From assembly GCF_014844135.1 (NCBI RefSeq), contig NZ_CP041403.1, positions 868,001 to 932,000 of the forward strand: DNA of 64,000 bases. The letters are read 5' to 3'. The stretch comes from Arcobacter sp. FWKO B. Its GTDB lineage: Bacteria > Campylobacterota > Campylobacteria > Campylobacterales > Arcobacteraceae. Shown here piece after piece: positions 1 to 64,000 of this stretch; within the stretch, counting starts at the first letter, position 1, and each line of letters opens with the position of its first letter. A model generated the notes under the pieces. The model was not told where the DNA came from. It saw nothing but the letters and a program-made list of their open reading frames with translations, and did no database searches. The position numbers and the translations under genes are program-made.

Positions 1-153
1 ACAAGTAGATAAAACAACAGCCTCATTTATATACATACAATCAACTGTCTTTTTTAAAAAACTCTCTTTTTCTAACTCACTATTAAATGCCAGTCTTTCT
101 CTTAGTGCAATTTCAGTATTTTTATGTGTAAAACTTACTATTAAATAATGCAT
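1..153 (-). CDS. hemA: Glutamyl-tRNA reductase, N-terminal part (cut by window edge)
   Basis: The first 51 codons of a minus-strand gene that leaves the window. The translation begins MHYLIVSFTHKNTEIALRER and reaches INEAVVLSTC at the window edge. This matches the N-terminal domain of glutamyl-tRNA reductase, where the Cys of the S-T-C motif is the catalytic nucleophile that takes glutamate from Glu-tRNA in the first step of tetrapyrrole synthesis. Its ATG overlaps the TAA of the upstream polyprenyl synthase by one base (TAATG), so the two are probably translationally coupled. The identification rests on this short N-terminus only. The NADPH-binding and dimerisation domains lie outside the window. 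Confidence 0.8.
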   Translation of the reverse strand, partial: MHYLIVSFTHKNTEIALRERLAFNSELEKESFLKKTVDCMYINEAVVLSTC

Positions 154-1055
154 TAAAATTCCCTATCACACATTTGTTGCATTATATCTATTAATGATGG
201 GTTATTTTCATCTTTTATAGCTTCTATTGCCTCAAAGCCAAGTTGTTTCGTAAGTTCTATAGATGATTTTAGTGTATTAGTAGAATAGAAACTATTTTTT
301 AACCAAACACTTTCTTCACTATTTAGCTCTTTTTTAAATATTGATTTTAACTTTTCTTTTCCACTATCATCTAACTCATTGTATAATTTCAGATAAGGAA
401 TTGTTACTTTTCCTTCTTTAAAATCAGCCATAGCAGGCTTCCCAAGTGTTGCCTCATCAGCCGTAATATCAAGAATATCATCTACCATCTGAAAAGCAAT
501 CCCTAGATTTCTTCCATAAATAGCATATTTGCTCTCATCAAGTCCAGCTAAAATAGCAGCACTTGCTGCACTTGCTTCTATCAAAGAACCTGTTTTTTTA
601 TAAATCATATCAAGGTATAAGTCATAATTAGTATTAAACGATTTACCCAAATCCACATCTATCATCTCACCGATACTAAGAAGGGTCACGGCATTTGAGA
701 TATTATAAGCAATTTTTGGATTCATAAAAGTAAGCTTTGTAAAAGCAATAGAATATAAAATATCTCCAAACATTATAGATGTTTTATTGTCATACATTGC
801 ATTTATAGATGGTTTACCTCTTCTTGTAAGTGCATCATCTATTACATCATCATGAAGTAATGAAGCAGCATGAATCATCTCAACAACTGCACAAAGCTTT
901 ATTGACTCTTCATTGACCCCTGCAATTTTGAGTATTAGCTTACTTCTAAGCATCTTACCAGTAGGTAACAACTCAAGAAGTTCCAAACTTTTTGAGTGAC
1001 CACATTCAGCCGTAAACTCTTTTATTTTTGCTTTTACTTTTAATAAATCTTCCAT
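153..1055 (-). CDS. ispB: Polyprenyl (octaprenyl-type) diphosphate synthase
   Basis: A trans-prenyltransferase of 300 aa that adds isopentenyl diphosphate units to an allylic primer, giving the side chain of menaquinone. The first Asp-rich motif, DDVID at residues 69-73, is followed by the typical Arg-Arg (TRRG). The second Asp-rich motif, DDILD, lies at 192-196. Both bind Mg-diphosphate. A Lys-Pro after the second motif and a conserved GKSFNT-like stretch fit the family, although the protein is slightly shorter than the usual 320 aa and its N-terminus is short. Chain length cannot be read reliably from the sequence. The gene is tightly linked to hemA downstream. A heptad-repeat element lies directly upstream, between this gene and the DUF2018 gene. 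Confidence 0.85.
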   Translation of the reverse strand: MEDLLKVKAKIKEFTAECGHSKSLELLELLPTGKMLRSKLILKIAGVNEESIKLCAVVEMIHAASLLHDDVIDDALTRRGKPSINAMYDNKTSIMFGDILYSIAFTKLTFMNPKIAYNISNAVTLLSIGEMIDVDLGKSFNTNYDLYLDMIYKKTGSLIEASAASAAILAGLDESKYAIYGRNLGIAFQMVDDILDITADEATLGKPAMADFKEGKVTIPYLKLYNELDDSGKEKLKSIFKKELNSEESVWLKNSFYSTNTLKSSIELTKQLGFEAIEAIKDENNPSLIDIMQQMCDREF

Positions 1056-1070
1056 AAAACTCCGTTTTGT

Positions 1071-1193
1071 AATTAATAACTAATAGCTAATAATTAATAA
1101 CTATGGTATCACTTAGTGATAATTTTAATTGTTGCGAAGCAACACCTAAATTATTAATTATTAATTATTCATTATTAACTATTAATTAATTAG
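1071..1193. repeat. Heptad inverted-repeat element, family 1, copy A
   Basis: The left arm (1071-1104) reads as 7-mers AATTAAT, AACTAAT, AGCTAAT, AATTAAT. The right arm (1147-1193) is its approximate inverse. Between them lie two hairpins: ATCACTTAGTGAT (1108-1120) and GTTGCGAAGCAAC (1131-1143), separated by AATTTTAATT. The right arm contains the TAA stop of the DUF2018 gene. Copies B and C share the same core. The element lies between two co-directional genes. Confidence 0.85.
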
Positions 1194-1486
1194 CTATCTA
1201 ACCTACAAACAATATCACCCGTAAAAGCTATATATAAGCTCTTTTTATGGTCTTCCAACTCATCGCTTCCACTTAATACATGTGATCTTATCATTTTTTC
1301 CAAAGTCTCATCATCATAGTGATTTGCCAGTATTTTTTCCATTGCTGCAAACTTTGCAAATATATCATCAAAAGCATCTTGGACTAGTTCATCATTTGCT
1401 TGATTTGCTATATCCCAAAATTTACTTCTTGGCGTTCCACCAAATATATCGTTTTCATCTTCAAATAGTGCTTCATACTTATTCAT
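1190..1486 (-). CDS. DUF2018 family protein
   Basis: A 98-residue, acidic, mainly helical soluble protein starting MNKYEALFEDENDIFGGTPR. The opening 'YEALFEDEDDIFFGNPRSKF-like' block followed by a helical bundle (residues 20-95) is characteristic of DUF2018, a family that to my knowledge is restricted to Campylobacterota and has no assigned function. The start has a good ribosome site (AAGGGG) a few bases upstream. The gene stands alone between two copies of the same heptad inverted-repeat element, in the same orientation, and its TAA stop lies in the arm of copy A. No signal peptide or membrane segment is visible. Confidence 0.75.
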   Translation of the reverse strand: MNKYEALFEDENDIFGGTPRSKFWDIANQANDELVQDAFDDIFAKFAAMEKILANHYDDETLEKMIRSHVLSGSDELEDHKKSLYIAFTGDIVCRLDS

Positions 1487-1499
1487 ATTTTCCCCTTTA

Positions 1500-1610
1500 T
1501 AATTAATAACTAATAATTAATAGTTAATAACTATGGTATCACTTCGTGACAATTTTAATTGTTGCGAAGCAAATCCACAGTTATTAGTTATTCGTTATTA
1601 ATTATTCATT
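1500..1610. repeat. Heptad inverted-repeat element, family 1, copy B
   Basis: The left arm (1501-1534) is made of AATTAAT, AACTAAT, AATTAAT, AGTTAAT units. The core hairpins are ATCACTTCGTGA (1538-1549) and GTTGCGAAGCAA (1561-1572, one pair broken at the end relative to copy A). The right arm runs to about 1610 and contains the TGA stop codon of hisD. The orientation is the same as copy A, so the two copies flank the DUF2018 gene as direct repeats. Confidence 0.85.
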
Positions 1611-2895
1611 GAATTCTAACTTTTATTGACTCTTCATGAGCCGTAAGCCCTTCTGTGTGTGCTAGTAATGCACACTCGTTTCCAACTTCTTGTATAGCTT
1701 TATGACTAAAGCTAACAATAGAGCTTTTTTTCATAAAATGCTCCACATTTAATGGGCTATAAAATTTAGCCGTACTTCCTGTTGGAAGTGTATGATTTGG
1801 ACCAGCTAGGTAGTCACCTATTGGCTCAGGTGTATTTTCACCTAAGAAAATAGCCCCTGCGTGTTTGATAAAAGGAAGCAACTCAAAAGGATTTTTTGTC
1901 ATCACTTCTAGGTGTTCTGGTGCTATTTCATTCATAAGGGCTAGTGCTTCATCCATATCAGTTGCTACTATTATAGCACCTCTTTCATTTATAGATTTTG
2001 TTGCTATATCTGTTCTGCTTAGTACTTTTAGATAGTTATCTACTTCAATAGAAGTTTGATTTGCAATTTCTGAACAAGTTGTAATAAGTATAGAACTTGC
2101 CATTTCATCATGTTCAGCTTGTGAGAGCAAATCAATAGCTAAATATTTTGGTTTTGCACTACTATCAGCTAATATTCCTATTTCACTAGGACCTGCTATC
2201 ATATCTATATTTACTTCACCAAATACTAGTTTTTTAGCTGTTGCTACGAAAATATTTCCAGGACCTGTGATAACATCAACTTTTTTCAAAGTCTCAGTAC
2301 CATATGCCATAGCAGCTATCGCACTAGCACCTCCAACTTTATATACTTTTGATATTTTACAAAGGTGACAAGCAGCAAGTAAAAGCTCATTTGGTTCGTT
2401 GTTTGGTGTTGGTGTACATACTACTATTCGCTCAACTCCAGCTACAATTGCAGGGATTGCATTCATAAGTAAGCTACTTGGATATGCAGCTTTTCCTCCA
2501 GGAATATAAAGCCCAGCACTATCTACTGGAGTCACCTTTTGCCCCAAAATTGTTCCGTTTGACTCAAAATCTATCCAACTTTTTGGAAGTTGTTTTTGGT
2601 GGAAACTCTCTATTCTATCGTATGCCAAGTGAAGAGCTTTTTTAAGCTCACTATCAAGATTGTCATAAGCCTTTTTCATATCATCTGTGCTTATTTCCAA
2701 ATCACTATCACTACTTGGATTCCAGCCATCAAATTTGGCAATATGTCTTTTTAAAGCACTATTTTTTTCTTCTATTATCTCATCTATTATGCCACTAACT
2801 ATTGCTGTAACATTTTTTATATCACACTTAGCTCTTGCTAAGATTGTCTCAAATTCCTGAGCAAAATTTGGACTTTTTGTATCTATTATTTTCAT
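1606..2895 (-). CDS. hisD: Histidinol dehydrogenase
   Basis: Catalyses the last two steps of histidine synthesis, the NAD-dependent oxidation of L-histidinol to histidine, with a zinc ion. The 429-aa length matches the family. Visible signatures are IPGGKAAYPSSLLMNAIPA (family hallmark in the middle of the protein), GPGNIFVATAKK, DMIAGPSE, and IAPEHLE near residues 320-326, which carries the catalytic Glu-His pair. The start codon follows a good Shine-Dalgarno (AAGGAT) located inside the 3' end of the toxin gene, one base away. The stop codon TGA is contributed by the arm of a heptad-repeat element. Being last in an aroK-antitoxin-toxin-hisD string is unusual for hisD. Confidence 0.95.
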   Translation of the reverse strand: MKIIDTKSPNFAQEFETILARAKCDIKNVTAIVSGIIDEIIEEKNSALKRHIAKFDGWNPSSDSDLEISTDDMKKAYDNLDSELKKALHLAYDRIESFHQKQLPKSWIDFESNGTILGQKVTPVDSAGLYIPGGKAAYPSSLLMNAIPAIVAGVERIVVCTPTPNNEPNELLLAACHLCKISKVYKVGGASAIAAMAYGTETLKKVDVITGPGNIFVATAKKLVFGEVNIDMIAGPSEIGILADSSAKPKYLAIDLLSQAEHDEMASSILITTCSEIANQTSIEVDNYLKVLSRTDIATKSINERGAIIVATDMDEALALMNEIAPEHLEVMTKNPFELLPFIKHAGAIFLGENTPEPIGDYLAGPNHTLPTGSTAKFYSPLNVEHFMKKSSIVSFSHKAIQEVGNECALLAHTEGLTAHEESIKVRIQ

Positions 2896-2896
2896 T

Positions 2897-3187
2897 TTAT
2901 CCTTCTAATTGTGGTAAATTTTGTTTAAATATCTCTAAAACAACTATTATGTTTTCTTCTAAATCAACTTTATAAATAATACTGTAACCTTTATGTATCA
3001 AATCTCTTATGTTTTCATTTTCATAGTAATAAGACTTACGATATTTAAAAGGAAAATTTGGCAATTCATTGATTAATTTACTTATATCACTCTTAAATTT
3101 TTGTGAAGCAGTTACTTTATCTTTTGCAATATAAAAAACAATATCAAAAAACTGTTGCTTAAATAAACTAGTTCTTTTGATTACCAT
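2897..3187 (-). CDS. RelE/ParE-type toxin
   Basis: A 96-aa basic protein with the RelE/ParE fold pattern: an N-terminal strand (MVIKRTSLFKQQF), two helices with a Phe-rich start (FFDIVFYIAKDK...), and C-terminal strands including YSIIYKVD and IIVVLEIFKQN. The central 'NFPFKYRKSYYYENENIRDLIHKGY' region resembles ParE-like toxins, in which the Arg and Tyr residues are near the active surface. I cannot tell ribosome-dependent RelE from gyrase-targeting ParE. The start overlaps the upstream antitoxin gene by 20 nt, as in many type II pairs. It sits between aroK and hisD, and hisD begins one base after its stop. Confidence 0.75.
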   Translation of the reverse strand: MVIKRTSLFKQQFFDIVFYIAKDKVTASQKFKSDISKLINELPNFPFKYRKSYYYENENIRDLIHKGYSIIYKVDLEENIIVVLEIFKQNLPQLEG

Positions 3188-3428
3188 ACATAGACTCTAG
3201 TTTAATATCAAGATTTTTCATCTCTATTTCCCATTCTTCTTCATCATAAAGCTTCATGCTACCATCTTCTACAGCTTTTAAAGTCTTGTCCAAACTTGCC
3301 TTTCTTTCATAAAAGTATGGGTCAAGTTCTAGCTTTTCATCTTTTGCTATCTCTATACATCCACATTTTTCAAGTTCATCTATTAAATGAGCATATTTTT
3401 CATCAAATCTTATCATTCTTGCAGTCAT
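3168..3428 (-). CDS. Antitoxin of the RelE/ParE-type pair
   Basis: An 86-aa acidic protein directly upstream of, and overlapping, the toxin gene. The order antitoxin then toxin and the 20-nt overlap are what the assignment mainly rests on. The sequence (MTARMIRFDEKYAHLIDELEKCG then a long charged helix) has an N-terminal region that could form a DNA-binding or dimer domain and a C-terminal part that could wrap the toxin, but I do not recognise a specific family. The start at 3428 has a strong ribosome site (AAGGAG about 8 nt upstream), which lies inside the end of aroK. A later ATG four codons on is possible. Confidence 0.6.
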   Translation of the reverse strand: MTARMIRFDEKYAHLIDELEKCGCIEIAKDEKLELDPYFYERKASLDKTLKAVEDGSMKLYDEEEWEIEMKNLDIKLESMYGNQKN

Positions 3429-3939
3429 GACCTACTCCTTGAATTATAAAGTCCACTATCTCTTGTAAAGACTTATGCTCAACATCCACCACCAAATCAG
3501 CTATTGCTTCATACTGTGGTACTCGTTTATCATAAAGCTCTTTAGCTTTTTTCATATCTTTTAGAAGTGGTCTTTTTTTGAGTTTACTTGATGCATTTGG
3601 GGATTTTTTGATTCTTTTTAAAATACCTTCAAATGAAGATTTTAAATATACTATGTGACCTAAGTTTTTGATATTTGGACGCATAAAAAATCCGCCACCA
3701 GTTGAAATCAATGTATTATCCACATTTGCTTCTATCCAGTTTGCACACTTTTGCTCTAACTCTCTAAAGTAAGGCTCACCCTCTTTTTCAAAGATTTTTT
3801 TGATTTTTTGATTTTGCATCGATTCTATCAAATCATCAGTATCAACAGCAAAAACACCTTGACTTTTAACAACAGCTCTAGCAATAGTGCCTTTACCGAC
3901 ACCCATAAATCCGATTAGTATAATATTATTCTTTTTCAT
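3403..3939 (-). CDS. aroK: Shikimate kinase
   Basis: Phosphorylates shikimate at the 3-OH with ATP in the chorismate pathway. With the ATG start at 3939 the protein has 178 residues, the usual size. The P-loop GFMGVGKGT is at residues 10-18, DTDDLIE (Mg and shikimate binding) at about 35-41, the GGG motif near 80, and the lid-region Arg in KKRPLL. A TTG two codons upstream is less likely as start. A sigma70-like -10 (TATAAT, minus strand, 3948-3953) lies only 8 nt from this ATG with no Shine-Dalgarno between, so the message may be leaderless. The last 26 nt overlap the antitoxin gene. Confidence 0.9.
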   Translation of the reverse strand: MKKNNIILIGFMGVGKGTIARAVVKSQGVFAVDTDDLIESMQNQKIKKIFEKEGEPYFRELEQKCANWIEANVDNTLISTGGGFFMRPNIKNLGHIVYLKSSFEGILKRIKKSPNASSKLKKRPLLKDMKKAKELYDKRVPQYEAIADLVVDVEHKSLQEIVDFIIQGVGHDCKNDKI

Positions 3940-3947
3940 TAACAAAT

Positions 3948-3953
3948 ATTATA
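3948..3953 (-). promoter_or_regulatory. -10 box of the aroK operon
   Basis: TATAAT on the minus strand, extended by TATGA upstream, 8 nt before the aroK ATG. In Campylobacterota the -10 box is the dominant promoter element. The spacing would place transcription start at or next to the ATG. This is an inference from sequence only. Confidence 0.4.
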
Positions 3954-4039
3954 TCATAGGAATCATTAAAGAATACAAACACTATCTACACATTAATAGA
4001 TTTTTAAAAATGCTTTTTTTATAGAGATATTTACTATAT

Positions 4040-6934
4040 TTATTTATTGCCCATTGGCAAAATTAGCTTAAATCTTGCTCCATAGTATTTCTTATCGTTA
4101 TGCTCAAATTCTTTATTATGCACCAATATCTGACCGCCAAAATTCTTTACGATTATCTCATAAGTCATATATAGCCCTATTCCTGTCCCTTGTGACTGAT
4201 GTTTTGTTGTAAAATAAGGTTCAAATATCTTATCAATTATACTTTCAGGAACTCCACCAGCACTATCTGATATATCAATAATTGCAAAATTTTGTTTTTT
4301 ATATGTTTTTACAATTATAATTCTATCATCTTCATCTATCTCATTTTGTAAAATAGCATCTTTTGCATTATTTAATATATTCAAAATAGCTTGTGTTAAT
4401 TCGTTTTTATACCCATATATATAAAGTGTATCATCAAGATTTAAATCGATGTTAATAAAACTATTTCTAAATGAAGATTGAAGTAAATTTATATCATTTT
4501 GAATAACTTCTGATATATTAAACTCAACTTTAAATTTATTATTCTTAAAGAAGTTTCTAAAATCATCAATTGTTTTTGATAAATACTGTGTTGCATCATT
4601 TAGATTATCAAGATCTTTAATAGCTTCTTTTGGTTCAAATACACCATACTCAAGCTGAAACTTCATACCAGTTGCAACTGTACTTATTACACTTAGTGGT
4701 TGTCTCCATTGATGGGCAATATTACCAATCATTTCCCCCATAGCTGCCATTTTTGATTGTTGAAAAAGCAACTTATCTCTTCTTTTTATTTCTGTTAAGT
4801 CAAGGGCTGTTGATATTCTTAGTTTTTTACCACCAAGTTCCAAAAATCTCCCTTGTACTATTGCAGGGAAAGTTGTACTATCTTTTTTTAAAACATCTAT
4901 TTCATATGGTTCTACCATATCATTTGCAAAATATTGTTTTACTATTTCCAATGATTCAGGCGAAACCAAGTCACTTATAGTTTTTCCAATAATCTCTTGT
5001 TTTGAACTATAGCCAAGCTTATTAACTGCAACAATATTTACATCAACACAATATCGATTTTCAAAGAGAAAAATAGCTTCCATAGTTGAATCAATTAATG
5101 TTTGAAAAGTTTTTAATGAGTTTTCAACTTCTTCTTTTGCCCTTTGAAGTTCAATTTGTTTTTTGTTTAATGCATCATTATACTTTTTCAGTTGCATTTG
5201 ACGATATAATAACAACAATACTATAAAAGTGATTATTGATAATATTTGCCAAAAATTCTTATAATCAACAGTTTCTTCATATATAACAGCAAACCATTTA
5301 TTTGATATAGTTTGAATATCATCGTTAGAGACTGAATCAACTAGTTTATTAAATATCTCTAAAAGTATCATATCATCATTTCTAACACCAATACCCATTT
5401 GCCACAAATCGTCAAATTTACCAGCTATTTTTAGTTCACCTATATAGTGCCTTTGTATTTCATATCCTACGGTTGGTAATGTATCAATAAAACCATAGAT
5501 TTCACCTTTTCTTACCATTTCCAAACCAGTTTTTACATCTTTTACCTGAACAAGCTTATGATTTGGATATCTTTTTGAGTATATATCAAAAGGGGCATAA
5601 CCTCTTACAACACCTAGCTTTTCTTCAGTAATAATACTTTCAATATCAGTTACAAATAATTTGTCCATTTTTGTCACTATTACTAAAGGATAAGAGATAT
5701 ATGGCTTTGTAAAATTCATATACTCCCTTCTTTGAGGTGTACTAACTGCAAGAGATAATATATCACATTCTCTATTTTTAGCTTTTTGAAGCGATTCATC
5801 CCAAGTAGTTGTTGGTATTACTTTTATAGGTATAGTTAATTTTTCAGCAAATAACTCAAAATAATCAGCAGCAAGTCCAATATGTCTCCCATTTTCAAGC
5901 TTTTCATAAGGCATCCACTCAGGATCAACACACATTGTTATTTGTTTTTTTTGTTTTAGATATGCAAAATGTTCATCTTTAAAAATAGTGTCATTTGACA
6001 TAAGATTATCAAACAATACTGTTTTTACATCAAACCCTTTATCAATCCAACTTTCTAACTTCATATCGCTTACATATTTTTCTAATAATATTGGATCAAT
6101 ACTACCAATAGGATACACATTTGGCATTATAAGTTTTCTAATTTGATAAGCTTCAAACATTAGTGCATCAATAGATTTTGCTTGAGAATACTTGTCATAA
6201 ATTAGTTGAGATATTTCAAGTGGATTTTCTAGTGCATACTTCCAGCCTAGATTTGTTGCTTCTATAAATTTTCTTATAATATCTTGATTTTCTAAAGCAA
6301 AACTTTTATTTGTAAATAAATTATGTTCAAATCCAAAAATACCATAATTTGTTGGATCTATTATATTATAAGAAATATTTTTTTGTTGAAGTAAATAAAG
6401 CTGATTAGAAACAAATGCTGTCATTGCATCTACTTCACCATTTACAAACTCATCTATACCAAAAGTGTGTGGTACGATATTAATATCTTTTTTTGTAATG
6501 GCAAACTTTCTTAAAAGTGTAGCTATAGCGGTATTTTCTAATTCAAAGCCACCAGCCATAATCTTACTACCTATTAAATCCAAAGGTGTGAGGATATCTT
6601 TATTTGTTACTAATACAAGTGCTGAACGCTTAAAATAATTTGCCAAAAGAACTAAGTTTGGATTTTTTGAACCTATCTCTATTAAGCTAGAACTATATAT
6701 TCCAAAATCAATATTTCCAGATAATACATCTCCTACCACATCAATATTGTTATTATATTCTTTTAAAATTATATCAAGTCCAGCATCTTTATAAAAGCCT
6801 TTTTCAAGTGCAGTTATATATCCAGAAAATTCAAACTGATACTTCCAATTAAGCTGTAAGGTAATTGGCTTTTTATTATCAGATAATGCAAAGTTAAGAA
6901 AAAGTATTACCAATAAAAAGATTCTTAATAACAT
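4040..6934 (-). CDS. Hybrid periplasmic-binding-domain sensor histidine kinase
   Basis: A 964-aa membrane histidine kinase with two solute-binding domains fused in tandem. After a signal peptide (1-18), residues about 20-300 resemble NMT1/THI5-type binding proteins (ITLQLNWKYQFEFSGYITALEKGFYKDAGLDI). Residues about 325-550 resemble family 3 amino-acid-type binding proteins (MCVDPEWMPYEKLENGRHIGLAADYFELFAEKL). A membrane helix (about 565-585), a coiled linker and a PAS domain (about 605-725) follow. The kinase core has the H-box IAHQWRQPL with His near 741, and a C-terminal ATPase with DSAGGVP and GTGIGLYM. No receiver domain is present and no response regulator gene is adjacent, so its partner must lie elsewhere. 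The gene follows the PLP enzyme gene by 12 nt, probably in one transcript. The ligands cannot be told from sequence. Confidence 0.9.
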   Translation of the reverse strand: MLLRIFLLVILFLNFALSDNKKPITLQLNWKYQFEFSGYITALEKGFYKDAGLDIILKEYNNNIDVVGDVLSGNIDFGIYSSSLIEIGSKNPNLVLLANYFKRSALVLVTNKDILTPLDLIGSKIMAGGFELENTAIATLLRKFAITKKDINIVPHTFGIDEFVNGEVDAMTAFVSNQLYLLQQKNISYNIIDPTNYGIFGFEHNLFTNKSFALENQDIIRKFIEATNLGWKYALENPLEISQLIYDKYSQAKSIDALMFEAYQIRKLIMPNVYPIGSIDPILLEKYVSDMKLESWIDKGFDVKTVLFDNLMSNDTIFKDEHFAYLKQKKQITMCVDPEWMPYEKLENGRHIGLAADYFELFAEKLTIPIKVIPTTTWDESLQKAKNRECDILSLAVSTPQRREYMNFTKPYISYPLVIVTKMDKLFVTDIESIITEEKLGVVRGYAPFDIYSKRYPNHKLVQVKDVKTGLEMVRKGEIYGFIDTLPTVGYEIQRHYIGELKIAGKFDDLWQMGIGVRNDDMILLEIFNKLVDSVSNDDIQTISNKWFAVIYEETVDYKNFWQILSIITFIVLLLLYRQMQLKKYNDALNKKQIELQRAKEEVENSLKTFQTLIDSTMEAIFLFENRYCVDVNIVAVNKLGYSSKQEIIGKTISDLVSPESLEIVKQYFANDMVEPYEIDVLKKDSTTFPAIVQGRFLELGGKKLRISTALDLTEIKRRDKLLFQQSKMAAMGEMIGNIAHQWRQPLSVISTVATGMKFQLEYGVFEPKEAIKDLDNLNDATQYLSKTIDDFRNFFKNNKFKVEFNISEVIQNDINLLQSSFRNSFINIDLNLDDTLYIYGYKNELTQAILNILNNAKDAILQNEIDEDDRIIIVKTYKKQNFAIIDISDSAGGVPESIIDKIFEPYFTTKHQSQGTGIGLYMTYEIIVKNFGGQILVHNKEFEHNDKKYYGARFKLILPMGNK

Positions 6935-6946
6935 CTTACCCCTTTT

Positions 6947-7822
6947 TTATTTTGTATACTTTCTTTCGTACCGTTGCTTCATAGTAATATTACCTATCAA
7001 GCCACCTTGGTGTATATAAATTATTTGACTGTTTTCAAATTCATTTAGGTTTAATAATAAAGTATCAAAACCTACTGGATCATACAATAAGTCAAATTCT
7101 ATCATAGTTTTTGCTTTTAATTCAACCCAAAGCTCATATAAGTTTTTATAAAGATTACCAAAATGATACTTTTTGGAAGTTTCTAAAATAATGGGATGTT
7201 TTGTTTCATCTTGATTTAATCCAAAAAACTCTTTTTTCAAATATGCACTATCACCTACACATGCACAAGTATATACAGGATACATTAAATATTCTTGCAA
7301 AAATAATGCCGTAGTACCAGTACCACTTGGTAAAAATATTTTAAAGTCTTTATTTTTTTGTGTTGATATCCAACTATTTATCTCTTCAGCCAAAATTTTG
7401 ATTCCATATTTTGACTCTTGAGCATACCCCCCTTCAGGAATATACAAAACTTCATTAGTTGTTTTTAATTCTGGTCTTGAAGTGCCATTTAGATTTATAA
7501 TTTTTGCACCATTTGCTAAAGATGCTTTATAATTACCACTTGGATTTTCAAGCAAATAAGATGATATATGGTCACAATAATATTCAAACTCCCACCCCTT
7601 TAGTCTAGATAATACGCTCATAGAATACATAGCATTTGACTGGTTTGAGCCATAACTTACAAGTTTTTTTATATGTGGAAATTCATTTGCTAAGTAATAG
7701 TAAAATTTTCTAGCCTTATTACCACTAAAGTCTTCATTTATCAAATCATCCCGTTTTAGAAAAATATCTAAATCACGAAATGTAATCTTTTGAATTGGTG
7801 TGTTTAGTTTAATTGAATTCAT
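6947..7822 (-). CDS. PLP-dependent deaminase, ACC deaminase / D-cysteine desulfhydrase family
   Basis: A 291-aa member of the tryptophan-synthase-beta fold group that uses pyridoxal phosphate for beta-elimination or ring opening. The segment FLKRDDLINEDFSGNKARKFYYYL (residues about 22-45) carries the Lys expected to hold PLP, and FLPSGTGTTALFLQEYL near 170 fits the phosphate-binding Gly/Thr loop. YGSNQSNAMYSMSVLSRL matches the substrate-binding Ser-Asn-Gln motif of the family. I cannot tell ACC deaminase from D-cysteine desulfhydrase, and the latter is the more common activity in non-plant bacteria. It is slightly short for the family (about 320). It sits directly upstream of the sensor kinase. 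A heptad-repeat element lies in the region in front of it. Confidence 0.75.
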   Translation of the reverse strand: MNSIKLNTPIQKITFRDLDIFLKRDDLINEDFSGNKARKFYYYLANEFPHIKKLVSYGSNQSNAMYSMSVLSRLKGWEFEYYCDHISSYLLENPSGNYKASLANGAKIINLNGTSRPELKTTNEVLYIPEGGYAQESKYGIKILAEEINSWISTQKNKDFKIFLPSGTGTTALFLQEYLMYPVYTCACVGDSAYLKKEFFGLNQDETKHPIILETSKKYHFGNLYKNLYELWVELKAKTMIEFDLLYDPVGFDTLLLNLNEFENSQIIYIHQGGLIGNITMKQRYERKYTK

Positions 7823-7832
7823 AGTATAATCT

Positions 7833-7921
7833 TATCTAAAATCTAATATCTAAAAGCTAAAAGGTATGTATAATGTGTCGCAAAGCGACTCAATACTTTT
7901 TAGATTTTAGATTTTAGATAT
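7833..7921. repeat. Heptad inverted-repeat element, TAAAATC type with hairpin core
   Basis: The left arm (7833-7867) reads ATCTAAA, ATCTAAT, ATCTAAA, AGCTAAA. The right arm (7893-7921) is the inverse (TTTTAGA units). The core contains the perfect hairpin GTCGCAAAGCGAC (7877-7889). It fills most of the divergent gap between the PLP enzyme and exbB, so it must contain or border both promoters. Confidence 0.8.
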
Positions 7922-7940
7922 TACTTAAACAAGGTTTTTT

Positions 7941-8444
7941 ATGGATTTATTAGCATACATAGATAGAGGTGGAGCAATTGCATACTTTTTGCTCATTTTA
8001 AATATTATTGGATTTAGTGTAATCATTTGGAAAGCTATAGTTTTATATATCTCAAAATCAAATACAAAAGCTTTGGCTTTGGATATTTTAGATACATTAA
8101 AGACATCAAGTCAAGAGCCAACTATACAAAATATTGAATCAAAAATAAATACAAAAATACAAAAAATAGAGTTTGGATTAAATAGTATAAAAATTATAGC
8201 TACTATTTCTCCTCTAATAGGACTTTTAGGGACTGTTATTGGTATTTTAGCTGCATTTGATGCAATAAGTGTTGCTGGACTTGGAGATCCTAGTATATTT
8301 TCAAGTGGTATTTCAGTTGCTCTTATTACTACAATTACTGGTCTTATAGTTGCTATTCCTCATTATATAGCTTACAACTATTTTATAGGTGTTTTAGATA
8401 GTATTGAAATACACCTAAAAGAAGAGATTTTAGCTAGAATATAA
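7941..8444 (+). CDS. exbB: ExbB/TolQ-type proton channel subunit
   Basis: A 167-aa inner-membrane protein of the MotA/TolQ/ExbB family, which forms the pentameric channel that feeds proton-motive force to TonB-type energy transducers. It has three predicted membrane helices (about 12-35, 78-110 and 118-145). The segment ISPLIGLLGTVIGILAAFD is the conserved second helix with its Pro and Gly-Thr-Val signature, and ITTITGLIVAIPHYIAYNY the third. It is short compared with E. coli ExbB (244 aa), as is usual for the Campylobacterota version. The ribosome site AAGG lies just before the ATG. exbD starts one base after its stop. Neither tonB nor a TonB receptor follows, but an iron importer lies immediately next to it on the other strand. 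Confidence 0.85.
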   Translation: MDLLAYIDRGGAIAYFLLILNIIGFSVIIWKAIVLYISKSNTKALALDILDTLKTSSQEPTIQNIESKINTKIQKIEFGLNSIKIIATISPLIGLLGTVIGILAAFDAISVAGLGDPSIFSSGISVALITTITGLIVAIPHYIAYNYFIGVLDSIEIHLKEEILARI

Positions 8445-8445
8445 T

Positions 8446-8826
8446 ATGAAAAGAAGAGAACCTATAAATCCAGATATTACACCACTTGTTGATGTGGTGT
8501 TTATATTACTGATATTTTTTATTGTTAGTACTGTATTTAAAAAGGATGAATTAGCCCTAATGCTAGATCTTCCAAGTGCAACAGAATCTACAACAAAAGT
8601 AGAACAAAACCAGATATTTTTAGAACTAGGTATTAATGATATAGCCTTTAGAGGTCAAAAAACAGATTTTGAGTCTTTAAAAAATGACCTGGCACTAATA
8701 CAAGACAAATCTCAACCTACTATTTTGAGAATAGATAAAGATGTACCATATGAAAGAGTAGTTAAAGTATTAGATATATTACAATCTATGGAGTTTTATA
8801 ATCTTGCTCTTGTAACAAGTGATTAA
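8446..8826 (+). CDS. exbD: ExbD/TolR-type biopolymer transport protein
   Basis: A 126-aa protein with one N-terminal membrane helix (about residues 14-33) and a periplasmic domain. The sequence PDITPLVDVVFILLIFF carries the essential membrane Asp at residue 16, which takes part in proton transfer with ExbB. The periplasmic part ends with the conserved D-K-D-VPYERVVKVLDILQ block. It forms an operon with exbB. Its TAA stop overlaps the TAA stop of the convergent fbpC gene by 4 nt, leaving no room for a terminator between the two. Confidence 0.88.
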   Translation: MKRREPINPDITPLVDVVFILLIFFIVSTVFKKDELALMLDLPSATESTTKVEQNQIFLELGINDIAFRGQKTDFESLKNDLALIQDKSQPTILRIDKDVPYERVVKVLDILQSMEFYNLALVTSD

Positions 8827-9755
8827 AACTCCAAAATTTCACCATTAAATCTAAATTTTACAACTTGTCCAAGATATAATGTATCATCAAAACTATGACA
8901 CAATAACTCTTTGTCATATGCTTTTAATACTATTTCATAAAAACTACCATAAAAAACAATATCTTGTATAATCCCTTCCATATCACCATCATTACATATT
9001 TCTATATGCTCTGGTCTTATATATCTACCATCATCTATTTTTGTCATCTTGCCCAAAAAGTTGGCAGTATATAAATCAGCTGGATGGTGATATATATCTT
9101 TTGCAGTTCCCACTTGAAGTATATCACCACCGTGCATAATAGCAATCCTATCAGAGAGATAAAAAGCATCTTCTTTATCATGGGTAATAAAAAGTGCAGT
9201 AATCCCAAAAGATTTAATCATCTCTTTAAGCTCAGCTCTTAAAAGTCCACGAAGTTCTGTATCTATATTACTAAGTGGTTCATCAAGAAGAAGGATTTTT
9301 GGTTTGTTTATAATTGCCCTTGCAAGTGCCACTCGTTGTTGTTGTCCACCACTTAGCTCATGGGGAAGTTTGTTTTCTTGCCCTTTTAGCTTGGTTTTGT
9401 GTAAAATATTTTCTAGTTCATCTTTTGAAGCATTTGATCCAAATGTGATATTTGAAGCAATACTAAGATGTGGTAAAAGTGCATAGTTTTGAAATACAAC
9501 AGCCACACCTCTTTGCTTTGGCTCAAGGTTTGATGAAGCATTAAAGACTATAGTATCATCTATAGTTATCTCCCCACCATCAGGAGATTCTAGCCCAGAA
9601 ATCATCCTAAGAAATGTGGTCTTACCACTTCCACTTTTACCTAAAATAGTAAATATTTCACCTTCATAAATCTCTAAATTTATCTTATTAGCAACACAAA
9701 TATTCCCCTTGCAAAACACCTTTTGCAGATTTTGAACTTGAACTATTTTTTTCAT
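8823..9755 (-). CDS. fbpC: Ferric iron ABC transporter, ATP-binding subunit
   Basis: A 310-aa ABC ATPase powering the FbpAB ferric iron importer. The Walker A motif GKSGSGKTT is at residues 39-47, the Q-loop in VVFQNYALLPHL, the signature LSGGQQQR near 134-141, Walker B ILLLDEP just after, and the switch His in FITHDKED. After the ATPase domain (1-230), a small C-terminal TOBE-like regulatory domain (about 240-310, IRPEHIEI) is present. The pattern matches FbpC/PotA-type importers. It is last in the fbpA-fbpB-fbpC order, but 120 nt separate it from fbpB and that gap holds a repeat element, so it may be transcribed more weakly than, or separately from, fbpAB. Confidence 0.88.
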   Translation of the reverse strand: MKKIVQVQNLQKVFCKGNICVANKINLEIYEGEIFTILGKSGSGKTTFLRMISGLESPDGGEITIDDTIVFNASSNLEPKQRGVAVVFQNYALLPHLSIASNITFGSNASKDELENILHKTKLKGQENKLPHELSGGQQQRVALARAIINKPKILLLDEPLSNIDTELRGLLRAELKEMIKSFGITALFITHDKEDAFYLSDRIAIMHGGDILQVGTAKDIYHHPADLYTANFLGKMTKIDDGRYIRPEHIEICNDGDMEGIIQDIVFYGSFYEIVLKAYDKELLCHSFDDTLYLGQVVKFRFNGEILEF

Positions 9756-9758
9756 ACC

Positions 9759-9884
9759 TTCAACCTTTTTGTAATGCCAGATTTCTCACAGAGAGTGCAA
9801 GCACAAAATCTGGTGCATCTTTAAAGACAAGCCCAGTCAGAGACTGGGGTTCCATCAACACCTTCACCCTTCACCCTATTTCCT
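9759..9884. repeat. CCCAG double-hairpin element, copy 1 (minus orientation), with heptad arm
   Basis: The core (9772-9853) holds two hairpins: CCAGATT...AATCTGG (9777-9813) and CCCAGTCAGAGACTGGG (9832-9848). Its reverse complement matches the elements near 16.9 kb and 21.3 kb over most of its length. The right flank (about 9860-9876) is made of TTCACCC heptads that abut the fbpB stop codon. The element separates fbpB from fbpC. Confidence 0.8.
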
Positions 9885-11429
9885 AACAACCCTAGAATTA
9901 AGCAACACAACAGCCACCGCAGTTGTAAGCACCAAAAGCAATGATGGAAAGCCTACTTTATAAAGCATCTCATTACTTGCAAGCTCATATATCCTCACAG
10001 CCAATGTATCAAAGTTAAATGGTCGTAGGATTAAAGTAGCAGGAAGTTCTTTTGCAATATCTATATAAAGTATCAAAAATCCACTTATTATATAAGGTTT
10101 CATTAGTGGAAGATAAACTTTAAATATATTGCCACTCTCACTTTTTCCAAAAACTTTACTTGCATCATCTATACTACTATCAATCCTACTAAAACCATTT
10201 TCAACTGAACCTATACTAACTGCAAAATATCTTGTAGTATAAGCAAAAACAAGCATAAAAAATGTACCACTCAGTACAACTGTACCAAGTGCTCTATCAA
10301 TAAAATGACTAAACAATAACAATCCTATACCTACAACAGCACCTGGTATTGAATACCCAAGAATTGATAGCTTATGAGTTACAGCACTTAGCTTTGTGGG
10401 ATAAAAACGGATTAGATACACCACCACAAAAGATAAGAATATTATCACCCCAGATGAAGCGATATTCAAAGACAATGTATTGTACAAAAATCCAAAAGCA
10501 CTAAAATCCAAAGTATCAATATCAAGCCAAAACCAATACACAAGTACCCCAGTTGGGATAAGCAAAGTAAACAACACTATCAAAAAAGAGATACCAAAAG
10601 CTAGTATGTTTTTAGCCCCTTGAAGTTTGATTTTTGAAGCTTTTTTACCACTATGAGTGGAACTTGCAAATCTGTATTTTTTGCGTATCAAACTCTCAGT
10701 CCACAAAATCCCAAATACAAATACAAGCAAAACAATAGCTACTCGTATAGCCCCAGCCAAATCCCCATATCCAAACCAGTTTTTGAAAATTCCCACACTA
10801 AAAGTATCAATTCCAAAATAAACAACTGTCCCATAATCACTCAAAGTCTCCATAATTGCCAATATACTTCCAGCAAAAATAGCTGGATAAGCAAGGGGAA
10901 AATAGACTCTAAAAAAAGCTTTTATAGGTGAAATTTGTTGCAAGCTTACTAGCTCACTTACAGTTGAAGAAACTGAACCAAAAGAGACTCTAGCTAATAT
11001 ATAAACATAAGGAAACATAGAAATACCAAATATAAATATAGCCCCATAGAGGTTTTGTACATCAAGTCTTAGGTTATTATTTCCAAAAAGTGATGATAAA
11101 ATACCACGAAATTCAAAAAATCCCACATAAGTATATCCTATCACATAAGCTGGATAAGCAAGAGGCAAAACAAATAAAACAGCAAAAATCTTATCTCCAA
11201 AATACTCAAATCTAGCACTCAAATATGAACTAACAGTCCCTAAAATAACCACAAGAATAAAAGTACCAATAGTTAAAAAAAGAGTATTTTGAAAATACGA
11301 CAACATCTCAGTTTGAGTAAAATTTGACAAAGACAAATCACCCTCTACAATAAAGTAGATAAAAAGTGCAAGTATAGGAAGAGCTACACTTAGCCCTATA
11401 AGTGGAGCTAGATAGTATTTGAATTTCAT
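9876..11429 (-). CDS. fbpB: Ferric iron ABC transporter, fused permease
   Basis: A 517-aa inner-membrane permease with two fused BPD-type transport modules, about 12 helices in all. The ATPase-coupling loops (EAA type) are recognisable in each half, near VSLQQISPIKAFFRVYFPLAYPAI and in DDASKVFGKSESGNIFKVYLPLMKPYI. Together with the FbpA binding protein and FbpC ATPase it imports Fe3+ from the periplasm. The stop TAG is at the edge of a GGGTGAA heptad stretch. A heptad inverted-repeat element separates it from fbpA upstream. The length matches FbpB proteins. Confidence 0.88.
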   Translation of the reverse strand: MKFKYYLAPLIGLSVALPILALFIYFIVEGDLSLSNFTQTEMLSYFQNTLFLTIGTFILVVILGTVSSYLSARFEYFGDKIFAVLFVLPLAYPAYVIGYTYVGFFEFRGILSSLFGNNNLRLDVQNLYGAIFIFGISMFPYVYILARVSFGSVSSTVSELVSLQQISPIKAFFRVYFPLAYPAIFAGSILAIMETLSDYGTVVYFGIDTFSVGIFKNWFGYGDLAGAIRVAIVLLVFVFGILWTESLIRKKYRFASSTHSGKKASKIKLQGAKNILAFGISFLIVLFTLLIPTGVLVYWFWLDIDTLDFSAFGFLYNTLSLNIASSGVIIFLSFVVVYLIRFYPTKLSAVTHKLSILGYSIPGAVVGIGLLLFSHFIDRALGTVVLSGTFFMLVFAYTTRYFAVSIGSVENGFSRIDSSIDDASKVFGKSESGNIFKVYLPLMKPYIISGFLILYIDIAKELPATLILRPFNFDTLAVRIYELASNEMLYKVGFPSLLLVLTTAVAVVLLNSRVVRK

Positions 11430-11439
11430 TAAAACCTTT

Positions 11440-11555
11440 TAATAATTAATAGTTAATAACTAACAACTAATAATTATGGAATTGCTTCGCAATAAATTAT
11501 AATCGCTTTAGCGATACCACAATTATTAATTATTCATTATTAGTTATTAGTTAAT
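11440..11555. repeat. Heptad inverted-repeat element, family 1, copy C (inverted)
   Basis: The left arm (11440-11475) reads AATAATT, AATAGTT, AATAACT, AACAACT, AATAATT. The core hairpins are ATTGCTTCGCAAT (11481-11493) and ATCGCTTTAGCGAT (11502-11515). Reverse-complemented, the core aligns with copies A and B, with paired changes in both stems (A-T to G-C in one, G-C to A-T in the other). The right arm ends two bases before the fbpA stop codon. Confidence 0.85.
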
Positions 11556-11556
11556 T

Positions 11557-12576
11557 TTATTTCCAATTCCCATGCGTAGCAATCTCTACAGCTTTTTTGT
11601 TGTATTTACCAACTTCATTTAAAGGTAATTGGTCTTCTTTAAATTCACCCCAAGATGCTACTGTTCCAGAAGCTTTTACTGCTTCGTTTACAGGAAATTC
11701 ATGGTTTGCTTCTGCAAACATTGTTTGAGCCTCAGTCGAACTTAAAAATTCTATTAGTTTAACAGCATTTTCCTTATTTTTAGCATATTTAGTAACTCCT
11801 GCTCCTGAAATATTCATATGAGTTCCTTGTGCATCTTGTGCTGGGAAGAATATTTTTACACTATTTGCTATTTCTACATCTTTTGTATCTTTACTATTTA
11901 GCATAATTCCTAGATAATAAGTATTTACTATTGCAATATCACCATCACCAGCTGCAACTGCCCTGATTTGATCTCTATCATTCCCTTTTGGATCTCTAGC
12001 AAAGTTTGCAACAAGACCTTTTGTAAACTCTAGTGCTTTTGCTTCGCCATGGTTTGCTATGATTGAAGCAAGAAGTGATTTATTGTATGCATTTGTAGAT
12101 GTTCTTGTGATTATTTTACCTTTGAGTTTAGGATCAGTTAGTCCCATATAATCACTCAAATCTTTTGGATCTACTTTTGCTGGGTTATATACAAAAACTC
12201 TAGCTCTTTTTGTAAGTCCATACCACTCACCTGCATCATCTCTTAAATGTGCTGGTATATTTTGGTTTAGTGTATTTGATGTTACACTTTGAAGTAAACC
12301 TCTTTCTTTTGCTTCATAAAGATTTCCAATATCAGCAGTTATTAGCATATCTGCTGGTGTATTTGTACCTTCAATAGCTAGTTTTGCTACAAGTTCTTCA
12401 GCTTTTGCTGTAACAACATTTACTTTTATACCTGTAGTTTGCGAAAACTTAGCAAACAACTCTTTGTCACTATCATAATGTCTATGTGAATAAACATTAA
12501 CTTCATTTGCCATCATAGCACTAGCAGCAATACTAAATGCTACTGCACCTTTTATAACTTTAGATAATATACCCAT
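11557..12576 (-). CDS. fbpA: Periplasmic ferric iron-binding protein
   Basis: A 339-aa solute-binding protein of the FbpA/FutA/CfbpA group that delivers Fe3+ to the FbpBC importer. A signal peptide ends near residue 23 (AMMA then NEVNVYS). The iron ligands expected for the clade are visible: the YSHRHY motif at 29-34 (His and Tyr ligands) and the Tyr pair in NTYYLG at 220-221. This is the layout of the Campylobacter jejuni CfbpA type. The mature protein has two lobes of the usual length. It is first in the fbpABC order and has the divergent GNAT-amidase gene behind it. A TGATA-GTTGT-TATCA dyad about 60 nt upstream may be a regulator site. Confidence 0.9.
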   Translation of the reverse strand: MGILSKVIKGAVAFSIAASAMMANEVNVYSHRHYDSDKELFAKFSQTTGIKVNVVTAKAEELVAKLAIEGTNTPADMLITADIGNLYEAKERGLLQSVTSNTLNQNIPAHLRDDAGEWYGLTKRARVFVYNPAKVDPKDLSDYMGLTDPKLKGKIITRTSTNAYNKSLLASIIANHGEAKALEFTKGLVANFARDPKGNDRDQIRAVAAGDGDIAIVNTYYLGIMLNSKDTKDVEIANSVKIFFPAQDAQGTHMNISGAGVTKYAKNKENAVKLIEFLSSTEAQTMFAEANHEFPVNEAVKASGTVASWGEFKEDQLPLNEVGKYNKKAVEIATHGNWK

Positions 12577-12634
12577 TTGATTACTCCATAACTTTTATTT
12601 ATAAAATAATACAATATCTAAACTTAAAATATTC

Positions 12635-12649
12635 TGATAGTTGTTATCA
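12635..12649. promoter_or_regulatory. Possible operator dyad upstream of fbpA
   Basis: The perfect inverted repeat TGATA-N5-TATCA lies in the divergent gap between fbpA and the GNAT-amidase gene. Iron import genes are usually Fur-regulated and the half-sites resemble parts of a Fur box, but it is too short to call firmly. Confidence 0.3.
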
Positions 12650-12760
12650 CTATATAAATCAGTAAATATCTTAAAATAAAAACCAAGAATTAAAATTTTG
12701 TGATTTAAGTTATTTTTGGATACTATAAACACATACCAGAAGAACAAAAAGGCAAAATAG

Positions 12761-14299
12761 ATGCGAGACCAAATAGCTAAAATAGAACTATGTTTTTTAA
12801 CTAAAAAAGATCATAAAGCAGTGTGTGATTTAATGAAAGATGAGTATAAACATCTACAAAATTCTACTTGGGAATCTTGGCAACTCAAAGCACTCATAAC
12901 TAAATTCCCAAAAGGTCAAGTTGGAATCAAAATAGATGGAAAACTTGCTGGATTTGCTTTGAGTATTATTGTGGACTATACACTTTTTGATGATATGCAC
13001 ACTTACAAAGATATTACAGGAAATTATACATTTAATACCCACAATGCTTTGGGGGATACTTTATATGGAGTGGATGTATTTGTTAGCAAAAAATATAGAG
13101 GTTTGAGACTTGGAAGAAGACTTTATGACTATAGAAAAGAGTTATGCGAAGAACTCAATCTCAAAGGGATTATCTTTGGTGGAAGATTGCCAAATTATCA
13201 AAATTATGCCACAGATATTTCACCAAAAGAGTATATCCAAAAAGTAAAAGCAAAAGAGATTCATGACCCAGTATTAAATTTTCAACTCTCAAATGACTTT
13301 TATGTAAGAAGAATAATCCAAAATTATCTTGAAGGTGATACCCAAAGTCATGAATATGCAGCACTTCTTACATGGAACAATATCTACTATGCAAAACCAA
13401 AGAAAAATCCAAATACCCAAAAAACTGTTATTCGACTTGGACTTATTCAATGGCAAGTAAGACCGTATAACAATATAGCAGAAGTACTTGAACAAGCAGA
13501 GTTTTTCATAGATGCTGTTTCAAACTATAGAAGTGATTTTGTACTTTTTCCAGAGTTTTTCAATGCCCCTCTTATGGCAAAATACAACCATCTAAGCGAA
13601 GCAGAAGCTATTAGAGCCCTTGCTGGATATACAGACCAATTTAAACAAGAGTTTTCAAAACTTGCAGTTTCATATAACATAAACATCATCACAGGAAGTA
13701 TGCCAGAACTTATTGATGACCACTTGTACAATGTTGGATTTTTGTGTAAAAGAGATGGAAGTGTAGAAAAATATGCAAAAATCCATGTGACTCCAGATGA
13801 GAAAAAGATTTGGGGACTCAAAGGCTCAAATGAGATAAAAACATTTAATACTGACTGTGGAAAAATTGGAGTGCTTATCTGTTATGATGCAGAGTTTCCA
13901 GAACTTAGCAGAATACTAGCATCTGAGGGGATGCAAATACTTTTTGTCCCATTTTTAACAGATACTCAAAATGGCTACTCAAGAGTAAGGATATGTTCAC
14001 AAGCTAGAGCCGTAGAAAATGAATGTTATGTAGCAATTGCTGGATGTGTTGGAAACTTACCAAAAGTACATAATATGGATATTCAATACGCTCAATCAGC
14101 AGTTTTTACCCCTTGTGACTTTGCCTTTTCGACCAATGGAGTCAAAGCAGAATCTACTCCAAATACGGAGATGATACTAGTAGCGGATGTGGATCTTGAC
14201 CTTCTCAAAGAGTTACATAATTTTGGAAGTGTAAATAATCTCAAAGATAGACGAACAGATATGTATGAAATCAAACTAAAAGGACGAACACCTAAATAA
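12761..14299 (+). CDS. GNAT acetyltransferase fused to carbon-nitrogen hydrolase
   Basis: A 512-aa fusion. Residues about 8-200 form an acetyltransferase-like domain with an acetyl-CoA loop pattern (VFVSKKYRGLRLGRRLYDYR). Residues about 222-505 form a nitrilase-superfamily amidohydrolase with the full triad: Glu in FPEFFNAP near 264, Lys in KIHVTPDEKK near 340, and Cys in GVLICYDAEFPE near 374. The same two-domain architecture is known from bacterial genomes, but the substrate is unknown to me. The hydrolase half resembles omega-amidase / N-carbamoylputrescine amidase type enzymes. No signal peptide is present, so it is cytoplasmic. It is divergent from fbpA and probably transcribed alone, and the following gene is on the opposite strand. 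Confidence 0.85.
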   Translation: MRDQIAKIELCFLTKKDHKAVCDLMKDEYKHLQNSTWESWQLKALITKFPKGQVGIKIDGKLAGFALSIIVDYTLFDDMHTYKDITGNYTFNTHNALGDTLYGVDVFVSKKYRGLRLGRRLYDYRKELCEELNLKGIIFGGRLPNYQNYATDISPKEYIQKVKAKEIHDPVLNFQLSNDFYVRRIIQNYLEGDTQSHEYAALLTWNNIYYAKPKKNPNTQKTVIRLGLIQWQVRPYNNIAEVLEQAEFFIDAVSNYRSDFVLFPEFFNAPLMAKYNHLSEAEAIRALAGYTDQFKQEFSKLAVSYNINIITGSMPELIDDHLYNVGFLCKRDGSVEKYAKIHVTPDEKKIWGLKGSNEIKTFNTDCGKIGVLICYDAEFPELSRILASEGMQILFVPFLTDTQNGYSRVRICSQARAVENECYVAIAGCVGNLPKVHNMDIQYAQSAVFTPCDFAFSTNGVKAESTPNTEMILVADVDLDLLKELHNFGSVNNLKDRRTDMYEIKLKGRTPK

Positions 14300-14330
14300 A
14301 TACTAGCTCTTTATCTATCTTTTCTCATAA

Positions 14331-15392
14331 TTACATTTCAGAGGAATTAATTCTTGATTTCAAATAAATAAGTATAAAAGCTACACAAAGACTCAAAATT
14401 GCAGGTCCTATGATAATTCCCCATCCTCCAAAAACCCCAATACCTGCTAACATAGCTAAAAGAATAAATAATTCATTCAGCTTATAATGCAGTGAAAACT
14501 TTTTATTAATATATTTCATAAAAATAAGTCGTAAGATATTATCTATTAATCCAGACAAAACTACAGTGGTAAATAACACAATAATACCAGCAAAAAGATA
14601 ATTTTGATTTAAAAGCTCGATAATTATAAGTGGAACAATCACTACATATGCCCCTATTACAGGAATAGCAGTTGCAAACCCAACAGACATACCAACATAA
14701 AAAGCATCATAATCTGTAGTAAAGTATAAAAATAATCCAAACGCAATACCTTGAGTGACCATACTAAATACCGTACTAAAAAATACTGATGATATGGTAT
14801 TGCTAAATTCAGCGTATAAAATTCGTTTAAATCTTTTTACCATCGGTAAAAGTCTAGTTATTAAAATAAAAATATTATAACCATAAATATTGAACAGAAA
14901 ATAGAAAAATAAAATTAAAAAGAATTGATATACAATACCATTAATTTTCCAAAAAAACTGTGCTACATTATTTAAAATTGATTTGATTACATCAATATCA
15001 ACATTAAAAATATCAAACTCCCCTAAAAGTGCATTTATAGATTCTTGAAAAACATCAAAAGGTTTTGGAAGATTTTTAAGATAAGCCACTATATTCTGTG
15101 TATATTGCATTACTTGATCACTACTAATATTTGGAATCAACTGATAAGATAAACCCACAAAATATATAAATGGCAAGAATACAAACAAAAAAAGTGTTAA
15201 AGTTAAAAAACTAGATACTAAAACTCTTCTATAGGAAAAGTTGAGTTTAGTATATAAAGCTTCATAAATAGGACGAGTAGCAATTGCTAAGATTGCACCT
15301 ATAGTTATACTCATCAAATAGCTTTGAAAAATATACCCTATTGATAAGAAACTTCCAATCAAAACCGTAATCATAAAGTGTTTTGAAACCAT
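14331..15392 (-). CDS. AI-2E family transporter
   Basis: A 353-aa inner-membrane protein with about 7-8 predicted helices, in the AI-2E (PerM/TqsA/YdiK) superfamily. Typical features are the N-terminal pair of helices (LSIGYIFQSYLMSITIGAILAIATRPIYEAL), the PxY/GxP-like stretch VGMSVGFATAIPVIGAYVVIVPL, and the C-terminal GGWGIIIGPAILSLCVAFILIYL. Members include autoinducer-2 exporters, Na+/H+ antiporters and proteins of unknown cargo, so the family name should not be taken as function. It stands alone, convergent with the GNAT-amidase gene. A clear -10 box is visible about 110 nt upstream. Confidence 0.85.
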   Translation of the reverse strand: MVSKHFMITVLIGSFLSIGYIFQSYLMSITIGAILAIATRPIYEALYTKLNFSYRRVLVSSFLTLTLFLFVFLPFIYFVGLSYQLIPNISSDQVMQYTQNIVAYLKNLPKPFDVFQESINALLGEFDIFNVDIDVIKSILNNVAQFFWKINGIVYQFFLILFFYFLFNIYGYNIFILITRLLPMVKRFKRILYAEFSNTISSVFFSTVFSMVTQGIAFGLFLYFTTDYDAFYVGMSVGFATAIPVIGAYVVIVPLIIIELLNQNYLFAGIIVLFTTVVLSGLIDNILRLIFMKYINKKFSLHYKLNELFILLAMLAGIGVFGGWGIIIGPAILSLCVAFILIYLKSRINSSEM

Positions 15393-15502
15393 TAAAATAC
15401 CTTGTAAATTAAATCTTTTGTTGCAATATTTTTTTATCTATGTCAATCACAAATTAGAATTTACAAGATATTTCAAAAATGTCTCAACTTTTCTATAGCA
15501 AT

Positions 15503-15508
15503 ATTATA
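15503..15508 (-). promoter_or_regulatory. -10 box upstream of the AI-2E family gene
   Basis: TATAAT on the minus strand within an AT-rich gap, about 110 nt before the start codon of the AI-2E family gene. A weaker TACAAT-like box lies further upstream. Sequence-based inference only. Confidence 0.35.
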
Positions 15509-15565
15509 CTTTAATTGTGATATGTTTATTGTATCATACTTTTTGCAAAAATAGATAAAATATAT

Positions 15566-16813
15566 TTATTGATGTTCTTTGACCCACTCTTCATCTTGTC
15601 TAGGGTCAAATTCTGGCAAAATAGCCCCAGAAGCTACTGGTACATTGACAAAAACACTCATATCATCATCAGCAACCCTTTTTCTTGATAAAGAATAAAA
15701 TCCAAGAAATATCCCTAAAATTGCAAATATTACAAATATAAACTCACCATAAAACTCTAGCCCAATACCTATTACAATAGGAGCTACAAAAGAACCTAAA
15801 CCATAGCTAAAAAGCAATGCCCTACTTATTTCTACTATATCTTTATTATCATCTATCACATCATTTGCCCTTGCCAAAGACAAAGCATAAAGACAAAATA
15901 TGCTCACTCCCAAAGAAAATCCAAGGATATAAAACACTATACTACTTTGTGGTAAAAAAACAAACAAAATAGCAACAAAAGATGTAAAAAATCCACTAAA
16001 AGCTATAAGTTTTCTTCTACCATATTTATCAGAAAGCATCCCTATAGGCCACTGTGCAATAAGCCCACCAATTAGAGTAATAGTCATAAAAAGCGACACA
16101 ACTTCATAAGAAGCAAATTTATCTATCAAATAAACAGGTATCATAGTAAAAAATCCACCCACAAAAAACCCACCAATAAAACTCCCAGTAAGAGCAAGTG
16201 GAACTATTGCGTAAAGTTTAGGAAAGCTTACCTTTTCAAAAGGTTTTAAAATAGGCTCTTTTATCTTTGTCATTGATATAAAAACTACTGAAATAAGTAC
16301 CAAAATAGAACCTATTATAAATATAGCATATTTATAATCTTCTTCAATATTCAAAAACTGTTGCCCCAAGGCAGTAGAAAGATAAAAGATTATTGTATAA
16401 ATAGCAAGAATTTTCCCCCTTTGAGACTCATCACTTTTTTCATTTAGCCAACTCTCTAAAATAATCAAAAGCCCATAAAAAGAAAACCCACTAATAAGTC
16501 TCAAAACTGCCCACAAAGCTTCATTGAAGAAAATTGCATGAAGTAAAAATGCCATCACCATACATGAAGCAAAAGTAGCAAAACTTCGTATATGCCCAAC
16601 AGCTGATATTATTTTTTGGCTAAATATGGAGGATAATATAGCCCCAAGGAAAAAAGCAGAATTAATAAGCCCTATTAAAAAATCACTTGTACCACTATCT
16701 TTAAGATAAACCCCCACAAATGTGAGAATCATACCATAACCTATAGCCAAAAAAGCTATCGCAAAAAATAGTGATGAAATAGGAATAATTAGTGTTTTAG
16801 TATTTGATAACAT
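15566..16813 (-). CDS. MFS transporter (YcaD-like)
   Basis: A 415-aa major facilitator superfamily protein with about 12 membrane helices. The loop 2-3 motif region and the conserved PIGMLSDKYGRRKLIAFSGF (G-x-x-SDKYGRRK, loop 8-9) are clear. The arrangement with an N-terminal SLFFAIAFLAIGYGMILTFVGVYL resembles the YcaD-like branch of MFS proteins. The C-terminus has a short soluble tail (FDPRQDEEWVKEHQ). The substrate is unknown. The gene is followed downstream by the AI-2E family gene on the same strand after a 170-nt gap, so they are probably not one unit. Behind its start is the 315-nt gene-free stretch with repeat elements. Confidence 0.85.
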   Translation of the reverse strand: MLSNTKTLIIPISSLFFAIAFLAIGYGMILTFVGVYLKDSGTSDFLIGLINSAFFLGAILSSIFSQKIISAVGHIRSFATFASCMVMAFLLHAIFFNEALWAVLRLISGFSFYGLLIILESWLNEKSDESQRGKILAIYTIIFYLSTALGQQFLNIEEDYKYAIFIIGSILVLISVVFISMTKIKEPILKPFEKVSFPKLYAIVPLALTGSFIGGFFVGGFFTMIPVYLIDKFASYEVVSLFMTITLIGGLIAQWPIGMLSDKYGRRKLIAFSGFFTSFVAILFVFLPQSSIVFYILGFSLGVSIFCLYALSLARANDVIDDNKDIVEISRALLFSYGLGSFVAPIVIGIGLEFYGEFIFVIFAILGIFLGFYSLSRKRVADDDMSVFVNVPVASGAILPEFDPRQDEEWVKEHQ

Positions 16814-16867
16814 AGCCTTATCTTAGCAAAATAAACTTAAACTCAAATTATTCAATAGAGTCTTATT

Positions 16868-17008
16868 TTGGAGTTTAACCTATGATTTTTGCATAACGGA
16901 ACCCCAGATTCATCTGGGCTTGTCTTAAAGATTACCAGATTTTGTGCGAAGCACTCTCTTTGAGTCAATCTGGCGTATATAAAATACCTAAACTAAAAGT
17001 TGGAGTTT
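16868..17008. repeat. CCCAG double-hairpin element, copy 2
   Basis: Hairpins CCCAGATTCATCTGGG (16913-16928) and CCAGATT...AATCTGG (16935-16973). The second encloses a GTGCGAAGCAC mini-hairpin (16944-16954). The element is bordered by a 9-bp direct repeat, TTGGAGTTT (16868-16876 and 17000-17008), which could be a target duplication or chance. It matches the element between fbpB and fbpC in reverse orientation. Confidence 0.75.
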
Positions 17009-17009
17009 C

Positions 17010-17036
17010 CTAATTAAATCGCTTTAGCGATACCGT
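17010..17036. repeat. Half copy of the family 1 heptad-element core
   Basis: Contains ATCGCTTTAGCGATACC (17018-17034), identical to the second hairpin of copy C near 11.5 kb, but without the partner hairpin and with only a short AT-rich arm. It abuts the CCCAG element. Confidence 0.6.
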
Positions 17037-17128
17037 TTCCTTGAAAAGCGATGGTTATTAAATATTTTACTTCCCTTTAAATCTTGACTATCATTTTGGA
17101 AGAAAACCATTTTCTATGAACAAAAGTT

Positions 17129-17542
17129 TTATATTTTATCAAAATCACTTTTATTTACATCTAAAATACTACAGATATGTTTAAATATATAATCTGATAA
17201 CTTTTTAACTCTCTGGATTTCTTCTTTAGATGGCAAAGTTTTATTTATAGCAGGATACCTTTGTTTGGTATGATATGTAGTAGCAATAGCTAAAAGCATT
17301 AACTCATCTTCATCAAAATCAAAATACTCAGATAGCATCTCATGTAACTCTATAAGGTTATGAGTTTTTTCTATTGGTTTATTTTGATATGCAATAAGTG
17401 ACTTAAACATTTTTTCTAATGCCTGATGATATAAATATCCAATAGTATCAGTATAATGTCCAGAAATAAAAAGGATATTTGCTGAGTCTAAATCATGGAA
17501 TGCTTTTTCAATCCACTCGTTTGCATAAGTTTTATTAGCCAT
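17129..17542 (-). CDS. HEPN domain protein (toxin-like partner of MNT)
   Basis: A 137-aa helical protein of the HEPN superfamily: W-x-x-x-A-x-x-D-L-x-x-A near the N-terminus (WIEKAFHDLDSANIL), YLYHQALEKMFKSLIAY in helix 2, and the TYHTKQRYP motif near residue 95-103 at the usual catalytic or contact region. HEPN proteins paired with minimal nucleotidyltransferases form toxin-antitoxin modules in which HEPN is a ribonuclease toxin neutralised by nucleotide transfer. The canonical R-x4-6-H RNase motif is not obvious here, so this may be a variant where HEPN is a structural partner. It overlaps the end of the MNT gene by 8 nt. Confidence 0.75.
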   Translation of the reverse strand: MANKTYANEWIEKAFHDLDSANILFISGHYTDTIGYLYHQALEKMFKSLIAYQNKPIEKTHNLIELHEMLSEYFDFDEDELMLLAIATTYHTKQRYPAINKTLPSKEEIQRVKKLSDYIFKHICSILDVNKSDFDKI

Positions 17543-17852
17543 ATAGCTTTATACCTTTTTGTAGTATATCAGTTTTATAAAAGCTATCTTCTCTTCCCAA
17601 GATTTCTTGCTTCGTTGCACTTAAAATATCAAACCCTATTTTATATTTTTTCATTAAATCTCTTAATTTTAATAAAGCTAAAGCGTCTATATTATTTACA
17701 GGACTATTTTTTTCGATAAATAAATCAATATCACTATCATCAGTTGGTGTGCCGTATGCGTAGCTTCCAAAGAGGATTATTTTATCTGGATTAAGTGGTT
17801 TTAGTCGTTCTATAATAAGTGGTTTTAATTCTTCTATGTCTATCTTTGGCAC
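17535..17852 (-). CDS. MNT nucleotidyltransferase domain protein (partner of HEPN)
   Basis: A 105-aa minimal nucleotidyltransferase of the DNA polymerase beta superfamily. The signature GSYAYGTPTDDSDIDLFIE (residues about 26-44) has the G-S-x-x-x-G and the D-x-D metal pair. A third acidic residue, Asp in FDILSA, lies near 83-90. MNT partners of HEPN proteins transfer AMP to the HEPN active site and act as antitoxins. Here MNT is upstream and translationally overlapping with HEPN, the common order. The pair stands alone next to repeat elements. Confidence 0.8.
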   Translation of the reverse strand: MPKIDIEELKPLIIERLKPLNPDKIILFGSYAYGTPTDDSDIDLFIEKNSPVNNIDALALLKLRDLMKKYKIGFDILSATKQEILGREDSFYKTDILQKGIKLYG

Positions 17853-17906
17853 TTTTTCCTCCTCTTTACTTGTCTTTTAATTATTATATCTGATTTAGGT
17901 ACTATT

Positions 17907-18920
17907 CTACTTAAAAGAACTTTTCACATAAACCATCTTAAACCTATCACCCATCCCAGTAGGTTCTAGCAAAATCTTAACCTTATTTACCTCTTTTAGA
18001 TAGTGTTCTTCAGTAGTGTTTTTTTTCAAAATCTCAAGTAAATCAATTATCCCAAACTCTACTAAAGCTTGAAGTTGTGTACGAAACTCAACTTCACACC
18101 CCACATCTTTAAAGCAATCCATAAGATAAGAAAATGGCACATCATAAGTAATATCACTTACCTTATAAAGCTCTTTTAGACTCAAACCTTCTTCAAATAT
18201 AGGATAAACCTTGTGTTTGTGATAAATCCTAGCTGAAAAGTCATTTCTAGTATAAATATCACCATAATCAAAAGTACAAAAATGAAAAACACCTATATTT
18301 TCACTCAAAGTTTTTGCAAACTCTTTGTAATATAATGGATACTCACCTTTTTCTACTTTATACTTTGAGCAAAATTCTAAAATCTCTTTATCATCACAAT
18401 TTTCAAATTTTATATTATGTTCATCATCTACAAAAGCTTTTTGCAATACACCATCTTTTGTATATATAAGCTCACAAGCAAATGCATCAAATATTTCATT
18501 TGCAACCACAAAGGCACTACTTAATTTTACTTCACTTATATCTTGGTAATGAACTAGTTTTATTTCGTCATCAAAAGATACTTTAAAATACTCTTTTTGT
18601 GACTCTCTTAAGTGTTCATATCTCTCAACGATAGCAAATTTTAAAGTCCCTAAAAGTTCTGGTTTTAATGTATAAATAAACTGTATAATATCACTCAACA
18701 AATACCCATGATGAGCACCAATTTCAACTATAGTGGTATCATTTGGAAGCTCACCATTTTCTATAACTTGGATTATTTTTTTGGCGATAGAGCCACCAAA
18801 AAACATACTTGTACTCACCGCTGTATAAAAATCACCACTTTTACCTATAGCTTTATATTTACTATAATATCCATCTTCTCCATAAAGCCAGTCATTGAAA
18901 TAAGAGCTAAATTCTTGCAT
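17907..18920 (-). CDS. SAM-dependent methyltransferase, MidA/NDUFAF7 family (DUF185)
   Basis: A protein of about 337 aa. The N-terminal segment GYYSKYKAIGKSGDFYTAVSTSMFFGGSIAKKI matches the conserved GxxGDFxTAxxxSxxFG block of the MidA/NDUFAF7 family. TTIVEIGAHHGYLLSDII is the SAM-binding loop, and FVVANEIFDAFACELI is the conserved NE-hallmark segment. In eukaryotes the relative methylates an Arg of complex I. The bacterial role is not established. I chose the ATG at 18920 because it follows GGAACTAT and begins at the family's conserved region. An ATG 30 nt upstream is also open. The start overlaps the 3' end of the TolC-like gene. Confidence 0.8.
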   Translation of the reverse strand: MQEFSSYFNDWLYGEDGYYSKYKAIGKSGDFYTAVSTSMFFGGSIAKKIIQVIENGELPNDTTIVEIGAHHGYLLSDIIQFIYTLKPELLGTLKFAIVERYEHLRESQKEYFKVSFDDEIKLVHYQDISEVKLSSAFVVANEIFDAFACELIYTKDGVLQKAFVDDEHNIKFENCDDKEILEFCSKYKVEKGEYPLYYKEFAKTLSENIGVFHFCTFDYGDIYTRNDFSARIYHKHKVYPIFEEGLSLKELYKVSDITYDVPFSYLMDCFKDVGCEVEFRTQLQALVEFGIIDLLEILKKNTTEEHYLKEVNKVKILLEPTGMGDRFKMVYVKSSFK

Positions 18921-20076
18921 ATAGTTCCAACAGCTCCATTTGAAGCTCATAGTTAAATATATTTACATCTTGTTCTTTTATAGACTTTGAGTTTTGCATA
19001 GTTTGCAAATCCAAATCAGTTTTAAGTCCAGCAATACTTAACTCTTCCATTTGTCTTACAAGTGATGAATAACTTTCAAGTTCTTCTTTAGCAATATCAA
19101 GTTTTTGTTTAACTCTATTTATACTTGCTATTTTTGTTTTGTATAATGATTCTTCTTCAGCTTTTACTATATTTGTTTGTATTTTTGATTTAATATACTC
19201 TATTCTTGCACTTTGTGTTTCATTTAAAACTCTCACATCAAGAGGAACAACTACACTAAAACCATATTTTTGTGATTCGCTACTAGAAGTTGCAGTAGTG
19301 TGGTCACCATGATATTTTGTATAGTTATACACAACATTTACTGTTGGTAAATATTTAGCCAGTATCATTCCACTATAGTGATAGTCTTTGTTTGCAGTGT
19401 ATTCTTGTTTTTGTATAACTTTATTTTTTTCCATAAACTCTTCTTCACTCAAAAGCTCCAAAGACGGCAGTTCAAGCTCACTATAAGACACATCACTTAA
19501 AGTATCAAACTTATTTATCAAAGCAACCTTGTTATACTCCAAATCTGCTAAAGAAAGTTTTTTTGAACTCAAATCTAAAAGTGCATTGTCAAGGTAACTA
19601 GCATCTAGTATACCCCCCATAACCTGCTCTTTTTTTCTTAAAACATCAAGCTCACTATTTTTCACTAAAAGTTCTTGTTTTTTAATCTGTGCTATAACTT
19701 TATGTATTTCAAAAAGTGTTGTAGTTGCTTCTTTTATAGCAGCTTTTTTAGCTATTTCAACATCACCTAAAGATGCATTTCTAAGACTGCTTGCATATTT
19801 GATTGCTCTATATATCCCACCACTTTTAAAAATAGGCTGACTTATTGCTATTACAGATGTGCTATCTTTTTTGTCAGAATCTTTATAATCCATATTTGAA
19901 TATGTATATGTAATAGGATTAATCCAATCTTTACTTATTTTAGCACTATCTTCAATAGCTTTTTTTTCATTTAATTCAAATATTGTTGTTCTATCATTTG
20001 ACAATATACTATCATTTGCCATTACAGCTACGCCAAATCCTAAAATAACCAATGAACTAAATTTTTTTAAGAGCAT
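18907..20076 (-). CDS. TolC-family outer membrane channel
   Basis: An outer membrane efflux protein of about 389 aa with a signal peptide (MLLKKFSSLVILGFGVAVMA). It has the long coiled-coil hairpins of TolC (residues about 90-190 and 285-370) and short hydrophobic strand regions such as YGFSVVVPLDV. It is shorter than E. coli TolC (about 470 mature residues), within the lower range of the family. Neither a membrane-fusion protein nor an inner-membrane pump is encoded next to it, so the efflux partner must be elsewhere. I chose the ATG at 20076 because it directly begins the signal peptide and follows AAGGTTGGA. It overlaps the end of argD by about 20 nt, which suggests coupling. Confidence 0.75.
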   Translation of the reverse strand: MLLKKFSSLVILGFGVAVMANDSILSNDRTTIFELNEKKAIEDSAKISKDWINPITYTYSNMDYKDSDKKDSTSVIAISQPIFKSGGIYRAIKYASSLRNASLGDVEIAKKAAIKEATTTLFEIHKVIAQIKKQELLVKNSELDVLRKKEQVMGGILDASYLDNALLDLSSKKLSLADLEYNKVALINKFDTLSDVSYSELELPSLELLSEEEFMEKNKVIQKQEYTANKDYHYSGMILAKYLPTVNVVYNYTKYHGDHTTATSSSESQKYGFSVVVPLDVRVLNETQSARIEYIKSKIQTNIVKAEEESLYKTKIASINRVKQKLDIAKEELESYSSLVRQMEELSIAGLKTDLDLQTMQNSKSIKEQDVNIFNYELQMELLELYARI

Positions 20077-21238
20077 TTTCCAACCTTTCAAAACCTTCAT
20101 CAATCTCATCTTTTGTTATTGTAAGAGGTGGTAAAAATCTTAATGTACTTCTACCACTTTTAAGTACCAATACACCCTCAGCAAATGCATTTGATACAAT
20201 TTTAGCTAAGGTTTCATCATCTTTTATTTTAATACCACGCATCAAACCAAGTCCAACTGTGTCTAACATAATTTCAGAAAATTTTGTTCGTAACTCTTTT
20301 AGCTTCATATCAAAATAAATCAAATGTTCATCTAAAAGCCCACTATTTTTATAGTTTTCTAATATATCAAGTACTTCAAGTGCAGCGGTAGTAACAAGAT
20401 AATTACCACCAAATGTACTACCATGGTCTCCTGCACTTAAAATATCTTTGTGCTTAGTAAGTACCGCACCAATAGGTACTCCACCGCCAAGACCTTTAGC
20501 AAGTGTTATAATATCTGGCTCTATATCATAAAGTTGACTTGCCAAAAACTCTCCACTTCTATAAACCCCAGTTTGAACTTCATCTACTATTAGAAGTATC
20601 TCTTTTTCTTTTAAAAATTTTGCAAGCTTTTGGATATCATCTTTATTAAATGGGCTAACACCACCTTCACCTTGAATAAGCTCAATCATAACAGCAACTG
20701 TTTCATCATCAATTGCTTGATAAACAGCTTCTAGTGATGGATCAAATCTAAAACCATCTGGATAGGGAGCAAAAAAATCACTATGAAATTTCGCTTGACC
20801 AGTTGCTTTTACTGTTGTTATAGTTCTTCCATGAAACGAGTGTTCTAGAGTAATAATTTTATACTTTTTATTTGCAAATTTAGTTTGCCCATATTTTCTA
20901 GCTATCTTAATAGCACCTTCATTGGCTTCAGCACCACTATTTGCAAAAAATGTAGCTACATCATAGCCAGTAAGTTCATTTATTTTTTGTCCTAAAAGTG
21001 CTTGAGGCTCTATCAAAAACAAATTTGAAATATGTGTTATATTTCTAACCTGTTCACAAATCTTATTTGCCACTCTTTCATTTCCATGCCCAACACTAAC
21101 CACGCCAATACCACTGGTAAAGTCTATATACTTTTTATTTGTATCATCAAAAAGTGTAGCGTTTACACCTCTTTTGAAATTGACATAATTTCTTGCATAA
21201 GTTTGCATAACATACTGTTTATCAATATTTTCTAACAT
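20057..21238 (-). CDS. argD: Acetylornithine / succinyl-diaminopimelate aminotransferase
   Basis: A 393-aa class III PLP aminotransferase that converts N-acetylglutamate semialdehyde to N-acetylornithine in arginine synthesis, often also serving lysine synthesis. Signatures are the substrate loop FTSGIGVVSVGHGN, the cofactor-binding FANSGAEANEGAIKIARKYG, the Asp of the LLIVDEVQTGVYRSG motif, and the PLP Lys in ITLAKGLGGGVPIGA. The length matches the family. Its 3' end overlaps the tolC-like gene, an odd pairing for arginine biosynthesis. A CCCAG double-hairpin element fills the gap to divergent pyrB. Confidence 0.92.
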   Translation of the reverse strand: MLENIDKQYVMQTYARNYVNFKRGVNATLFDDTNKKYIDFTSGIGVVSVGHGNERVANKICEQVRNITHISNLFLIEPQALLGQKINELTGYDVATFFANSGAEANEGAIKIARKYGQTKFANKKYKIITLEHSFHGRTITTVKATGQAKFHSDFFAPYPDGFRFDPSLEAVYQAIDDETVAVMIELIQGEGGVSPFNKDDIQKLAKFLKEKEILLIVDEVQTGVYRSGEFLASQLYDIEPDIITLAKGLGGGVPIGAVLTKHKDILSAGDHGSTFGGNYLVTTAALEVLDILENYKNSGLLDEHLIYFDMKLKELRTKFSEIMLDTVGLGLMRGIKIKDDETLAKIVSNAFAEGVLVLKSGRSTLRFLPPLTITKDEIDEGFERLENALKKI

Positions 21239-21269
21239 TTTTATCCTTCGGATTCGTGCATTTTAAGTT

Positions 21270-21418
21270 ATTTGGAACCCCAGATTCATCTGGGCTTGTC
21301 TTGGTTTTATGCTCTCGGTGGTGCATAAATGCACATTACCTCAAGTTCCAAACCTAAAAATGATAAGAAATTATCATTTTCTTAACAGTTTTCACCAGAT
21401 TACTCTGGCATTCCAATA
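21270..21418. repeat. CCCAG double-hairpin element, copy 3 (interrupted)
   Basis: Starts like copy 2 (GGAACCCCAGATTCATCTGGG, hairpin 21279-21294) and ends with CCAGATTACTCTGGCATTCC (hairpin 21395-21408). About 95 nt of other sequence lie between them, including a GCATAAATGC-type dyad and GATAAGAAATTATC (21362-21375). It lies in the divergent gap between argD and pyrB. Confidence 0.7.
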
Positions 21419-21442
21419 CCTAATTATTAAGTGTTAAAATGA

Positions 21443-21448
21443 TACAAT
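21443..21448 (+). promoter_or_regulatory. -10 box of pyrB
   Basis: TACAAT about 35 nt before the pyrB ATG, followed by a normal ribosome site AAGGA (21473-21477). The promoter lies just beyond the end of the CCCAG element. Confidence 0.4.
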
Positions 21449-21483
21449 AAACAACTTTAGATTTAGTTAATTAAGGACAATTT

Positions 21484-22365
21484 ATGCAACATTTAATTAC
21501 AACAAAAGACTTTACAAATGATGAAATCAAAGCTCTTTATGAAGATGCTAAACTTTTTAATGATTTACAATCTAACCTAGTATTAAAAGGTAAGTTAATA
21601 GTTACACTATTTTTTGAAAACTCCACAAGAACTAGAAGTTCATTTGAAATAGCGGCCAAACGCCTAGGAGCTGATGTGGTAAACCTTGATGTGGGGACAA
21701 GTTCAAGTTCAAAAGGTGAGACTATTTTTGATACTGTTGCCAATTTAAACGCTATGAAACCTGATGCTATAGTTATCAGACACAGTGAATGTGGTCTTCC
21801 TCAAAGTTTGATTGATTTTGTGGATTGTCCTATACTAAACGCAGGTGATGGCAAAAACTCCCACCCTACTCAAGCCTTACTTGATTTATACACTATACTA
21901 GAACATTTTGATGGTGATGTAAAAGGGAAAAAACTAGCAATAGTAGGTGATATTAAAACTTCAAGAGTAGCGAGCAGCAACCTAGAGCTTCTTCCAAGAT
22001 TTGGGATAGAGCCTATTTTAATAGCCCCTGAACACTTTATGCCTGATAATACACCATTCAAAAAGGAACAATTCCTACACCAAGTGATAGAAGAAGTGGA
22101 TATAATAATGAGCCTAAGAACTCAATTAGAGCGACATTCACAAGCTTATTATCTATCCCTTGGAGAATATGGCAAAGATTATTGTATCACAAAAGAATCA
22201 GTTGGAGATAGAAATATACTACTACTCCACCCAGGACCAGTAAATAGAAACATAGATATAACAGACGAAATGCTTGTAGATGCAAGATGCAAGGTACTTA
22301 GGCAAGTAACAAATGGCGTTGCTGTGAGAATGGCAATTTTGAAGAAATTAATATTAAAGCACTGA
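21484..22365 (+). CDS. pyrB: Aspartate carbamoyltransferase catalytic subunit
   Basis: A 293-aa enzyme that joins carbamoyl phosphate and aspartate, the committed step of pyrimidine synthesis. STRTRSSFE at 47-55 is the carbamoyl-phosphate loop, HPTQALLD (from about 127) carries the conserved His and Gln, and [10 protein letters not shown] near the C-terminus binds aspartate. No regulatory subunit (pyrI) is adjacent, so it is the compact unregulated form common in the group. The final codons read into a CACTGAG heptad repeat, whose TGA is the stop codon. Confidence 0.93.
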
Positions 22366-22437
22366 GGTACTGAGTACTGAGGTTCTAAGACTTAAAAACT
22401 AAGAAACTCAGTACCTCAGCACTCATCACCTCATTAG
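22360..22437. repeat. Heptad inverted-repeat element, TACTGAG type
   Basis: The left arm reads CACTGAG, GTACTGA, GTACTGA, with degenerate units after. The right arm (22408-22437) is its inverse (CTCAGTACCTCAG). It fills the gap between pyrB and the ubiD-family gene. It carries no separate GC-rich core hairpin. The arms alone could form a long stem-loop. Confidence 0.75.
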
Positions 22438-22452
22438 CTTCAAAGGAACGAC

Positions 22453-24261
22453 ATGGATGCAATCAAAATATTAAAACAAAACGACCTACTAAGAGTCATA
22501 GATGATGAGCTAGATATTTATCTAGAAATCCCACATATTGCGTATGTGGAGGTAAAAAAACCAGATTCAAAGGCACTGTTGTTTACTAATGTAGTAGATA
22601 AAAAATCAGGTAAGAAGTTTGATACACCAGTATTGATGAATATTTTTTGTTCACCAAGAGCTGTGGAGCTTTTGATAGGAGATGTGGAACAAACTGCATC
22701 TAGGATACAAGAGTTACTTCATATGAAGCCACCTTCTGGGTTTATGGATAAGATTTCTATGTTTGGAAAACTTTTTGATCTCAAATCTGTATTTCCAAAA
22801 AGACTAAGTGGAAAAGGTGAATGTCAACAAATCATCAAATTAGGTGATGATGTCAATCTATATGATATGCCAGTGCTTACTACTTGGGAGCAAGATGGTG
22901 GTCCTTTTATTACTATGGGTCAAGTTTATACCACAAGTCTTGATGGCAAAATGCACAATGTGGGGATGTATAGACTTCAAGTATATAGCAAAAACGAACT
23001 AGGACTTCACTGGCAAATCCACAAAGACTCAAACCACTTCTTCCACCAGTACAAAAAAGCAGGTGTTAAGATGCCAGTAAGTATTGGTGTTGGAGGCGAT
23101 CCTATGTATATATGGTGTGGTCAAGCACCACTTCCTATGGGTGTATTTGAGTTGATGCTTTATGGATTTATAAGAGGAGAAAATGCCCAACTTGTCAAAT
23201 CAATCACAAATGATATTTATATCCCAAAAGATGTGGACTTTGTCATAGAAGGATTCGTTGATACTACAAGACTTGAAATAGAAGGACCTTTTGGCGACCA
23301 TACAGGATATTATACACTTGAAGAAGAGTACCCAGTACTTGAAGTAACAGCCATTACATCCAAAAAATCACCAGTTTTTGCTGCTACTGTTGTAGGTAAA
23401 CCACCCCTTGAAGACAAATATATGGGATACGCCACAGAGAGAATTTTCCTACCATTGCTCAAGACCACAGCACCTGATTTGATAGATTATTATATGCCAG
23501 AAAATGGGGTATTTCATAACCTAATCTTAGCCAAAATGAATGTAAGCTACCCAGGACATGCTACCCAGCTAATGCACGCTTTTTGGGGTGTTGGGCAAAT
23601 GAGCTTTGTAAAACACGCTATTTTTGTAGACCACAACTCACCAGAGCTTAAAAACCACACAGATATTACAAAATATATCCTAAACAGACTACATCCTGAT
23701 AATGTACTTATCACTCAAGGGGTAGTTGATGCTCTTGATCACTCCAGTCCTAAATTTGCCCGTGGAGGAAAGCTAGGGATTGATTGTACAGGTGAAGAGA
23801 TTGACCATCTTGGTATCACACTTCTTAGTGATAATGAATTGCTATCAAAAATGCAACAAATAAGCAATGAAGTAACAGCTCTAAGACAATATGAAACAGA
23901 TACTAAAAGCCCAATTTGTGTAATAAAAACCAAAAAAACAAGAAACCAAAAGTATCTAATAGAGGACTTAAAACCACTTTATGAACATATTAAAGTTTTA
24001 GTTATAGTTGATGATGCAAAAAATGATATAAACAACCCTTATATGCTCATTTGGAGAGTAGTAAATAATATAGATGCTTCGAGAGATGTATATATCACAA
24101 ATAATATAATTGCACTTGATGGAACAAATAAAAACAACCTAGATAACTTCCACAGAAGATGGCCAGATGATGTGGATTGTACACAAAGTGTACTTGATAG
24201 CTTAGTCGAAAGAGGTATATTGAATATAGATCAAGATTTTAGGGATAAATTTTATCTCTAA
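22453..24261 (+). CDS. UbiD-family decarboxylase, menaquinone biosynthesis
   Basis: A 602-aa prenylated-FMN-dependent decarboxylase of the UbiD family, in the length class used by the futalosine pathway of menaquinone synthesis in Campylobacterota. Recognisable segments are MYRLQVYSKNELGLHWQIHKDSNHFF, PVSIGVGGDP, FGDHTGYYTLEEEYPV (containing the Glu of the E-R-E network), and KHAIFVDHNSPELKN. The C-terminal part ends with the RWPDDV-type region. Its cofactor would be made by a UbiX protein, which is not in the window. It starts with the ATG after AAAGGAACGAC and is linked to pyrB through a heptad element, so co-transcription is plausible. Confidence 0.85.
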   Translation: MDAIKILKQNDLLRVIDDELDIYLEIPHIAYVEVKKPDSKALLFTNVVDKKSGKKFDTPVLMNIFCSPRAVELLIGDVEQTASRIQELLHMKPPSGFMDKISMFGKLFDLKSVFPKRLSGKGECQQIIKLGDDVNLYDMPVLTTWEQDGGPFITMGQVYTTSLDGKMHNVGMYRLQVYSKNELGLHWQIHKDSNHFFHQYKKAGVKMPVSIGVGGDPMYIWCGQAPLPMGVFELMLYGFIRGENAQLVKSITNDIYIPKDVDFVIEGFVDTTRLEIEGPFGDHTGYYTLEEEYPVLEVTAITSKKSPVFAATVVGKPPLEDKYMGYATERIFLPLLKTTAPDLIDYYMPENGVFHNLILAKMNVSYPGHATQLMHAFWGVGQMSFVKHAIFVDHNSPELKNHTDITKYILNRLHPDNVLITQGVVDALDHSSPKFARGGKLGIDCTGEEIDHLGITLLSDNELLSKMQQISNEVTALRQYETDTKSPICVIKTKKTRNQKYLIEDLKPLYEHIKVLVIVDDAKNDINNPYMLIWRVVNNIDASRDVYITNNIIALDGTNKNNLDNFHRRWPDDVDCTQSVLDSLVERGILNIDQDFRDKFYL

Positions 24262-24363
24262 AATTATTAATCTTACTTATATTTAAGATAATTATAAAAA
24301 AGCTTGTATTAATTTCTTTTAAATAATAAAAGTGCTACAATAATATTCAGAAAATGAAAATAA

Positions 24364-26418
24364 ATGACGTGTACTATGCTTAATAATTTTAGTGTCAAGG
24401 GGAAGCTATCATTAGCTTTGGCTTTGGTTATAACAGGTTTGGTGATACTTGCAGCTGTATCATACTTTAGACTAAGTGGTTTAAAGAAAGATTATGCAGA
24501 TACTAGTACTATAACAGATATTAGGCTTTTGGTAGTTGGTTCACTTGCTGAGGGTTTACAATGTGGACAAGCACTAAGAAATGTTTACATAAATCCAGAT
24601 GATGAAACTGGTATTTCAAATCTAGAAAATGCTTTAAAAACTTTGGACTCTCAAATCAAAGATTTACAAAAACCTGAGTATATAGCTATGTCACAAGGGC
24701 TTCAAAGGTTTAATATATTACCTTTATATGAGTCTTTTTCTAATGATATGCAAAGACTTCTAAAAAAAGCAAAAGCAAGAGATATTATCACTGAAGCTGA
24801 AATTAGAGAAAATACTTCAAAATATTGGAGACCATTTAGAACAGCCCTTAGAGAATGGAGTGAAGCAAACTCAACAAAAATGGCTGAAATGACAACTAGC
24901 TTTAATAGTTCAATTACTGGTACAACAACAGCAAATATTGTATTGTCGATTATAATAATTATATTGCTTTCTATTATTGTAATTTTTATTTCAAATTCTA
25001 TATTGTCAAGCTTAAATAGTTTTAAAGATGGTTTGATGTCTTTTTGTTCATTTTTACACAGAGAAATCCCATCAACTGATCCGATAAAAATAGACTCAAA
25101 AGATGAGTTTGGACAAATGGCTGATATGACAAATAAAAATATTGAAAAAATACAAGCTAGTATAAAACAAGATGATGACTTTGTAAAAGATGTAAGTAGA
25201 TTTGCAAATGAAATTGGTGCTGGTAATATGGTAGCAAAAATAGAAAAAACTAGCTCAACTCCAAACTTAGTAGAACTAAAAGAAATTTTAACAAAAATGC
25301 AACAAAACTTGGCTATTACAGTTGCATGTAATATCCCAACACTTTTGGATGTACTTGAAAAATTCAAACAAAAAGATTTTACTGCAAGATTCCCAGATGC
25401 TACAGGAAGAGTTGCTTCAAGTATCAATCAATTAGGAGACGAAGTATCAGCTCTTTTAAAACAAAACCTAATAGATGGAGTAACCCTAGATAAGAGTACA
25501 GATATACTATTAGAAAATGTGGATGTTCTAAGTACAAGCGCAAATCAAGCAGCAGCAAGCCTAGAAGAGACAGCTGCAGCACTAGAAGAGATAACTGCTA
25601 CTGTTGTAAGTAATTCTACTCATGTATCTGAGATGTCACAATATTCTGCACAAGTTAGTTCTTCTGCTAAAAAAGGACAAGAACTTGCTAGAAGTACAAC
25701 TACTGCTATGGATGATATTACTAATCAAGTAAATCTTATTACTGAAGCTATTACAGTAATAGATCAAATTGCATTCCAAACAAATATCTTATCTTTAAAT
25801 GCAGCTGTTGAAGCTGCAACAGCAGGTGAAGCTGGAAAAGGATTTGCTGTTGTTGCTGGAGAGGTAAGAAACCTTGCTTCAAGAAGTGCTGAAGCAGCAA
25901 AAGAAATTAAAGCTATAGTAGAAAACGCAACAGCTAAAGCAAACCAAGGTAAAGCTATAAGTAATGAGATGATAAAAGGGTATGAAGAACTTCTTGCTAA
26001 TATAAATAAAACAACCCAAACTATCTCTGAAATAGCAAGTGCAAGTAAAGAACAAGAAGCTGGTATTACTCAGATTAATGATGCGGTAACAAACCTAGAT
26101 CAACAAACACAACAAAATGCATCAATAGCAGCACTTGTAAAAGATATAGCTATTGAGGCTGATGAACTTTCTAAGAGAATGGTAACTTCTGCAAATGAAA
26201 AAGAATTTGTAGGAAAAGTTGAAATTGCGGCACAAATGTATAAACAAATCGAGCAAAAACATCAATTAAAACCAACAACTCAACAAAAGAAAGTATCAAC
26301 ACCAAAGTATGATACAAAAAAAACAGAAGATAAGGTAATATCTTCAAAACCATCTACACCTATCAAAACTGTAACTCCATCAAAATCATCATCTGATGAT
26401 GAATGGGAAAGTTTTTAG
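24364..26418 (+). CDS. Methyl-accepting chemotaxis protein with CheR-binding-like tail
   Basis: A 684-aa chemoreceptor. Membrane helix 1 is at about 14-34, a periplasmic four-helix-type sensor at 35-185, and membrane helix 2 at 190-215. A HAMP-like and helical region leads to the signalling hairpin with the tip [22 protein letters not shown] flexible Thr/Lys/Ser-rich linker ends in DDEWESF. The last five residues, EWESF, fit the W-x-x-F type tail that tethers CheR/CheB in other bacteria. The ligand is unknown. An ATG 12 nt downstream ([10 protein letters not shown]) resembles usual MCP starts and may be the true start. A -10 like TACAAT lies at 24336-24341. No ribosome site is obvious. Confidence 0.88.
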
Positions 26419-26460
26419 TATTTGATTTAATATTTTTTAACTCAAAACCAAAAAGTGTGC

Positions 26461-26466
26461 TATAAT
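26461..26466 (+). promoter_or_regulatory. -10 box of the lipoprotein gene
   Basis: TATAAT preceded by GTGC, 23 nt before the ATG of the lipoprotein gene, with a GGAG ribosome site between. Confidence 0.45.
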
Positions 26467-26489
26467 TTCAAAAACTTTGGAGTTATAGC

Positions 26490-27041
26490 ATGCGAAATTT
26501 ATCTATACTTTTTGTAATCATTATGATTTTTAGTGGTTGTGCAACCAAATTTGAAAGAACATTCATAGATAATTATGGCTTATGTACACATAGTGTTAGT
26601 GATATTGTTATAGATAGTGTAAGTATTGACAATAAGAGCTTATATATCAATGTATCCTCTAATGATATAAAAACGACTTTTGAAAAATCCCTCAAAGAAA
26701 GTGGTTGTTTTAATATATATAAACCTTCTAGCAACTATTTGCTAAATGCAGAACAAACATATATACTCAATGTAAAAGCTACTCTTCATCAAGAAAATCA
26801 AATAGTAACTGATAGATTTTTCAAAAAAGATGAAGTTGAAAAACTTATATTGACACTTTATATTACAGCTCATAGCGGTGATAAAATTATAAAACTAGTA
26901 TCAAAAAGTGAACTTGTAAAAGAGTCAGAAAAAATACTTGGATTTAAGAGTGAGAATGATATTGCAAAAGATAAAAAGTATTTAATAGAAAGTGCTACAA
27001 AAGAAGCTACAATTACCCTTTATAACAATCTAAACAGGTAA
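26490..27041 (+). CDS. Small lipoprotein of unknown function
   Basis: A 183-aa protein with a lipoprotein signal: hydrophobic start, then FSGC with the lipidated Cys at residue 17. The mature part (CATKFERTFIDNYGLCTHSVSD...) has a second Cys at about 32 and two strand-rich regions. It lacks a family signature that I recognise. It has its own promoter and ends in a symmetric hairpin shared with the convergent symporter gene. It is likely anchored in the outer or inner membrane. No function is proposed. Confidence 0.7.
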   Translation: MRNLSILFVIIMIFSGCATKFERTFIDNYGLCTHSVSDIVIDSVSIDNKSLYINVSSNDIKTTFEKSLKESGCFNIYKPSSNYLLNAEQTYILNVKATLHQENQIVTDRFFKKDEVEKLILTLYITAHSGDKIIKLVSKSELVKESEKILGFKSENDIAKDKKYLIESATKEATITLYNNLNR

Positions 27042-27054
27042 ATACCTGTTTAGA
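27029..27054. terminator. Bidirectional hairpin between convergent lipoprotein and symporter genes
   Basis: A perfect 12-bp stem, TCTAAACAGGTA and its reverse complement, with a 2-nt loop. It overlaps both stop codons. No long T-tract follows on the plus strand, so termination strength is uncertain. Confidence 0.6.
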
Positions 27055-28390
27055 TAAGCCCAATTTTTTCTATCATTACAATACCAACTCCAAACGGAAC
27101 AAGATACCTAATACTAAAAAGCCAAACTTTATAAACACTATTACTCATATAATTAAGTAGTAGTGTCTTTAGCTGATTTTGATCAACAATAAAACCAACA
27201 AATATAGCGGTAATAATCCCACCAAGTGGCAATAATATAGCCGAAGACAAATAATCAAACCAATCAAAAATATTTTTGCTTCCAATTGTAAGTAACTCAG
27301 CATATGAAGAAGTGTTTGATAGAAGTGCAAAAATTCCAACTATTGCAATAATTGATGATATAACATATGTAGATTGTTTTCTATTAATATTTTTTGTCTC
27401 TTCAATATATCTCACACCTGGTTCTAAAATAGAAACAGCAGATGTAATACCAGCAAAAGCTAATGATATAAAAAAAGATATTGCTAAGATATTACCAACA
27501 AAACCAAACTCATAAAAAAGTGCTGGCAAAGTGATAAATACAAGCCCTGCACCTTGGGAACTTTCATATCCAGCATTAAATAAAATGGTAAAAATAACTA
27601 AACCAGCGATCAAAGCAATAACAGTATCAAGTAATGCAACAATTACAGATGATTTTACTATATCAGTCTTTTGTGACATACTAGCTGAATATGTAATAAT
27701 AACAGCCATACCTATTGAAAGTGTAAAAAATGCATGCCCAACTGCTACAAGTATTGATTCAGTATGAAACTTTTCAAAATTTGGATAAAACATAAAACTA
27801 AAAGCATCAAAAAAACTTTGGAAACTTAATGAGTAAGCCAAAAGCCCTAATAAAATCAATATCAAAGTTGGCATCAAAATTTTGTTAATTCTTTCTATTC
27901 CACTTTTGACCCCTTTTGATACTGTATATGCAATAATTGCAAAAGCAATTATAAAATAAAAAATCTGAGATGAAATATCTTGAGTTAAAAGAGTCATAAA
28001 AATAGACTCTGCTTCAGCTACACTAGCAGGAAGATGGATAAAAGATAAAACAACATATTGAAAAAGCCATCCAATTACAATAACATAAAAAGATAAAATT
28101 GCTAAAGCTGTGACAAATGTAAAACCGCCAAATTTCCATATATTTTTGTTTTCTGGAGCTAATGTTTCAAATGCACTCACACTATTTTGGCTCGTCTTAT
28201 ATCCGATGTAAGACTCAGCTATAAATACACTAATACCAATAAAAGCTATTGTAAATAAGTATACAAGTACAAATACTCCTCCACCATTATCTCCAGCAAT
28301 ATACGGAAATTTCCAAATATTACCTAGCCCAACAGCACTTCCACTTGCTGCAAGTATGAAGCCAACTCTTGTAAATCTCTCTTTTATCAT
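27050..28390 (-). CDS. Sodium-dependent transporter, SNF (neurotransmitter:sodium symporter) family
   Basis: A 446-aa membrane protein with about 11-12 helices, in the same family as LeuT. The hallmark first-helix segment GNIWKFPYIAGDNGGG (around residues 22-37) holds residues for the Na+ and substrate sites. The unwound middle of helix 6 is plausible in FFTLSIGMAVIITYSASM. The substrate, probably an amino acid, cannot be deduced. A minus-strand TATAAT lies at 28416-28421, about 25 nt upstream of the start. It is alone, between a convergent lipoprotein gene and a divergent radical SAM gene. Confidence 0.9.
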   Translation of the reverse strand: MIKERFTRVGFILAASGSAVGLGNIWKFPYIAGDNGGGVFVLVYLFTIAFIGISVFIAESYIGYKTSQNSVSAFETLAPENKNIWKFGGFTFVTALAILSFYVIVIGWLFQYVVLSFIHLPASVAEAESIFMTLLTQDISSQIFYFIIAFAIIAYTVSKGVKSGIERINKILMPTLILILLGLLAYSLSFQSFFDAFSFMFYPNFEKFHTESILVAVGHAFFTLSIGMAVIITYSASMSQKTDIVKSSVIVALLDTVIALIAGLVIFTILFNAGYESSQGAGLVFITLPALFYEFGFVGNILAISFFISLAFAGITSAVSILEPGVRYIEETKNINRKQSTYVISSIIAIVGIFALLSNTSSYAELLTIGSKNIFDWFDYLSSAILLPLGGIITAIFVGFIVDQNQLKTLLLNYMSNSVYKVWLFSIRYLVPFGVGIVMIEKIGLI

Positions 28391-28415
28391 AAATTCTCCA
28401 AAATATAAGTGCTTT

Positions 28416-28421
28416 ATTATA
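28416..28421 (-). promoter_or_regulatory. -10 box of the symporter gene
   Basis: TATAAT on the minus strand, 25 nt upstream of the start codon of the symporter gene. Confidence 0.4.
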
Positions 28422-28521
28422 CTGTTAAAAAAATTAAAGTTTTTAATTATATAGTCAGAATTCTACATATTTGTAACTACTTTTTACATTATATATAGTT
28501 ACTATATGATAAAATAAACTT

Positions 28522-29772
28522 ATGATAAGTTATACAGATTTACCAATTATAAAATGGAATTATGGTACTAGTGTTGCTTCAAAAATAATGCGACTTGTTG
28601 CAGATAAATATCTCAAGCTTCACCCTACATCAACATCAATAAATATTTGTTTTGATAAAACAAAAAGACTTTTATATATCCATATCCCTTTTTGTGCTAG
28701 TTTATGCCCTTATTGTTCTTTTCATAAATTTTTATTTGATGAAAATACTGCTATTAGATATTTTGAACTATTAAGAAGTGAAATGAAAATGGTTTATGAT
28801 TTGGGGTATAAGTTTGATTCTATATATTTTGGTGGTGGAACTACTACTATTTTGCCCCTTGAACTTTCAAAAACCATAGATTATGCAAAGTCGCTTTTTG
28901 ATATAAAAGAGATTTCTTGTGAAAGTACTCCGATGGCTTTGGGGTCGCTAATAGAACATAATCTTCACAAAAAAATAGATAGACTTTCAGTTGGTATCCA
29001 AACATTCAATGATGAATACCTAAAACAAATACAGCGATACAAAAAATTTGGTTCAGCACAAGAACAATACGAAAAAGTCAAAAATGCTTTAGGGTTTTTT
29101 AGAGCTATCAATATAGATATAATATACAACTATCCCAATCAAAGCGAAGAAGAGCTAAGTAGTGATATAGATATGATTTTGACTCTTAAGCCAAATCAAG
29201 TGACATTTTATCCTTTGATGTATTCACCAAGTCTTAAAAAAACTCTTATCAAACAATGGGGAAATACATCAGATAAAAAAGAAGCCAAACTATACAAACT
29301 AATCCTAGAAAAGATGAAAGCTGAGTACACCCAAAGGTCATCTTGGGCTTGGTCGCTTCAAAGCAAAGACATAATAGACGAATATGTGATAGAACGAGCT
29401 GAATATATAGGGATAGGAAGCGGGGCTTTTAGTTTTGTAGGTGATACACTTTATGCAAATACATTTTCTTTGAAAATTTATGAAGAAATGATAACTCAAG
29501 GGAAACTCCCAATAACTCACAATGCAATATTTCCCAAAAGGGCTATCAAGCAATATCGTATGATGGTTGAGCTTTTTGGTCTGCAAAAGCCACATGAGCA
29601 TTTGTACTTTGAAGAGTTACTTTTGAGATTTTACGGGGCATTTGAGAAAGATAAAGTAAGTGCAAAAGGTGCTTTTTTGTTCTCTGTTTTGATGAAAGAA
29701 TTTTATAACGGTATGGATAGTGTAAGAGCGACTATGAGAAGTAAGCTAAAAGAAGAAGACGGCTTACTCTAG
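28522..29772 (+). CDS. Radical SAM protein, coproporphyrinogen III oxidase-like (HemN/HemW family)
   Basis: A 416-aa radical SAM protein. The [4Fe-4S] motif CASLCPYC (C58-x3-C62-x2-C65) is followed by the SAM-binding FGGGTT near 102 and the conserved SVGIQTFN and DIIYNYPNQSEEEL segments. Members of this HemN-like group include oxygen-independent coproporphyrinogen oxidases, HemW haem chaperones, and anaerobic haem-degrading ChuW/HutW proteins. The C-terminal region (KRAIKQYRMMVELFGL) fits the HutW or divergent HemW branch as much as HemN, so the function is uncertain. Its end overlaps hypA on the opposite strand by 9 nt, so no terminator separates the two. Confidence 0.75.
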   Translation: MISYTDLPIIKWNYGTSVASKIMRLVADKYLKLHPTSTSINICFDKTKRLLYIHIPFCASLCPYCSFHKFLFDENTAIRYFELLRSEMKMVYDLGYKFDSIYFGGGTTTILPLELSKTIDYAKSLFDIKEISCESTPMALGSLIEHNLHKKIDRLSVGIQTFNDEYLKQIQRYKKFGSAQEQYEKVKNALGFFRAINIDIIYNYPNQSEEELSSDIDMILTLKPNQVTFYPLMYSPSLKKTLIKQWGNTSDKKEAKLYKLILEKMKAEYTQRSSWAWSLQSKDIIDEYVIERAEYIGIGSGAFSFVGDTLYANTFSLKIYEEMITQGKLPITHNAIFPKRAIKQYRMMVELFGLQKPHEHLYFEELLLRFYGAFEKDKVSAKGAFLFSVLMKEFYNGMDSVRATMRSKLKEEDGLL

Positions 29773-30105
29773 CTCTAAGCTCATAAGATACATATCCTCA
29801 CCGTCTATGGTAGAAACTTGCAAACTACCGCATTTTTGGCATTTGAATTCCATAGTTTCTAAGGTTGTAGTTTCGTTACAGTCGTTACAAGTTATAACTA
29901 CTGGTTGGGAGTTGATAACAAATTCACAATCAGCACAAATTGTTTCTTCTTTAAAAGTATCAAAAGCACTCTTGAGCAAATCAGGCTCTACACCACTAAG
30001 CACCCCAATCTTGACCACGACTTTCATCACCTTTGAAGCATCATTTTGCTTTGCATGATTTTCACAACTCTCAAGAAGTGATTGAACTATACTGTATTCG
30101 TGCAT
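29764..30105 (-). CDS. hypA: Hydrogenase maturation nickel metallochaperone HypA
   Basis: A 113-aa protein that works with HypB to insert nickel into [NiFe]-hydrogenase. It starts MHEYSIV, with the nickel-binding His at residue 2. Two Cys pairs, CNDC and CQKC near residues 73-94, form the structural zinc site. It is the last gene of the hyp operon after hypE. Its ribosome site AAAAGG is part of a TAAAATC-type heptad stretch that lies in front of it. Confidence 0.93.
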   Translation of the reverse strand: MHEYSIVQSLLESCENHAKQNDASKVMKVVVKIGVLSGVEPDLLKSAFDTFKEETICADCEFVINSQPVVITCNDCNETTTLETMEFKCQKCGSLQVSTIDGEDMYLMSLELE

Positions 30106-30111
30106 TCTATT

Positions 30112-30144
30112 ACCTTTTAGATTTTACTTTTTAGATTTTACCTG
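30112..30144. repeat. Heptad arm, TAAAATC type, in front of hypA
   Basis: On the minus strand reads TAAAATC, TAAAAAG, TAAAATC, TAAAAGG, then TAATAGA and the hypA ATG. The AAAAGG acts as the likely Shine-Dalgarno. No second arm is present. Confidence 0.65.
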
Positions 30145-30171
30145 ATTTGTTAAAATAAAATTTTAACAAAT
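30145..30171. terminator. Perfect palindrome at the end of hypE
   Basis: ATTTGTTAAAAT and its reverse complement with a 3-nt loop. The hairpin contains the hypE stop codon and lies between hypE and hypA. It could weaken transcription into hypA or protect the hypE mRNA 3' end. Confidence 0.45.
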
Positions 30172-31158
30172 CCTTGGTAGTATCTCACCGCTTGGCATAT
30201 CAAGGGGCTTTTTAGTACCGTAATTTGAATTTAAGATTACCTTTTTTTTCATCGCATTGGTTGCTTTTCCTATGATTGCAGCGTTTGTTGATATTTCAAA
30301 TTTTCTTAACAGTTCTAATGCTTTTTGAGCATCGTTTGGCTCTACTGCTAGTACAAAAGTACCCTCATTTGCCAAAACCATCGGATCAAATCCTAAAATC
30401 TCACAAATCCCTTTTACCTCATCACTTAACGGAATAGCATTTTCTTCCACTTCTATACATATATCACTAGAAGTCGCCCATTCATTAAGTACGGCTGCTA
30501 CTCCACCTCTTGTGGCATCTCTTAGGGCTTTTGGTTTGATACCGCTATCTATCAAGGCTTTTACTACTGGATACAAAGATGCACAATCACTTTTTATATC
30601 AGAACTTAGCTCTATTCCCTCACGGGCTGCAAATATACAAGCCCCGTGTCTTGCTATATCACGGCTTACTATTATAATATCACCTTCCCTAATATTTTGA
30701 CAGCTTATTCCCTCACACTCGATTTTACCTATACCTGAAGTATTGATAAAAAGCTTATCGACTGCTCCTTTTGGAACCACTTTTGTATCTCCACTTACTA
30801 TAATAGCACCGTTTATTTCAAGCTCTTTTTTCATAGAATCCGTGATAATCTCAAGAAGCTCCACCTCAAAACCCTCTTCTATAATAAACCCCACACTTAA
30901 ATATTTAGGCTTCGCACCCATCATAGCTAGGTCGTTGCAAGTACCGCAAATACTAAGCTTTCCTATATCTCCACCTGCAAAAAACAAAGGACTAACCGTA
31001 AAACTATCAGTTGAAAATACTATTCCGTCCTCAAGTACCGCACCGTCTTCACTCTTTGCCAAAATATCATTGGCAAATGCCTTGAAAAACACCTCTTTTA
31101 TAAGCTGATTATTCTCTTTTCCACCGTTTCCGTTTGATAGTTGTATTGTTTTATTCAT
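30163..31158 (-). CDS. hypE: Hydrogenase expression/formation protein HypE
   Basis: A 331-aa ATP-dependent dehydratase that converts the carbamoyl group on its C-terminal Cys to cyanide, the CN ligand of the NiFe centre. It ends in PRIC, the required C-terminal Cys. The N-terminal LSNGNGGKENNQLI and central GDTKVVPKGAVDKLFINTSGIG segments are typical, as is DATRGGVAAVLNEWA. It follows the YhcG-like gene by only 17 nt. The neighbour order hypB-hypC-hypD-(yhcG)-hypE-hypA implies one operon. hypF and the hydrogenase structural genes are not in the window. Confidence 0.95.
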   Translation of the reverse strand: MNKTIQLSNGNGGKENNQLIKEVFFKAFANDILAKSEDGAVLEDGIVFSTDSFTVSPLFFAGGDIGKLSICGTCNDLAMMGAKPKYLSVGFIIEEGFEVELLEIITDSMKKELEINGAIIVSGDTKVVPKGAVDKLFINTSGIGKIECEGISCQNIREGDIIIVSRDIARHGACIFAAREGIELSSDIKSDCASLYPVVKALIDSGIKPKALRDATRGGVAAVLNEWATSSDICIEVEENAIPLSDEVKGICEILGFDPMVLANEGTFVLAVEPNDAQKALELLRKFEISTNAAIIGKATNAMKKKVILNSNYGTKKPLDMPSGEILPRIC

Positions 31159-31175
31159 AATTGTTTAATCCTATA

Positions 31176-32165
31176 TTATTCTGTTTCTAAAAGCTTTTTA
31201 AAGTCTTCTTTATTTGGTAAAACCGTTAAATATTTACTTGCGTATATTTGATTGTTGTCCTTTGGAAGAGTTAATTCTACTAAAGTTTTGCTTTTGTCTT
31301 TACAAAGGATGATTCCTACTGTTGGATTTTCATCTTCTGCTTTTTCATATCTATCAAAGTAGTTTACATACATCATCATTTGACCTATATCTTGATGTTT
31401 TAGCTCACCTATTTTTAAATCAATCACAACAAAAGATTTTAAAAATCTGTTATAAAATACCAAATCAACTTTGAAATGTTTTTCATCTATGGTTATTCTT
31501 TTTTGACGAGCTACAAAAGTAAATCCCTTGCCAAGTTCAAGTAAAAAATGCTCTAGTTTATCAATAAGTTTTTGTTCTAGTTCACTCTCACTATAAGTTG
31601 AAAGTTCCCGAAGCCCTACAAACTCCAAAATATATGGGTCTTTTATCATATCATCAATACTTTGTACTACTTGACCTTTTGAAGATAGTTCTTTTACTTT
31701 TGATTTATCTTTACTCAATGCCAATCTTTCAAAAAGTCCCGTGTCAAATTGCCTTTTAAGTTCTCTCAAACTCCAACTATTTTCTAGTGCTTCTATTTCA
31801 TAAAAGTTTCGCTCATCTTGATTGTCAATTCTTGTCAAAAATATATAGTGTGACCAACTAAGTTTAAATTCCGTAGACAGTGTCTGCGTTTTTTGAAAAC
31901 ATAAATAAAATTTTCTCATCTGTTCTATGTTTCTTAGAGAATAACCTTTACCAAACTCATTGATAAGTTCTACTGATAAATTCTTTAATAGTGCTTTGCC
32001 ATATTCCGCTCTACTCTCTCCACCTTGTTCTTCTTCAACTATTCTTTTACCTATTTCATAATAGGTTTGTGTCATAGTTATGTTAATTGTTTGGTAAACT
32101 TGATTTCTAGCCTTTTGAAGTAGTGATTTTATATCTTGATAAAAGTTTTTATTAGTCAAATTCAT
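31176..32165 (-). CDS. YhcG-like PDDEXK nuclease domain protein (DUF1016)
   Basis: A 329-aa protein. Residues about 10-150 are the DUF1016 N-terminal domain (NFYQDIKSLLQKARNQVYQTINITMTQTYYEIGKRIVEEEQGG). The C-terminal part (about 170-320) carries a PDDEXK-type nuclease core: the Asp of FKVDLVFYN and DLKIG form the D...D-x-K motif. Relatives (YhcG, RpnC-like) are DNA nucleases of unclear biology, common in variable genome regions. It sits between hypD (62 nt away) and hypE (17 nt away) on the same strand, where other hyp operons have nothing. It looks like a late insertion that keeps the operon reading through. Confidence 0.8.
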   Translation of the reverse strand: MNLTNKNFYQDIKSLLQKARNQVYQTINITMTQTYYEIGKRIVEEEQGGESRAEYGKALLKNLSVELINEFGKGYSLRNIEQMRKFYLCFQKTQTLSTEFKLSWSHYIFLTRIDNQDERNFYEIEALENSWSLRELKRQFDTGLFERLALSKDKSKVKELSSKGQVVQSIDDMIKDPYILEFVGLRELSTYSESELEQKLIDKLEHFLLELGKGFTFVARQKRITIDEKHFKVDLVFYNRFLKSFVVIDLKIGELKHQDIGQMMMYVNYFDRYEKAEDENPTVGIILCKDKSKTLVELTLPKDNNQIYASKYLTVLPNKEDFKKLLETE

Positions 32166-32227
32166 ACTATCTCTTTTCCTAAAATAAATTTACCAAATTG
32201 TACCATAATTCTTTTAAAATAATATTA

Positions 32228-33370
32228 TTAATTACTTATTCCGTATTTGTAATATGCGGCACAAGCCCCCTCACTACTTACCATACAGCTTCCCACAGGT
32301 GTCGTAGGAGTACATGCTTTGCCGAAAAGTTTACATTCATTTGGCAAGGCTTTGCCTTTTAATATCTCACCGCAAAGGCATAGTTTATGGTCTTGGCAAG
32401 TGTTATGGGGTAATATATCTTTATAGATTACCTCAGCATCTAAAAATGCAAATTCATCTTTTAGTTTGAGTCCGCCCTTTGGTATCTCTCCAAGCCCTCT
32501 AAACTCAAAAGATTCTCTTGGCTCAAGATATTTATCGTTTAATCTTTGGGCTGTTGTATTGCCTTCATGATTTACACATCTGCTGTATTGAATCTCTACT
32601 TCACTTCTTGATTCATTTATCTGTTTTACAAGCATCAAAACAGACTCCATCACATCTACAGGTTCAAATCCGCTTACTACTACGGGCTTTTTGTAAATAT
32701 CAGCAAACTCATCATATATCTTAGAACCACTTATTACACTCACATGACTAGGTCCTATAAAGGCATCTATATTATTTGTCTCATCATCAAGTAGCACTCT
32801 CATAGCAGGAGGAACAAGTACATGATTTATATGGAAAAATAGATTTTTGATACCTTTGTTTATGGTTGCTTGGATAAGTGCTGATATCATAGGGGTAGTG
32901 GTCTCAAAACCTATAGCTATATATATCACCGTTTTATCGGTGTTTTCATTCGCTATTTTCACAGTGTCCATCGGGCTATACACAAACCTCACATCAGCAC
33001 CCTTTGACCTTGCATCTTGAAGAGTTCCTTCACTTCCAAGAACTTTTATCATATCCCCAAGGGTTACGATAATAGTATCTTTCATATTAGCCAATGTTAT
33101 GGCGTGGTCTATTCTGTTTTTTGGCATCACACACACAGGACACCCAGGACCGTGAATAAATTTGATATTTTTGGGTAAAAGTTGATTTAGTCCATATTTC
33201 ATAATAGCATGGGTATGCCCACCGCATACTTCCATGATTTTCAAATCTTTAGATAGACTAGAAGCTTCTTTGGCTATTTGGTTGGATAGGAGTTTGATTG
33301 TCTTGCTATCTCTATACCCATCATAAAGGTCTTTTAACTCCAAACTAGCCATTTGGGCAGTTATCCCCAT
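32228..33370 (-). CDS. hypD: Hydrogenase maturation protein HypD
   Basis: Scaffold protein that, with HypC, assembles the Fe(CN)2CO fragment. Family Cys motifs are visible: CGGHTHAIMKYG (the CGGxHxI region near residue 50), GPGCPVC near residue 76, and C-terminal Cys residues, including CQDHKLCLCGEI and CKLFGKACTPTTPVGSCMVSSEG, which hold the [4Fe-4S] cluster. The length is about 380 aa. The start overlaps hypC by 26 nt. A downstream ATG at 33352 gives an 8-nt overlap and may be the real start, because the first residues MGITAQ are not typical. Confidence 0.95.
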   Translation of the reverse strand: MGITAQMASLELKDLYDGYRDSKTIKLLSNQIAKEASSLSKDLKIMEVCGGHTHAIMKYGLNQLLPKNIKFIHGPGCPVCVMPKNRIDHAITLANMKDTIIVTLGDMIKVLGSEGTLQDARSKGADVRFVYSPMDTVKIANENTDKTVIYIAIGFETTTPMISALIQATINKGIKNLFFHINHVLVPPAMRVLLDDETNNIDAFIGPSHVSVISGSKIYDEFADIYKKPVVVSGFEPVDVMESVLMLVKQINESRSEVEIQYSRCVNHEGNTTAQRLNDKYLEPRESFEFRGLGEIPKGGLKLKDEFAFLDAEVIYKDILPHNTCQDHKLCLCGEILKGKALPNECKLFGKACTPTTPVGSCMVSSEGACAAYYKYGISN

Positions 33371-33629
33371 CTTTTATAGCTTGTTGCCTCTCTTCTTCAT
33401 CCATCATGGCTAGTATCTCACGATATGTTTCAAGGGAGAGCAAAGCATCCTCTTCATCTATCTTATTCATCACAAAACCTATATGGATAAGTACAAAATC
33501 ACCTATTTTCACATCATCTTCAGCCATCAAATCAAGACTTGCTTCACGACTCACCCCAAAAGTATCAACAGTTGCTATATTTTTGGTTTTGTCTATTTTT
33601 GTCACACGAGAAGGGATTGAAAGACACAT
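33345..33629 (-). CDS. hypC: Hydrogenase maturation chaperone HypC
   Basis: A 94-aa chaperone that carries the iron fragment and binds the hydrogenase large-subunit precursor. It starts MCLSIPSRV, where Cys2 is the essential ligand after Met removal. The compact beta-barrel segment VKIGDFVLIHIGFVMNKIDEEDA follows. It ends with an acidic helix. It overlaps hypB by one base and hypD by 26 nt. Confidence 0.95.
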   Translation of the reverse strand: MCLSIPSRVTKIDKTKNIATVDTFGVSREASLDLMAEDDVKIGDFVLIHIGFVMNKIDEEDALLSLETYREILAMMDEEERQQAIKDGDNCPNG

Positions 33630-34408
33630 TATCTACACCCCATCTTGAAGCTTATCCAATCAGCTACTTTTTTGACCGTGTCCATATCTTTGATATTGAC
33701 TTCTATGATATCTACATTTGGTTTTAGTCTTCTTGCCTCTTTTTTCTCAGCTTCCATATCGTATTCAAAATGAGGTAAAAGGTCTGTTTTGGTAATAAGT
33801 ACCAAATCAGCACTTCTAAACATCACAGGGTATTTTGCTATTTTGTCACTTCCTTCTGGTACGCTTACAAGGACAATATTCAGATGAGTCCCCACATCAT
33901 AGCTAGCTGGACATACAAGATTTCCTACATTTTCCACAAAACATACATCTATAGGGTCAAGTGGGAGGTGATGAAGGGCTTTGTGTACCATAAAAGCATC
34001 AAGGTGACATGCACTTCCTGTTTGTATCTGATATGCGTCTATTCCTACACTTTTTAGTCTATCTGCATCTTTTGATGTTTCCAGATCACCCTCTATTACT
34101 GCGTATTTGAAGTTTGCTACTTCTTGAAGCTTTTGTAAAAGGGTAGTTTTTCCACTTCCTGGGCTACTCATAAGGTTGATTGCTAGGACTTTATGCTCAT
34201 CAAAATGCTCACGGTTGTGTTTGGCTTGTGTATCGTTTTTGTCAAGTATCTTTGTGATTATGGCAACTGTTTTTTTATCGTTTAGTTGTGGGTTGGCATG
34301 AACCGTATCAAGTCTTTCATCGTGATGGTGATGATGGTCGTCATGGTCATGATGATGTCCGTGGTCATGGTGGTGGTCTGTTATACTACATCCGCAGTCT
34401 TTGCACAT
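33629..34408 (-). CDS. hypB: Hydrogenase nickel incorporation GTPase HypB
   Basis: A 259-aa SIMIBI-class GTPase that releases nickel to the hydrogenase precursor. The N-terminal CKDCGC is followed by a His-rich run (residues about 10-30, many HDH units), a likely nickel store. The G-domain has the P-loop SSPGSGKTTLL, the CHLDA and ENVGNLVCPASYDVG metal and switch segments, and TKTDLLPH. It has a good ribosome site, AAGGAAC. It is the first gene of the hyp operon. A heptad inverted-repeat element lies 16 nt upstream. Confidence 0.95.
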   Translation of the reverse strand: MCKDCGCSITDHHHDHGHHHDHDDHHHHHDERLDTVHANPQLNDKKTVAIITKILDKNDTQAKHNREHFDEHKVLAINLMSSPGSGKTTLLQKLQEVANFKYAVIEGDLETSKDADRLKSVGIDAYQIQTGSACHLDAFMVHKALHHLPLDPIDVCFVENVGNLVCPASYDVGTHLNIVLVSVPEGSDKIAKYPVMFRSADLVLITKTDLLPHFEYDMEAEKKEARRLKPNVDIIEVNIKDMDTVKKVADWISFKMGCR

Positions 34409-34424
34409 TTTTGTTCCTTTATTA

Positions 34425-34514
34425 TTAGGTTGAAGGATGAAGGATTAAACTTGATACTAAGAGATTTTTTATCACTATATACCCTTAAACCTTCACACTA
34501 AACCCTTAATCCTT
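34425..34514. repeat. Heptad inverted-repeat element, AGGATGA type, upstream of hypB
   Basis: The left arm (34426-34455) reads AGGTTGA, AGGATGA, AGGATTA. The right arm (34482-34514) is the inverse with units CCCTTAA, ACCTTCA, CACTAAA, CCCTTAA. The middle (34456-34481) is AT-rich without a clear core hairpin. It lies between hypB (16 nt away) and the DUF364 gene. Confidence 0.75.
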
Positions 34515-34559
34515 TTTAATATATTAGTGTATTTAAGATTAAAGTCCAATAACCAATAA

Positions 34560-35312
34560 CTAATTACTAACTTCTACCAAATAACACTTTCGTTCAAATA
34601 TATCTTCTAAAGTTGTATTATTACATATTTTAAACCCATTGGTATTTATACTAGCTACATGGGTAATGCCAAGATTACTATACCATTTAGGGTAACTTCC
34701 AGCAGAAAAACCTGCTAAAATCACTATTCTAGCTTTTTGAGTAAATTTGAGTAAAGCATCTATTGTTGAGCCTATTAATGAAGCACCAGTAATAACAACA
34801 ATATCAGCTTGGCTAACCCCTTCATACTCAAAAATATCGTTATAAACCCCAAGATGTTTATCACTCTCTTGTCTACAAAAAACATTTACATCTTTGCCAT
34901 GTTGTTTTAATCTCAAAACTACTGGTGATAAGTTCCCTATAAAAACTATTTTATCTGTTTTAGAGCTTTTGTGATTAATAAAATCAGTTAATACTTCCCT
35001 TAAATTACCTTGCAAATCAATATTTTCATAGCTAGATAGAAATTGCCCTATTGCATTTATTGCAGATAGTGCTTGTGCTCTTTTTGCCACATCAAAATAT
35101 TTACCCTTATTTAAAATATCCTCTAAGTCCACATACTCACAATTAAAAAGGTCACCTTCTTTCTTTGGAGTAATAGTCAAACCTATAAACACTTTATCCA
35201 AAAAACCTATTTTGGTGTAGGTCAATGTATCACCCATACCAAAATCCAAAAGCACTAAATTGTGCTGTTTAGCACATATTTTTGCATATTCAATTAATTT
35301 ATTAAGTATCAT
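34560..35312 (-). CDS. DUF364 / DUF4213-type protein, Rossmann-like
   Basis: A 250-aa soluble protein. The N-terminal half (about 1-110) looks like the small domain of DUF4213 proteins, and the C-terminal half is Rossmann-like: IVFIGNLSPVVLRLKQHG, then DIVVITGASLIGSTIDALLKF and VILAGFSAGSYP. The DUF364 family has been called a putative heavy-metal-chelation domain, which is mostly inferred from context. Here it is coupled with hupE (TAATG overlap) and precedes hypB, so a role in nickel or another metal is likely, but no reaction is known. Confidence 0.7.
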   Translation of the reverse strand: MILNKLIEYAKICAKQHNLVLLDFGMGDTLTYTKIGFLDKVFIGLTITPKKEGDLFNCEYVDLEDILNKGKYFDVAKRAQALSAINAIGQFLSSYENIDLQGNLREVLTDFINHKSSKTDKIVFIGNLSPVVLRLKQHGKDVNVFCRQESDKHLGVYNDIFEYEGVSQADIVVITGASLIGSTIDALLKFTQKARIVILAGFSAGSYPKWYSNLGITHVASINTNGFKICNNTTLEDIFERKCYLVEVSN

Positions 35313-35824
35313 TATCTAATAAAAACCGCTTTAAAATTTGATTTATTATAGATATATGCTATACCAATACCAATCAAGTGTAAAGTCAATGTAGATATAC
35401 TAAATCCTAACATATAAGCGACAAACGAACCTTCAACAAATTCAGCACCATGAGCATATCCATGAAATATTCCAAAAAACGCAACCATAGCAACTATAAA
35501 GTTTATAGATAAGCTATTTGCAAATCCAATAAGTGCAAATATAACTGCAACAGATAATAAAATCCCCTCTTCTACACCAATAAAAGCAACTCCTGCATAC
35601 CCAGCAACCGCAGCTAACATCATAGCTCCAATAAAAGCAACTAATGTCAAATAACCTTTTGTATTAGCATAAAATGCCAAAAATCCAACTCCAAGCATAG
35701 CCAATATATGATCAAGTCCGCTAATAGGATGTAACAATCCACTTACCACACCACCACTTGTACCAACATCAGTATGCCCAAATGCCATACACACACTCAC
35801 AATCATTAATAAAAAACTTTTCAT
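35312..35824 (-). CDS. hupE: HupE/UreJ family nickel/cobalt permease
   Basis: A 170-aa inner-membrane protein with about six helices and an N-terminal signal-like helix. The hallmark motif HPISGLDH is at residues 32-39 and FHGYAHGAEF near 119-128. These His/Asp residues coordinate Ni2+ during transport in the family. Its position upstream of DUF364 and hypB supports nickel supply to [NiFe]-hydrogenase maturation. AAAGGGG is the ribosome site. The stop and the DUF364 start overlap. Confidence 0.85.
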   Translation of the reverse strand: MKSFLLMIVSVCMAFGHTDVGTSGGVVSGLLHPISGLDHILAMLGVGFLAFYANTKGYLTLVAFIGAMMLAAVAGYAGVAFIGVEEGILLSVAVIFALIGFANSLSINFIVAMVAFFGIFHGYAHGAEFVEGSFVAYMLGFSISTLTLHLIGIGIAYIYNKSNFKAVFIR

Positions 35825-35888
35825 ACAAATCCCCTTTAAAATATGAATATCTATTCAGTATTGTAGCTATTATTTATTAATCTTATAT

Positions 35889-35894
35889 TATAAT
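35889..35894 (+). promoter_or_regulatory. -10 box of the zinc-ribbon / tam operon
   Basis: TATAAT about 30 nt before the ATG of the zinc-ribbon gene. An AGGGA ribosome site is at 35915-35919. This promoter would drive the zinc-ribbon gene, tamA and tamB. Confidence 0.4.
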
Positions 35895-35924
35895 TGTAAA
35901 ATCTTATATACTTTAGGGACTAAA

Positions 35925-36584
35925 ATGGAGACTCATTGCATCTACTGCCAACATAAATTTGTTTATATACTTAAAAATGGTCATATTAAATGTGCTAAAT
36001 GTAAAAAGAAATATAGCCTTGAAAGACTAGCAAGAAGAATAAAGATTATCAATGGCTTTTGTGAAGGGTTAAATGCATATGTATTAGCTGATAAACTATC
36101 TTTAAATTATATAACAGTTACTAATGAATACAAAATTATAAGAATACTTATATCAAACTTTTTACAAAATGAATTTGAAAAACATGAAAGTTATATCAGT
36201 GAATACGATGAATATTTATATATACCACAAAACAAAAAAGCATCTGTTGAAGCAATATTTGAAGCAAAGAATTTTTTAATATTTGATTATGGCAAAATCT
36301 ATACTACTATGTTGCCATTTGTATCCAAGTATAAAACTATAAATCTTGAACCAAAAGAATTAAAAAAATTTCTATCCCAAAATAAAATTGCAAAACTTAC
36401 ACAACAAGAAAATACCATCAATAAATTTTGCAACTTTTTTGAAAAAGAAATAAAAAAATACAAAGGGATAAAAGAAGAAAATTTTTCTTTTTATCTTAAA
36501 GAGATTGAATTTAGGTTTAATTATTCAATTAAACAAAGATATGATATCGCTATTAAGTTGATGTATGATAGTATAGCAATATGA
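35925..36584 (+). CDS. Transposase-like zinc-ribbon protein coupled to tamA
   Basis: A 219-aa protein. The N-terminal zinc ribbon has CIYC (C5, C8) and CAKC (C23, C26). It is followed by KKKYSLERLARRIKIINGF and a helical region (about 50-75, LADKLSLNYITVTNEYKIIRIL) that could be a helix-turn-helix. This layout resembles the N-terminal part of IS1595-type transposases. The rest (about 80-219) shows no Asp-Asp-Glu catalytic set that I can identify and is mostly charged helix. I interpret it as a domesticated DNA-binding protein, not an active transposase. It overlaps tamA by 4 nt (ATGA), and no inverted repeats flank it. Confidence 0.55.
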   Translation: METHCIYCQHKFVYILKNGHIKCAKCKKKYSLERLARRIKIINGFCEGLNAYVLADKLSLNYITVTNEYKIIRILISNFLQNEFEKHESYISEYDEYLYIPQNKKASVEAIFEAKNFLIFDYGKIYTTMLPFVSKYKTINLEPKELKKFLSQNKIAKLTQQENTINKFCNFFEKEIKKYKGIKEENFSFYLKEIEFRFNYSIKQRYDIAIKLMYDSIAI

Positions 36585-38290
36585 TTAGATTATATTTTTT
36601 GATTTCACTTTTTTTTGTAATACAATTAAACGCAAATGCCATCAAAGAGTTATCTTTCAAGGGTGATATTGACCTTGTTATTGGTGATTTTTCAAGAGAT
36701 AAGTTATTAAGAGTTTGTGATATTCATTATCCCCCATTTTTCAAATTTTGGCAAGAAAAACCTTCTTTTAATTTGTATCAAATTCAGATATGCCAAGATT
36801 CTATTTTAGAGTACTCAAAAAGCTTGGGGTTTTATAATGCTGATATCTCATATGAAATACAAAACAGTAGTGCAACCATCTATATAAATAAAAACAACCC
36901 TATTTTTGTATCATCTATTAAAATAGACGAAGATTACAAAAAACTACTTTTATTGAAGGAAAATGACCATTTCACAACTGCAAAATTTACACAATCAAAG
37001 AATAATATTAAGAATTTTCTCTCTCATACTGGCTATCCAAAAGGGGAACTTGACGCAAAGGCATATGTTGATTTAGATAAATATCAAGTTGATATGGTTT
37101 TTGAGGTATCAAAAGGGGAACCCCATTATTTTGGTACATACACAATACAAAATGATGCAAAAGTAGAAAGTCATTTAATTGAAAAACAAATACAATTTAA
37201 ACAAGGGGATTTATATAATTCTTTGGCTTTAGAAGATACTTATGAAGGGCTTTATAATTTTGGAATATACCAATATATCGCCGTAGAACCTGATATGACC
37301 ACAAATACAAATCAAGTTCCAGTACATATCGAGCTCCAACAAGGTGCATATAGAGAGCTAGGATATGGCTTTGGTTATGATACTGATAGGGGTGCAAATG
37401 TAAAAGCTTCATACAAAAATGATAACTTTTATGGTAATTTAAAAAAATTCAAAATAGGAGCATTAGTAAATCAAAAAGGCTACAAAATTGATAACAACCT
37501 ATTCGTACCACAAATTCCAATCAAAGCACAAATATTTGATGATGTATCAGTTAGCAATGATATTAGTTTTGAAGATATGGATTATGAAAGCTATTCCCAA
37601 CAAAAAATTGATGAAAGAATAACTCTTTCAAAAGATTTTTTTGGGACAACTAACAGTATAGGTTTTTTGAGTGAAACAAGTAAAATTAAATCAAAACTAG
37701 CAGAATACAAAAGTGGTAATTATTGGTTAAACGCCCCTTTTTATGAAATAGTTTTGGATAGAAGAGATTCATCTTTAAATCCAAAAAATGGTTATTATGT
37801 ATCATTTTATATTGAAAAAGGGAGTAAGTTTTTTATTTCTGAGATTGATTATACAAAAACTCTAACAGAACTTAGATACATCAAAAGTTTTAGTGATATT
37901 ACTGCTTCATTTAAAACTACAATTGGGACATTAGATAGAAATCTTCCTATATTTAAACACTTTTTTGCGGGTGGAGATTATAGCAATAGAGGATATCAAT
38001 ACCAAATGGTTGGAGAAACAGACCCAGATGGCAATCCATATGGTGGGCTTAGTATGATAGATACTACATTGGAAGTTGAATACTATATAACAGATGATTT
38101 GGGAGTTGCAACTTTTTATGATACGACTATGTTAAGTAGACAAACAAATACTTGGAACGACAAATTTTATGATTCTGTTGGTTTAGGAGTAAGATATTAT
38201 ACACCTATTGGTCCACTTAGAATAGATTTTGGTTTTCCACTTAAAAAAGGTGGATTTGTATTTCATATAGGTATAGGACAAGTATTTTGA
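36581..38290 (+). CDS. tamA: TamA/BamA-family outer membrane protein
   Basis: A 569-aa Omp85 protein with a signal peptide (about 1-20, ending NANA). POTRA-like repeats span about 22-255 (for example IKELSFKGDIDLV and PIFVSSIKIDEDY), followed by a 16-strand barrel (about 256-569). The barrel contains the family loop segment FFAGGDYSNRGY, including an R-G-Y motif seen in Omp85 proteins, and ends in Phe. With TamB it makes the translocation and assembly module that helps insert some outer-membrane proteins and moves lipids. It is upstream of tamB, with a 4-nt overlap. Confidence 0.88.
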   Translation: MIRLYFLISLFFVIQLNANAIKELSFKGDIDLVIGDFSRDKLLRVCDIHYPPFFKFWQEKPSFNLYQIQICQDSILEYSKSLGFYNADISYEIQNSSATIYINKNNPIFVSSIKIDEDYKKLLLLKENDHFTTAKFTQSKNNIKNFLSHTGYPKGELDAKAYVDLDKYQVDMVFEVSKGEPHYFGTYTIQNDAKVESHLIEKQIQFKQGDLYNSLALEDTYEGLYNFGIYQYIAVEPDMTTNTNQVPVHIELQQGAYRELGYGFGYDTDRGANVKASYKNDNFYGNLKKFKIGALVNQKGYKIDNNLFVPQIPIKAQIFDDVSVSNDISFEDMDYESYSQQKIDERITLSKDFFGTTNSIGFLSETSKIKSKLAEYKSGNYWLNAPFYEIVLDRRDSSLNPKNGYYVSFYIEKGSKFFISEIDYTKTLTELRYIKSFSDITASFKTTIGTLDRNLPIFKHFFAGGDYSNRGYQYQMVGETDPDGNPYGGLSMIDTTLEVEYYITDDLGVATFYDTTMLSRQTNTWNDKFYDSVGLGVRYYTPIGPLRIDFGFPLKKGGFVFHIGIGQVF

Positions 38291-41289
38291 AAAAAAGATA
38301 TATTATTTTACTTTTTACATTTTTATTTGCTATATCAATAGCAACCATACTAAGTTCAACCAAAGTCACACAAAAAATCTTTGACTATATCTCTAAAAAA
38401 AGTGATATCACTTATGATAGAGTTGAGGGTTCTTTGTTGTTTGGAATTGATATTTATAATCTAAACTACAATAACCAAATCCAAATCAAAGAGCTCAATA
38501 TAAATCCTAGCCTAATCAGTTTACTTTGGCTTGAAGTATATATTTATGATTTAAAAGTAAAAAATCTAAAACTTGACCTATCCCTATTTGAGAGTGAACA
38601 AAACTCTTCCGATGAAGATTTTGATATTCCACTAAGAAATCTTTTTATTAGCACATTATATATCTCTTTAGAAGATTTTGATTACGACACATACAATATA
38701 TCATCTTTGATTTTAAATGCACAAAATATAAAATATGATTTTAAATCAACTTTTAGTGGAAACTTACAATTACTAGCAGATACAAATGTAGCAAATATCA
38801 AAAGTGATATCTCACTATCAAATAAATCATATAATCTTACATCTAAAATAGACTTTTATGATTCATTTATCAACTCAATTGTCCAAGATAATATCAAACA
38901 ACTAAATACCATAGAGTTTACTGCTAAAGGGGACTTTAACAAATTTGATTTTACACTAAATACAAAAGATATTCTAGCATACAACTTGAATATAAACTAT
39001 TTATCACTAGATGGTAATTATAATATCCAAGATGAAATGCTCTCAACAAAAGTCACTACAAAACTTGACTATGACAAGAATATATCTTCTTTGCTAAATG
39101 GAAATTTATCAATACACAATTTTGATATAAATACTCTCAAGTTCAACCTTAGTGGAAATTCTACTATTAATAAATCTCTAATAAGCCCAGATTTAGCAAG
39201 AGATTTATCTATAAAATCAGATATTAGTGGCAGTTTGTCAAAAATAGATTTTCAAAATATTATACAAAGCAACCAACTATCTTTTGATACAAACTCAATT
39301 CAACACTCACCAATACAACTAAATGGTACATTAGATATCAAAGATGATTTTTCACAATTTAACTCAATACTTAATCTCAATACTATAGCAACTTTAAACA
39401 ACCACACTTTAAATATAAATCTATCTGATATTAAAATAGACTATAATACACATACAAATAAGCTAAATTCAATACTTACATCAAATATAATAACACCATT
39501 TTTAGACCTTAGCTCGAAAACATCACTTTTTTTAAATAGTTCAGATTTAAAAACACTATCTATAAAATCAACTTCAAATCTTACAAAACTAACATACAAT
39601 GAGATAAATTTTGATGAACTTGAACCAATCACACTTGATATAGACTATAAACTAAATAACCTAGATGCGAAAATCTCTTCAAAAAATATATTAGCAATTG
39701 CAAAAACAAAAGATTTAGAGCAGTTTGATTTAGAAGTAGATATTAAACAACTAAATCCAAATATTTTTTATACACTACCAAAAGATATCACTATTGATCA
39801 ATTATCAGCGTCCTTCAAAGGAACATATAACAAAGATTTATCCCTAAAAGGTGATTTTATCTTAAATAATAATCTCAAAGTTGATGCAACTATAATAACT
39901 ATTAAAGATAAATTCAAAGTAGATTTGAAAAACAATACATTTTTAATAAGCTCCCATGGGAGTTTTGAAGATGAAATCATTGTAAAAGCAACTATACCTT
40001 CTATTAATAAATTCCAAAATGAATTATTGAAAATTGCCATATTTGAACCACAAACTATTGATGGTGACTTAAAATTTGATTTAAATCATAAAAATGATAT
40101 TTCTCATATTAACGCAAATTTTGGCAAACTAATATATGATACAACAACCATAAACAATATAAGCCTCAAAGCTTATTTGCAAGACAATACTTTAACTTTT
40201 AAAGAATTTGATTTTTCAATAGATGATAGCTATGGTTTTAGTATTCAAAAAGATTTCAAGCTCCAAAATAATGCATTTGTAAATCTTGATACCCTTGAAT
40301 CATCTTTTGATTTTGGTGATATTAAGTTTCACAGCAATATAATTAATAATATCTTACAAGGAAAAATCACAGCAAAAGAGTTTTTCATAGCACATAGTTC
40401 TTATGGTAGTGGTTTTTTAAATTCTGAGATTACATTTATATTTGATAATGAAAGATTAGCTTTAAGTGGAGATATTGATCTTGATAAACTAACAATTATA
40501 TATGAATCAAAAGCTCTAAGCATAAATACAGACAAAGATATAATCATAATATCTCAGAATATTCAAGCCGAAAAAACTAAAGACTTTTTTTTAGATAATG
40601 TTTCTCTTAGTTTAAATATAAAAGCTGACCCATTTAACTACTCAATAAAAAATATCAATTTAAAAGGGGAAACAATACTTTTCTTGCAAAAAGAATTTGG
40701 AAAGAACCTTTTGATTTATGGCTCTGTTCAATCAATTAATGGACAATTATCAGAACTTGGAAAAACATATCATATAGAAAACTCTAATATATATTTTCAA
40801 GGAAATGAACCTATAAATCCAATTCTTGATATAAGAGCTATTGCAAAACTTAGTGATGTTGATATCACCATTGCAATATCTGGTACACTAAATGCACCAA
40901 AAATAAATTTAAGATCCAACCCAATTATGAGCCAAAGGGATATTTTATCATACCTTATTTTTGGAACCCGTTTTGCAAGCGATTCAAGATCTACATCAGA
41001 ACAAAGAAGAAGCTCTCAAGCATCACTATTTTTGCTCAATGAACTATCAAAAGATTATGCAAAGGAACTAGGGCTCGATATGTTGTATTTTGAATACAAT
41101 CCTACAACCCAATATATAGAAACCCATGTGGGCAAAAATATATCTCAAAAAAGCAAAGTTATACTCAAAAACCAAGCCCAAAGCGGTAGACTTATATTTT
41201 TAAGAGAACTTACAAGATTATGGAATATAGAACTAGGTTTTGAAGATAATACCCAAGGGGTTGATTTGACTTATAGGAAAAGATACTAA
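38287..41289 (+). CDS. tamB: TamB-like translocation/assembly module inner-membrane protein
   Basis: A 1000-aa protein with one N-terminal membrane helix (about residues 4-22) and a long repetitive beta-strand periplasmic part (AsmA/TamB-like lipid-transfer groove). The C-terminal DUF490 domain is recognised from SDVDITIAISGTLNAPKI and NPIMSQRDILSYLIFGTRF, and the end contains the conserved Gln/Arg-rich stretch and GFEDNTQGVDLTYRKRY. The start codon is TTG, overlapping the tamA stop by 4 nt (TTGA). No ATG is present in the first stretch, so this is most likely right. It is shorter than E. coli TamB (1259 aa), as is common in this phylum. Confidence 0.85.
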   Translation: MKKRYIILLFTFLFAISIATILSSTKVTQKIFDYISKKSDITYDRVEGSLLFGIDIYNLNYNNQIQIKELNINPSLISLLWLEVYIYDLKVKNLKLDLSLFESEQNSSDEDFDIPLRNLFISTLYISLEDFDYDTYNISSLILNAQNIKYDFKSTFSGNLQLLADTNVANIKSDISLSNKSYNLTSKIDFYDSFINSIVQDNIKQLNTIEFTAKGDFNKFDFTLNTKDILAYNLNINYLSLDGNYNIQDEMLSTKVTTKLDYDKNISSLLNGNLSIHNFDINTLKFNLSGNSTINKSLISPDLARDLSIKSDISGSLSKIDFQNIIQSNQLSFDTNSIQHSPIQLNGTLDIKDDFSQFNSILNLNTIATLNNHTLNINLSDIKIDYNTHTNKLNSILTSNIITPFLDLSSKTSLFLNSSDLKTLSIKSTSNLTKLTYNEINFDELEPITLDIDYKLNNLDAKISSKNILAIAKTKDLEQFDLEVDIKQLNPNIFYTLPKDITIDQLSASFKGTYNKDLSLKGDFILNNNLKVDATIITIKDKFKVDLKNNTFLISSHGSFEDEIIVKATIPSINKFQNELLKIAIFEPQTIDGDLKFDLNHKNDISHINANFGKLIYDTTTINNISLKAYLQDNTLTFKEFDFSIDDSYGFSIQKDFKLQNNAFVNLDTLESSFDFGDIKFHSNIINNILQGKITAKEFFIAHSSYGSGFLNSEITFIFDNERLALSGDIDLDKLTIIYESKALSINTDKDIIIISQNIQAEKTKDFFLDNVSLSLNIKADPFNYSIKNINLKGETILFLQKEFGKNLLIYGSVQSINGQLSELGKTYHIENSNIYFQGNEPINPILDIRAIAKLSDVDITIAISGTLNAPKINLRSNPIMSQRDILSYLIFGTRFASDSRSTSEQRRSSQASLFLLNELSKDYAKELGLDMLYFEYNPTTQYIETHVGKNISQKSKVILKNQAQSGRLIFLRELTRLWNIELGFEDNTQGVDLTYRKRY

Positions 41290-41306
41290 CACTTAAATCC
41301 TATATC

Positions 41307-41335
41307 AAACTTTTCACCCTTTGAAAAAGTTTTTT
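41307..41335. terminator. Convergent terminator between tamB and smpB
   Basis: AAACTTTTC pairs with GAAAAAGTTT (one bulged A), followed by T-rich sequence on the plus strand. It overlaps the end of smpB, so it could serve both directions. Confidence 0.45.
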
Positions 41336-41790
41336 AGTTCTGTTAATGACTCTCTTTTTAAATTAGCCTCTTTTAAGGACTCTCTTTTATCATACAGCTT
41401 TTTACCTTGAGCTGTAGCTATTTCTACTTTTATTTTATTGTTATCATTAAAATATAGTCTTAAAGGCACAATAGTAATTCCCTCTTTTGAAACCTTTTGG
41501 TAAAGTTTTGAGATCTCTTTTTTATGTAAAAGAAGTTTTCTAGGACGCATCTCATCAGGTCTAAATGTTGAGTGTGCAGTATCTAGATGGGATATATGCA
41601 TATTTAGCAAAAATACCTCACCTTTTATAATACGGATAAAACTATCTTTTAGATTTATTCGACTTGCTCTAATAGCTTTTACTTCACTTCCTTGAAGCTC
41701 AATTCCAGCTTCATATTTATCTAATATAAAATAATCATGTAATGCTTTTTTATTTTTAAATTCTAATCTTTTATTTTTCTCTTTTGCCAT
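41314..41790 (-). CDS. smpB: SsrA-binding protein SmpB
   Basis: A 158-aa tmRNA-binding protein needed for trans-translation. It carries the conserved N-terminal barrel ([42 protein letters not shown]), the [12 protein letters not shown] motif, and [11 protein letters not shown], and ends with the basic tail helix ([12 protein letters not shown]) that mimics mRNA in the decoding channel. No tmRNA gene was seen in the window. It is the last gene of the uvrD-truB-ispE-smpB string, 6 nt after ispE. Confidence 0.95.
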
Positions 41791-41796
41791 TTTATT

Positions 41797-42573
41797 TTAC
41801 CTTATATCTTTTACAATAAAAAACGAGCTTCCACTACCGCTGAAAAAGGGTGAAGAGTGAAGAATGAAGGGTAAAGGGTGCAGATTTGGATATAGTGTGA
41901 TGGCTGGCAAGTACAAATCATTTGCTTGTTCCATAGTAAACTCTTTTAATATATCTATACTTTTCATACAAAATAATCTCTTCTTTTCACTCACCGATAA
42001 CTCTTTATAAAACTTTTCCCTAAATATCGTAAAAACTTTTGCTGTATTACACTCTACTTTTGGGGTAAATACCTCAATATCAAGAGCATTTTCATCAAAT
42101 CTTTCTACAACTTCACCAATACCACTTACATTTGCACTCTCATATCCATATACAAAAAATGGCACATCTGCCCCTATTTCAGAACCAATTTGTGCTAATT
42201 CATCTTTTGATAAACCAAGATTACAATAAATATTTGTCATATTTAAGAATGTTGCCACATCACTACTTCCACCACCAAGTCCTGCAAACTCTGGGATGTT
42301 TTTTGTTACTTTTACAGAATATTGTTTAAAAAAATCTTCTATTTGTGGTGCAATGTTCAGAAGCTTCAAATATCCCTTGTAGATGGTATTTTTTTCCAAA
42401 CTACATCCAAACTTACCTACTAGATTAAACTTATTTGGATAATCTTTAATAAACTTTATTTCATCATACAAGTTTTTTACTATCATAAATCTTGATGCTA
42501 TTTCATGATAATTACCACGCATACCAGTAATTTTAAGAAAGATATTTACTTTTGCATATGCTTTGTGCTTCAT
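41797..42573 (-). CDS. ispE: 4-diphosphocytidyl-2-C-methyl-D-erythritol kinase, with repeat-derived insert
   Basis: A 258-aa GHMP kinase that phosphorylates CDP-methylerythritol in the MEP pathway. The N-terminal KAYAKVNIFLKI substrate motif, PEFAGLGGGSSDVATFLN (ATP loop, around residue 90), and the C-terminal FFSGSGSSFF motif 3 are present. Just before motif 3, a stretch of about 12 residues (HPLPFILHSSPF) is encoded by a GGGTGAA-type heptad repeat, read on the strand without stops. Family members normally have only a few residues between the preceding helix and FFSGSG, so I infer an in-frame insertion. The start overlaps the truB stop by 4 nt. Confidence 0.88.
   Translation of the reverse strand: MKHKAYAKVNIFLKITGMRGNYHEIASRFMIVKNLYDEIKFIKDYPNKFNLVGKFGCSLEKNTIYKGYLKLLNIAPQIEDFFKQYSVKVTKNIPEFAGLGGGSSDVATFLNMTNIYCNLGLSKDELAQIGSEIGADVPFFVYGYESANVSGIGEVVERFDENALDIEVFTPKVECNTAKVFTIFREKFYKELSVSEKKRLFCMKSIDILKEFTMEQANDLYLPAITLYPNLHPLPFILHSSPFFSGSGSSFFIVKDIR
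41846..41882. repeat. Heptad arm inside ispE, RRRTRAA type
   Basis: On the plus strand reads GGGTGAA, GAGTGAA, GAATGAA, GGGTAAA, GGGTGCA. The coding strand of ispE reads the complement (TTCACCC), which has no stop triplets. The variation between units is mainly by transitions. Confidence 0.8.
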
Positions 42574-43403
42574 AACAATACTTTATTTAATATATAATCT
42601 ACTTTTTCATTTTGGATTTGAATTATACTAAAAAAATCATCAAATACCATCAAATACATTCCATCTTCTTTGGTATCAAAATATTCAATTCCTAGTTTTT
42701 TCCCATCATATATCCACTCTTTTGTCCCACTATAACCAATAATTGGTAAATCAAGAGCTTCAATAGGATTTAGTGCTTTTTCATCTTCAAATACAAATTT
42801 ACCTTCATTAAGTCTTTGTAAATAACTAAGAGTACCATTTGTACCAAGTTTTTCACAAATTAACTGTGCAAGACTTCTTATATAACTTCCCTCACTAACA
42901 CTTGCTTCAAATGTAATAAAAGGGTGTGAATATGAGATAAACTTAATATCACTTACCTCCATCACACTTTTATTGAGTTCAAACTCCTCACCACTTCTAG
43001 CAAGTTCATATGCCCTAATTCCATTAATTCTTTTTGCACTATATTTTGGTGGTATATACTCAATACTACCAATAAAGTTTTTTATAGTATTTTTTATTTT
43101 ATCCACATCTAATGCAAGTGTATTTTCAATACTTTGTATATTTTCAAGATCATATGAATCACTTGTGGTTCCAAGCCAAATAGTAGCACGGTATGTTTTT
43201 GGAGTTTTTTGTAAAAACTGAAACAATCTTGAATACTGACCAAAAGCAACTATTAAAGTACCACATGCAAAGGGGTCTAAAGTACCGCTAAATCCACCTT
43301 TTTTTACACCATATTTTCTCTTTAGTCTATGTAAAAAACTATTTGAACTCACAAATATTGGTTTATGTGCTACAAAAAGTCTGTTGTGAAGTGACTGAGA
43401 CAA
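42570..43403 (-). CDS. truB: tRNA pseudouridine(55) synthase
   Basis: A 277-aa enzyme that makes pseudouridine 55 in the T-loop of tRNA. The KRKYGVKKGGFSGTLDPFACGTLIVAFG segment contains the catalytic Asp in GTLDPFA, near residue 43. The YRATIWLGTTSDSYD motif and the PPKYSAKRINGIRAYELARSG segment are family hallmarks. It lies in the order uvrD-truB-ispE-smpB, with a 4-nt ATGA overlap to ispE. Confidence 0.93.
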   Translation of the reverse strand: MSQSLHNRLFVAHKPIFVSSNSFLHRLKRKYGVKKGGFSGTLDPFACGTLIVAFGQYSRLFQFLQKTPKTYRATIWLGTTSDSYDLENIQSIENTLALDVDKIKNTIKNFIGSIEYIPPKYSAKRINGIRAYELARSGEEFELNKSVMEVSDIKFISYSHPFITFEASVSEGSYIRSLAQLICEKLGTNGTLSYLQRLNEGKFVFEDEKALNPIEALDLPIIGYSGTKEWIYDGKKLGIEYFDTKEDGMYLMVFDDFFSIIQIQNEKVDYILNKVLL

Positions 43404-43415
43404 ATTCTTCCTTTT

Positions 43416-45467
43416 TTATATCTTTTCAACAAATGATGATAGTATATCCCTTTTACTACCGCCAAAATTTATAGTAAGCTTCAACTCCTTACCAGCCTTT
43501 TGTACAGCAATTACTCTTCCCATACCAAAAATCTTATGTTTTATCAAATCACCATTTTTATATGCAGATGATTTTTCAATACTAAGTGAACCTTGAATTA
43601 GTCCTGATTCTGTCAAAAATCTACTTTTTGTCAAATCAGTTCTTCTCCCTTTATAAAATCTACTGTGTACAAAACTTAATGTCAAGTCATCAATAGCTCT
43701 AGTAAAAGCAACATATCCAAGTCTTCTTTCCTCTTCTATATCACTTCCATCACCTATTAATGGGAAAAACCCTTCTTCAAGTCCTACTATAAATACATGT
43801 TTGTATTCAAGCCCTTTACTAGCATGAATACTCATCATAGATACACCATCACTATCTAGATTGTCTTGTTCACTCTCTAGTGCAATATTTGCCAAAAAGT
43901 CTTCCAATTTAGCATCACCATTTTGAATAAAAAAGTCTCTTATATAGCCATAGAACTCATCAATATTTGCTATTCTTTCATATCCATCAGGCAACCCATG
44001 ATATTGTTCTTTAAAATCAAAAGTTTCTTCAAATAAATCCAAAAACCTCATTTTTGATTCTTTTAAAACATCTTGCAAATCCATCACTGAAGCTAAAAAT
44101 ACTTTTAAAGTTCTTGAATTTTTTTGTCCAACTATTTGACTAAGCTCACTTGGTGTTGATTCATTGATAATATTATAAATTGATTTTTTTTGTTCAATCG
44201 ATGCAAGATCCAATTTATCAATTGTAGTTTTACCAATTCCCCTTTTAGGTTTATTGATAATTCTTTTAAAAGAGAAATTATCATTTGCATTAGTAATTAC
44301 CCTAAAATAAGCTATCAAATCTTTTATCTCTGCACGCTCATAGAACTTCATCCCACCAACTAAGTTATATGGTATTCCTGCTTTATTAAAACCCTCTTCT
44401 AACGAACGGCTTAGTGCATTAACCCTAAATAAAATCGCAATATCTTTCATACTAACACCTTGTGAAACCAAGGCTTTAATATCTGTTGCTATTTTTCTAG
44501 TCTCTTCTACCTCATCATGAGATTCATATATTTTAATCTCATTACCTTGACATCGAGTCCCTTTTAAAACCTTTCCTAGCCTGTCACGATTATGTTCTAT
44601 AAGCATATTAGCATGTTTTAAGATAGTATCTGTTGATCTATAATTTTCTTCAAGTTTTATAACTTTAGTATTCTCAAATAAAGAAGCAAAATTTAGAATA
44701 TTTTTTATAGTTGCTCCACGCCAGCCATAAATAGACTGATCATCATCACCAACAACACATAAATTTTGATGCGTTGTACAAAGTTTATGAAGTAATTTAT
44801 ACTGCAATTCATTTGTATCTTGATACTCGTCTACCATTATATATTGGTACTTCTGACTTATTTGTTCAGCTAGTTCTTTATTTGAATCCAAAATTTTATA
44901 AGGCAATAGTAACAAATCATCAAAATCTACTAAATTGTTCTCAAATAAATAGTTTTCATATTTTTCATATATATCAGCAATTTGTTTATAAACCTTTTGT
45001 TCAGCAGCATTTTTAGCAACATCTGGACTAATAAGTGAATTTTTATATCTTGAAATTTCTGCTGATACAAGTGAAGGAGTTAGTTCTTTTTCTATATTTT
45101 TTATAATTTTCTTCTTGTCATCACTATCAATTATTACGAAATTGTTTTTTCTATTTAGCAAGTTTATATGAAATTTTAGGAATAATAACCCAAACTTATG
45201 AAATGTACAAAGCATAGGTGGATAAATTGTATTATTACCTACAAGATTAATAGCACGATTTTGCATCTCACGAGCTGCTTTATTTGTAAAAGTAAGGGTG
45301 AGTATAGAAGCTGGATCTATCCCTATAGAGATTAGATAGGCTACTCTTGTTGTGATGGTTTTAGTCTTACCACTACCAGCACCAGCAAGTATAAGCATAG
45401 CACCATCAATATGCTTTACAGCTTCCATTTGTGACTTGTTTAATGTTTTTAAAATAGATTCAGGCAT
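43416..45467 (-). CDS. UvrD/PcrA/Rep-type ATP-dependent DNA helicase
   Basis: A protein of about 683 aa of helicase superfamily 1A. The Q motif LNKSQMEAVKHIDGAMLILAGAGSGKTKTITTR includes Walker A. Walker B is MVDEYQDTNELQYKLL. VVGDDDQSIYGWRGA is motif III, and MSIHASKGLEYKHVFIVGLEEGFFP, RRLGYVAFTRAIDDLTL are motifs V and VI. These motifs place it among DNA repair or replication-associated helicases. Which of UvrD, PcrA or Rep it represents is not certain. I chose the ATG at 45467 (MPESIL). A GTG two codons upstream is also possible, and no clear ribosome site is seen for either. Confidence 0.9.
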   Translation of the reverse strand: MPESILKTLNKSQMEAVKHIDGAMLILAGAGSGKTKTITTRVAYLISIGIDPASILTLTFTNKAAREMQNRAINLVGNNTIYPPMLCTFHKFGLLFLKFHINLLNRKNNFVIIDSDDKKKIIKNIEKELTPSLVSAEISRYKNSLISPDVAKNAAEQKVYKQIADIYEKYENYLFENNLVDFDDLLLLPYKILDSNKELAEQISQKYQYIMVDEYQDTNELQYKLLHKLCTTHQNLCVVGDDDQSIYGWRGATIKNILNFASLFENTKVIKLEENYRSTDTILKHANMLIEHNRDRLGKVLKGTRCQGNEIKIYESHDEVEETRKIATDIKALVSQGVSMKDIAILFRVNALSRSLEEGFNKAGIPYNLVGGMKFYERAEIKDLIAYFRVITNANDNFSFKRIINKPKRGIGKTTIDKLDLASIEQKKSIYNIINESTPSELSQIVGQKNSRTLKVFLASVMDLQDVLKESKMRFLDLFEETFDFKEQYHGLPDGYERIANIDEFYGYIRDFFIQNGDAKLEDFLANIALESEQDNLDSDGVSMMSIHASKGLEYKHVFIVGLEEGFFPLIGDGSDIEEERRLGYVAFTRAIDDLTLSFVHSRFYKGRRTDLTKSRFLTESGLIQGSLSIEKSSAYKNGDLIKHKIFGMGRVIAVQKAGKELKLTINFGGSKRDILSSFVEKI

Positions 45468-45558
45468 ATCCACACACTTTTTATTTTATTATAGCATAAA
45501 AGTATTAAAATTCAAATTTCTACCATTTTTTATCACTTTTAATTGATTTTTTTATAAT

Positions 45559-45580
45559 ATTATGTTATCATTAGCATAAT
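45559..45580. promoter_or_regulatory. Likely LysR-type operator upstream of the LysR gene
   Basis: Inverted repeat ATTATG-N10-CATAAT in the divergent gap between the helicase and the LysR-type regulator, 27 nt before the regulator's ATG. LysR-type boxes are interrupted dyads with a T-N11-A core, and the regulator usually represses its own gene from such a site. Confidence 0.45.
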
Positions 45581-45606
45581 TAAAATATATACAAGGACTT
45601 ATTATT

Positions 45607-46506
45607 ATGTTATCAGATTTTTCAAAGCTAGAAACATTTCTAACAGTAGTTAGAGAGCGTAGTTTTTCTAAAGCTTCAGCAAAATTAGGTATCTCTCAAC
45701 CAGCTGTTACACAGCAAATAAAGTTTATTGAAGATTACTTAGATACAAGGATTGTTGATAGAAAGAAAAATGGTATCAGACTTACAAAAGAGGGTGAACA
45801 GTTTTTAGCTATAGTGCAAAAAATTGAAAAAGCTGTTGCAAATGCTGAAAAAGAACTGTTAAAAATCATAAACAAAGATATAAACTTTATATTAGGTACA
45901 TCATTTATGATTGGTAATTATTTGTTACCAAAATTTTTAAATGAAATCAAAACAAAAATCAATAATGATGTAAGTGTTAATGTATCTGTATCAAAGGATG
46001 CAATAGAACAACTTTTAGATAAAAAAGTTGATATGGTACTAATCGAAAGTCCTATTTTTGAAGATGGTATCATTTATAGAGAGTGGTTAGAAGATGAGCT
46101 TGTAATATTTAGTAATCAAAAACTACCAAAAAGATTAAAAGATGAGAATTTAAGATCTTATAAATGGGTATGTAGAAATAGAGATTCACATACAAGAATT
46201 CTTTTTAAAGAAGCACTTGATGCTGCTGGTATGACAGATTGTGACAACTTCAATATGGTAAGTGAAGCAACTAGTCCTACTACTATTGTACAAACAGTTC
46301 TTCACAGTTCAACAACTGATGTACCTACTACATCTATTGTATCAAGACATGCTATAAGTGACTATGTAAGATCTGGTTTGTTACATGAAGCAAGAATTAC
46401 AGGTGTAAATATGACAAGAAAGCTTTATATAGCTTATCTAAAAGATAGAAAACATGATGCTTTTATAGAACATGTTGTAAACTATCTTATGACTGTAAAG
46501 GTTTAA
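45607..46506 (+). CDS. LysR-family transcriptional regulator
   Basis: A 299-aa LysR-type regulator. The winged helix-turn-helix (residues about 5-65: FLTVVRERSFSKASAKLGISQPAVTQQIKFIEDYL) is followed by a linker helix and an effector domain with two Rossmann-like lobes (about 90-295). The ligand is unknown. The gene stands alone, divergent from the helicase, with a putative operator dyad upstream and a strong terminator downstream. It is next to thrC, but on the opposite strand, so a regulatory link is only a guess. AAGGAC is the ribosome site. Confidence 0.88.
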   Translation: MLSDFSKLETFLTVVRERSFSKASAKLGISQPAVTQQIKFIEDYLDTRIVDRKKNGIRLTKEGEQFLAIVQKIEKAVANAEKELLKIINKDINFILGTSFMIGNYLLPKFLNEIKTKINNDVSVNVSVSKDAIEQLLDKKVDMVLIESPIFEDGIIYREWLEDELVIFSNQKLPKRLKDENLRSYKWVCRNRDSHTRILFKEALDAAGMTDCDNFNMVSEATSPTTIVQTVLHSSTTDVPTTSIVSRHAISDYVRSGLLHEARITGVNMTRKLYIAYLKDRKHDAFIEHVVNYLMTVKV

Positions 46507-46520
46507 TCTTTTATTCTTCT

Positions 46521-46548
46521 AGGTGGGTTAGTTAAACCCACCTTTTTT
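46521..46548. terminator. Rho-independent terminator between LysR gene and thrC
   Basis: Stem AGGTGGGTT paired with AACCCACCT (46521-46543), loop AGTTA, followed by TTTTT on the plus strand. It lies 15 nt after the LysR stop and may also act for convergent thrC. Confidence 0.8.
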
Positions 46549-46549
46549 A

Positions 46550-48028
46550 TTAACTTATAAACTTAATAATCTCTTTTTCAATATCATCTTTATTTATAAT
46601 TGTAGTATGTTTTATCTCTTTTGAAAACACATCATTGATCATACTTGGTATTTTTGCATCATAATTTGTTTCTATCTCTTTTAATGCCTCAATATCATGA
46701 TATTTGTCTGTATTGTTTTTTACAGCATTAAGAACTGTTGGAGAAAATTTTGTCCACTCAGCAGTTGAATAAACAACCATTTTCAAATCTTTTAATTTCA
46801 GAGTTTCATAAGCTTTAATACAAGTTGCTGTATGAGGATCCATTAAATACCCATCTAATAAATATTTATTAATAGTTCCTTTGCAATACTCATCATCACA
46901 GTATGTAGCCTCAAAGTCTTCTTGTATAATTCTAATCTCTTCTTCACTCATATAAAATGCATTTTTATTACTCAAATCATCCATTAGCTCTTTTGTTCTT
47001 TGGCTACCAAACTTATCAAACAATATTCTTTCAATATTAGATGATTTTAAGATATCCATAGCAGGTGAATTTGTCATTACAAGATGTTTATTGTTTAAAT
47101 CATATTTCCCTTCATTTATCCACTCAGTTAAGATATTGTTTTCATTTGAAGTAATTAATATTTTTTCTATTGGCAAGCCCATTTTTTTTGCATAATAAGC
47201 CCCAAGTGCATTCCCAAAGTTACCACTTGGAACTGTAAGATATATTTTTTCACCTAGTTTTATCTCATTTTTATTTAACAGCTCTATATAGCTCCAGAAA
47301 TGATAAACTATCTGAAATATAATTCTTCCAAAATTAACTGAATTTGCAGCACTTAATTTAATATTTAACGATTTTAATTTTTCCTTGAAACTTTCATTAG
47401 CCAAAAGATTTTTTAGTGCATTTTGAGCATCATCAAAATTTCCTTTGATACCCAATACTTTTAAATTTGAGCCATCTTCAGTAACCATTTGAAGTCTTTG
47501 AACATCACTAGTACCACCATCAGGATATAAACATCCTACTTGAATATTTGGTTTGTTTTTAAATGTACTAAGAGCTGCTGGACCTGTATCACCACTTGTT
47601 GCTGCAAGAATTAGGTAGTTATCCCCTGCTTTTTGAGCTAAAGAGGACAATATATATCCAAAAGGTTGAAGTGCGATATCTTTAAAAGCACGAGTTGGAC
47701 CGTGATAAAGTTCACTTACAAATAAATTATCTTTTACTTTTACTACTGGTGCTGGATTTTTATTATCATCAAATTTATCATATAAATTAATAGCTTCAGA
47801 TAAAGTAGTTGCATCAATATCTACTGCAAATATATCTCTTAAAACAAATGTAGCTATCTCTTTATAACTCATTTTTTGTAATTTTTCAATATCACCAAGC
47901 TCAAGAGTAGGCAACTCTTTTGGAATATACAACCCTCCAAAAGAAGCACTTGGACTTAATATTGCTTGTGAAAATGTTACCTCTTTTGGCTTAATATTAT
48001 CATTTCCTCTTGTTTCTATAAAATTCAT
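46550..48028 (-). CDS. thrC: Threonine synthase
   Basis: A 492-aa PLP enzyme that converts O-phosphohomoserine to threonine. PLP Lys116 is in HGPTRAFKDIAL. The serine/glycine loop is in AATSGDTGPAAL, and GSNLKVLGIKGNFDDAQ and PSGNFGNALGAYYAKKMGLP are typical of the long bacterial form. AAAGG is the ribosome site. argB is upstream on the same strand with a 40-nt gap. The 3' end meets the terminator of the LysR gene. Confidence 0.93.
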   Translation of the reverse strand: MNFIETRGNDNIKPKEVTFSQAILSPSASFGGLYIPKELPTLELGDIEKLQKMSYKEIATFVLRDIFAVDIDATTLSEAINLYDKFDDNKNPAPVVKVKDNLFVSELYHGPTRAFKDIALQPFGYILSSLAQKAGDNYLILAATSGDTGPAALSTFKNKPNIQVGCLYPDGGTSDVQRLQMVTEDGSNLKVLGIKGNFDDAQNALKNLLANESFKEKLKSLNIKLSAANSVNFGRIIFQIVYHFWSYIELLNKNEIKLGEKIYLTVPSGNFGNALGAYYAKKMGLPIEKILITSNENNILTEWINEGKYDLNNKHLVMTNSPAMDILKSSNIERILFDKFGSQRTKELMDDLSNKNAFYMSEEEIRIIQEDFEATYCDDEYCKGTINKYLLDGYLMDPHTATCIKAYETLKLKDLKMVVYSTAEWTKFSPTVLNAVKNNTDKYHDIEALKEIETNYDAKIPSMINDVFSKEIKHTTIINKDDIEKEIIKFIS

Positions 48029-48068
48029 TTTTTTCCTTTATCCTTTATACTTCAACCTAAAATAATAT

Positions 48069-48923
48069 CTATTTTTGTAAAAATTGTGTTCCAATACCAT
48101 CACTTGTAAAAAGTTCTAGTAATATTGAGTGTTCAACTCTACCATCAATTATGTGTGCTTTTTGAACACCATTATAAATTGCATCTATACATGCATCTAC
48201 TTTTGGAATCATTCCGCCTGCAATTGTCCCATCAGATTTATATCTATTTACATCATCACGATCTAGTGAATTTAATAAATTCTTTTCTTTATCAAGTACA
48301 CCTATTGTATCTGTTAAAAATAGTACTTTTTTTGCTTTTAATGCAATTGCAATTTTACTTGCAGCTATATCTGCATTAATATTAAAACCAGGGTGATTAG
48401 CTTGAGCACTATCAGCAATTGGTGCAATTACTGGAATAAATTTTTCAGCAATTAAATTGTGTATTACCTCAGCTTTAATATGGCTAATACTACCAGTATA
48501 TCCAAACTTGCCATTATCTTTTGGAACAGCTTTTATACAACTTGAATCTTTTCCACTTATACCAATAGCTTTTGCACCATGGTGATTTAAAAGTGAAGTG
48601 ATATTTTTATTAATCTCTCCACTTAAAACCATCTCTACAACTTTCATACTATCTTCACAAGTTACCCTATGTCCATCAACAAATTCTGATTTAATATCCA
48701 ATTTTCCCAAAAGTTCATTTATCTTTGGTCCACCACCATGTACAATAACAGGTTTTATACCAACAAGAGATAAAAGAACTATATCTTGAGCAAACTTATC
48801 TCTTAATTCAGGAGTAAGCTGAGCAGCCCCACCATATTTGATAACAACAATTTCACCGCTAAACTCTTTTATATAAGGCAAAGCATCGAGGAGTGTTTTA
48901 ACTTGAGCGGACTTTTTTTGCAT
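48069..48923 (-). CDS. argB: Acetylglutamate kinase
   Basis: A 284-aa amino-acid kinase that phosphorylates N-acetylglutamate in arginine synthesis. IVVIKYGGAAQ is the phosphate-binding start, VIVHGGGPKINELLGKLDI the substrate-binding loop, and GTIAGGMIPKVDACIDA the ATP/Mg segment. I chose the ATG at 48923 because it follows GGAG with good spacing. An ATG 12 nt upstream has no ribosome site. A minus-strand TATAAT (48949-48954) gives a short leader. Upstream, 48962-48992 is a heptad arm shared with the flhA end. Confidence 0.93.
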   Translation of the reverse strand: MQKKSAQVKTLLDALPYIKEFSGEIVVIKYGGAAQLTPELRDKFAQDIVLLSLVGIKPVIVHGGGPKINELLGKLDIKSEFVDGHRVTCEDSMKVVEMVLSGEINKNITSLLNHHGAKAIGISGKDSSCIKAVPKDNGKFGYTGSISHIKAEVIHNLIAEKFIPVIAPIADSAQANHPGFNINADIAASKIAIALKAKKVLFLTDTIGVLDKEKNLLNSLDRDDVNRYKSDGTIAGGMIPKVDACIDAIYNGVQKAHIIDGRVEHSILLELFTSDGIGTQFLQK

Positions 48924-48948
48924 ATATTTCTCCATTTAAAAGTGTGAT

Positions 48949-48954
48949 ATTATA
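48949..48954 (-). promoter_or_regulatory. -10 box of argB
   Basis: TATAAT on the minus strand, about 26 nt before the argB ATG at 48923, downstream of a heptad arm. Confidence 0.45.
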
Positions 48955-48961
48955 CTAAAAA

Positions 48962-48992
48962 GTATCTAAAATCTAAAATCTAAAATCTAAAA
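48962..48992. repeat. Heptad arm, TAAAATC type, between flhA and argB
   Basis: Four units of (A)TCTAAA (48963-48992) with almost no variation. Only one arm is present. It lies between the flhA stop and the argB promoter. Confidence 0.7.
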
Positions 48993-49017
48993 AACTATGA
49001 AATCTCTTACTTTTTAC

Positions 49018-51138
49018 CTAAAATTCTAGTGTTCCATCTATAGAGAAATTTGCTCTTGAGTCAAGCTCTGCATGACTAAGCACTGCCACATCAAGTCCAA
49101 ATTTTTCAAAAATCTCAGAAATTCTTTTTCTTAAAAGAGGATCCACAACCATTACAACTTTTGAAATACCACTATTTTCTACTTGTGATATAAGCTCTTT
49201 TGTTTTTGTTACTAGATTATTAATCTCACCTATGCTCAAAAGAAGCTGTGTTACACCATGTTGCTCTTTTAGTTTTGTTATAAACTGTTGTTCAAGTTCA
49301 GGTTTGATTGTAACAATATGCAATACCCCATCATTATTTTTGAATTTTTCTGTTATTAGTCTATATAATTTTGCTCTAACATGTTCTACTAATACATCAG
49401 GAACTCTTGTATACTCTGAAATGTCAGCAACTGATTCAATAATAGTAAGCATATCAACTATTGGTATTTTTTCATGTAAAAGCTCTTTACATACTTTTAG
49501 TAGTGTTCCATATGATGTTACTTTCATTGCTTCTTCAATAACTACTGGGAAATCTTTTTTCAACCCATCAACTATATCAACAATATCTTGTCTAGTTATG
49601 ATATCTTCAGCATGTTTTTTTATAATTTCACTAATATGTGTGGATATTATAGTTGCTGCATCAACAACCGTAAATCCTTTCATAAGAGCATCTTCTTTTT
49701 GCTCAGGATTTATCCAAAATGCATCAAGTCCAAATACAGGCTCTTTTACCCTTTTGCCATCAAGATTTTGTCCACCTATGCCACCCATAGCCAAAAATTT
49801 ATCTACCTCAACATTCCCTTTTGCTATATTTATCCTTTTTAACTGAAGGGCATACTGATTATAATCTAAATTTGCATCATCAGAGATTTTGATTTGAGGT
49901 ACAACAAAGCCAAGTTCTGCTGCTATTGTTTTTCTAATACCTCTTATCTTATCTAATAGCTCATTATCCCCTTGTAAAAGTTTTAAAAGTCTAATACCAA
50001 GTTTGAGCTCAAGTATATCCATTTTCATAATATTTTCTAAAACTTCAGTCTCATTTGGTTTTGTAGCTTTTAGTTTTTTCTCTTTTAATTCTTCTACACT
50101 ACCAATTGACTCTTTTTTTGCTTTTTGTGGAGTTGTTTGGAAAAATCTAGTTATCGCATTATCTTGTTTTTGTTCTATCATATATATTGTATATCCAATA
50201 AATATCAACATAATTCCCATAACAAACAATATACCAGTAGGAAATCCTGGTAATAAACCAAATAAAAATAATCCAATACCAACAATAATCAATGACTTAC
50301 TATCTTTAATAAGTTGAGCTATAGATTGGTTTGCAAATCTATCTTCATCCATATTTGATCGTGTGATTATAATTGCTGTAGCAGTAGAAAGAATAAGCGC
50401 AGGAATTTGTGCAACAAGCCCATCACCAATAGTTAATATAGTATAAATCTCACCACTTTGTGCAACAGTCATATCATGCTGAAATAAACCTATTAAAAGC
50501 CCACCTATTAGATTAACTAGGGTAATAATAATACCAGCAACAGCGTCACCTTTTACAAACTTACTAGATCCATCCATAGCTCCATAAAAGTTTGCTTCAC
50601 TAATTAGCTCTTTTCTTCTTTTTTGAGCTTGTACATCATCTATAAATCCAGCATTTAAATCAGCATCAATTGCCATTTGTTTACCAGGCATAGAATCAAG
50701 TGTAAATCTAGCAGTTACTTCAGCAACCCTTGTTGCACCTTTAGTTACAACCATAAAATTAATAAGTACCAATATAATAAAAACAATAATACCTATAACT
50801 AAGTTTCCACCAACAACAAACTCACCAAAAGATGAGATAATCGAACTTACAGCATCTGGACCATTATGCCCTTCAGATAAAATAGACCTTGTTGTAGCGA
50901 TATTTAAAGCAAGCCGAAAAAGGGCTAAAATAAGGATAAGTGTTGGGAAAGTAGTTAAATCAGATGGTTTTTGAATATATAATGAAATCAATAAAATAAG
51001 CAATGACATAGACAAAGATACAATCAAAAAGAAATCTAGTGCAAATTTTGGCAACGGTACTACTATAATAGTAAGTATCGATGCAAACAATGCAACTGTA
51101 ATTAAATCTTTTGAAAATATCCTTGAAATTATATTCAT
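49018..51138 (-). CDS. flhA: Flagellar type III export protein FlhA
   Basis: A 706-aa inner-membrane protein forming the export gate ring. The N-terminal half has 8 membrane helices (about 15-330), including the FHIPEP-type segments with ALFRLALNIATTRSILSEG and KGATRVAEVTARFTLDSMPGKQMAIDADLNAGFIDDVQAQKRR. A linker (about 335-380) is followed by the cytosolic domain that receives export cargo and chaperones. It is the last gene of the flagellar cluster visible here, following flgL with a gap of 17 nt. Confidence 0.95.
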   Translation of the reverse strand: MNIISRIFSKDLITVALFASILTIIVVPLPKFALDFFLIVSLSMSLLILLISLYIQKPSDLTTFPTLILILALFRLALNIATTRSILSEGHNGPDAVSSIISSFGEFVVGGNLVIGIIVFIILVLINFMVVTKGATRVAEVTARFTLDSMPGKQMAIDADLNAGFIDDVQAQKRRKELISEANFYGAMDGSSKFVKGDAVAGIIITLVNLIGGLLIGLFQHDMTVAQSGEIYTILTIGDGLVAQIPALILSTATAIIITRSNMDEDRFANQSIAQLIKDSKSLIIVGIGLFLFGLLPGFPTGILFVMGIMLIFIGYTIYMIEQKQDNAITRFFQTTPQKAKKESIGSVEELKEKKLKATKPNETEVLENIMKMDILELKLGIRLLKLLQGDNELLDKIRGIRKTIAAELGFVVPQIKISDDANLDYNQYALQLKRINIAKGNVEVDKFLAMGGIGGQNLDGKRVKEPVFGLDAFWINPEQKEDALMKGFTVVDAATIISTHISEIIKKHAEDIITRQDIVDIVDGLKKDFPVVIEEAMKVTSYGTLLKVCKELLHEKIPIVDMLTIIESVADISEYTRVPDVLVEHVRAKLYRLITEKFKNNDGVLHIVTIKPELEQQFITKLKEQHGVTQLLLSIGEINNLVTKTKELISQVENSGISKVVMVVDPLLRKRISEIFEKFGLDVAVLSHAELDSRANFSIDGTLEF

Positions 51139-51155
51139 TAAGTTTTGCTTTTACC

Positions 51156-52325
51156 TTATCTTATAAACTTAATAAGCGACAAATCATTCATTTTTGATAT
51201 CGTTGTATAAAGTGCTGAATAAGTCATTTCTAATGCCTTAGATTCCATTGCAAGCTTTGCTAAATCTGCACCAGCTGTTTCTTGATACAAAATATTAAAA
51301 TGAGTAAGTTGAGTTTGAACATTTTCTAATGCACTATTAAAAATATTGTTTCTAGCCCCTAATTTTGCATGAGCAATATTTGATGCATCATATGCATTTT
51401 TGATAGTATCCATTTTTTCTCTTACTATATCATTTTGAGCAAAAGGGTCTGTTATGGCATTTCCATCCTTATCATATCCATTTAATGCACTAATAATCAC
51501 ATGTAAATCATCAAAAAAGTTTCTTTTTGCCTCAAGCAAAAGACCATTTTGAGTGATAGTTTCAGTTGTGTATGTTCCATCACCATTATCTGTAAGTGCC
51601 AAAGTACTTGCAGTTGGATTTCCATTGATATCATACTGCTGTAATGTTGGATTTAATGGATCAGTCAAATCTACTTTCCACTCCAATCCATTTCCGTCAA
51701 CAACTCTATCAGTTGCATTAAAATTTAATTGTCCATTTTTTATAGCACTATCAGCTGTATAAAACATTATATCAAAGCCGTGCACTCCTCTATCTCTATA
51801 GCTATTTGGTGCAACTGCTATTTGTCTAAGTATTGCATCACCTTGATACTCTACCTTACCATAATTAGGATGTCCAATTTGATCAAATCCTTCAGCTTTT
51901 TTAAATGGCTGAATTGTAGTATCAGAACCACTAAATAAGTACTCCCCATCTACTGTTTCATTTAAAAGCGTGTAGATATTATCTCTTATCCCTTCTAAAG
52001 AAGTAGCAAGAGCTTTCTTATCACTCATATCCATACCAGCATTTAGAGATTTTAATACTTCAGTTTGAACTTTTTCAAGACCTGATTTTATTTGAGATAT
52101 ACTGATATCTGAAACATTGTTGTAAGCTGTAGTTTTTTCTATTTGGTTTTTGAGTCCATCATAAGTTCTTATTCTATCATTGATATGTAACTCTTTAGAA
52201 AAAATAACACTATCATCACTTCCTCGCTCCAAAATCTTACCTGAAGACATCTGATAACTAACTCTTCTATATTCTTCATTTAGATTTCCAAGTCTATACA
52301 TCATTTGATCTGATAGATTAATCAT
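51156..52325 (-). CDS. flgL: Flagellar hook-associated protein 3 (FlgL-like)
   Basis: A 389-aa flagellin-family protein at the hook-filament junction. The N-terminal coiled segment (YRRVSYQMSSGKILERGSDDSV, residues about 16-37) and the C-terminal helices (about 325-385, GARNNIFNSALENVQTQLTHFNILYQE then TYSALYTTISKMNDLSLIKFI) are typical. The DGEYLFSGSDTTIQPF segment begins the domain of FlgL. The middle region is variable. It overlaps fliI by 4 nt. FlgK is not in the window. Confidence 0.85.
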   Translation of the reverse strand: MINLSDQMMYRLGNLNEEYRRVSYQMSSGKILERGSDDSVIFSKELHINDRIRTYDGLKNQIEKTTAYNNVSDISISQIKSGLEKVQTEVLKSLNAGMDMSDKKALATSLEGIRDNIYTLLNETVDGEYLFSGSDTTIQPFKKAEGFDQIGHPNYGKVEYQGDAILRQIAVAPNSYRDRGVHGFDIMFYTADSAIKNGQLNFNATDRVVDGNGLEWKVDLTDPLNPTLQQYDINGNPTASTLALTDNGDGTYTTETITQNGLLLEAKRNFFDDLHVIISALNGYDKDGNAITDPFAQNDIVREKMDTIKNAYDASNIAHAKLGARNNIFNSALENVQTQLTHFNILYQETAGADLAKLAMESKALEMTYSALYTTISKMNDLSLIKFIR

Positions 52326-53629
52326 TGTACTACCTCCTTTAACAAGTTTACAACTGTTTCATAATCATATTTTTGCTCATTGGACTGGGAAAAAAACTCT
52401 CTTAACCTAGCTTTCCTTGCCAAAGCATCATCAAGTTCTTTATCTGTTCCACTTTTATAAGCACCTACTCTTACAAGCACTTCATTTTCTTTTATAAGAG
52501 ATAATATCCTTTTTAACTTTAAAAAACAATTATAATGTTCTTTTAATACAACTTTATCCATAACTCTTGAGGCAGATTGAAGTACATCTATTGGTGGATA
52601 GATACCATTTTCTGTTAATTCTCTTGTTAAAACTATATGCCCATCAAGAATTGATCTACTTTGATCTGCAATTGGATCATTCATATCATCACCATCAACC
52701 AAAACTGTAAAAAATGCTGTAATTGAACCTAACTTATTATTTCCTGCTCTTTCCATAAGCTGAGGCAATAGTGAAAAAACTGATGGTGGATAACCTCTAC
52801 TTACTGGTGGTTCTCCTGTACTTAAGCCTATTTCCCTTTGTGCCATTGCAAATCTTGTAACACTATCCATGATAAGCAGTACATCATGCCCTTTATCACG
52901 GAAAAACTCTGCTATAGCCATAGCAGTAAATGCTCCATATTTTCTCATCAAAGATGATTCATCACTTGTTGCTGCTACTATAACTGTATTTTCAAGATTA
53001 TTATCTAAGCTATATTGGATAAATTCTGGAATTTCTCTTCCCCTTTCCCCAATAAGAGCTATTACTTTAATTTGTGCTTGACATCCTCGAACAATCATCC
53101 CCATTAAAGTAGACTTTCCAACACCACTTCCAGCAAAAATACCAACTTTTTGCCCTTTACCACTTGTAAGCATTGCGTCTATTGCTTTTACTCCTGTAGC
53201 AAAAACCTGAGTGATTACCCCTCTTTCAAGGGCTGGAATACTTGGCTTATTTAAAGGTTCATTAAAAGGAACATCATTCAACCTACCTAAAGAATCTATT
53301 GGCTCACCTAAAGCATTTAAAACACGCCCTAAAAGCCCATATCCACACTTTATGCTTAAACCTTCTCTTTGCAAAAATACTCTATCATTTATCCTAAAAC
53401 CATCTATAAAGGAAAAAGGAACTATTTTAAAACTGTCTCCATCAATAGTACTAACCATCCCTAAAACTTTATATAAATTTTGTTCAGACTCAATTCTTAC
53501 TGTATCTCCTACAGCAACATCTATACCACTAGCTGTAATTGTTGTTGCTGAAATATTTTTTATCCTACCAAAAGGTACCACTAAAGAATATGTGTCCAAT
53601 GCATTAATATACTTTTCAAAATCAATCAT
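52322..53629 (-). CDS. fliI: Flagellum-specific ATPase FliI
   Basis: A 435-aa ATPase related to the F1 beta subunit, energising flagellar protein export. Walker A (AGSGVGKST) is at residues 166-174, Walker B in HDVLLIMDSVTRFAMAQREIGLSTGEPPVSRGYPPSVFSLLPQLMERAG (also the FliI signature), and the catalytic Glu in GERGREIPEF. It starts directly after the TPR gene (one-base gap) and overlaps flgL by 4 nt. No FliH or FliJ is seen in the window. Confidence 0.95.
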   Translation of the reverse strand: MIDFEKYINALDTYSLVVPFGRIKNISATTITASGIDVAVGDTVRIESEQNLYKVLGMVSTIDGDSFKIVPFSFIDGFRINDRVFLQREGLSIKCGYGLLGRVLNALGEPIDSLGRLNDVPFNEPLNKPSIPALERGVITQVFATGVKAIDAMLTSGKGQKVGIFAGSGVGKSTLMGMIVRGCQAQIKVIALIGERGREIPEFIQYSLDNNLENTVIVAATSDESSLMRKYGAFTAMAIAEFFRDKGHDVLLIMDSVTRFAMAQREIGLSTGEPPVSRGYPPSVFSLLPQLMERAGNNKLGSITAFFTVLVDGDDMNDPIADQSRSILDGHIVLTRELTENGIYPPIDVLQSASRVMDKVVLKEHYNCFLKLKRILSLIKENEVLVRVGAYKSGTDKELDDALARKARLREFFSQSNEQKYDYETVVNLLKEVVQ

Positions 53630-53630
53630 T

Positions 53631-55625
53631 TTAAAGTCTTCTACACATTTGCTGATATAAATTATCTACCAAGCCATCTATTTCTGTACATTTTTTAATA
53701 TATTCTTGAAATTGTGCTTGATTATTTAAAGATCTATAAATTTTTGCTTTTTCATAATATATTTGTACTAACTGCTCGTTTTTAATAAATCTACTTTTTG
53801 CAAGTCCCTCATCTATATACTTTAAGGCTTTTTGATACTCTTGAGCATTAACTGCATATTTAGCAAGTTCCATCTCTACAAATGGTGAATAAACTCTTGC
53901 ATTAAACTCTAATTGTTTATCATAAAACTTTTGTAATAATGCATAAGCCTCTTTATCTAATGATCTATCAAGAAGATAAAAATAGTATCTATAATAAAAA
54001 TCTATTATCAATGGATTGTCTAAATTAGCATTTATCAATTCTGGATTATTTCTTGCATTTGAAAAATATCTCTCTAATAAATATTTATCATTTTTTTTGC
54101 TTAGTATCAAAAACTTATATAAAAACTCTTTTTTTAGTACATCTTTATTTCCAACCATCTCAACTTTTAACGAAAGATTATATGCCTCTTCTTCAAGTCC
54201 TAAGTTTATTGCTATTTGCTCAAGATAAAAATAAATCATTGCATCTCTTGAGCTATTAAAACTCTCTTTTGCGATATCAAAAGCCTTTTTATTTGGATAA
54301 TCTATCAAACACTCAAAAAATTTAACGCTATTTTTTTCATCTTCTATAAGCATTGCCAAAGTCTCATTCCTTGCATAATTAACTGCATTTGAGAGCTCTT
54401 TACACTCATCTTTTTCTAGATGATCTACTATCATTCTAAGTACTACTCTATCAAAAAGCTCTTGAATATTTTCATATCCAAATCTTTTTGCTATTGCATC
54501 AGGAATCTTGTCATATACTGTTTTTGCCCTTAGGATATTTTCATAATCTTTATCATCAGCAAGGTTGATAAGCTCTTGCATTAATACCTTTTGCTCCATA
54601 GCAAAAGATTCAGAATATCTTTGTGCAAGAACTGCTGGTTCTATCCTTTTTTCTCTCATCAATATCTCATCAATATTCATTTTTGCATCTTTTGAATATT
54701 TTCCATCTCTATAATCATTGTATATATCTTCAAACAATACTTTTGCTTTTGTAAGATAATCACTTTCTAGTGTATACATATCCATATATGATACACCAAG
54801 TCTATACTTAAATTCTTCTATTAAAAAGGGATTATTAGTCTTAGATATAATAGTTTCTAAAATCTTAGCTGCAAACTCACTCATCCCATTTTCTTGAAGT
54901 TTTCTTACCTTTTGGAGTGCTTCAAAACTATTTTGTACATAATAGTCGAGATTGTTTTCTATAACTTGTTTGATAAGTTCAAATGCCCTTTCTTTTTGAT
55001 TATCCATCAAAAAAACATCAAAAAGCTCATGTGCAACAATCGTTGCAACTTGTAGATTATCTGTTGTAGTTAATATCTCATACAACATTCTAGTACTTCT
55101 TGTAAATTCTCTTTTATTTGACAAAATCTTTGATTGATAAATTTTACCATATGCATTTACAACGGGATCAGAAAAACTTTTTTCCAACATGTCAGCAAAA
55201 TATTGTGCTTCATCAACTTTGTTCGTTTTAAGTAACAAATCAATAAGTATCATATAAGCTTTAGGCAAGTCATCTTCATGTATTTTTGATGCATTGATAG
55301 CTTTTTCAAGGTATATTGCACCCTCTATTGCAAATCTTCTAGCCTCTTTCTTTAGCATTATTTCACTTCTAAGTAAAATAATAGGAGAATTTAAAATAGC
55401 AACTTTATTAGATGATTCTAGTTCTAGTACTTTATCATATGCATCATCGATATCACCCTCTTTTACAATATTTGATATTGCTTTTAAGTGATCATATCCA
55501 TCAATAATCATTTGCCTTTGAGTATATGATATTTGATTACCATAAATATCTATATAACTATATGCAAAATCCTTATTGCCAAATAAAAATGAAATAATAA
55601 AAAATACACCAAAAACTAATCTCAT
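53631..55625 (-). CDS. Periplasmic TPR-like protein in the flagellar operon
   Basis: A 664-aa protein with a signal peptide (about 1-16, LFG then NKDFAYSYIDIYG). It is composed almost fully of helix pairs of the TPR type; a clear example is the C-terminal EYQKALKYIDEGLAKSRFIKNEQLVQIYYEKAKIYRSL (about 605-645). Its position between flhB and fliI, with overlaps, implies a role in flagellar assembly or motor. In C. jejuni and H. pylori the periplasmic TPR protein PflA forms part of the motor scaffold, and this could be its counterpart or a new motor part. I cannot confirm homology. Confidence 0.65.
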   Translation of the reverse strand: MRLVFGVFFIISFLFGNKDFAYSYIDIYGNQISYTQRQMIIDGYDHLKAISNIVKEGDIDDAYDKVLELESSNKVAILNSPIILLRSEIMLKKEARRFAIEGAIYLEKAINASKIHEDDLPKAYMILIDLLLKTNKVDEAQYFADMLEKSFSDPVVNAYGKIYQSKILSNKREFTRSTRMLYEILTTTDNLQVATIVAHELFDVFLMDNQKERAFELIKQVIENNLDYYVQNSFEALQKVRKLQENGMSEFAAKILETIISKTNNPFLIEEFKYRLGVSYMDMYTLESDYLTKAKVLFEDIYNDYRDGKYSKDAKMNIDEILMREKRIEPAVLAQRYSESFAMEQKVLMQELINLADDKDYENILRAKTVYDKIPDAIAKRFGYENIQELFDRVVLRMIVDHLEKDECKELSNAVNYARNETLAMLIEDEKNSVKFFECLIDYPNKKAFDIAKESFNSSRDAMIYFYLEQIAINLGLEEEAYNLSLKVEMVGNKDVLKKEFLYKFLILSKKNDKYLLERYFSNARNNPELINANLDNPLIIDFYYRYYFYLLDRSLDKEAYALLQKFYDKQLEFNARVYSPFVEMELAKYAVNAQEYQKALKYIDEGLAKSRFIKNEQLVQIYYEKAKIYRSLNNQAQFQEYIKKCTEIDGLVDNLYQQMCRRL

Positions 55626-56674
55626 TTTTTACCTTTTTTCAACTCATAGACATAGCTAAATATCTCAGCTATTGCTTTATAAAACTCTTCTGGAATCTCA
55701 GCTTCAATCTCTACTTGTGCATACATAGCTCTTGCTAATGCTGGATTTTCTATAATAGGGATATCATTATCCATAGCAATCTCTCTAATTCTAAGTGCTA
55801 AGAAATCTATCCCTTTTGCCACCACTTTTGGTGCGGAATTTTTAGTATTATCATATTTTAAAGCCACAGCATAATGGGTAGGATTTGTAATAACAACATC
55901 AGCACTTGGTACATCTGACATCATCCTACGCATTGCCATTTTCATTTGTAACTGTCTAATTCTTGACTTTACTAAAGGATCCCCTTCCATATTTTTATAC
56001 TCATCTTTTATCTCTTGCTTACTCATCCTAAGAGACTTCATATAATAAAAATGTGTAAAGTAATAGTCTATTATAGCAAAAATTATAATAATAAGCAAAA
56101 TAGTAGACAAAAAATATATTAAAAGTTCGTAAATTGAGTCTAATGTATAACCTAAACTTTTATCCATCATCCTTAACATATCATCACCAAAAAACAAAAA
56201 CAATACAACCATAACAATAAATATAATAGTTAATTTTATAGATAGTTTTAGTGCTTCAATAAGCTTTTTCATACTAAAAACATTCCCCATCCCTTTTATT
56301 GGGTCAAGTTTTTCAAATTTTAGTTTAATAGGGGTAAATATAAAGCCAAATTGAACAAGATTTGAAACAATACCAAAAAACAATACAAGTATCAAAAAAG
56401 GTGCCAACGCATATAAAATATCTTCAACAACAGTAACTGTCATTTGATAATATATAGTTGAATCTACCTCTTTGCCTATAAAAGAGTATATATAAAGCAT
56501 CATTTTTTGTATTTCTGTAAATAAATATCCAGAAAAAAACAATAAAAATAGTGTTCCAAAAAACAAAATAGTTGCTCCACTTACCTCCATTGATTTGGAG
56601 ACATTGCCCTCTTTTTTGGCATCTTCTATTTTCTTGGGGGTGGGTTCTTCTGTCTTTTCTTGATCATCAGCCAT
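55622..56674 (-). CDS. flhB: Flagellar export switch protein FlhB
   Basis: A 350-aa membrane protein of the export gate, with four helices (about 28-215) and a cytoplasmic domain. It begins with the TEEPTPKKIEDAKKEGNVSKS motif. The autocleavage site NPTH (near 264) is intact in VVITNPTHYAVALKY. Its cleavage switches export from rod/hook to filament proteins. It overlaps the TPR gene by 4 nt and follows fliR after 14 nt. Confidence 0.95.
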   Translation of the reverse strand: MADDQEKTEEPTPKKIEDAKKEGNVSKSMEVSGATILFFGTLFLLFFSGYLFTEIQKMMLYIYSFIGKEVDSTIYYQMTVTVVEDILYALAPFLILVLFFGIVSNLVQFGFIFTPIKLKFEKLDPIKGMGNVFSMKKLIEALKLSIKLTIIFIVMVVLFLFFGDDMLRMMDKSLGYTLDSIYELLIYFLSTILLIIIIFAIIDYYFTHFYYMKSLRMSKQEIKDEYKNMEGDPLVKSRIRQLQMKMAMRRMMSDVPSADVVITNPTHYAVALKYDNTKNSAPKVVAKGIDFLALRIREIAMDNDIPIIENPALARAMYAQVEIEAEIPEEFYKAIAEIFSYVYELKKGKK

Positions 56675-56688
56675 CTACATTCCTCAAA

Positions 56689-57441
56689 CTAATAACTAAA
56701 CATCTCAATAAAATACTCTCTAAATGCAGTTACAAACATCTCCATACCAAACATCATAAATAAAAATATAAGTGCAAATTTTAATTGAAAAGTGATAACA
56801 AATGGTGAAAATGCTGGCATTGATTTTGTTCCATATCCATAATATATATCAAGAACAAAAGCTATAAAAAAAAGTGGAAAGGCAAAAGCAAAAGCAAAAG
56901 CAAACATCCTTTTTACTTCAGCAATAGCAATACTTAACCCATCAACACTATATAAATTAAATGTTCCTAACTCTACCATTCCAAAACTTGCAGTAAGCAT
57001 CACAATAGTAGTCTCATACATACCTGTTGTAAAAAATACTAAAATAGCAATAATATATAAAAACCTACTTACCAAACTCTCTTGTGCCCCAGTAGCTGGG
57101 TCAAACATATTTGCCATTGATAATGCTGTAGCATATGATACAAAATCCCCTATGATTCTAACAGCTGAAAATAAAACCGTAAAAAACATAGAACCAACTA
57201 GCCCCAAAGTAATCTCACCAATCAAGCCATCAATAAATGTTCCTTGATTAATATTTGGATTTATTTGCACTATAGGAAATAAAAAAATAGATAAATAAAA
57301 TGCAAACGCCACCCTAATACTTGGGCTTACGCTAGTATGTCCAAAGATTGGCATAAATGCAACAAATGCCAAAACCCGTCCAAGTAACAATAAAAAATTG
57401 TATAATACAACCTCATCTAAGAGGGAAATTAATTCTTGCAT
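56689..57441 (-). CDS. fliR: Flagellar export gate protein FliR
   Basis: A 250-aa membrane protein with about six helices. Features are the N-terminal FLLLLGRVLAFVAFMPIFG, and the conserved IIGDFVSYATALSMANMFDPATG (about 98-120) and middle periplasmic turn regions. FliR combines with FliP and FliQ to build the export channel. FliP and FliQ are not in the window. It is placed between fliK and flhB. Confidence 0.93.
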   Translation of the reverse strand: MQELISLLDEVVLYNFLLLLGRVLAFVAFMPIFGHTSVSPSIRVAFAFYLSIFLFPIVQINPNINQGTFIDGLIGEITLGLVGSMFFTVLFSAVRIIGDFVSYATALSMANMFDPATGAQESLVSRFLYIIAILVFFTTGMYETTIVMLTASFGMVELGTFNLYSVDGLSIAIAEVKRMFAFAFAFAFPLFFIAFVLDIYYGYGTKSMPAFSPFVITFQLKFALIFLFMMFGMEMFVTAFREYFIEMFSY

Positions 57442-57462
57442 TGTATTCCAAATAAGTTCTTA

Positions 57463-60105
57463 TTAAAAATAAGTACCATTTTTTTCTTGTTCAGTTTCTT
57501 GTATCTCTTCTTGTATTGATTCATTTATCTCTTGAGTAGTGTTAGAATTCTCATTACTGTTTTGTTCATATTGACTCCCATTTGAGCCATCTTTATCAAG
57601 TCTAAAATCAAATTCAAAAGTATGAGAATCATCAAAACTTTTCATTAACGCATTTCTTAGCTCATTTTGACTTGCAACTACAGACTCTAAAGTAGCACTA
57701 TTTGTCATATTCATACTAATACTTAGTGAATTGTCTGACCTTTGACTTCTAATCAATATGGCAATTTGTCCTAAATTTGCTGGATTTAAGTTGATTCTAA
57801 ATGCAGTATGAGGTGGCTTGTAGTTTTCATACATTGCCCTTGCAACATCACTCATCATCGAGCTTAATTGTTGTCTTGCACCTATTATTCTATTTTGAAT
57901 AGTAAGTACTTCAACTTCTCTAACTTCTATCTCAACAACCTTTAATGGTGTATTTTGTGTGGTGTTTTGTGTAGATTTTATTTCTGTTGATTTTATATCA
58001 TCATCTACTACCAAATCACTTTTTTGTATATTTTCTTGTGATATTGTATTTTTAGCTAAAATAACCCTATTTATAAATGATGTATTATCCTTAGTTTTAC
58101 TTTTCACAATTTCATCATTTTGGCTTTGTGTTACATCTTCAATATCTTGCATATTGAGATTTAGCATATCTGCACTTGATTTTATATCATTTGCTGATGT
58201 CCCATTTTTTACTATCTCTTTTGCTGTTGCTACATTTTGCATTGCTGCGATTGTAGCATTTTTAGATACTGCACTTTTATAGATATTCTCCATAAAGCTA
58301 CTTTTATCTGTAGCACTTTTATCTATTTCTTCAGCTTTTATCATAGTTGGCTGTTGCAAGCTTGTTGCTGGAGTTTTTATCTCTTCTTTTCCAACCTTTA
58401 AAGAATCTTGTATTAATTTATCCAATAAACTAACACCCTCTTTTTTCTCTGGTGAATTTGTATCTTGAGGCTTTTGGATTAAACTTTGTAAATCATCTTT
58501 TTTAATATTTACTACTTTTGCTTCATCACTATCAAGCTTTGATAATTCAGTTCCAGCATTTAGTTTATTTTGTGCTATATCTGAAGCTTTTGTAGTTGAT
58601 TCAACACTTTGCATAGATTTACTATTTTGTTCTAAGATTGTACTTTCTTGCTTTACTTCTTTAATAATATTTTCTTGCTTTACTTCTTTTACAATATTTT
58701 CTTTTGTATCTTTAGAGCTTTCTTGTATCAAAGTATCTTGCTTTGTATTTTTTGAAATATTTTGTAAATTGCTCTCTTCTTTGGTTGTAATATTACCAAT
58801 TTCTTCTTTTTGTATCACCTCAGTTGCCAAATTCTTCTGTTCACTTTGCAAAAGTTTGTTTTGAGGCATCTGACCACTTTTTACTAAAGTTTTAGTATTC
58901 TCTTCTTTTATATTGCCCATTTTTGTATCAGTTGGAGCTGTTTTTATTTCACCAACACTAACTGAACTATCTTTTACTACCTCTTTATCTATATTTGTCT
59001 CTATTTTAGTTGTAGCAACTGATTTTATATCTTCACTACTAAGCTCTTTAGGGGTAGCTACTACAATATTTTCATTTTGTGATTGTAGCACTTGTGATAA
59101 GTTATTATCACTTTTTTGTGTAGTTTGTTTGTTTGTTGTTTGTTGCGTATTATTAGTTTCTTCTATCTGAGTGTCTTTATTATCTATAATCTCACCTTGA
59201 TTAGAGTTATCAGATATCACTGGTTGCAACTCTTTTGATACTATATTAATTATATTTTCATTAGCTATATTTGTTGGCAACTTACTATCTGTTAATGGTA
59301 TGTTATTGCTTTGTTTTACTTCATTTTGAACAACACTACTTTGTACTTTATTTGTTGGATTAGTAGGCTCTTTAGTAACTTTTACTTTATCAATTAATTC
59401 ACTATTTTGTTGGATAATATTTTGAGATTGTTTTGTATCAATAGTTGTTGTTTCTTTTGTGTTATCGTCTATATTTTGTAATATATCATTTACTGTAGTT
59501 TGTTTTTTTGCACTCATCATTAATGAATCAAACATTGAAGGTTTTCTAACAATCTCTTGTTCATTATTTTCTTGAATCTCTACTTCATCTACTGTTTTAG
59601 TTGTTTGACTACTACTTGGTATTTGTTGAGTAGCAGTTGTTTTTAGTTCACTACTTTTTGTTTCATTTATTAAATTATCTTGTGTTTGTGTATTATTTGT
59701 TTTTGTGTTTATTGAAGTAACAGATTCTTTTGGTTCATCTTTAGATATTATAGTTTTGTCTGAAATATTTGTTTGTATATTATTTTTATTATCTCCACTA
59801 AGCTCAGTCATAGTGCTTGATATTGTAGTTTTTGTATTGTTTTTGGTATCTACTGCTTTAGTATTGTCATTTGATACAACATCTTTACTAGTTGTATCAT
59901 TTCTAGTGATTGTATCTGCTTGAGATTTGATTGAAGACTCAGTAGTTTGCTTTGATGTTGGATTTTGTTGTACATCTTCTTTTGCAACACTTTTTAATAA
60001 CTCATCAAATAAAGAACTCCCCTCTTTGCTTGTTTTTGTATCACTTGATGTTTGTGAAGTATTTGTTGATACCAAAGTATCAAAAAGGCTTAATTCTTTT
60101 GTCAT
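57463..60105 (-). CDS. fliK: Flagellar hook-length control protein FliK-like
   Basis: An 880-aa protein. The long N-terminal part (about 1-740) is low complexity, rich in Ser, Thr, Asn, Gln, Lys and Glu, and probably disordered. The C-terminal domain (about 745-840) matches the Flg_hook domain: INLNPANLGQIAILIRSQ, SLSISMNMTNSATLESVVASQNELRNALM. In this family it switches export specificity by contacting FlhB. Short SLFD-like motifs recur: SLFDTLV (6-12), SLFDELL (31-37), SMFDSLM (near 190), SLLDKLI (near 559) and SFMENIY (near 603). The extent is typical of long Campylobacterota hook rulers. Confidence 0.85.
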   Translation of the reverse strand: MTKELSLFDTLVSTNTSQTSSDTKTSKEGSSLFDELLKSVAKEDVQQNPTSKQTTESSIKSQADTITRNDTTSKDVVSNDNTKAVDTKNNTKTTISSTMTELSGDNKNNIQTNISDKTIISKDEPKESVTSINTKTNNTQTQDNLINETKSSELKTTATQQIPSSSQTTKTVDEVEIQENNEQEIVRKPSMFDSLMMSAKKQTTVNDILQNIDDNTKETTTIDTKQSQNIIQQNSELIDKVKVTKEPTNPTNKVQSSVVQNEVKQSNNIPLTDSKLPTNIANENIINIVSKELQPVISDNSNQGEIIDNKDTQIEETNNTQQTTNKQTTQKSDNNLSQVLQSQNENIVVATPKELSSEDIKSVATTKIETNIDKEVVKDSSVSVGEIKTAPTDTKMGNIKEENTKTLVKSGQMPQNKLLQSEQKNLATEVIQKEEIGNITTKEESNLQNISKNTKQDTLIQESSKDTKENIVKEVKQENIIKEVKQESTILEQNSKSMQSVESTTKASDIAQNKLNAGTELSKLDSDEAKVVNIKKDDLQSLIQKPQDTNSPEKKEGVSLLDKLIQDSLKVGKEEIKTPATSLQQPTMIKAEEIDKSATDKSSFMENIYKSAVSKNATIAAMQNVATAKEIVKNGTSANDIKSSADMLNLNMQDIEDVTQSQNDEIVKSKTKDNTSFINRVILAKNTISQENIQKSDLVVDDDIKSTEIKSTQNTTQNTPLKVVEIEVREVEVLTIQNRIIGARQQLSSMMSDVARAMYENYKPPHTAFRINLNPANLGQIAILIRSQRSDNSLSISMNMTNSATLESVVASQNELRNALMKSFDDSHTFEFDFRLDKDGSNGSQYEQNSNENSNTTQEINESIQEEIQETEQEKNGTYF

Positions 60106-60118
60106 AGTCTATCCTTTA

Positions 60119-60565
60119 CTATGCTTTTAATATTTCCAAAGTCTTTGCATCCATATTTTTATGAGTTTGAAAAGCGGCAATATTTGATTCATATGTTCTC
60201 ATAGCCTCTATCAAGTCTGTCATCTCAACAACTGGATTTATATCTGGATATGCAACATACCCTTTTTCATTTGCATCAGGATGGTGTGGTTCATATCTCA
60301 TTACTGGATTACCTTTAGATTCAAGTACAGTTTTTACCCCTACACCTCTTAGAGTTGATTGATCTCCTGTAGCATGAGGATTTGCACTTCTTTCTTGCTC
60401 TTTTAATAGCACCTCTTGAAAAACAATATTTTGCTTTTTGTAAGGACCACCATCAATAGTATTTGTTGTTTGAGCATTTGCTAGATTTGCACTTACTACA
60501 TTTATTCTTGCTCTTTGAGCACTCATACCACTTGTAGATATATTATAACCATCAAAAAAACCCAT
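60119..60565 (-). CDS. flgC: Flagellar basal-body rod protein FlgC
   Basis: A 148-aa proximal rod protein. The N-terminal MSAQRARINVVSANLANAQTT motif and the C-terminal helix (PVVEMTDLIEAMRTYESNIAAFQTHK) form the coiled coil of rod proteins. I chose the ATG at 60565 because GGAG lies just upstream and the family begins with a short FDxxxIS motif. A longer reading frame extends into the repeat and is less likely. No flgB is seen next to it. A heptad element separates it from fliE. Confidence 0.93.
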   Translation of the reverse strand: MGFFDGYNISTSGMSAQRARINVVSANLANAQTTNTIDGGPYKKQNIVFQEVLLKEQERSANPHATGDQSTLRGVGVKTVLESKGNPVMRYEPHHPDANEKGYVAYPDINPVVEMTDLIEAMRTYESNIAAFQTHKNMDAKTLEILKA

Positions 60566-60582
60566 AACATCTCCTTTTTTTA

Positions 60583-60634
60583 TGCAAAGGGTAAAGGTAT
60601 ATACCACCTAACCCCTAACTCCAAACCCCTAATT
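60583..60634. repeat. Heptad inverted-repeat element, CCCCTAA type
   Basis: The right part (60606-60632) reads CACCTAA, CCCCTAA, CTCCAAA, CCCCTAA. The left part (60583-60598) is GCAAAGG, GTAAAGG. It sits in the flgC-fliE gap, ending two bases before the fliE stop codon. Confidence 0.65.
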
Positions 60635-60635
60635 A

Positions 60636-60935
60636 TTATATTTGCATTTTCATAACTTCTCTATAAGCATTTATAGCTTTATTTTTTACTTCAAGTGCTA
60701 GTTTAAGACTTAATTCAGCCTCTTCAATTTTTTGCACCGCTTCTTGAAGATTTTTTACTCTTCCAGTAGCAATCCCACTCATAGCTTCATAACCTTCTAC
60801 TTGAGTATGGTTTACTTCATTTAAACTTTGTTTCAACATACTAGCAAAAGATTCACCACTTTTTGGCTGTGCCTGAGTTACACCAGCTATATTTCCCAAA
60901 CCAAACGAATTAGATATACCATCAATTTTCATCAT
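60636..60935 (-). CDS. fliE: Flagellar hook-basal body protein FliE
   Basis: A 99-aa protein linking the MS ring to the rod. The residues SFASMLKQSLNEVNHTQVEGYEAMSGIATG and the C-terminal AELSLKLALEVKNKAINAYREVMKMQI are typical. It overlaps the upstream orf115 by 4 nt. Two ATGs occur at the start, and the first is used here. Confidence 0.93.
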   Translation of the reverse strand: MMKIDGISNSFGLGNIAGVTQAQPKSGESFASMLKQSLNEVNHTQVEGYEAMSGIATGRVKNLQEAVQKIEEAELSLKLALEVKNKAINAYREVMKMQI

Positions 60936-61279
60936 CTTTTAGCCCCTTTTGTAGTTGTAGCTTTTCCTTCATTGGCTGATTCTTTCATAACCAAATCAGC
61001 TAACATCTGCTCAATCTGTGTAGAGTTTGCATAAAATTCCATTTCAGCTTTTTTATTATCCAAATTAAAAAACAATATCACCAAAGAGAGCATTAAATAA
61101 GAAAGTCCCTTTAGCCCAATAGTAACTAAGATTACGCCTATTAACATCTCCATAGGAGTATAGTGGTCAGCATTAATTACGAAAAATACAAGTGTAGCAA
61201 AAAAGCCCACTGCAACATACAGTCGCAATAAACCACTACCAATTACACTTTGTGAAAATCTCTCGATTATCATAACCAC
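60932..61279 (-). CDS. Uncharacterised two-helix membrane protein in the flagellar operon
   Basis: A 115-aa protein with two predicted membrane helices (about 15-38 and 44-72), followed by a charged tail. The best ribosome site (AGGA) fits the GTG start at 61279. An ATG two codons later is also possible. It lies between flhG and fliE, overlapping fliE by 4 nt, and this tight linkage implies a flagellar or motor role. I do not recognise the family. Confidence 0.6.
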   Translation of the reverse strand: MVMIIERFSQSVIGSGLLRLYVAVGFFATLVFFVINADHYTPMEMLIGVILVTIGLKGLSYLMLSLVILFFNLDNKKAEMEFYANSTQIEQMLADLVMKESANEGKATTTKGAKR

Positions 61280-61285
61280 ATAGTC

Positions 61286-62113
61286 CTATACCTTCATATT
61301 GTTTAATAAATTATCTACAATCAGCCTAAGTTCCAAAGTTGTTTGATCACCATCAAACTCCTTTGCAAACAGTTTTCTCAATCTACCAGTTGTTGCAATA
61401 TTTTGCGACATTGAAACGCTTCCTAGATATTTTAACATAAAATTACTGTTAAGTCTATTTTTTTGTGCAAGATTTTTTATCGATTCTGTTATAGCTTGAC
61501 CAGTTTGATAACTTTTTGTATGATTAAAAGCTATTAATAATGAATCTTTATATGAACTTATCATTTTCATCAATGCATAAACATCTGTTAAAGCACTTGG
61601 ATCTGTCGTTGTTACAGCAAGTACATTTGGACTAATATCTAAAAACTCTTTTACATATTCATTAAGCCCAGCTCCTGTATCTATAAGAAGGATATCAAAC
61701 TCATCAAGTTTTAAAATATCATTTACAATTCTTGTAAATACAAAACTAGTTGCTTTAGATGAATACTCATAGCCACTTTTACCAGCAATTAGTGTTATAT
61801 TCTCATAAGGTGTTTGTACAAAAATATCTTTTACATTATCAACTTTTCCATCAATATAATCAAAAAAAGTTATTTCAGGCTTTATATTATATAAAACTTG
61901 CATATTAGCAAGTCCAATATCAGCATCAAGCACAGCAACTTTATATCCTAAACTACCCAAAATATATGAAATATTAGCTGTAAATGTTGATTTACCAACT
62001 CCACCTTTTCCAGAAGTAATAGTAACTAGTTTAGTGTTTGTTTTTATATTATCAGTACTTTTATTAGCAAGATTTACAAGCTTTTGTGCTTGGGCTGAAA
62101 TCTTATTAAACAT
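61286..62113 (-). CDS. flhG: MinD/ParA-type ATPase FlhG (flagellar number regulator)
   Basis: A 275-aa deviant Walker ATPase. The P-loop TSGKGGVGKST is at about 33-43, DADIGLANMQ at about 69-78, and the DILLIDTGAGLN switch follows. It partners FlhF to control flagellar number and placement, often through FlhF GTPase activation. It follows flhF by 3 nt. Unlike in Campylobacter, fliA is not encoded after it. Confidence 0.92.
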   Translation of the reverse strand: MFNKISAQAQKLVNLANKSTDNIKTNTKLVTITSGKGGVGKSTFTANISYILGSLGYKVAVLDADIGLANMQVLYNIKPEITFFDYIDGKVDNVKDIFVQTPYENITLIAGKSGYEYSSKATSFVFTRIVNDILKLDEFDILLIDTGAGLNEYVKEFLDISPNVLAVTTTDPSALTDVYALMKMISSYKDSLLIAFNHTKSYQTGQAITESIKNLAQKNRLNSNFMLKYLGSVSMSQNIATTGRLRKLFAKEFDGDQTTLELRLIVDNLLNNMKV

Positions 62114-62116
62114 ACA

Positions 62117-63277
62117 TTACCTCTTAGGGATTGACTGATTCATAAAACAATCTATCAAATAATTTGAATCAGCAACTATCAAATCATCTGGGACATTTTG
62201 TCCAACACTAAAATATGTAACAGATTTTTTAGTTTTGTGTGCAAAAGAGATAATATTACCAAAACTTTTTGTTTCATCAAGTTTTGTAAAAGTTAGATAA
62301 TTTATCCCAACTCTTGAATAATTTCTATAAATATCTTGCAAATCACTTTGTTTTATATTTGCTGGAAGAACTAGTATTTTTTCAATAATCATCTCTTCTA
62401 GCTTCGTTTGATACTCATTAATAAGCTCTATCTTATCAAAATCATATTGACTGCTTCCAGCTGTATCAATAAAAATATAGTTACAATCTTTTAATCTTAT
62501 GATAGCTTCTAATAATTCTTCAGGTTTTTTGACCACTTCTAAAGGAAGCCTCATAATTGTTGTATACGCTCTTAATTGCTCAATTGCACCTACTCTAAAA
62601 GAATCTAATGTAATAATCCCTACTTTATAATCAATATCAAGTTTATATGCACATCTAGCAGCAAGTTTTGCTATAGTTGTTGTTTTTCCTACACCTGTGG
62701 GACCTACAAACATAACTATCTTTCTTTGATTTTTTCTTAAAGGTACCTCATGTTTTATAGGTATTATTCTTCTTAAAATTAACTTGAAAAAATCCTTTAT
62801 CTTAGCAGGATTTGATTTTAGTGCAGGGGGAAGTTGTTGTATAGTTTTTTTCAAGATTGTATAAGTCATCTCTGTATCAAATTCATTTTGTTCAAATAAA
62901 TTATAAATATCCACAAACTCTATCGGAATAGTAAGATCAAAAAGTTGACTTTTTGGGCTCCAAAGAGATTTTTGTACATTTAAAATAGTCTCTTGCATTT
63001 TTAAAATTTCTGCTTTAAAGTCATAAAACTGTGCTATAAATTCAGTATGGATAATATCCTCACTTTTTGTTGTTTTTACTATTTTTTGTTTAGGTATTTT
63101 TTGGTGCTTTTCATACTCTTCTTCCAAAGCCACAACTACCTCATACATATTTTTACCACTAGTTTTTTTATCAGCAATTTTTTTTGTAGATATTACTATT
63201 GCATCTTCACCACACTCTTTTTGTGCATTTCTTAGAGCTATTGTTGGAGTTTCACCCAAAAATGAGAGCATATTCAT
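62117..63277 (-). CDS. flhF: Flagellar biosynthesis SRP-type GTPase FlhF
   Basis: A 386-aa protein with an N-terminal basic B domain (about 1-110), a helical N domain and an SRP-type G domain: P-loop VGPTGVGKTTTIAKLAARC at about 190-208, DSFRVGAIEQLRAY (G2/insertion box), DTAG (G3) and TKLDE (G4). It marks the polar site of flagellum assembly. It overlaps flgA by 4 nt. Confidence 0.93.
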   Translation of the reverse strand: MNMLSFLGETPTIALRNAQKECGEDAIVISTKKIADKKTSGKNMYEVVVALEEEYEKHQKIPKQKIVKTTKSEDIIHTEFIAQFYDFKAEILKMQETILNVQKSLWSPKSQLFDLTIPIEFVDIYNLFEQNEFDTEMTYTILKKTIQQLPPALKSNPAKIKDFFKLILRRIIPIKHEVPLRKNQRKIVMFVGPTGVGKTTTIAKLAARCAYKLDIDYKVGIITLDSFRVGAIEQLRAYTTIMRLPLEVVKKPEELLEAIIRLKDCNYIFIDTAGSSQYDFDKIELINEYQTKLEEMIIEKILVLPANIKQSDLQDIYRNYSRVGINYLTFTKLDETKSFGNIISFAHKTKKSVTYFSVGQNVPDDLIVADSNYLIDCFMNQSIPKR

Positions 63278-63669
63278 CTTTCTCTCCCATCTTTAAATAT
63301 TCTATGTATTGAGCCATCATGTTTTTTGATAGTAATAAAATCATCATTTTCATTGACAATCTCACCATCTGTTTTTATTTCAATACTACCAAAGTTAAAC
63401 AACACCTCTTTTGACTCATATAAACTAGCATCTTTTTCACATATTATACTTCCACTTCTGATATATTTAGATGCTGTATATTGATGTGTATTTAGCTTTT
63501 CTACTTCAAAAGGGACACATGTTCTTGGAATATCTTTTGTATCTATATGAGCAATATCAATATTTTCTGTCGTTAAAAAATCTTTAAAACTTATATTTTT
63601 TTTAGCAACAGCAATATTTTTTGCATCTAAAAAACCATATAATATAAACAAGATTATAAAAATTTTCAT
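63274..63669 (-). CDS. flgA: Short FlgA-like P-ring formation protein
   Basis: A 131-aa exported protein (signal peptide about 1-16, FLDA). Residues about 18-125 match the SAF-like C-terminal domain of FlgA (AVAKKNISFKDFLTTENIDIAHID... IIRSGSIICEKD, and FNFGSIEIKTDGEIVNENDDFITIKKHDGSIHRI). The larger N-terminal domain of the usual about 220-aa FlgA is missing. FlgA is a periplasmic chaperone for P-ring assembly. It is joined by one base to the next upstream gene (at 63669). Confidence 0.7.
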   Translation of the reverse strand: MKIFIILFILYGFLDAKNIAVAKKNISFKDFLTTENIDIAHIDTKDIPRTCVPFEVEKLNTHQYTASKYIRSGSIICEKDASLYESKEVLFNFGSIEIKTDGEIVNENDDFITIKKHDGSIHRIFKDGRER

Positions 63670-64000
63670 TAAGCCTTAACCTCTATTACACCACTGCCGT
63701 GTTCTGACACTATTTCATCAACTATTTCTTTGTACATTTTTCTAACAGGTTCTACTATAGAGCCTAGTCTTGCATTTAACATATATAACTTTTTAAGTTC
63801 AGTTTCCAAATCATCAACACTATCTCTATATTTATTAATATCTTCTCCACTATGCATAGCTTCTACTAAAGCTTTATTTAGCTCTTCTTTGGCATTTGCA
63901 AGTTCTTGCATCATCTCAAGTTTTAGCTCATTTCTATCAAGAAGTTTTTCATGATTAGCAGCTTTTATATCTTCTATATCTTGCAATATATGTTCTTGTA
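63669..64000 (-). CDS. FlgN-like flagellar chaperone (cut by window edge)
   Basis: Open to the window edge, with its likely start outside; a TTG start at 63986 is the only in-window option and is unlikely. The visible part is a long coiled-coil helix (DIEDIKAANHEKLLDRNELKLEMMQELANAKEELNKALVEA) ending with LNARLGSIVEPVRKMYKEIVDEIV. Such a helix plus an LGxxV/V-turn and Tyr-containing end resembles FlgN, the chaperone of the hook-filament junction proteins. The assignment is by pattern and context only. Confidence 0.45.
   Translation of the reverse strand, partial: QEHILQDIEDIKAANHEKLLDRNELKLEMMQELANAKEELNKALVEAMHSGEDINKYRDSVDDLETELKKLYMLNARLGSIVEPVRKMYKEIVDEIVSEHGSGVIEVKA

Follow-up and report, generated by a model that had tools for sequence, protein, structure and literature searches.

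Dispersed heptamer repeats with inverted arms in an Arcobacter genome and their possible copying and overwriting at gene junctions and protein loops

Introduction

Heptamer repeats in bacteria are usually ascribed to slippage. Elhai and others reportedly described, in 2008, small dispersed repeats of Nostoc embedded in heptameric repeats, and the elements considered here resemble these as hairpin elements inside heptamer arrays. The G-rich heptamer repeats of Xanthomonas and Nostoc (GGGAATC, GGGGAYT) are mostly intergenic tandem 7-nt units whose length and sequence differ between related species; two Xanthomonas genomes hold 186 and 183 heptamer repeats, with 70 and 75 convergent close array pairs (PMC4692102). 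The TAACTGA repeats of Beggiatoaceae, cyanobacteria and Bacteroidetes are short direct arrays at gene junctions with a patchy distribution across phyla; the main genome has 169 direct sets and one indirect repeat, of two to six copies and mostly just before start codons, and in other phyla arrays reach 43 copies (PMC4679880).

We analysed a window of 64,000 nucleotides, the whole stretch of DNA presented above, together with further samples of the 2.24-Mb genome and its relatives (G001, G002, G003 and others). The window elements (Table 1) share tandem 7-nt units, intergenic positions and paired inverted arrays with the repeats of Xanthomonas and Nostoc; however, the study of those repeats follows one G-rich quadruplex-forming word per genome (PMC4692102), whereas many, mostly A/T-rich words are found here. 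The present elements also have hairpin cores and, in one family, units spaced by 7-8 nt; one family can stand in for another at an orthologous site, and some arrays lie in protein loops. Short heptamer arrays at gene junctions are likewise common to the TAACTGA system, which has one word, in almost exclusively direct arrays in its main genome (PMC4679880), unlike the several words and inverted arms here. REPINs have a similar layout, with two oppositely oriented hairpins around a spacer in dispersed elements that cannot move autonomously and lie mostly outside genes but sometimes within them, although the word 'heptamer' does not occur in two REPIN texts (PMC3116915, PMC3733652). A Porphyromonas gingivalis MITE reported to contain a minisatellite also combines an inverted-repeat element with internal tandem repeats (PMC4596501).

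The first-pass annotation knew of no earlier account of inverted-arm elements with several unit words in Campylobacterota. Inverted heptamer pairs as such are already known from Xanthomonas (PMC4692102), but the best-ranked results of a literature search, with most subscription journals outside its coverage, gave no description of such elements for Campylobacterota, nor of overwriting behaviour in seven-letter arms. The likeness to cyanobacterial heptamer repeats was fairly drawn as to kind. A vocabulary shared with cyanobacteria was considered and rejected, the direct overlap being one word (P = 0.20, biased by record choice); among 72,556 plasmid records, a query combining two words from Campylobacterota hit 7, of which 4 were cyanobacterial, and queries with other words returned nothing, 9 records or 2, BLAST probably masking simple repeats.

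Period-7 arrays in the window and the genome

Scanning of the 64-kb window detected 11 segments at lag 7, nine of them intergenic, and zero to two at every other period except the multiples 14 and 21. Set against these nine intergenic segments, 200 order-3 Markov shuffles of the intergenic DNA averaged 0.035; the absence of such an enrichment would, by the first-pass annotation, have spoken against mobility. Within 462 kb sampled from the genome, 34 intergenic period-7 segments were present. The units are thus tandem, 7 nt long, above chance and mainly intergenic, as in heptamer simple repeats of the LSSR or STRR type.

At least ten intergenic sites and one in ispE had been reported. Seven sites (1.1, 1.5, 7.8, 11.4, 34.5, 41.85 (inside ispE) and 49.0 kb) reach a lag-7 score of at least 12, and the 30.1 kb array is detected at lag 14. 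The remainder are weaker: 22.4 kb scores 10.5 and appears only once the threshold is lowered and lag 8 is admitted alongside lag 7, 9.9 kb is weak by itself (10.0), its units adjoining a REPIN, and so is 60.6 kb. The claim of a uniform 7-nt period does not hold throughout: the TACTGAG family mixes 7 and 8, and 8-nt arrays are also present in relatives.

Table 1. Heptamer-array elements in the window, with their counterparts at orthologous positions
Position	Element	Structure and gene context	Support	Counterpart in relatives
1070..1188	AATARYT element	left arm 1070-1103, two-hairpin core 1104-1148, inverted right arm 1149-1188	fold z -4.3	G001/G002: 8-nt TACTAAG inverted element; G003: 42 bp, array-free
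1496..1610	AATARYT element	left arm 1496-1533, core 1534-1578, right arm 1579-1610; contains TGA stop of hisD (1606-2895, minus)	fold z -7.6	empty in G001, G002 and G003
7834..7923	TAAAATC element	left arm 7834-7866, hairpin core GTCGCAAAGCGAC, right arm 7898-7923	fold z -8.5	G001/G002: GGTAAAA array; G003: none
9772..9877	type B REPIN, then TTCACCC units	REPIN ~9772-9853, units 9861-9877; core resembles REPINs surrounding Y1 transposase	sequence, TRF	empty in G001 (sole relative aligned there)
11439..11553	AATARYT element	left arm 11439-11476, core 11477-11520, right arm 11521-11553	fold z -3.6	empty in G001 (sole relative aligned there)
22361..22434	TACTGAG(G) inverted element	7- and 8-nt spacing, without hairpin core; contains TGA stop of upstream carbamoyltransferase gene (21484-22365)	fold z -5.3	G001 and G002: variant elements; G003: none
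30110..30143	TTTTAGA/TTTTACT array	14-nt period		near-identical in G002 (sole relative aligned there)
34427..34514	weak-foldback site	AGGTTGA/AAGGATG left arm, TTAAACC/CCTTAAT right arm	fold z -1.2	G001: 61-bp junction with TTGGTATA stretch
34546..34576	AATAACT-like array	overlaps 3' end of gene 34560-35312	score 14	
41846..41879	GTGAAGG/GAAGAGT array	inside ispE (41797-42573, minus), replacing native segment		G001 and G002: four TGCTGAG-type units; G003: native sequence
48964..48992	(ATCTAAA)4 array			G001/G002: AATARYT-like element with hairpin; G003: none
60586..60632	short inverted array	GGGTAAAGGT...ACC..CCCCTAA	sequence; score 9.0	G001: inverted AGTGAGT/CGACTTA arms; G002, G003: none

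Element architecture and unit variation

Significant foldback was found at 16 of 32 array loci versus 4 of 60 control junctions, so that the inverted arms form terminal inverted repeats of the kind expected for MITEs. An inverted second arm had been claimed for seven window sites; among the six folded as single-stranded DNA, those at 1.1, 1.5, 7.8, 11.4 and 22.4 kb beat all 200 shuffles, but the 34.4 kb site was equalled by 22 of 200. Dispersed heptamer elements with inverted arms and more than one unit word do exist, and several word families coexist per genome. The idea of a single superfamily with a strict 7-nt period fails, in that each family has words and cores of its own and the spacing in one of them is 7-8 nt.

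The AATARYT plan is fixed: an arm (mostly of four units), a hairpin, a spacer, a second hairpin and an inverted arm. Core hairpin stems of at least 5 bp occur in 28 of 34 cases (shuffled mean 10.5, maximum 18), and of ten listed places, one of them a coding chance match, 8 of the remaining 9 have AATARYT arms by reading, or 7 of 10 under a stricter script rule. Exactly four units were counted in 33 of 44 arms from this genome and its relatives, with or without a core, where only arms of at least three units fitting the fixed pattern were counted, a filter that favours AATARYT and can shorten arms. The two arms of a locus are no more alike than arms of different loci (15.2 vs 17.6, P = 1.0, n = 16), which rejects in-place copying between them in the AATARYT family and indicates that it is with the family as a whole that arms spread. 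Similarity among full-length AATARYT matches within this genome is 70-86%, and thus no recent burst is visible.

Ordinary replication slippage would let a chance heptamer seed expand while its words drift and homogenise, with inverted arms arising via occasional fold-back template switching; we regard it as a tentative alternative, on the unlikely side. One survey reports that, in most of its genomes, no long simple repeats are more frequent than heptamers, and a slippage of the polymerase by some 7 nt has been proposed (PMC4679880, PMC4692102); both the long perfect arrays (TGGTTTA in 10 copies in this genome; CCAATGA in 12 and AGTGAGA in 14 copies in G027) and the closeness of some orthologous words (TAAAATC vs GGTAAAA at 7.8 kb) would agree with it. 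Nevertheless, neighbouring units, which slippage should make most alike, show the opposite in the AATARYT family, where this was tested: adjacent units are identical in 16 of 131 pairs versus 27 in shuffled order (P = 0.0002), and in 6 of 109 versus 15.0 among distinct non-homogeneous arms, both counts being subject to the arm filter just described. The prevalent arm length of four units also argues against slippage.

Two further properties of the units had been proposed. Variation by transitions holds for AATARYT in that its units differ mainly at R/Y positions, but T/G transversion units (AATGAAT, AACGAAT) are common too. A stop codon in nearly every unit is largely a matter of composition: stops occur on either strand in 37 of 43 distinct words versus 32.2 +- 2.5 with letters permuted (4 of 47 words, with at most two letters, having been dropped), so weak an excess that we rejected the stop as a selected feature. 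The same words showed no notable purine asymmetry (22 of 43 vs ~19.5 expected).

Orthologous sites and protein loops

Orthologous sites in same-genus genomes are often empty or filled by another family, and the loci are accordingly not fixed in relatives; fixation would have spoken against mobility. Outside the window, site 1754360 is filled in G002 only, and site 1753230, empty in G002, holds one family in this genome and a different one in G001. That related species often carry different words at corresponding positions suggests mobile repeats which overwrite each other. Sharing of window sites was 4 of 9 array junctions versus 2 of 18 for G001 (P = 0.07) and 3 of 6 versus 0 of 16 for G002 (P = 0.013); in a second set it was 4 of 7 versus 2 of 26 for G001 (P = 0.011) and, not significantly, 2 of 5 versus 4 of 20 for G002 (P = 0.34), and neither comparison was significant for G003 (0 of 6 vs 1 of 10 and 0 of 5 vs 0 of 11). 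No clean target-site duplication was seen; at 1754360, read by eye, TAA on both sides is possible, the A/T-rich flanks making this ambiguous.

The gene adjoining the 7.8-kb site, putatively PLP-like from its motifs, had no Pfam family for either the L015 copy or the window gene (6947-7822). Arrays lie in two of its loops in 16 of 96 orthologues (5 of 101 genes were removed as duplicates) versus 1 of 693 control windows, a count that is not a random-sample frequency because of the 159 genomes matched only 70 entered it (30 loci that came with the search output and 40 hand-picked genomes, which favour families with long loops), together with genes from L001-L080. At loop Y, 15 genes carry 9 different words with at least 9 changes on the tree, and two changes each are still required for TTCACTC, ATCAATC and CAACGCT if the count is restricted to the well-supported branches, which are 7 of 33 inner branches. 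With 21 of 36 rows lacking a word label left out, 9 changes compare with a shuffled mean of 11.1, and 6 of 200 shuffles were equally low; part of the pattern is therefore plain descent, and this partial clustering on the tree would also suit slippage. Against slippage stand the double changes of the three loop words and the recurrence of individual words across many sites and more than one species.

Within a single gene, the words of the two loops match overall (P = 0.016) but not significantly inside lineages (P = 0.16 and 0.33), so that the coupling of the two arms is weak; this counts against the copying explanation given below.

A further reading, which we think unlikely, supposes fixed 'rewritable' junction and loop sites whose arms would be repeatedly overwritten from a small cross-lineage vocabulary by a copying system that writes arms in opposite orientation, even with ~170 nt of coding DNA between them.

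REPINs and the Y1 transposase

The genome has one Y1_Tnp match (E 1.9e-12), a RAYT-like 177-aa ORF surrounded by REPINs of type B (L166 contains 12 B feet). Inverted pairs of REP hairpins are found in type A cores and in type B, but only type B flanks the transposase gene, as RAYT-associated REPs do, and thus only type B is filed as REPIN; type A hairpins, unlike described REPINs (PMC3116915, PMC3733652), have neither the GTAG tag nor a linked transposase. Read by eye, neither type carries a GTAG or CGTC foot tag, the feet being TATGG, TATTG, TTGAG, TTTAGG and similar in type A and GGAAC in type B.

These observations allow for REPINs moved by the single RAYT-like Y1 transposase with the heptamer arms as the outer part of its substrate, which we consider improbable. 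Type B cores do lie between heptamer arms at 1761533 and beside the TTCACCC units at 9.8 kb, and a chimeric element at 491879 consists of a B hairpin and a type A half. However, heptamer or heptamer-like arms accompany only 2 of the 9 type B REPINs listed in the sample (by eye), and the 3.3-kb transposase locus holds no type A hairpins and no period-7 arrays. Over 31 genomes, with array state taken from one locus of at most 21 kb each and L001 and L043 (only A/T-run matches) excluded, the transposase was present in 5 of the 8 genomes with arrays and in 16 of the 23 without; the complete relatives G004, G016 and G020 have Y1_Tnp and no period-7 array in the 40 kb sampled from each, and G002 has elements and no Y1_Tnp at 86% completeness. 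The Y1 transposase was thus rejected as a general driver.

Local regulatory or RNA-stabilising hairpins selected at each junction are very improbable, since the foldback excess and the placement of 9 of 10 intergenic window sites between same-direction genes (1 of 10 between divergent genes; ORF table) are set against empty sites in relatives, family replacement, arrays inside ispE and coding loops, an Rfam search of the window without a match, and terminator-like matches of which only 2 of 10 (1.0-12.7 kb) lie within elements.

Proposed mechanism and implications

The best explanation, to which we give roughly even chances of being right, is that several families of dispersed, non-coding palindromic repeats copy into and overwrite one another at a limited number of permissive places. 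Each family would be built from its own heptamer word (a 7-8-mer in one case), and the permissive targets would be gene junctions and tolerant protein loops. Copying might proceed by foldback of single-stranded DNA, as proposed for REPINs, or alternatively by template switching from arrays elsewhere in the genome, and a trans-acting enzyme may be involved; no such enzyme was found, and the Y1 transposase does not track the arrays among the 31 genomes. Local slippage may serve only for secondary lengthening, as in the perfect arrays of 10-14 copies.

The ortholog comparison, the identical-neighbour deficit in one family and the loop words shared across lineages together favour copying and replacement over slippage. 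The origin of the 7-nt period and the nature of the agent writing the heptamers become directly testable questions, and arrays that replace protein loops mean that such repeats alter protein sequence.

Period-7 arrays and their unit words

A self-match scan at lag 7 returned 11 segments scoring at least 12 in the window, nine of them intergenic, against a mean of 0.035 when the intergenic DNA was shuffled 200 times under an order-3 Markov model, in agreement with the dispersed 7-nt periodicity claimed by the first-pass annotation. Other periods of 2–24 gave 0–2 segments each, except the multiples 14 and 21 with five each. The genome is complete (one contig, 2,243,170 bp), and a 462-kb sample of it, comprising the window and twenty further stretches, held 34 lag-7 segments between genes and 8 in coding sequence, compared with 0–1 intergenic segments at every other period of 4–13. 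Unit words were diverse, including AATARYT, TTTTAGA, TACTGAG, TCTACCC, CAACCAT, TTAACTA, GGTTGAA, TGGTTTA, CAACTCA and others, and the 89 arrays from Campylobacterota loci taken for word analysis represented 47 consensus words. Separately, short-period repeats inside one window gene (Table) encode, by eye, a histidine/aspartate-rich stretch, which is probably metal-binding.

Arrays, hairpins and genes of Arcobacter sp. FWKO B (window or whole-genome coordinates) and of genome G027, with the state of three same-genus genomes (G001–G003)
Sequence	Position	Feature	Same-genus genomes
Window	1.1 kb	Array site	Inverted TACTAAG element, 8-nt spacing, in G001 and G002; none in G003
Window	1.5 kb	Array site, 118 bp	Empty in 3/3, 16–23 bp
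Window	6947-7822	Loop gene, beside the 7.8-kb TAAAATC element	
Window	9.8 kb	TTCACCC units beside type B core	
Window	22.4 kb	Coreless array pair	
Window	30.1 kb	Array site	Nearly the same array in G002, the only relative aligned there
Window	30144-30172	Separate near-perfect hairpin GATTTGTTAAAAT...ATTTTAACAAATC, adjoining TTTTAGA array, at gene end	
Window	34317-34378	Repeats of 6-, 18- and 24-nt period inside gene 33629-34408	
Window	41797-42573 (minus)	ispE	
Window	41846-41879	GTGAAGG/GAAGAGT array in ispE	
Window	48030-48052	Weak TTTATCC site, score 11, 23 bp; absent from the first-pass annotation	Counterpart without array in G001 and G003
Window	48.95 kb	TAAAATC	AATARYT-like element with hairpin in G001 and G002
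Window	60.6 kb	Array site	AGTGAGT/CGACTTA arms in G001; nothing in G002 or G003
Genome	490764	Array	Shared by G001 and G002; absent in G003
Genome	491879	Chimera: type B hairpin and TAGATGG arm joined to type A hairpin and AATARYT arm	
Genome	853779	Coreless array pair	
Genome	1652529	Coreless array pair	
Genome	1660708-1660983	Y1_Tnp gene (E 1.9e-12; ORF 177 aa)	
Genome	1753230	AATARYT	TAAGTAG arms in G001; nothing in G002
Genome	1753331-1753386 (L125)	AATARYT arm lengthened by alternating two units, 14-nt steps	
Genome	1754360	Empty	Filled in G002; empty in G001
Genome	1761533	Type B core flanked on both sides by heptamer arms	
G027, L242	6500-6726, 7841-8100	Perfect arrays, very long (12 copies of CCAATGA; 14 of AGTGAGA)	

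Orthologous junctions and distribution

Junctions were compared with three same-genus genomes in the window and in a second set of three more 20-kb stretches. Junctions carrying an array in our genome tended to be array-bearing in the relatives more often than other junctions, with two of six comparisons significant at 0.05: in the window, 4/9 vs 2/18 for G001 (P = 0.07), 3/6 vs 0/16 for G002 (P = 0.013) and 0/6 vs 1/10 for G003; in the 20-kb stretches, 4/7 vs 2/26 (P = 0.011), 2/5 vs 4/20 (P = 0.34) and 0/5 vs 0/11, respectively. By eye, word families are recognisable across our genome, G001 and G002, yet at swapped places.

Across the family the distribution is patchy. Samples of 40 kb (G010, 20 kb) from eight other members (G004, G007, G010, G011, G012, G014, G016 and G020) yielded no period-7 array scoring at least 12; outside its sample, G011 holds a six-copy CTAATAA array. 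The GC-rich G027 (locus GC 57%), from another family, carries two similar cores, each with G-rich words and C-rich words, opposite in sense, on either side.

Element structure

Array loci fold strongly more often than control junctions do, with z ≤ −3 under RNA parameters in 16/32 sampled loci vs 4/60 control junctions (Fisher P = 4e-6). The AATARYT family follows a regular plan of arm, hairpin, A/T-rich spacer, second hairpin and inverted arm, and its core hairpins (type A) are TATCGC-loop-GCGATA, GTTGC-loop-GCAAC and GTGAC-loop-GTCAC, the second usually differing in type from the first by eye. Across 17 cores, drawn from three genomes, 28 of 34 hairpins have stems of at least 5 bp, against a mean of 10.5 and a maximum of 18 after shuffling; nine different inner stems occur, so that structure is retained while sequence changes. 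Reading found AATARYT arms at 8/9 listed places, the tenth being a coding chance match, and a stricter scripted rule gave 7/10.

Slippage as the present generator of this family is countered by arms of exactly four units (33/44) and by a deficit of identical neighbours: adjacent units are identical in 16/131 cases, where shuffling their order gives 27 (P = 0.0002), and in 6/109 vs 15.0 once duplicate arms and homogeneous arrays are taken out. Units two apart are identical in 28/87 cases vs 18 expected from unit frequencies. Arm-to-arm copying is likewise countered, same-locus arms being no more alike than different-locus arms (15.2 vs 17.6, n = 16). The expanded arm at L125 is likely a case of secondary slippage.

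A second core kind, type B, has the form GGAACGCCAG...CTGGGGTTCC and represents the REPIN of the only Y1_Tnp match in our genome, a RAYT-like transposase gene; this gene is set among several type B REPINs, with 12 type B feet counted around it and type A hairpins absent. Y1_Tnp is rejected as the general driver of the arrays, which it does not track: the gene is present in 5/8 genomes with arrays vs 16/23 without (array state from the fetched locus). It occurs without any period-7 array in 40-kb samples of G004, G016 and G020, and together with arrays in G027.

Arrays in protein-coding genes

The ispE array occupies the position of native coding sequence in G003 and is shorter than it by 3–4 residues; G001 and G002 carry another word there. 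Of the 248 genomes examined in the order, 159 have an orthologue of the loop gene (E ≤ 1e-60), and among 96 distinct genes arrays lie in protein loop X (10), loop Y (15), either (16) or both (9), as compared with 1/693 control windows taken from other parts of these genes. Where both are present, loop X is purine-rich in 9/9 and loop Y pyrimidine-rich in 8/9; loop X scores 12.3 on average against the reverse complement of Y and 4.2 against Y itself. The arrays are 171 nt (L015) and 173 nt (L033) apart, and exact inverted matches between the two loops reach 17 nt in L273 and 12 nt in L292. Words of X and Y match within a gene better than between genes overall (P = 0.016), a difference not significant within lineages (P = 0.16, 0.33). 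The loops of L024 contain instead a 25-nt inverted GTAG-type REP pair, and loop X of L274, L275 and L282 has differing hairpin-like repeats by eye, which indicates that these loops are general landing places.

On a tree of 36 loop genes built without the loops (7/33 inner branches well supported), the nine loop-Y words of 15 genes required nine changes, with a least possible of eight and a shuffled mean of 11.1; only 6/200 shuffles were as low, hence some clustering by descent. Counting well-supported branches only, TTCACTC, ATCAATC and CAACGCT each required two changes. Such a word may have arisen twice, or may have arisen once and been replaced in between, and either way words were exchanged. 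Since it is improbable that separate lineages drifted independently to one and the same heptamer, we infer from these comparisons that loop-Y words were probably copied from a shared vocabulary or moved between lineages.

Relation to known repeats

Earlier reports describe GGGAATC arrays from two Xanthomonas genomes, which hold 70 and 75 pairs of arrays in convergent orientation (PMC4692102), TAACTGA arrays together with a cited survey that ranks heptamers first among the long simple repeats of most genomes (PMC4679880), and REPINs and REPs (PMC3116915, PMC3733652). No description of such elements in Campylobacterota appeared among the literature matches listed, whose scope mostly excluded subscription journals. 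Given these precedents, the general kind of element is already known, and what is new is the combination of multiple families per genome, four-unit arms around hairpin cores, the replacement seen between orthologous sites, and arrays that stand in for protein loops.

Follow-up and report, generated by a model that had tools for sequence, protein, structure and literature searches.

Rickettsia palindromic elements (RPE) insert in-frame into Rickettsia genes. Proteins that contain them have been listed (PMC2635572). Arrays of tandem heptads, with copies in open reading frames (ORFs), are likewise known from other bacteria. The TAACTGA heptamers of Beggiatoaceae, cyanobacteria and Bacteroidetes form arrays of 2–6 units that are mostly intergenic, with some in ORFs; stops occupy every frame of one strand, and the ORF copies lie in the stop-free orientation (PMC4679880). 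GGGAATC-type heptads of Xanthomonas and Nostoc are dispersed and mostly non-coding, prefer about four units and vary between related genomes (PMC4692102). In the P6b stem of the Nostoc trnL intron, Class I and Class II heptanucleotide repeats have motifs that differ between related strains, and these differences have been explained by repeated replacement of the whole region (PMC4476775). That bacterial genomes contain seven-base repeats in excess is a long-standing observation for which no mechanism has been given. Here we describe a heptad population in Arcobacter sp. FWKO B (G000) and follow its members within conserved genes, ispE above all, through related genomes.

An IspE loop encoded by one of many heptad arrays

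In the window, the whole 64-kb stretch of DNA that was analysed and to which coordinates refer unless another locus is named, ispE occupies 41797–42573 on the minus strand and encodes 258 residues. Its assignment as the GHMP kinase IspE follows from matches above the cut-offs of PRK04181 (E 3e-102, 341.6 bits against a cut-off of 191) and TIGR00154, and the best Foldseek matches of the AlphaFold model are solved IspE structures (2v2q, E 6e-19). Five degenerate heptads fill 41848–41882, reading GGGTGAA, GAGTGAA, GAATGAA, GGGTAAA and GGGTGCA on the plus strand and TGCACCC, TTTACCC, TTCATTC, TTCACTC and TTCACCC on the coding strand. They translate to (L)HPLPFILHSSP, residues 231–242, immediately ahead of FFSGSGSSFF (41823–41847, minus strand), a glycine-rich GHMP-kinase motif conserved in the alignment of relatives; this is where the first-pass annotation had placed the heptads. 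The best period-7 match of the gene covers 22 of 28 positions, a value equalled by none of 2,000 codon-shuffled versions.

As the annotation had also said, the coding-strand unit TTCACCC is free of stop triplets whichever frame is read; its complement GGGTGAA contains TGA. Being open in this orientation is what any array in an ORF needs in order to survive, and does not bear on mechanism. The annotation had further called the array an "arm", a label that fails: an inverted partner was sought within about 3 kb and none was found, the best inverted match (19/35) being equal to the mean of shuffled arrays, and in this respect the array is not RPE-like. GGG occurs in only three of the five units, on the plus strand, short of a quadruplex run of four consecutive G-tracts of at least three on one strand. 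The TTCACCC-type unit also falls outside the TAACTGA family; TTTTAGA is the unit most often met in the genome sample. Elsewhere in the genome, further GGGTGAA-type arrays (L002 and L003, about 1440–1620; L164, about 1440–1620) lie near rough pyrimidine-rich counter-arms.

In the alignment, the usual ispE loop (e.g. LKEYAKKDW) is absent and the array-encoded residues occupy its place. About 12 residues are indeed encoded, as had been claimed, but the net gain over relatives is only 3–5 because the array replaces the ordinary loop, so that the segment is a replaced loop rather than a clean insertion. AlphaFold models IspE with a mean pLDDT of 94.2 and gives residues 231–240 the lowest confidence of the protein (67), with the array-encoded segment as coil between helix 221–227 and strand 251–254. 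Structure prediction had been expected to place the segment in a surface loop; a loop is what the model gives, and its surface position is presumed. Beyond spanning the gap from the helix to the glycine-rich strand, the peptide is unlikely to serve a function of its own.

The ispE array is one of many. The window holds 11 period-7 arrays against 0 expected, with 0–1 for every other period, and 864 kb of the genome hold 51 against 0 in a Markov-3 shuffle, a density of about 59 per Mb that extrapolates to about 132 genome-wide. Other periods in the 864 kb mostly gave 0–7 arrays, with 10 at 12 bp. An excess at 24 bp proved to come mostly from one repetitive stretch; a long 24-bp repeat tract at L296 17588–18750 probably encodes a highly repetitive protein. 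Most arrays are 24–40 bp long and their units vary, the TTTTAGA class recurring 11 times and the AATTATT class 8 times. The population is dispersed and predominantly intergenic, with 40 of the 51 arrays outside ORFs of 100 aa or more; the remaining 11 are an upper figure, some of those ORFs being short and lacking an assignment. Stop triplets occur on at least one strand of the unit in 50/51 arrays; among random heptads the proportion is 72% (binomial P about 1e-6 on the premise of independent arrays, which does not hold where units recur). In ORFs, 2/11 arrays have units with stops on both strands, a smaller share than the 26/40 outside them (Fisher P 0.014), as survival requires. As such, the earlier view of the ispE array as a repeat that has become protein is borne out: it belongs to a dispersed repeat, lies in the only open orientation and encodes a predicted coil loop.

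Among the 11 window arrays, that of ispE is the only one within a conserved gene. Outside genes, the census finds (ATCTAAA)4 at 48964–48992, a single short array at 34546–34570, and spacers holding two inverted arrays each at 1070–1185, 1499–1610, 7834–7923 (ATCTAAA/TTTTAGA, between divergent genes) and 11439–11553. The arrays of the inverted pairs are about 35–51 bp apart and could form hairpins of about 90–115 bp.

Arrays, mostly of other units, at the same sites in sister species

Four genomes of the genus were compared. Two are incomplete MAGs, those of the sister species G001 and G002, and that of G001 has 6% contamination. In both sisters this ispE loop is occupied by (ACTCAGC)4, which translates to ITQHSALSTQHFY and has a period match of 0.89. 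A GTGCTGA array elsewhere in G000 has the unit found in the sisters' ispE. The loop is plain in the deeper congener G003 and in nearly all of the 131 ispE genes compared. In another genus, alternating ACCACTT/ACTACTC occupies this loop in G010, whose congener G027 has a plain one. The AATTCAA-type array of G015 is weaker (0.68) and does not exceed the best periodicity that chance produces elsewhere in the compared genes. The reading frame is open in the relatives that carry an array, and nowhere else in the 131 genes is there periodicity comparable to that of the loop arrays. The expectation that the insert would be absent elsewhere fails: G003 and nearly all other genera have an ordinary loop, but the sisters and G010 carry other heptad arrays, with G015 marginal. 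Orthologues of equal length and unrelated sequence had been named as the mark of an ordinary loop; G001 and G002 literally are such orthologues, but their sequence is itself a heptad array. Their two ispE arrays show no difference in 35 nt, against an agreement of only 0.74 at fourfold sites (26% differ), so that turnover is not steady. An exact three-unit search for TTCAYYC in 12 genomes returned the ispE copy itself as sole match, consistent with unit turnover.

Five arrays within conserved genes were followed: those of ispE, tsaD, dTDP-glucose dehydratase (rmlB), an IMPase-like protein and a protein that we take to be NnrS-like, for which an NCBIfam search gave no match. Each of the five loops holds an array in at least one sister species as well, with a different unit in four cases, and at all three sites readable in G003 the array is absent. 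In tsaD, (CAACCTT)n of G000 corresponds to arrays with 8-bp units, CTCAGCAC in G001 and CTCAGTCT in G002, with no array in G003 or the other genera read; the G000 and G001 proteins are equally long, with a period of 7 bp in the former and 8 bp in the latter. The NnrS-like gene has CTACCAT in G000, ATTCAAC-type units in both sisters and a plain loop in G003. Just before the VIDPLDG motif of the IMPase-like gene, G000 has AATTCAA and the sisters a decayed form of it (array identity 0.86), the unit not being replaced; this insert seems to have been retained, and a strand that it may form next to the active site could be the reason. For PseG, a further array-bearing gene, a match was sought in G001 and G002 and none was found.

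The rmlB comparison is made with paralogues of G001, as the search yielded no close orthologue in G002 and no more than a partial one in G003. The array of G000 is ATCAACC-type. Among the paralogues read, the same loop is filled by an array of AATTCAA type, by a GGATTTA element that has inverted arms or by a sequence without heptads, or else it is plain. The element, in L254, has both arms (GGATTTA ... ATCCCAAATCC), is in frame and lengthens the loop. G001 holds five copies of this gene (L254, L285–L288) with 83–88% identity to the G000 protein, which in a MAG with that contamination could be paralogues or mixed strains. An HSEQSEES-coding motif in one copy was considered as a dispersed element and dropped, having been found once in 15 genomes in that form.

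For ispE, tsaD and NnrS, the arrays of the three species match their own period at 0.79–0.96, and identity between G000 and sister arrays is 0.40–0.57, near the level against the array-free G003; third codon positions in these genes agree at 0.51–0.62. The arrays are far more alike internally than between G000 and its sisters, the signature expected of concerted evolution or replacement. The pattern of a shared site with another unit holds in spacers too, on few examples. The G001 spacer orthologous to that at 48964, TTTTAGA type in the window, has a different, TTAATAA-type heptad sequence, and one apparently orthologous spacer has (TTTTGCC)4 in G001 and (TTTTACC)4 in G002, one base change across four units.

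Proposed origin and turnover of the arrays

We propose, with a probability of about 0.68, that the ispE array came from the genome-wide heptad population and was gained in a tolerant loop in an ancestor shared with the two sisters, the site then passing down by descent while its unit was rewritten, either through local homogenisation or through replacement of the whole array. A short array of about 4–5 units would have landed in the IspE loop of this common ancestor, presumably after the split from the deeper congener, a placement drawn from few taxa. It may have survived by virtue of a stop-free coding strand, a kept frame and a permissive loop, and its unit may then have been rewritten, whether by homogenisation between units, with slippage or gene conversion as the means, or because a different array took its place. 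Counting against this history, the single gain is read from few species, and permissive loops do gain arrays independently, as in G010 of another genus; rewriting, in turn, has the unreplaced IMPase-like unit against it.

Any mechanism is tightly constrained by the arrays inside essential genes. For the heptad excess in general, slippage has been put forward, as cited in PMC4692102, but one unit more or less is 7 bp and shifts the frame, so that one-unit slippage alone cannot rewrite such arrays. The change in tsaD is hard to reach by slippage alone, and whole-array replacement, as inferred for the Nostoc trnL intron (PMC4476775), would be the better match; the TTTTGCC/TTTTACC spacer, with one base spread over four units, fits local homogenisation. 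More speculatively, an active process might swap short arrays wholesale at fixed chromosomal positions, heptad for heptad and even 7 for 8 bp, essential genes included. This is a tentative idea that we rather doubt; if it were true, frame and rough loop length would be kept and the protein loops of this lineage would be repeatedly re-encoded by simple repeats.

Alternatively, a permissive loop could have received its own array in each lineage, with no inherited site and no rewriting. The array of G010 beside its plain congener, the quite different sequences, one of them non-heptad, in one loop of the G001 rmlB paralogues, and the variable length of the ispE loop across the order are what such gains would produce. 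Only a few per cent of genes bear arrays, however, and five of five sites common to a sister are then an unlikely coincidence unless loops are targeted; the IMPase-like unit, moreover, is common to G000 and both sisters. We therefore regard independent gains as unlikely. Selection for IspE activity or regulation, for instance a contingency switch by 7-bp slippage, could also have kept the peptide, and both the identity of the sisters' ispE arrays and a step that would switch frame are in its favour. Yet the peptide is completely different between G000 and its sisters and absent from G003 and other genera, the loop has the lowest confidence of the model, the degenerate G000 units reduce slippage, and ispE is generally essential, so that its off-switch would be lethal; a functional role is very improbable. 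That this is an ordinary variable loop, whose length and sequence do vary in the whole order, with periodicity from chance or codon-usage bias, is hardly credible given the codon shuffles and the perfect heptads of the sisters, unmatched elsewhere in the 131 genes.

With inheritance of the site and rewriting of the unit as the preferred reading, sites shared by sisters but filled with different units show simple repeats turning into loops of core enzymes, and make the question of mechanism testable in strain collections.

Comparison with known repeat systems

Searches of the open-access literature turned up no case of one unit replacing another at the same site within an essential protein gene. 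Like RPE, the ispE array is a dispersed repeat that forms an in-frame part of a conserved protein; RPE, however, are longer palindromes in defined families, whereas these are simple tandem heptads and the ispE array has no palindrome. Like the GGGAATC-type heptads (PMC4692102), the arrays are dispersed, mostly non-coding, about four units long and variable between related genomes, but those heptads are G-rich and proposed to form quadruplexes, and most arrays here lack G-runs. With the TAACTGA repeats (PMC4679880) they share short, mostly intergenic arrays and ORF copies in the stop-free orientation. That system has one dominant unit, whereas here units vary widely within a genome and change between sisters at the same coding site. 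In this last respect the arrays resemble the Nostoc trnL P6b repeats (PMC4476775), where a fixed site holds different seven-nucleotide motifs in relatives. There, complementary repeats pair in an intron stem-loop; here, single arrays lie in the loops of essential proteins, under the constraints of frame and stop codons.
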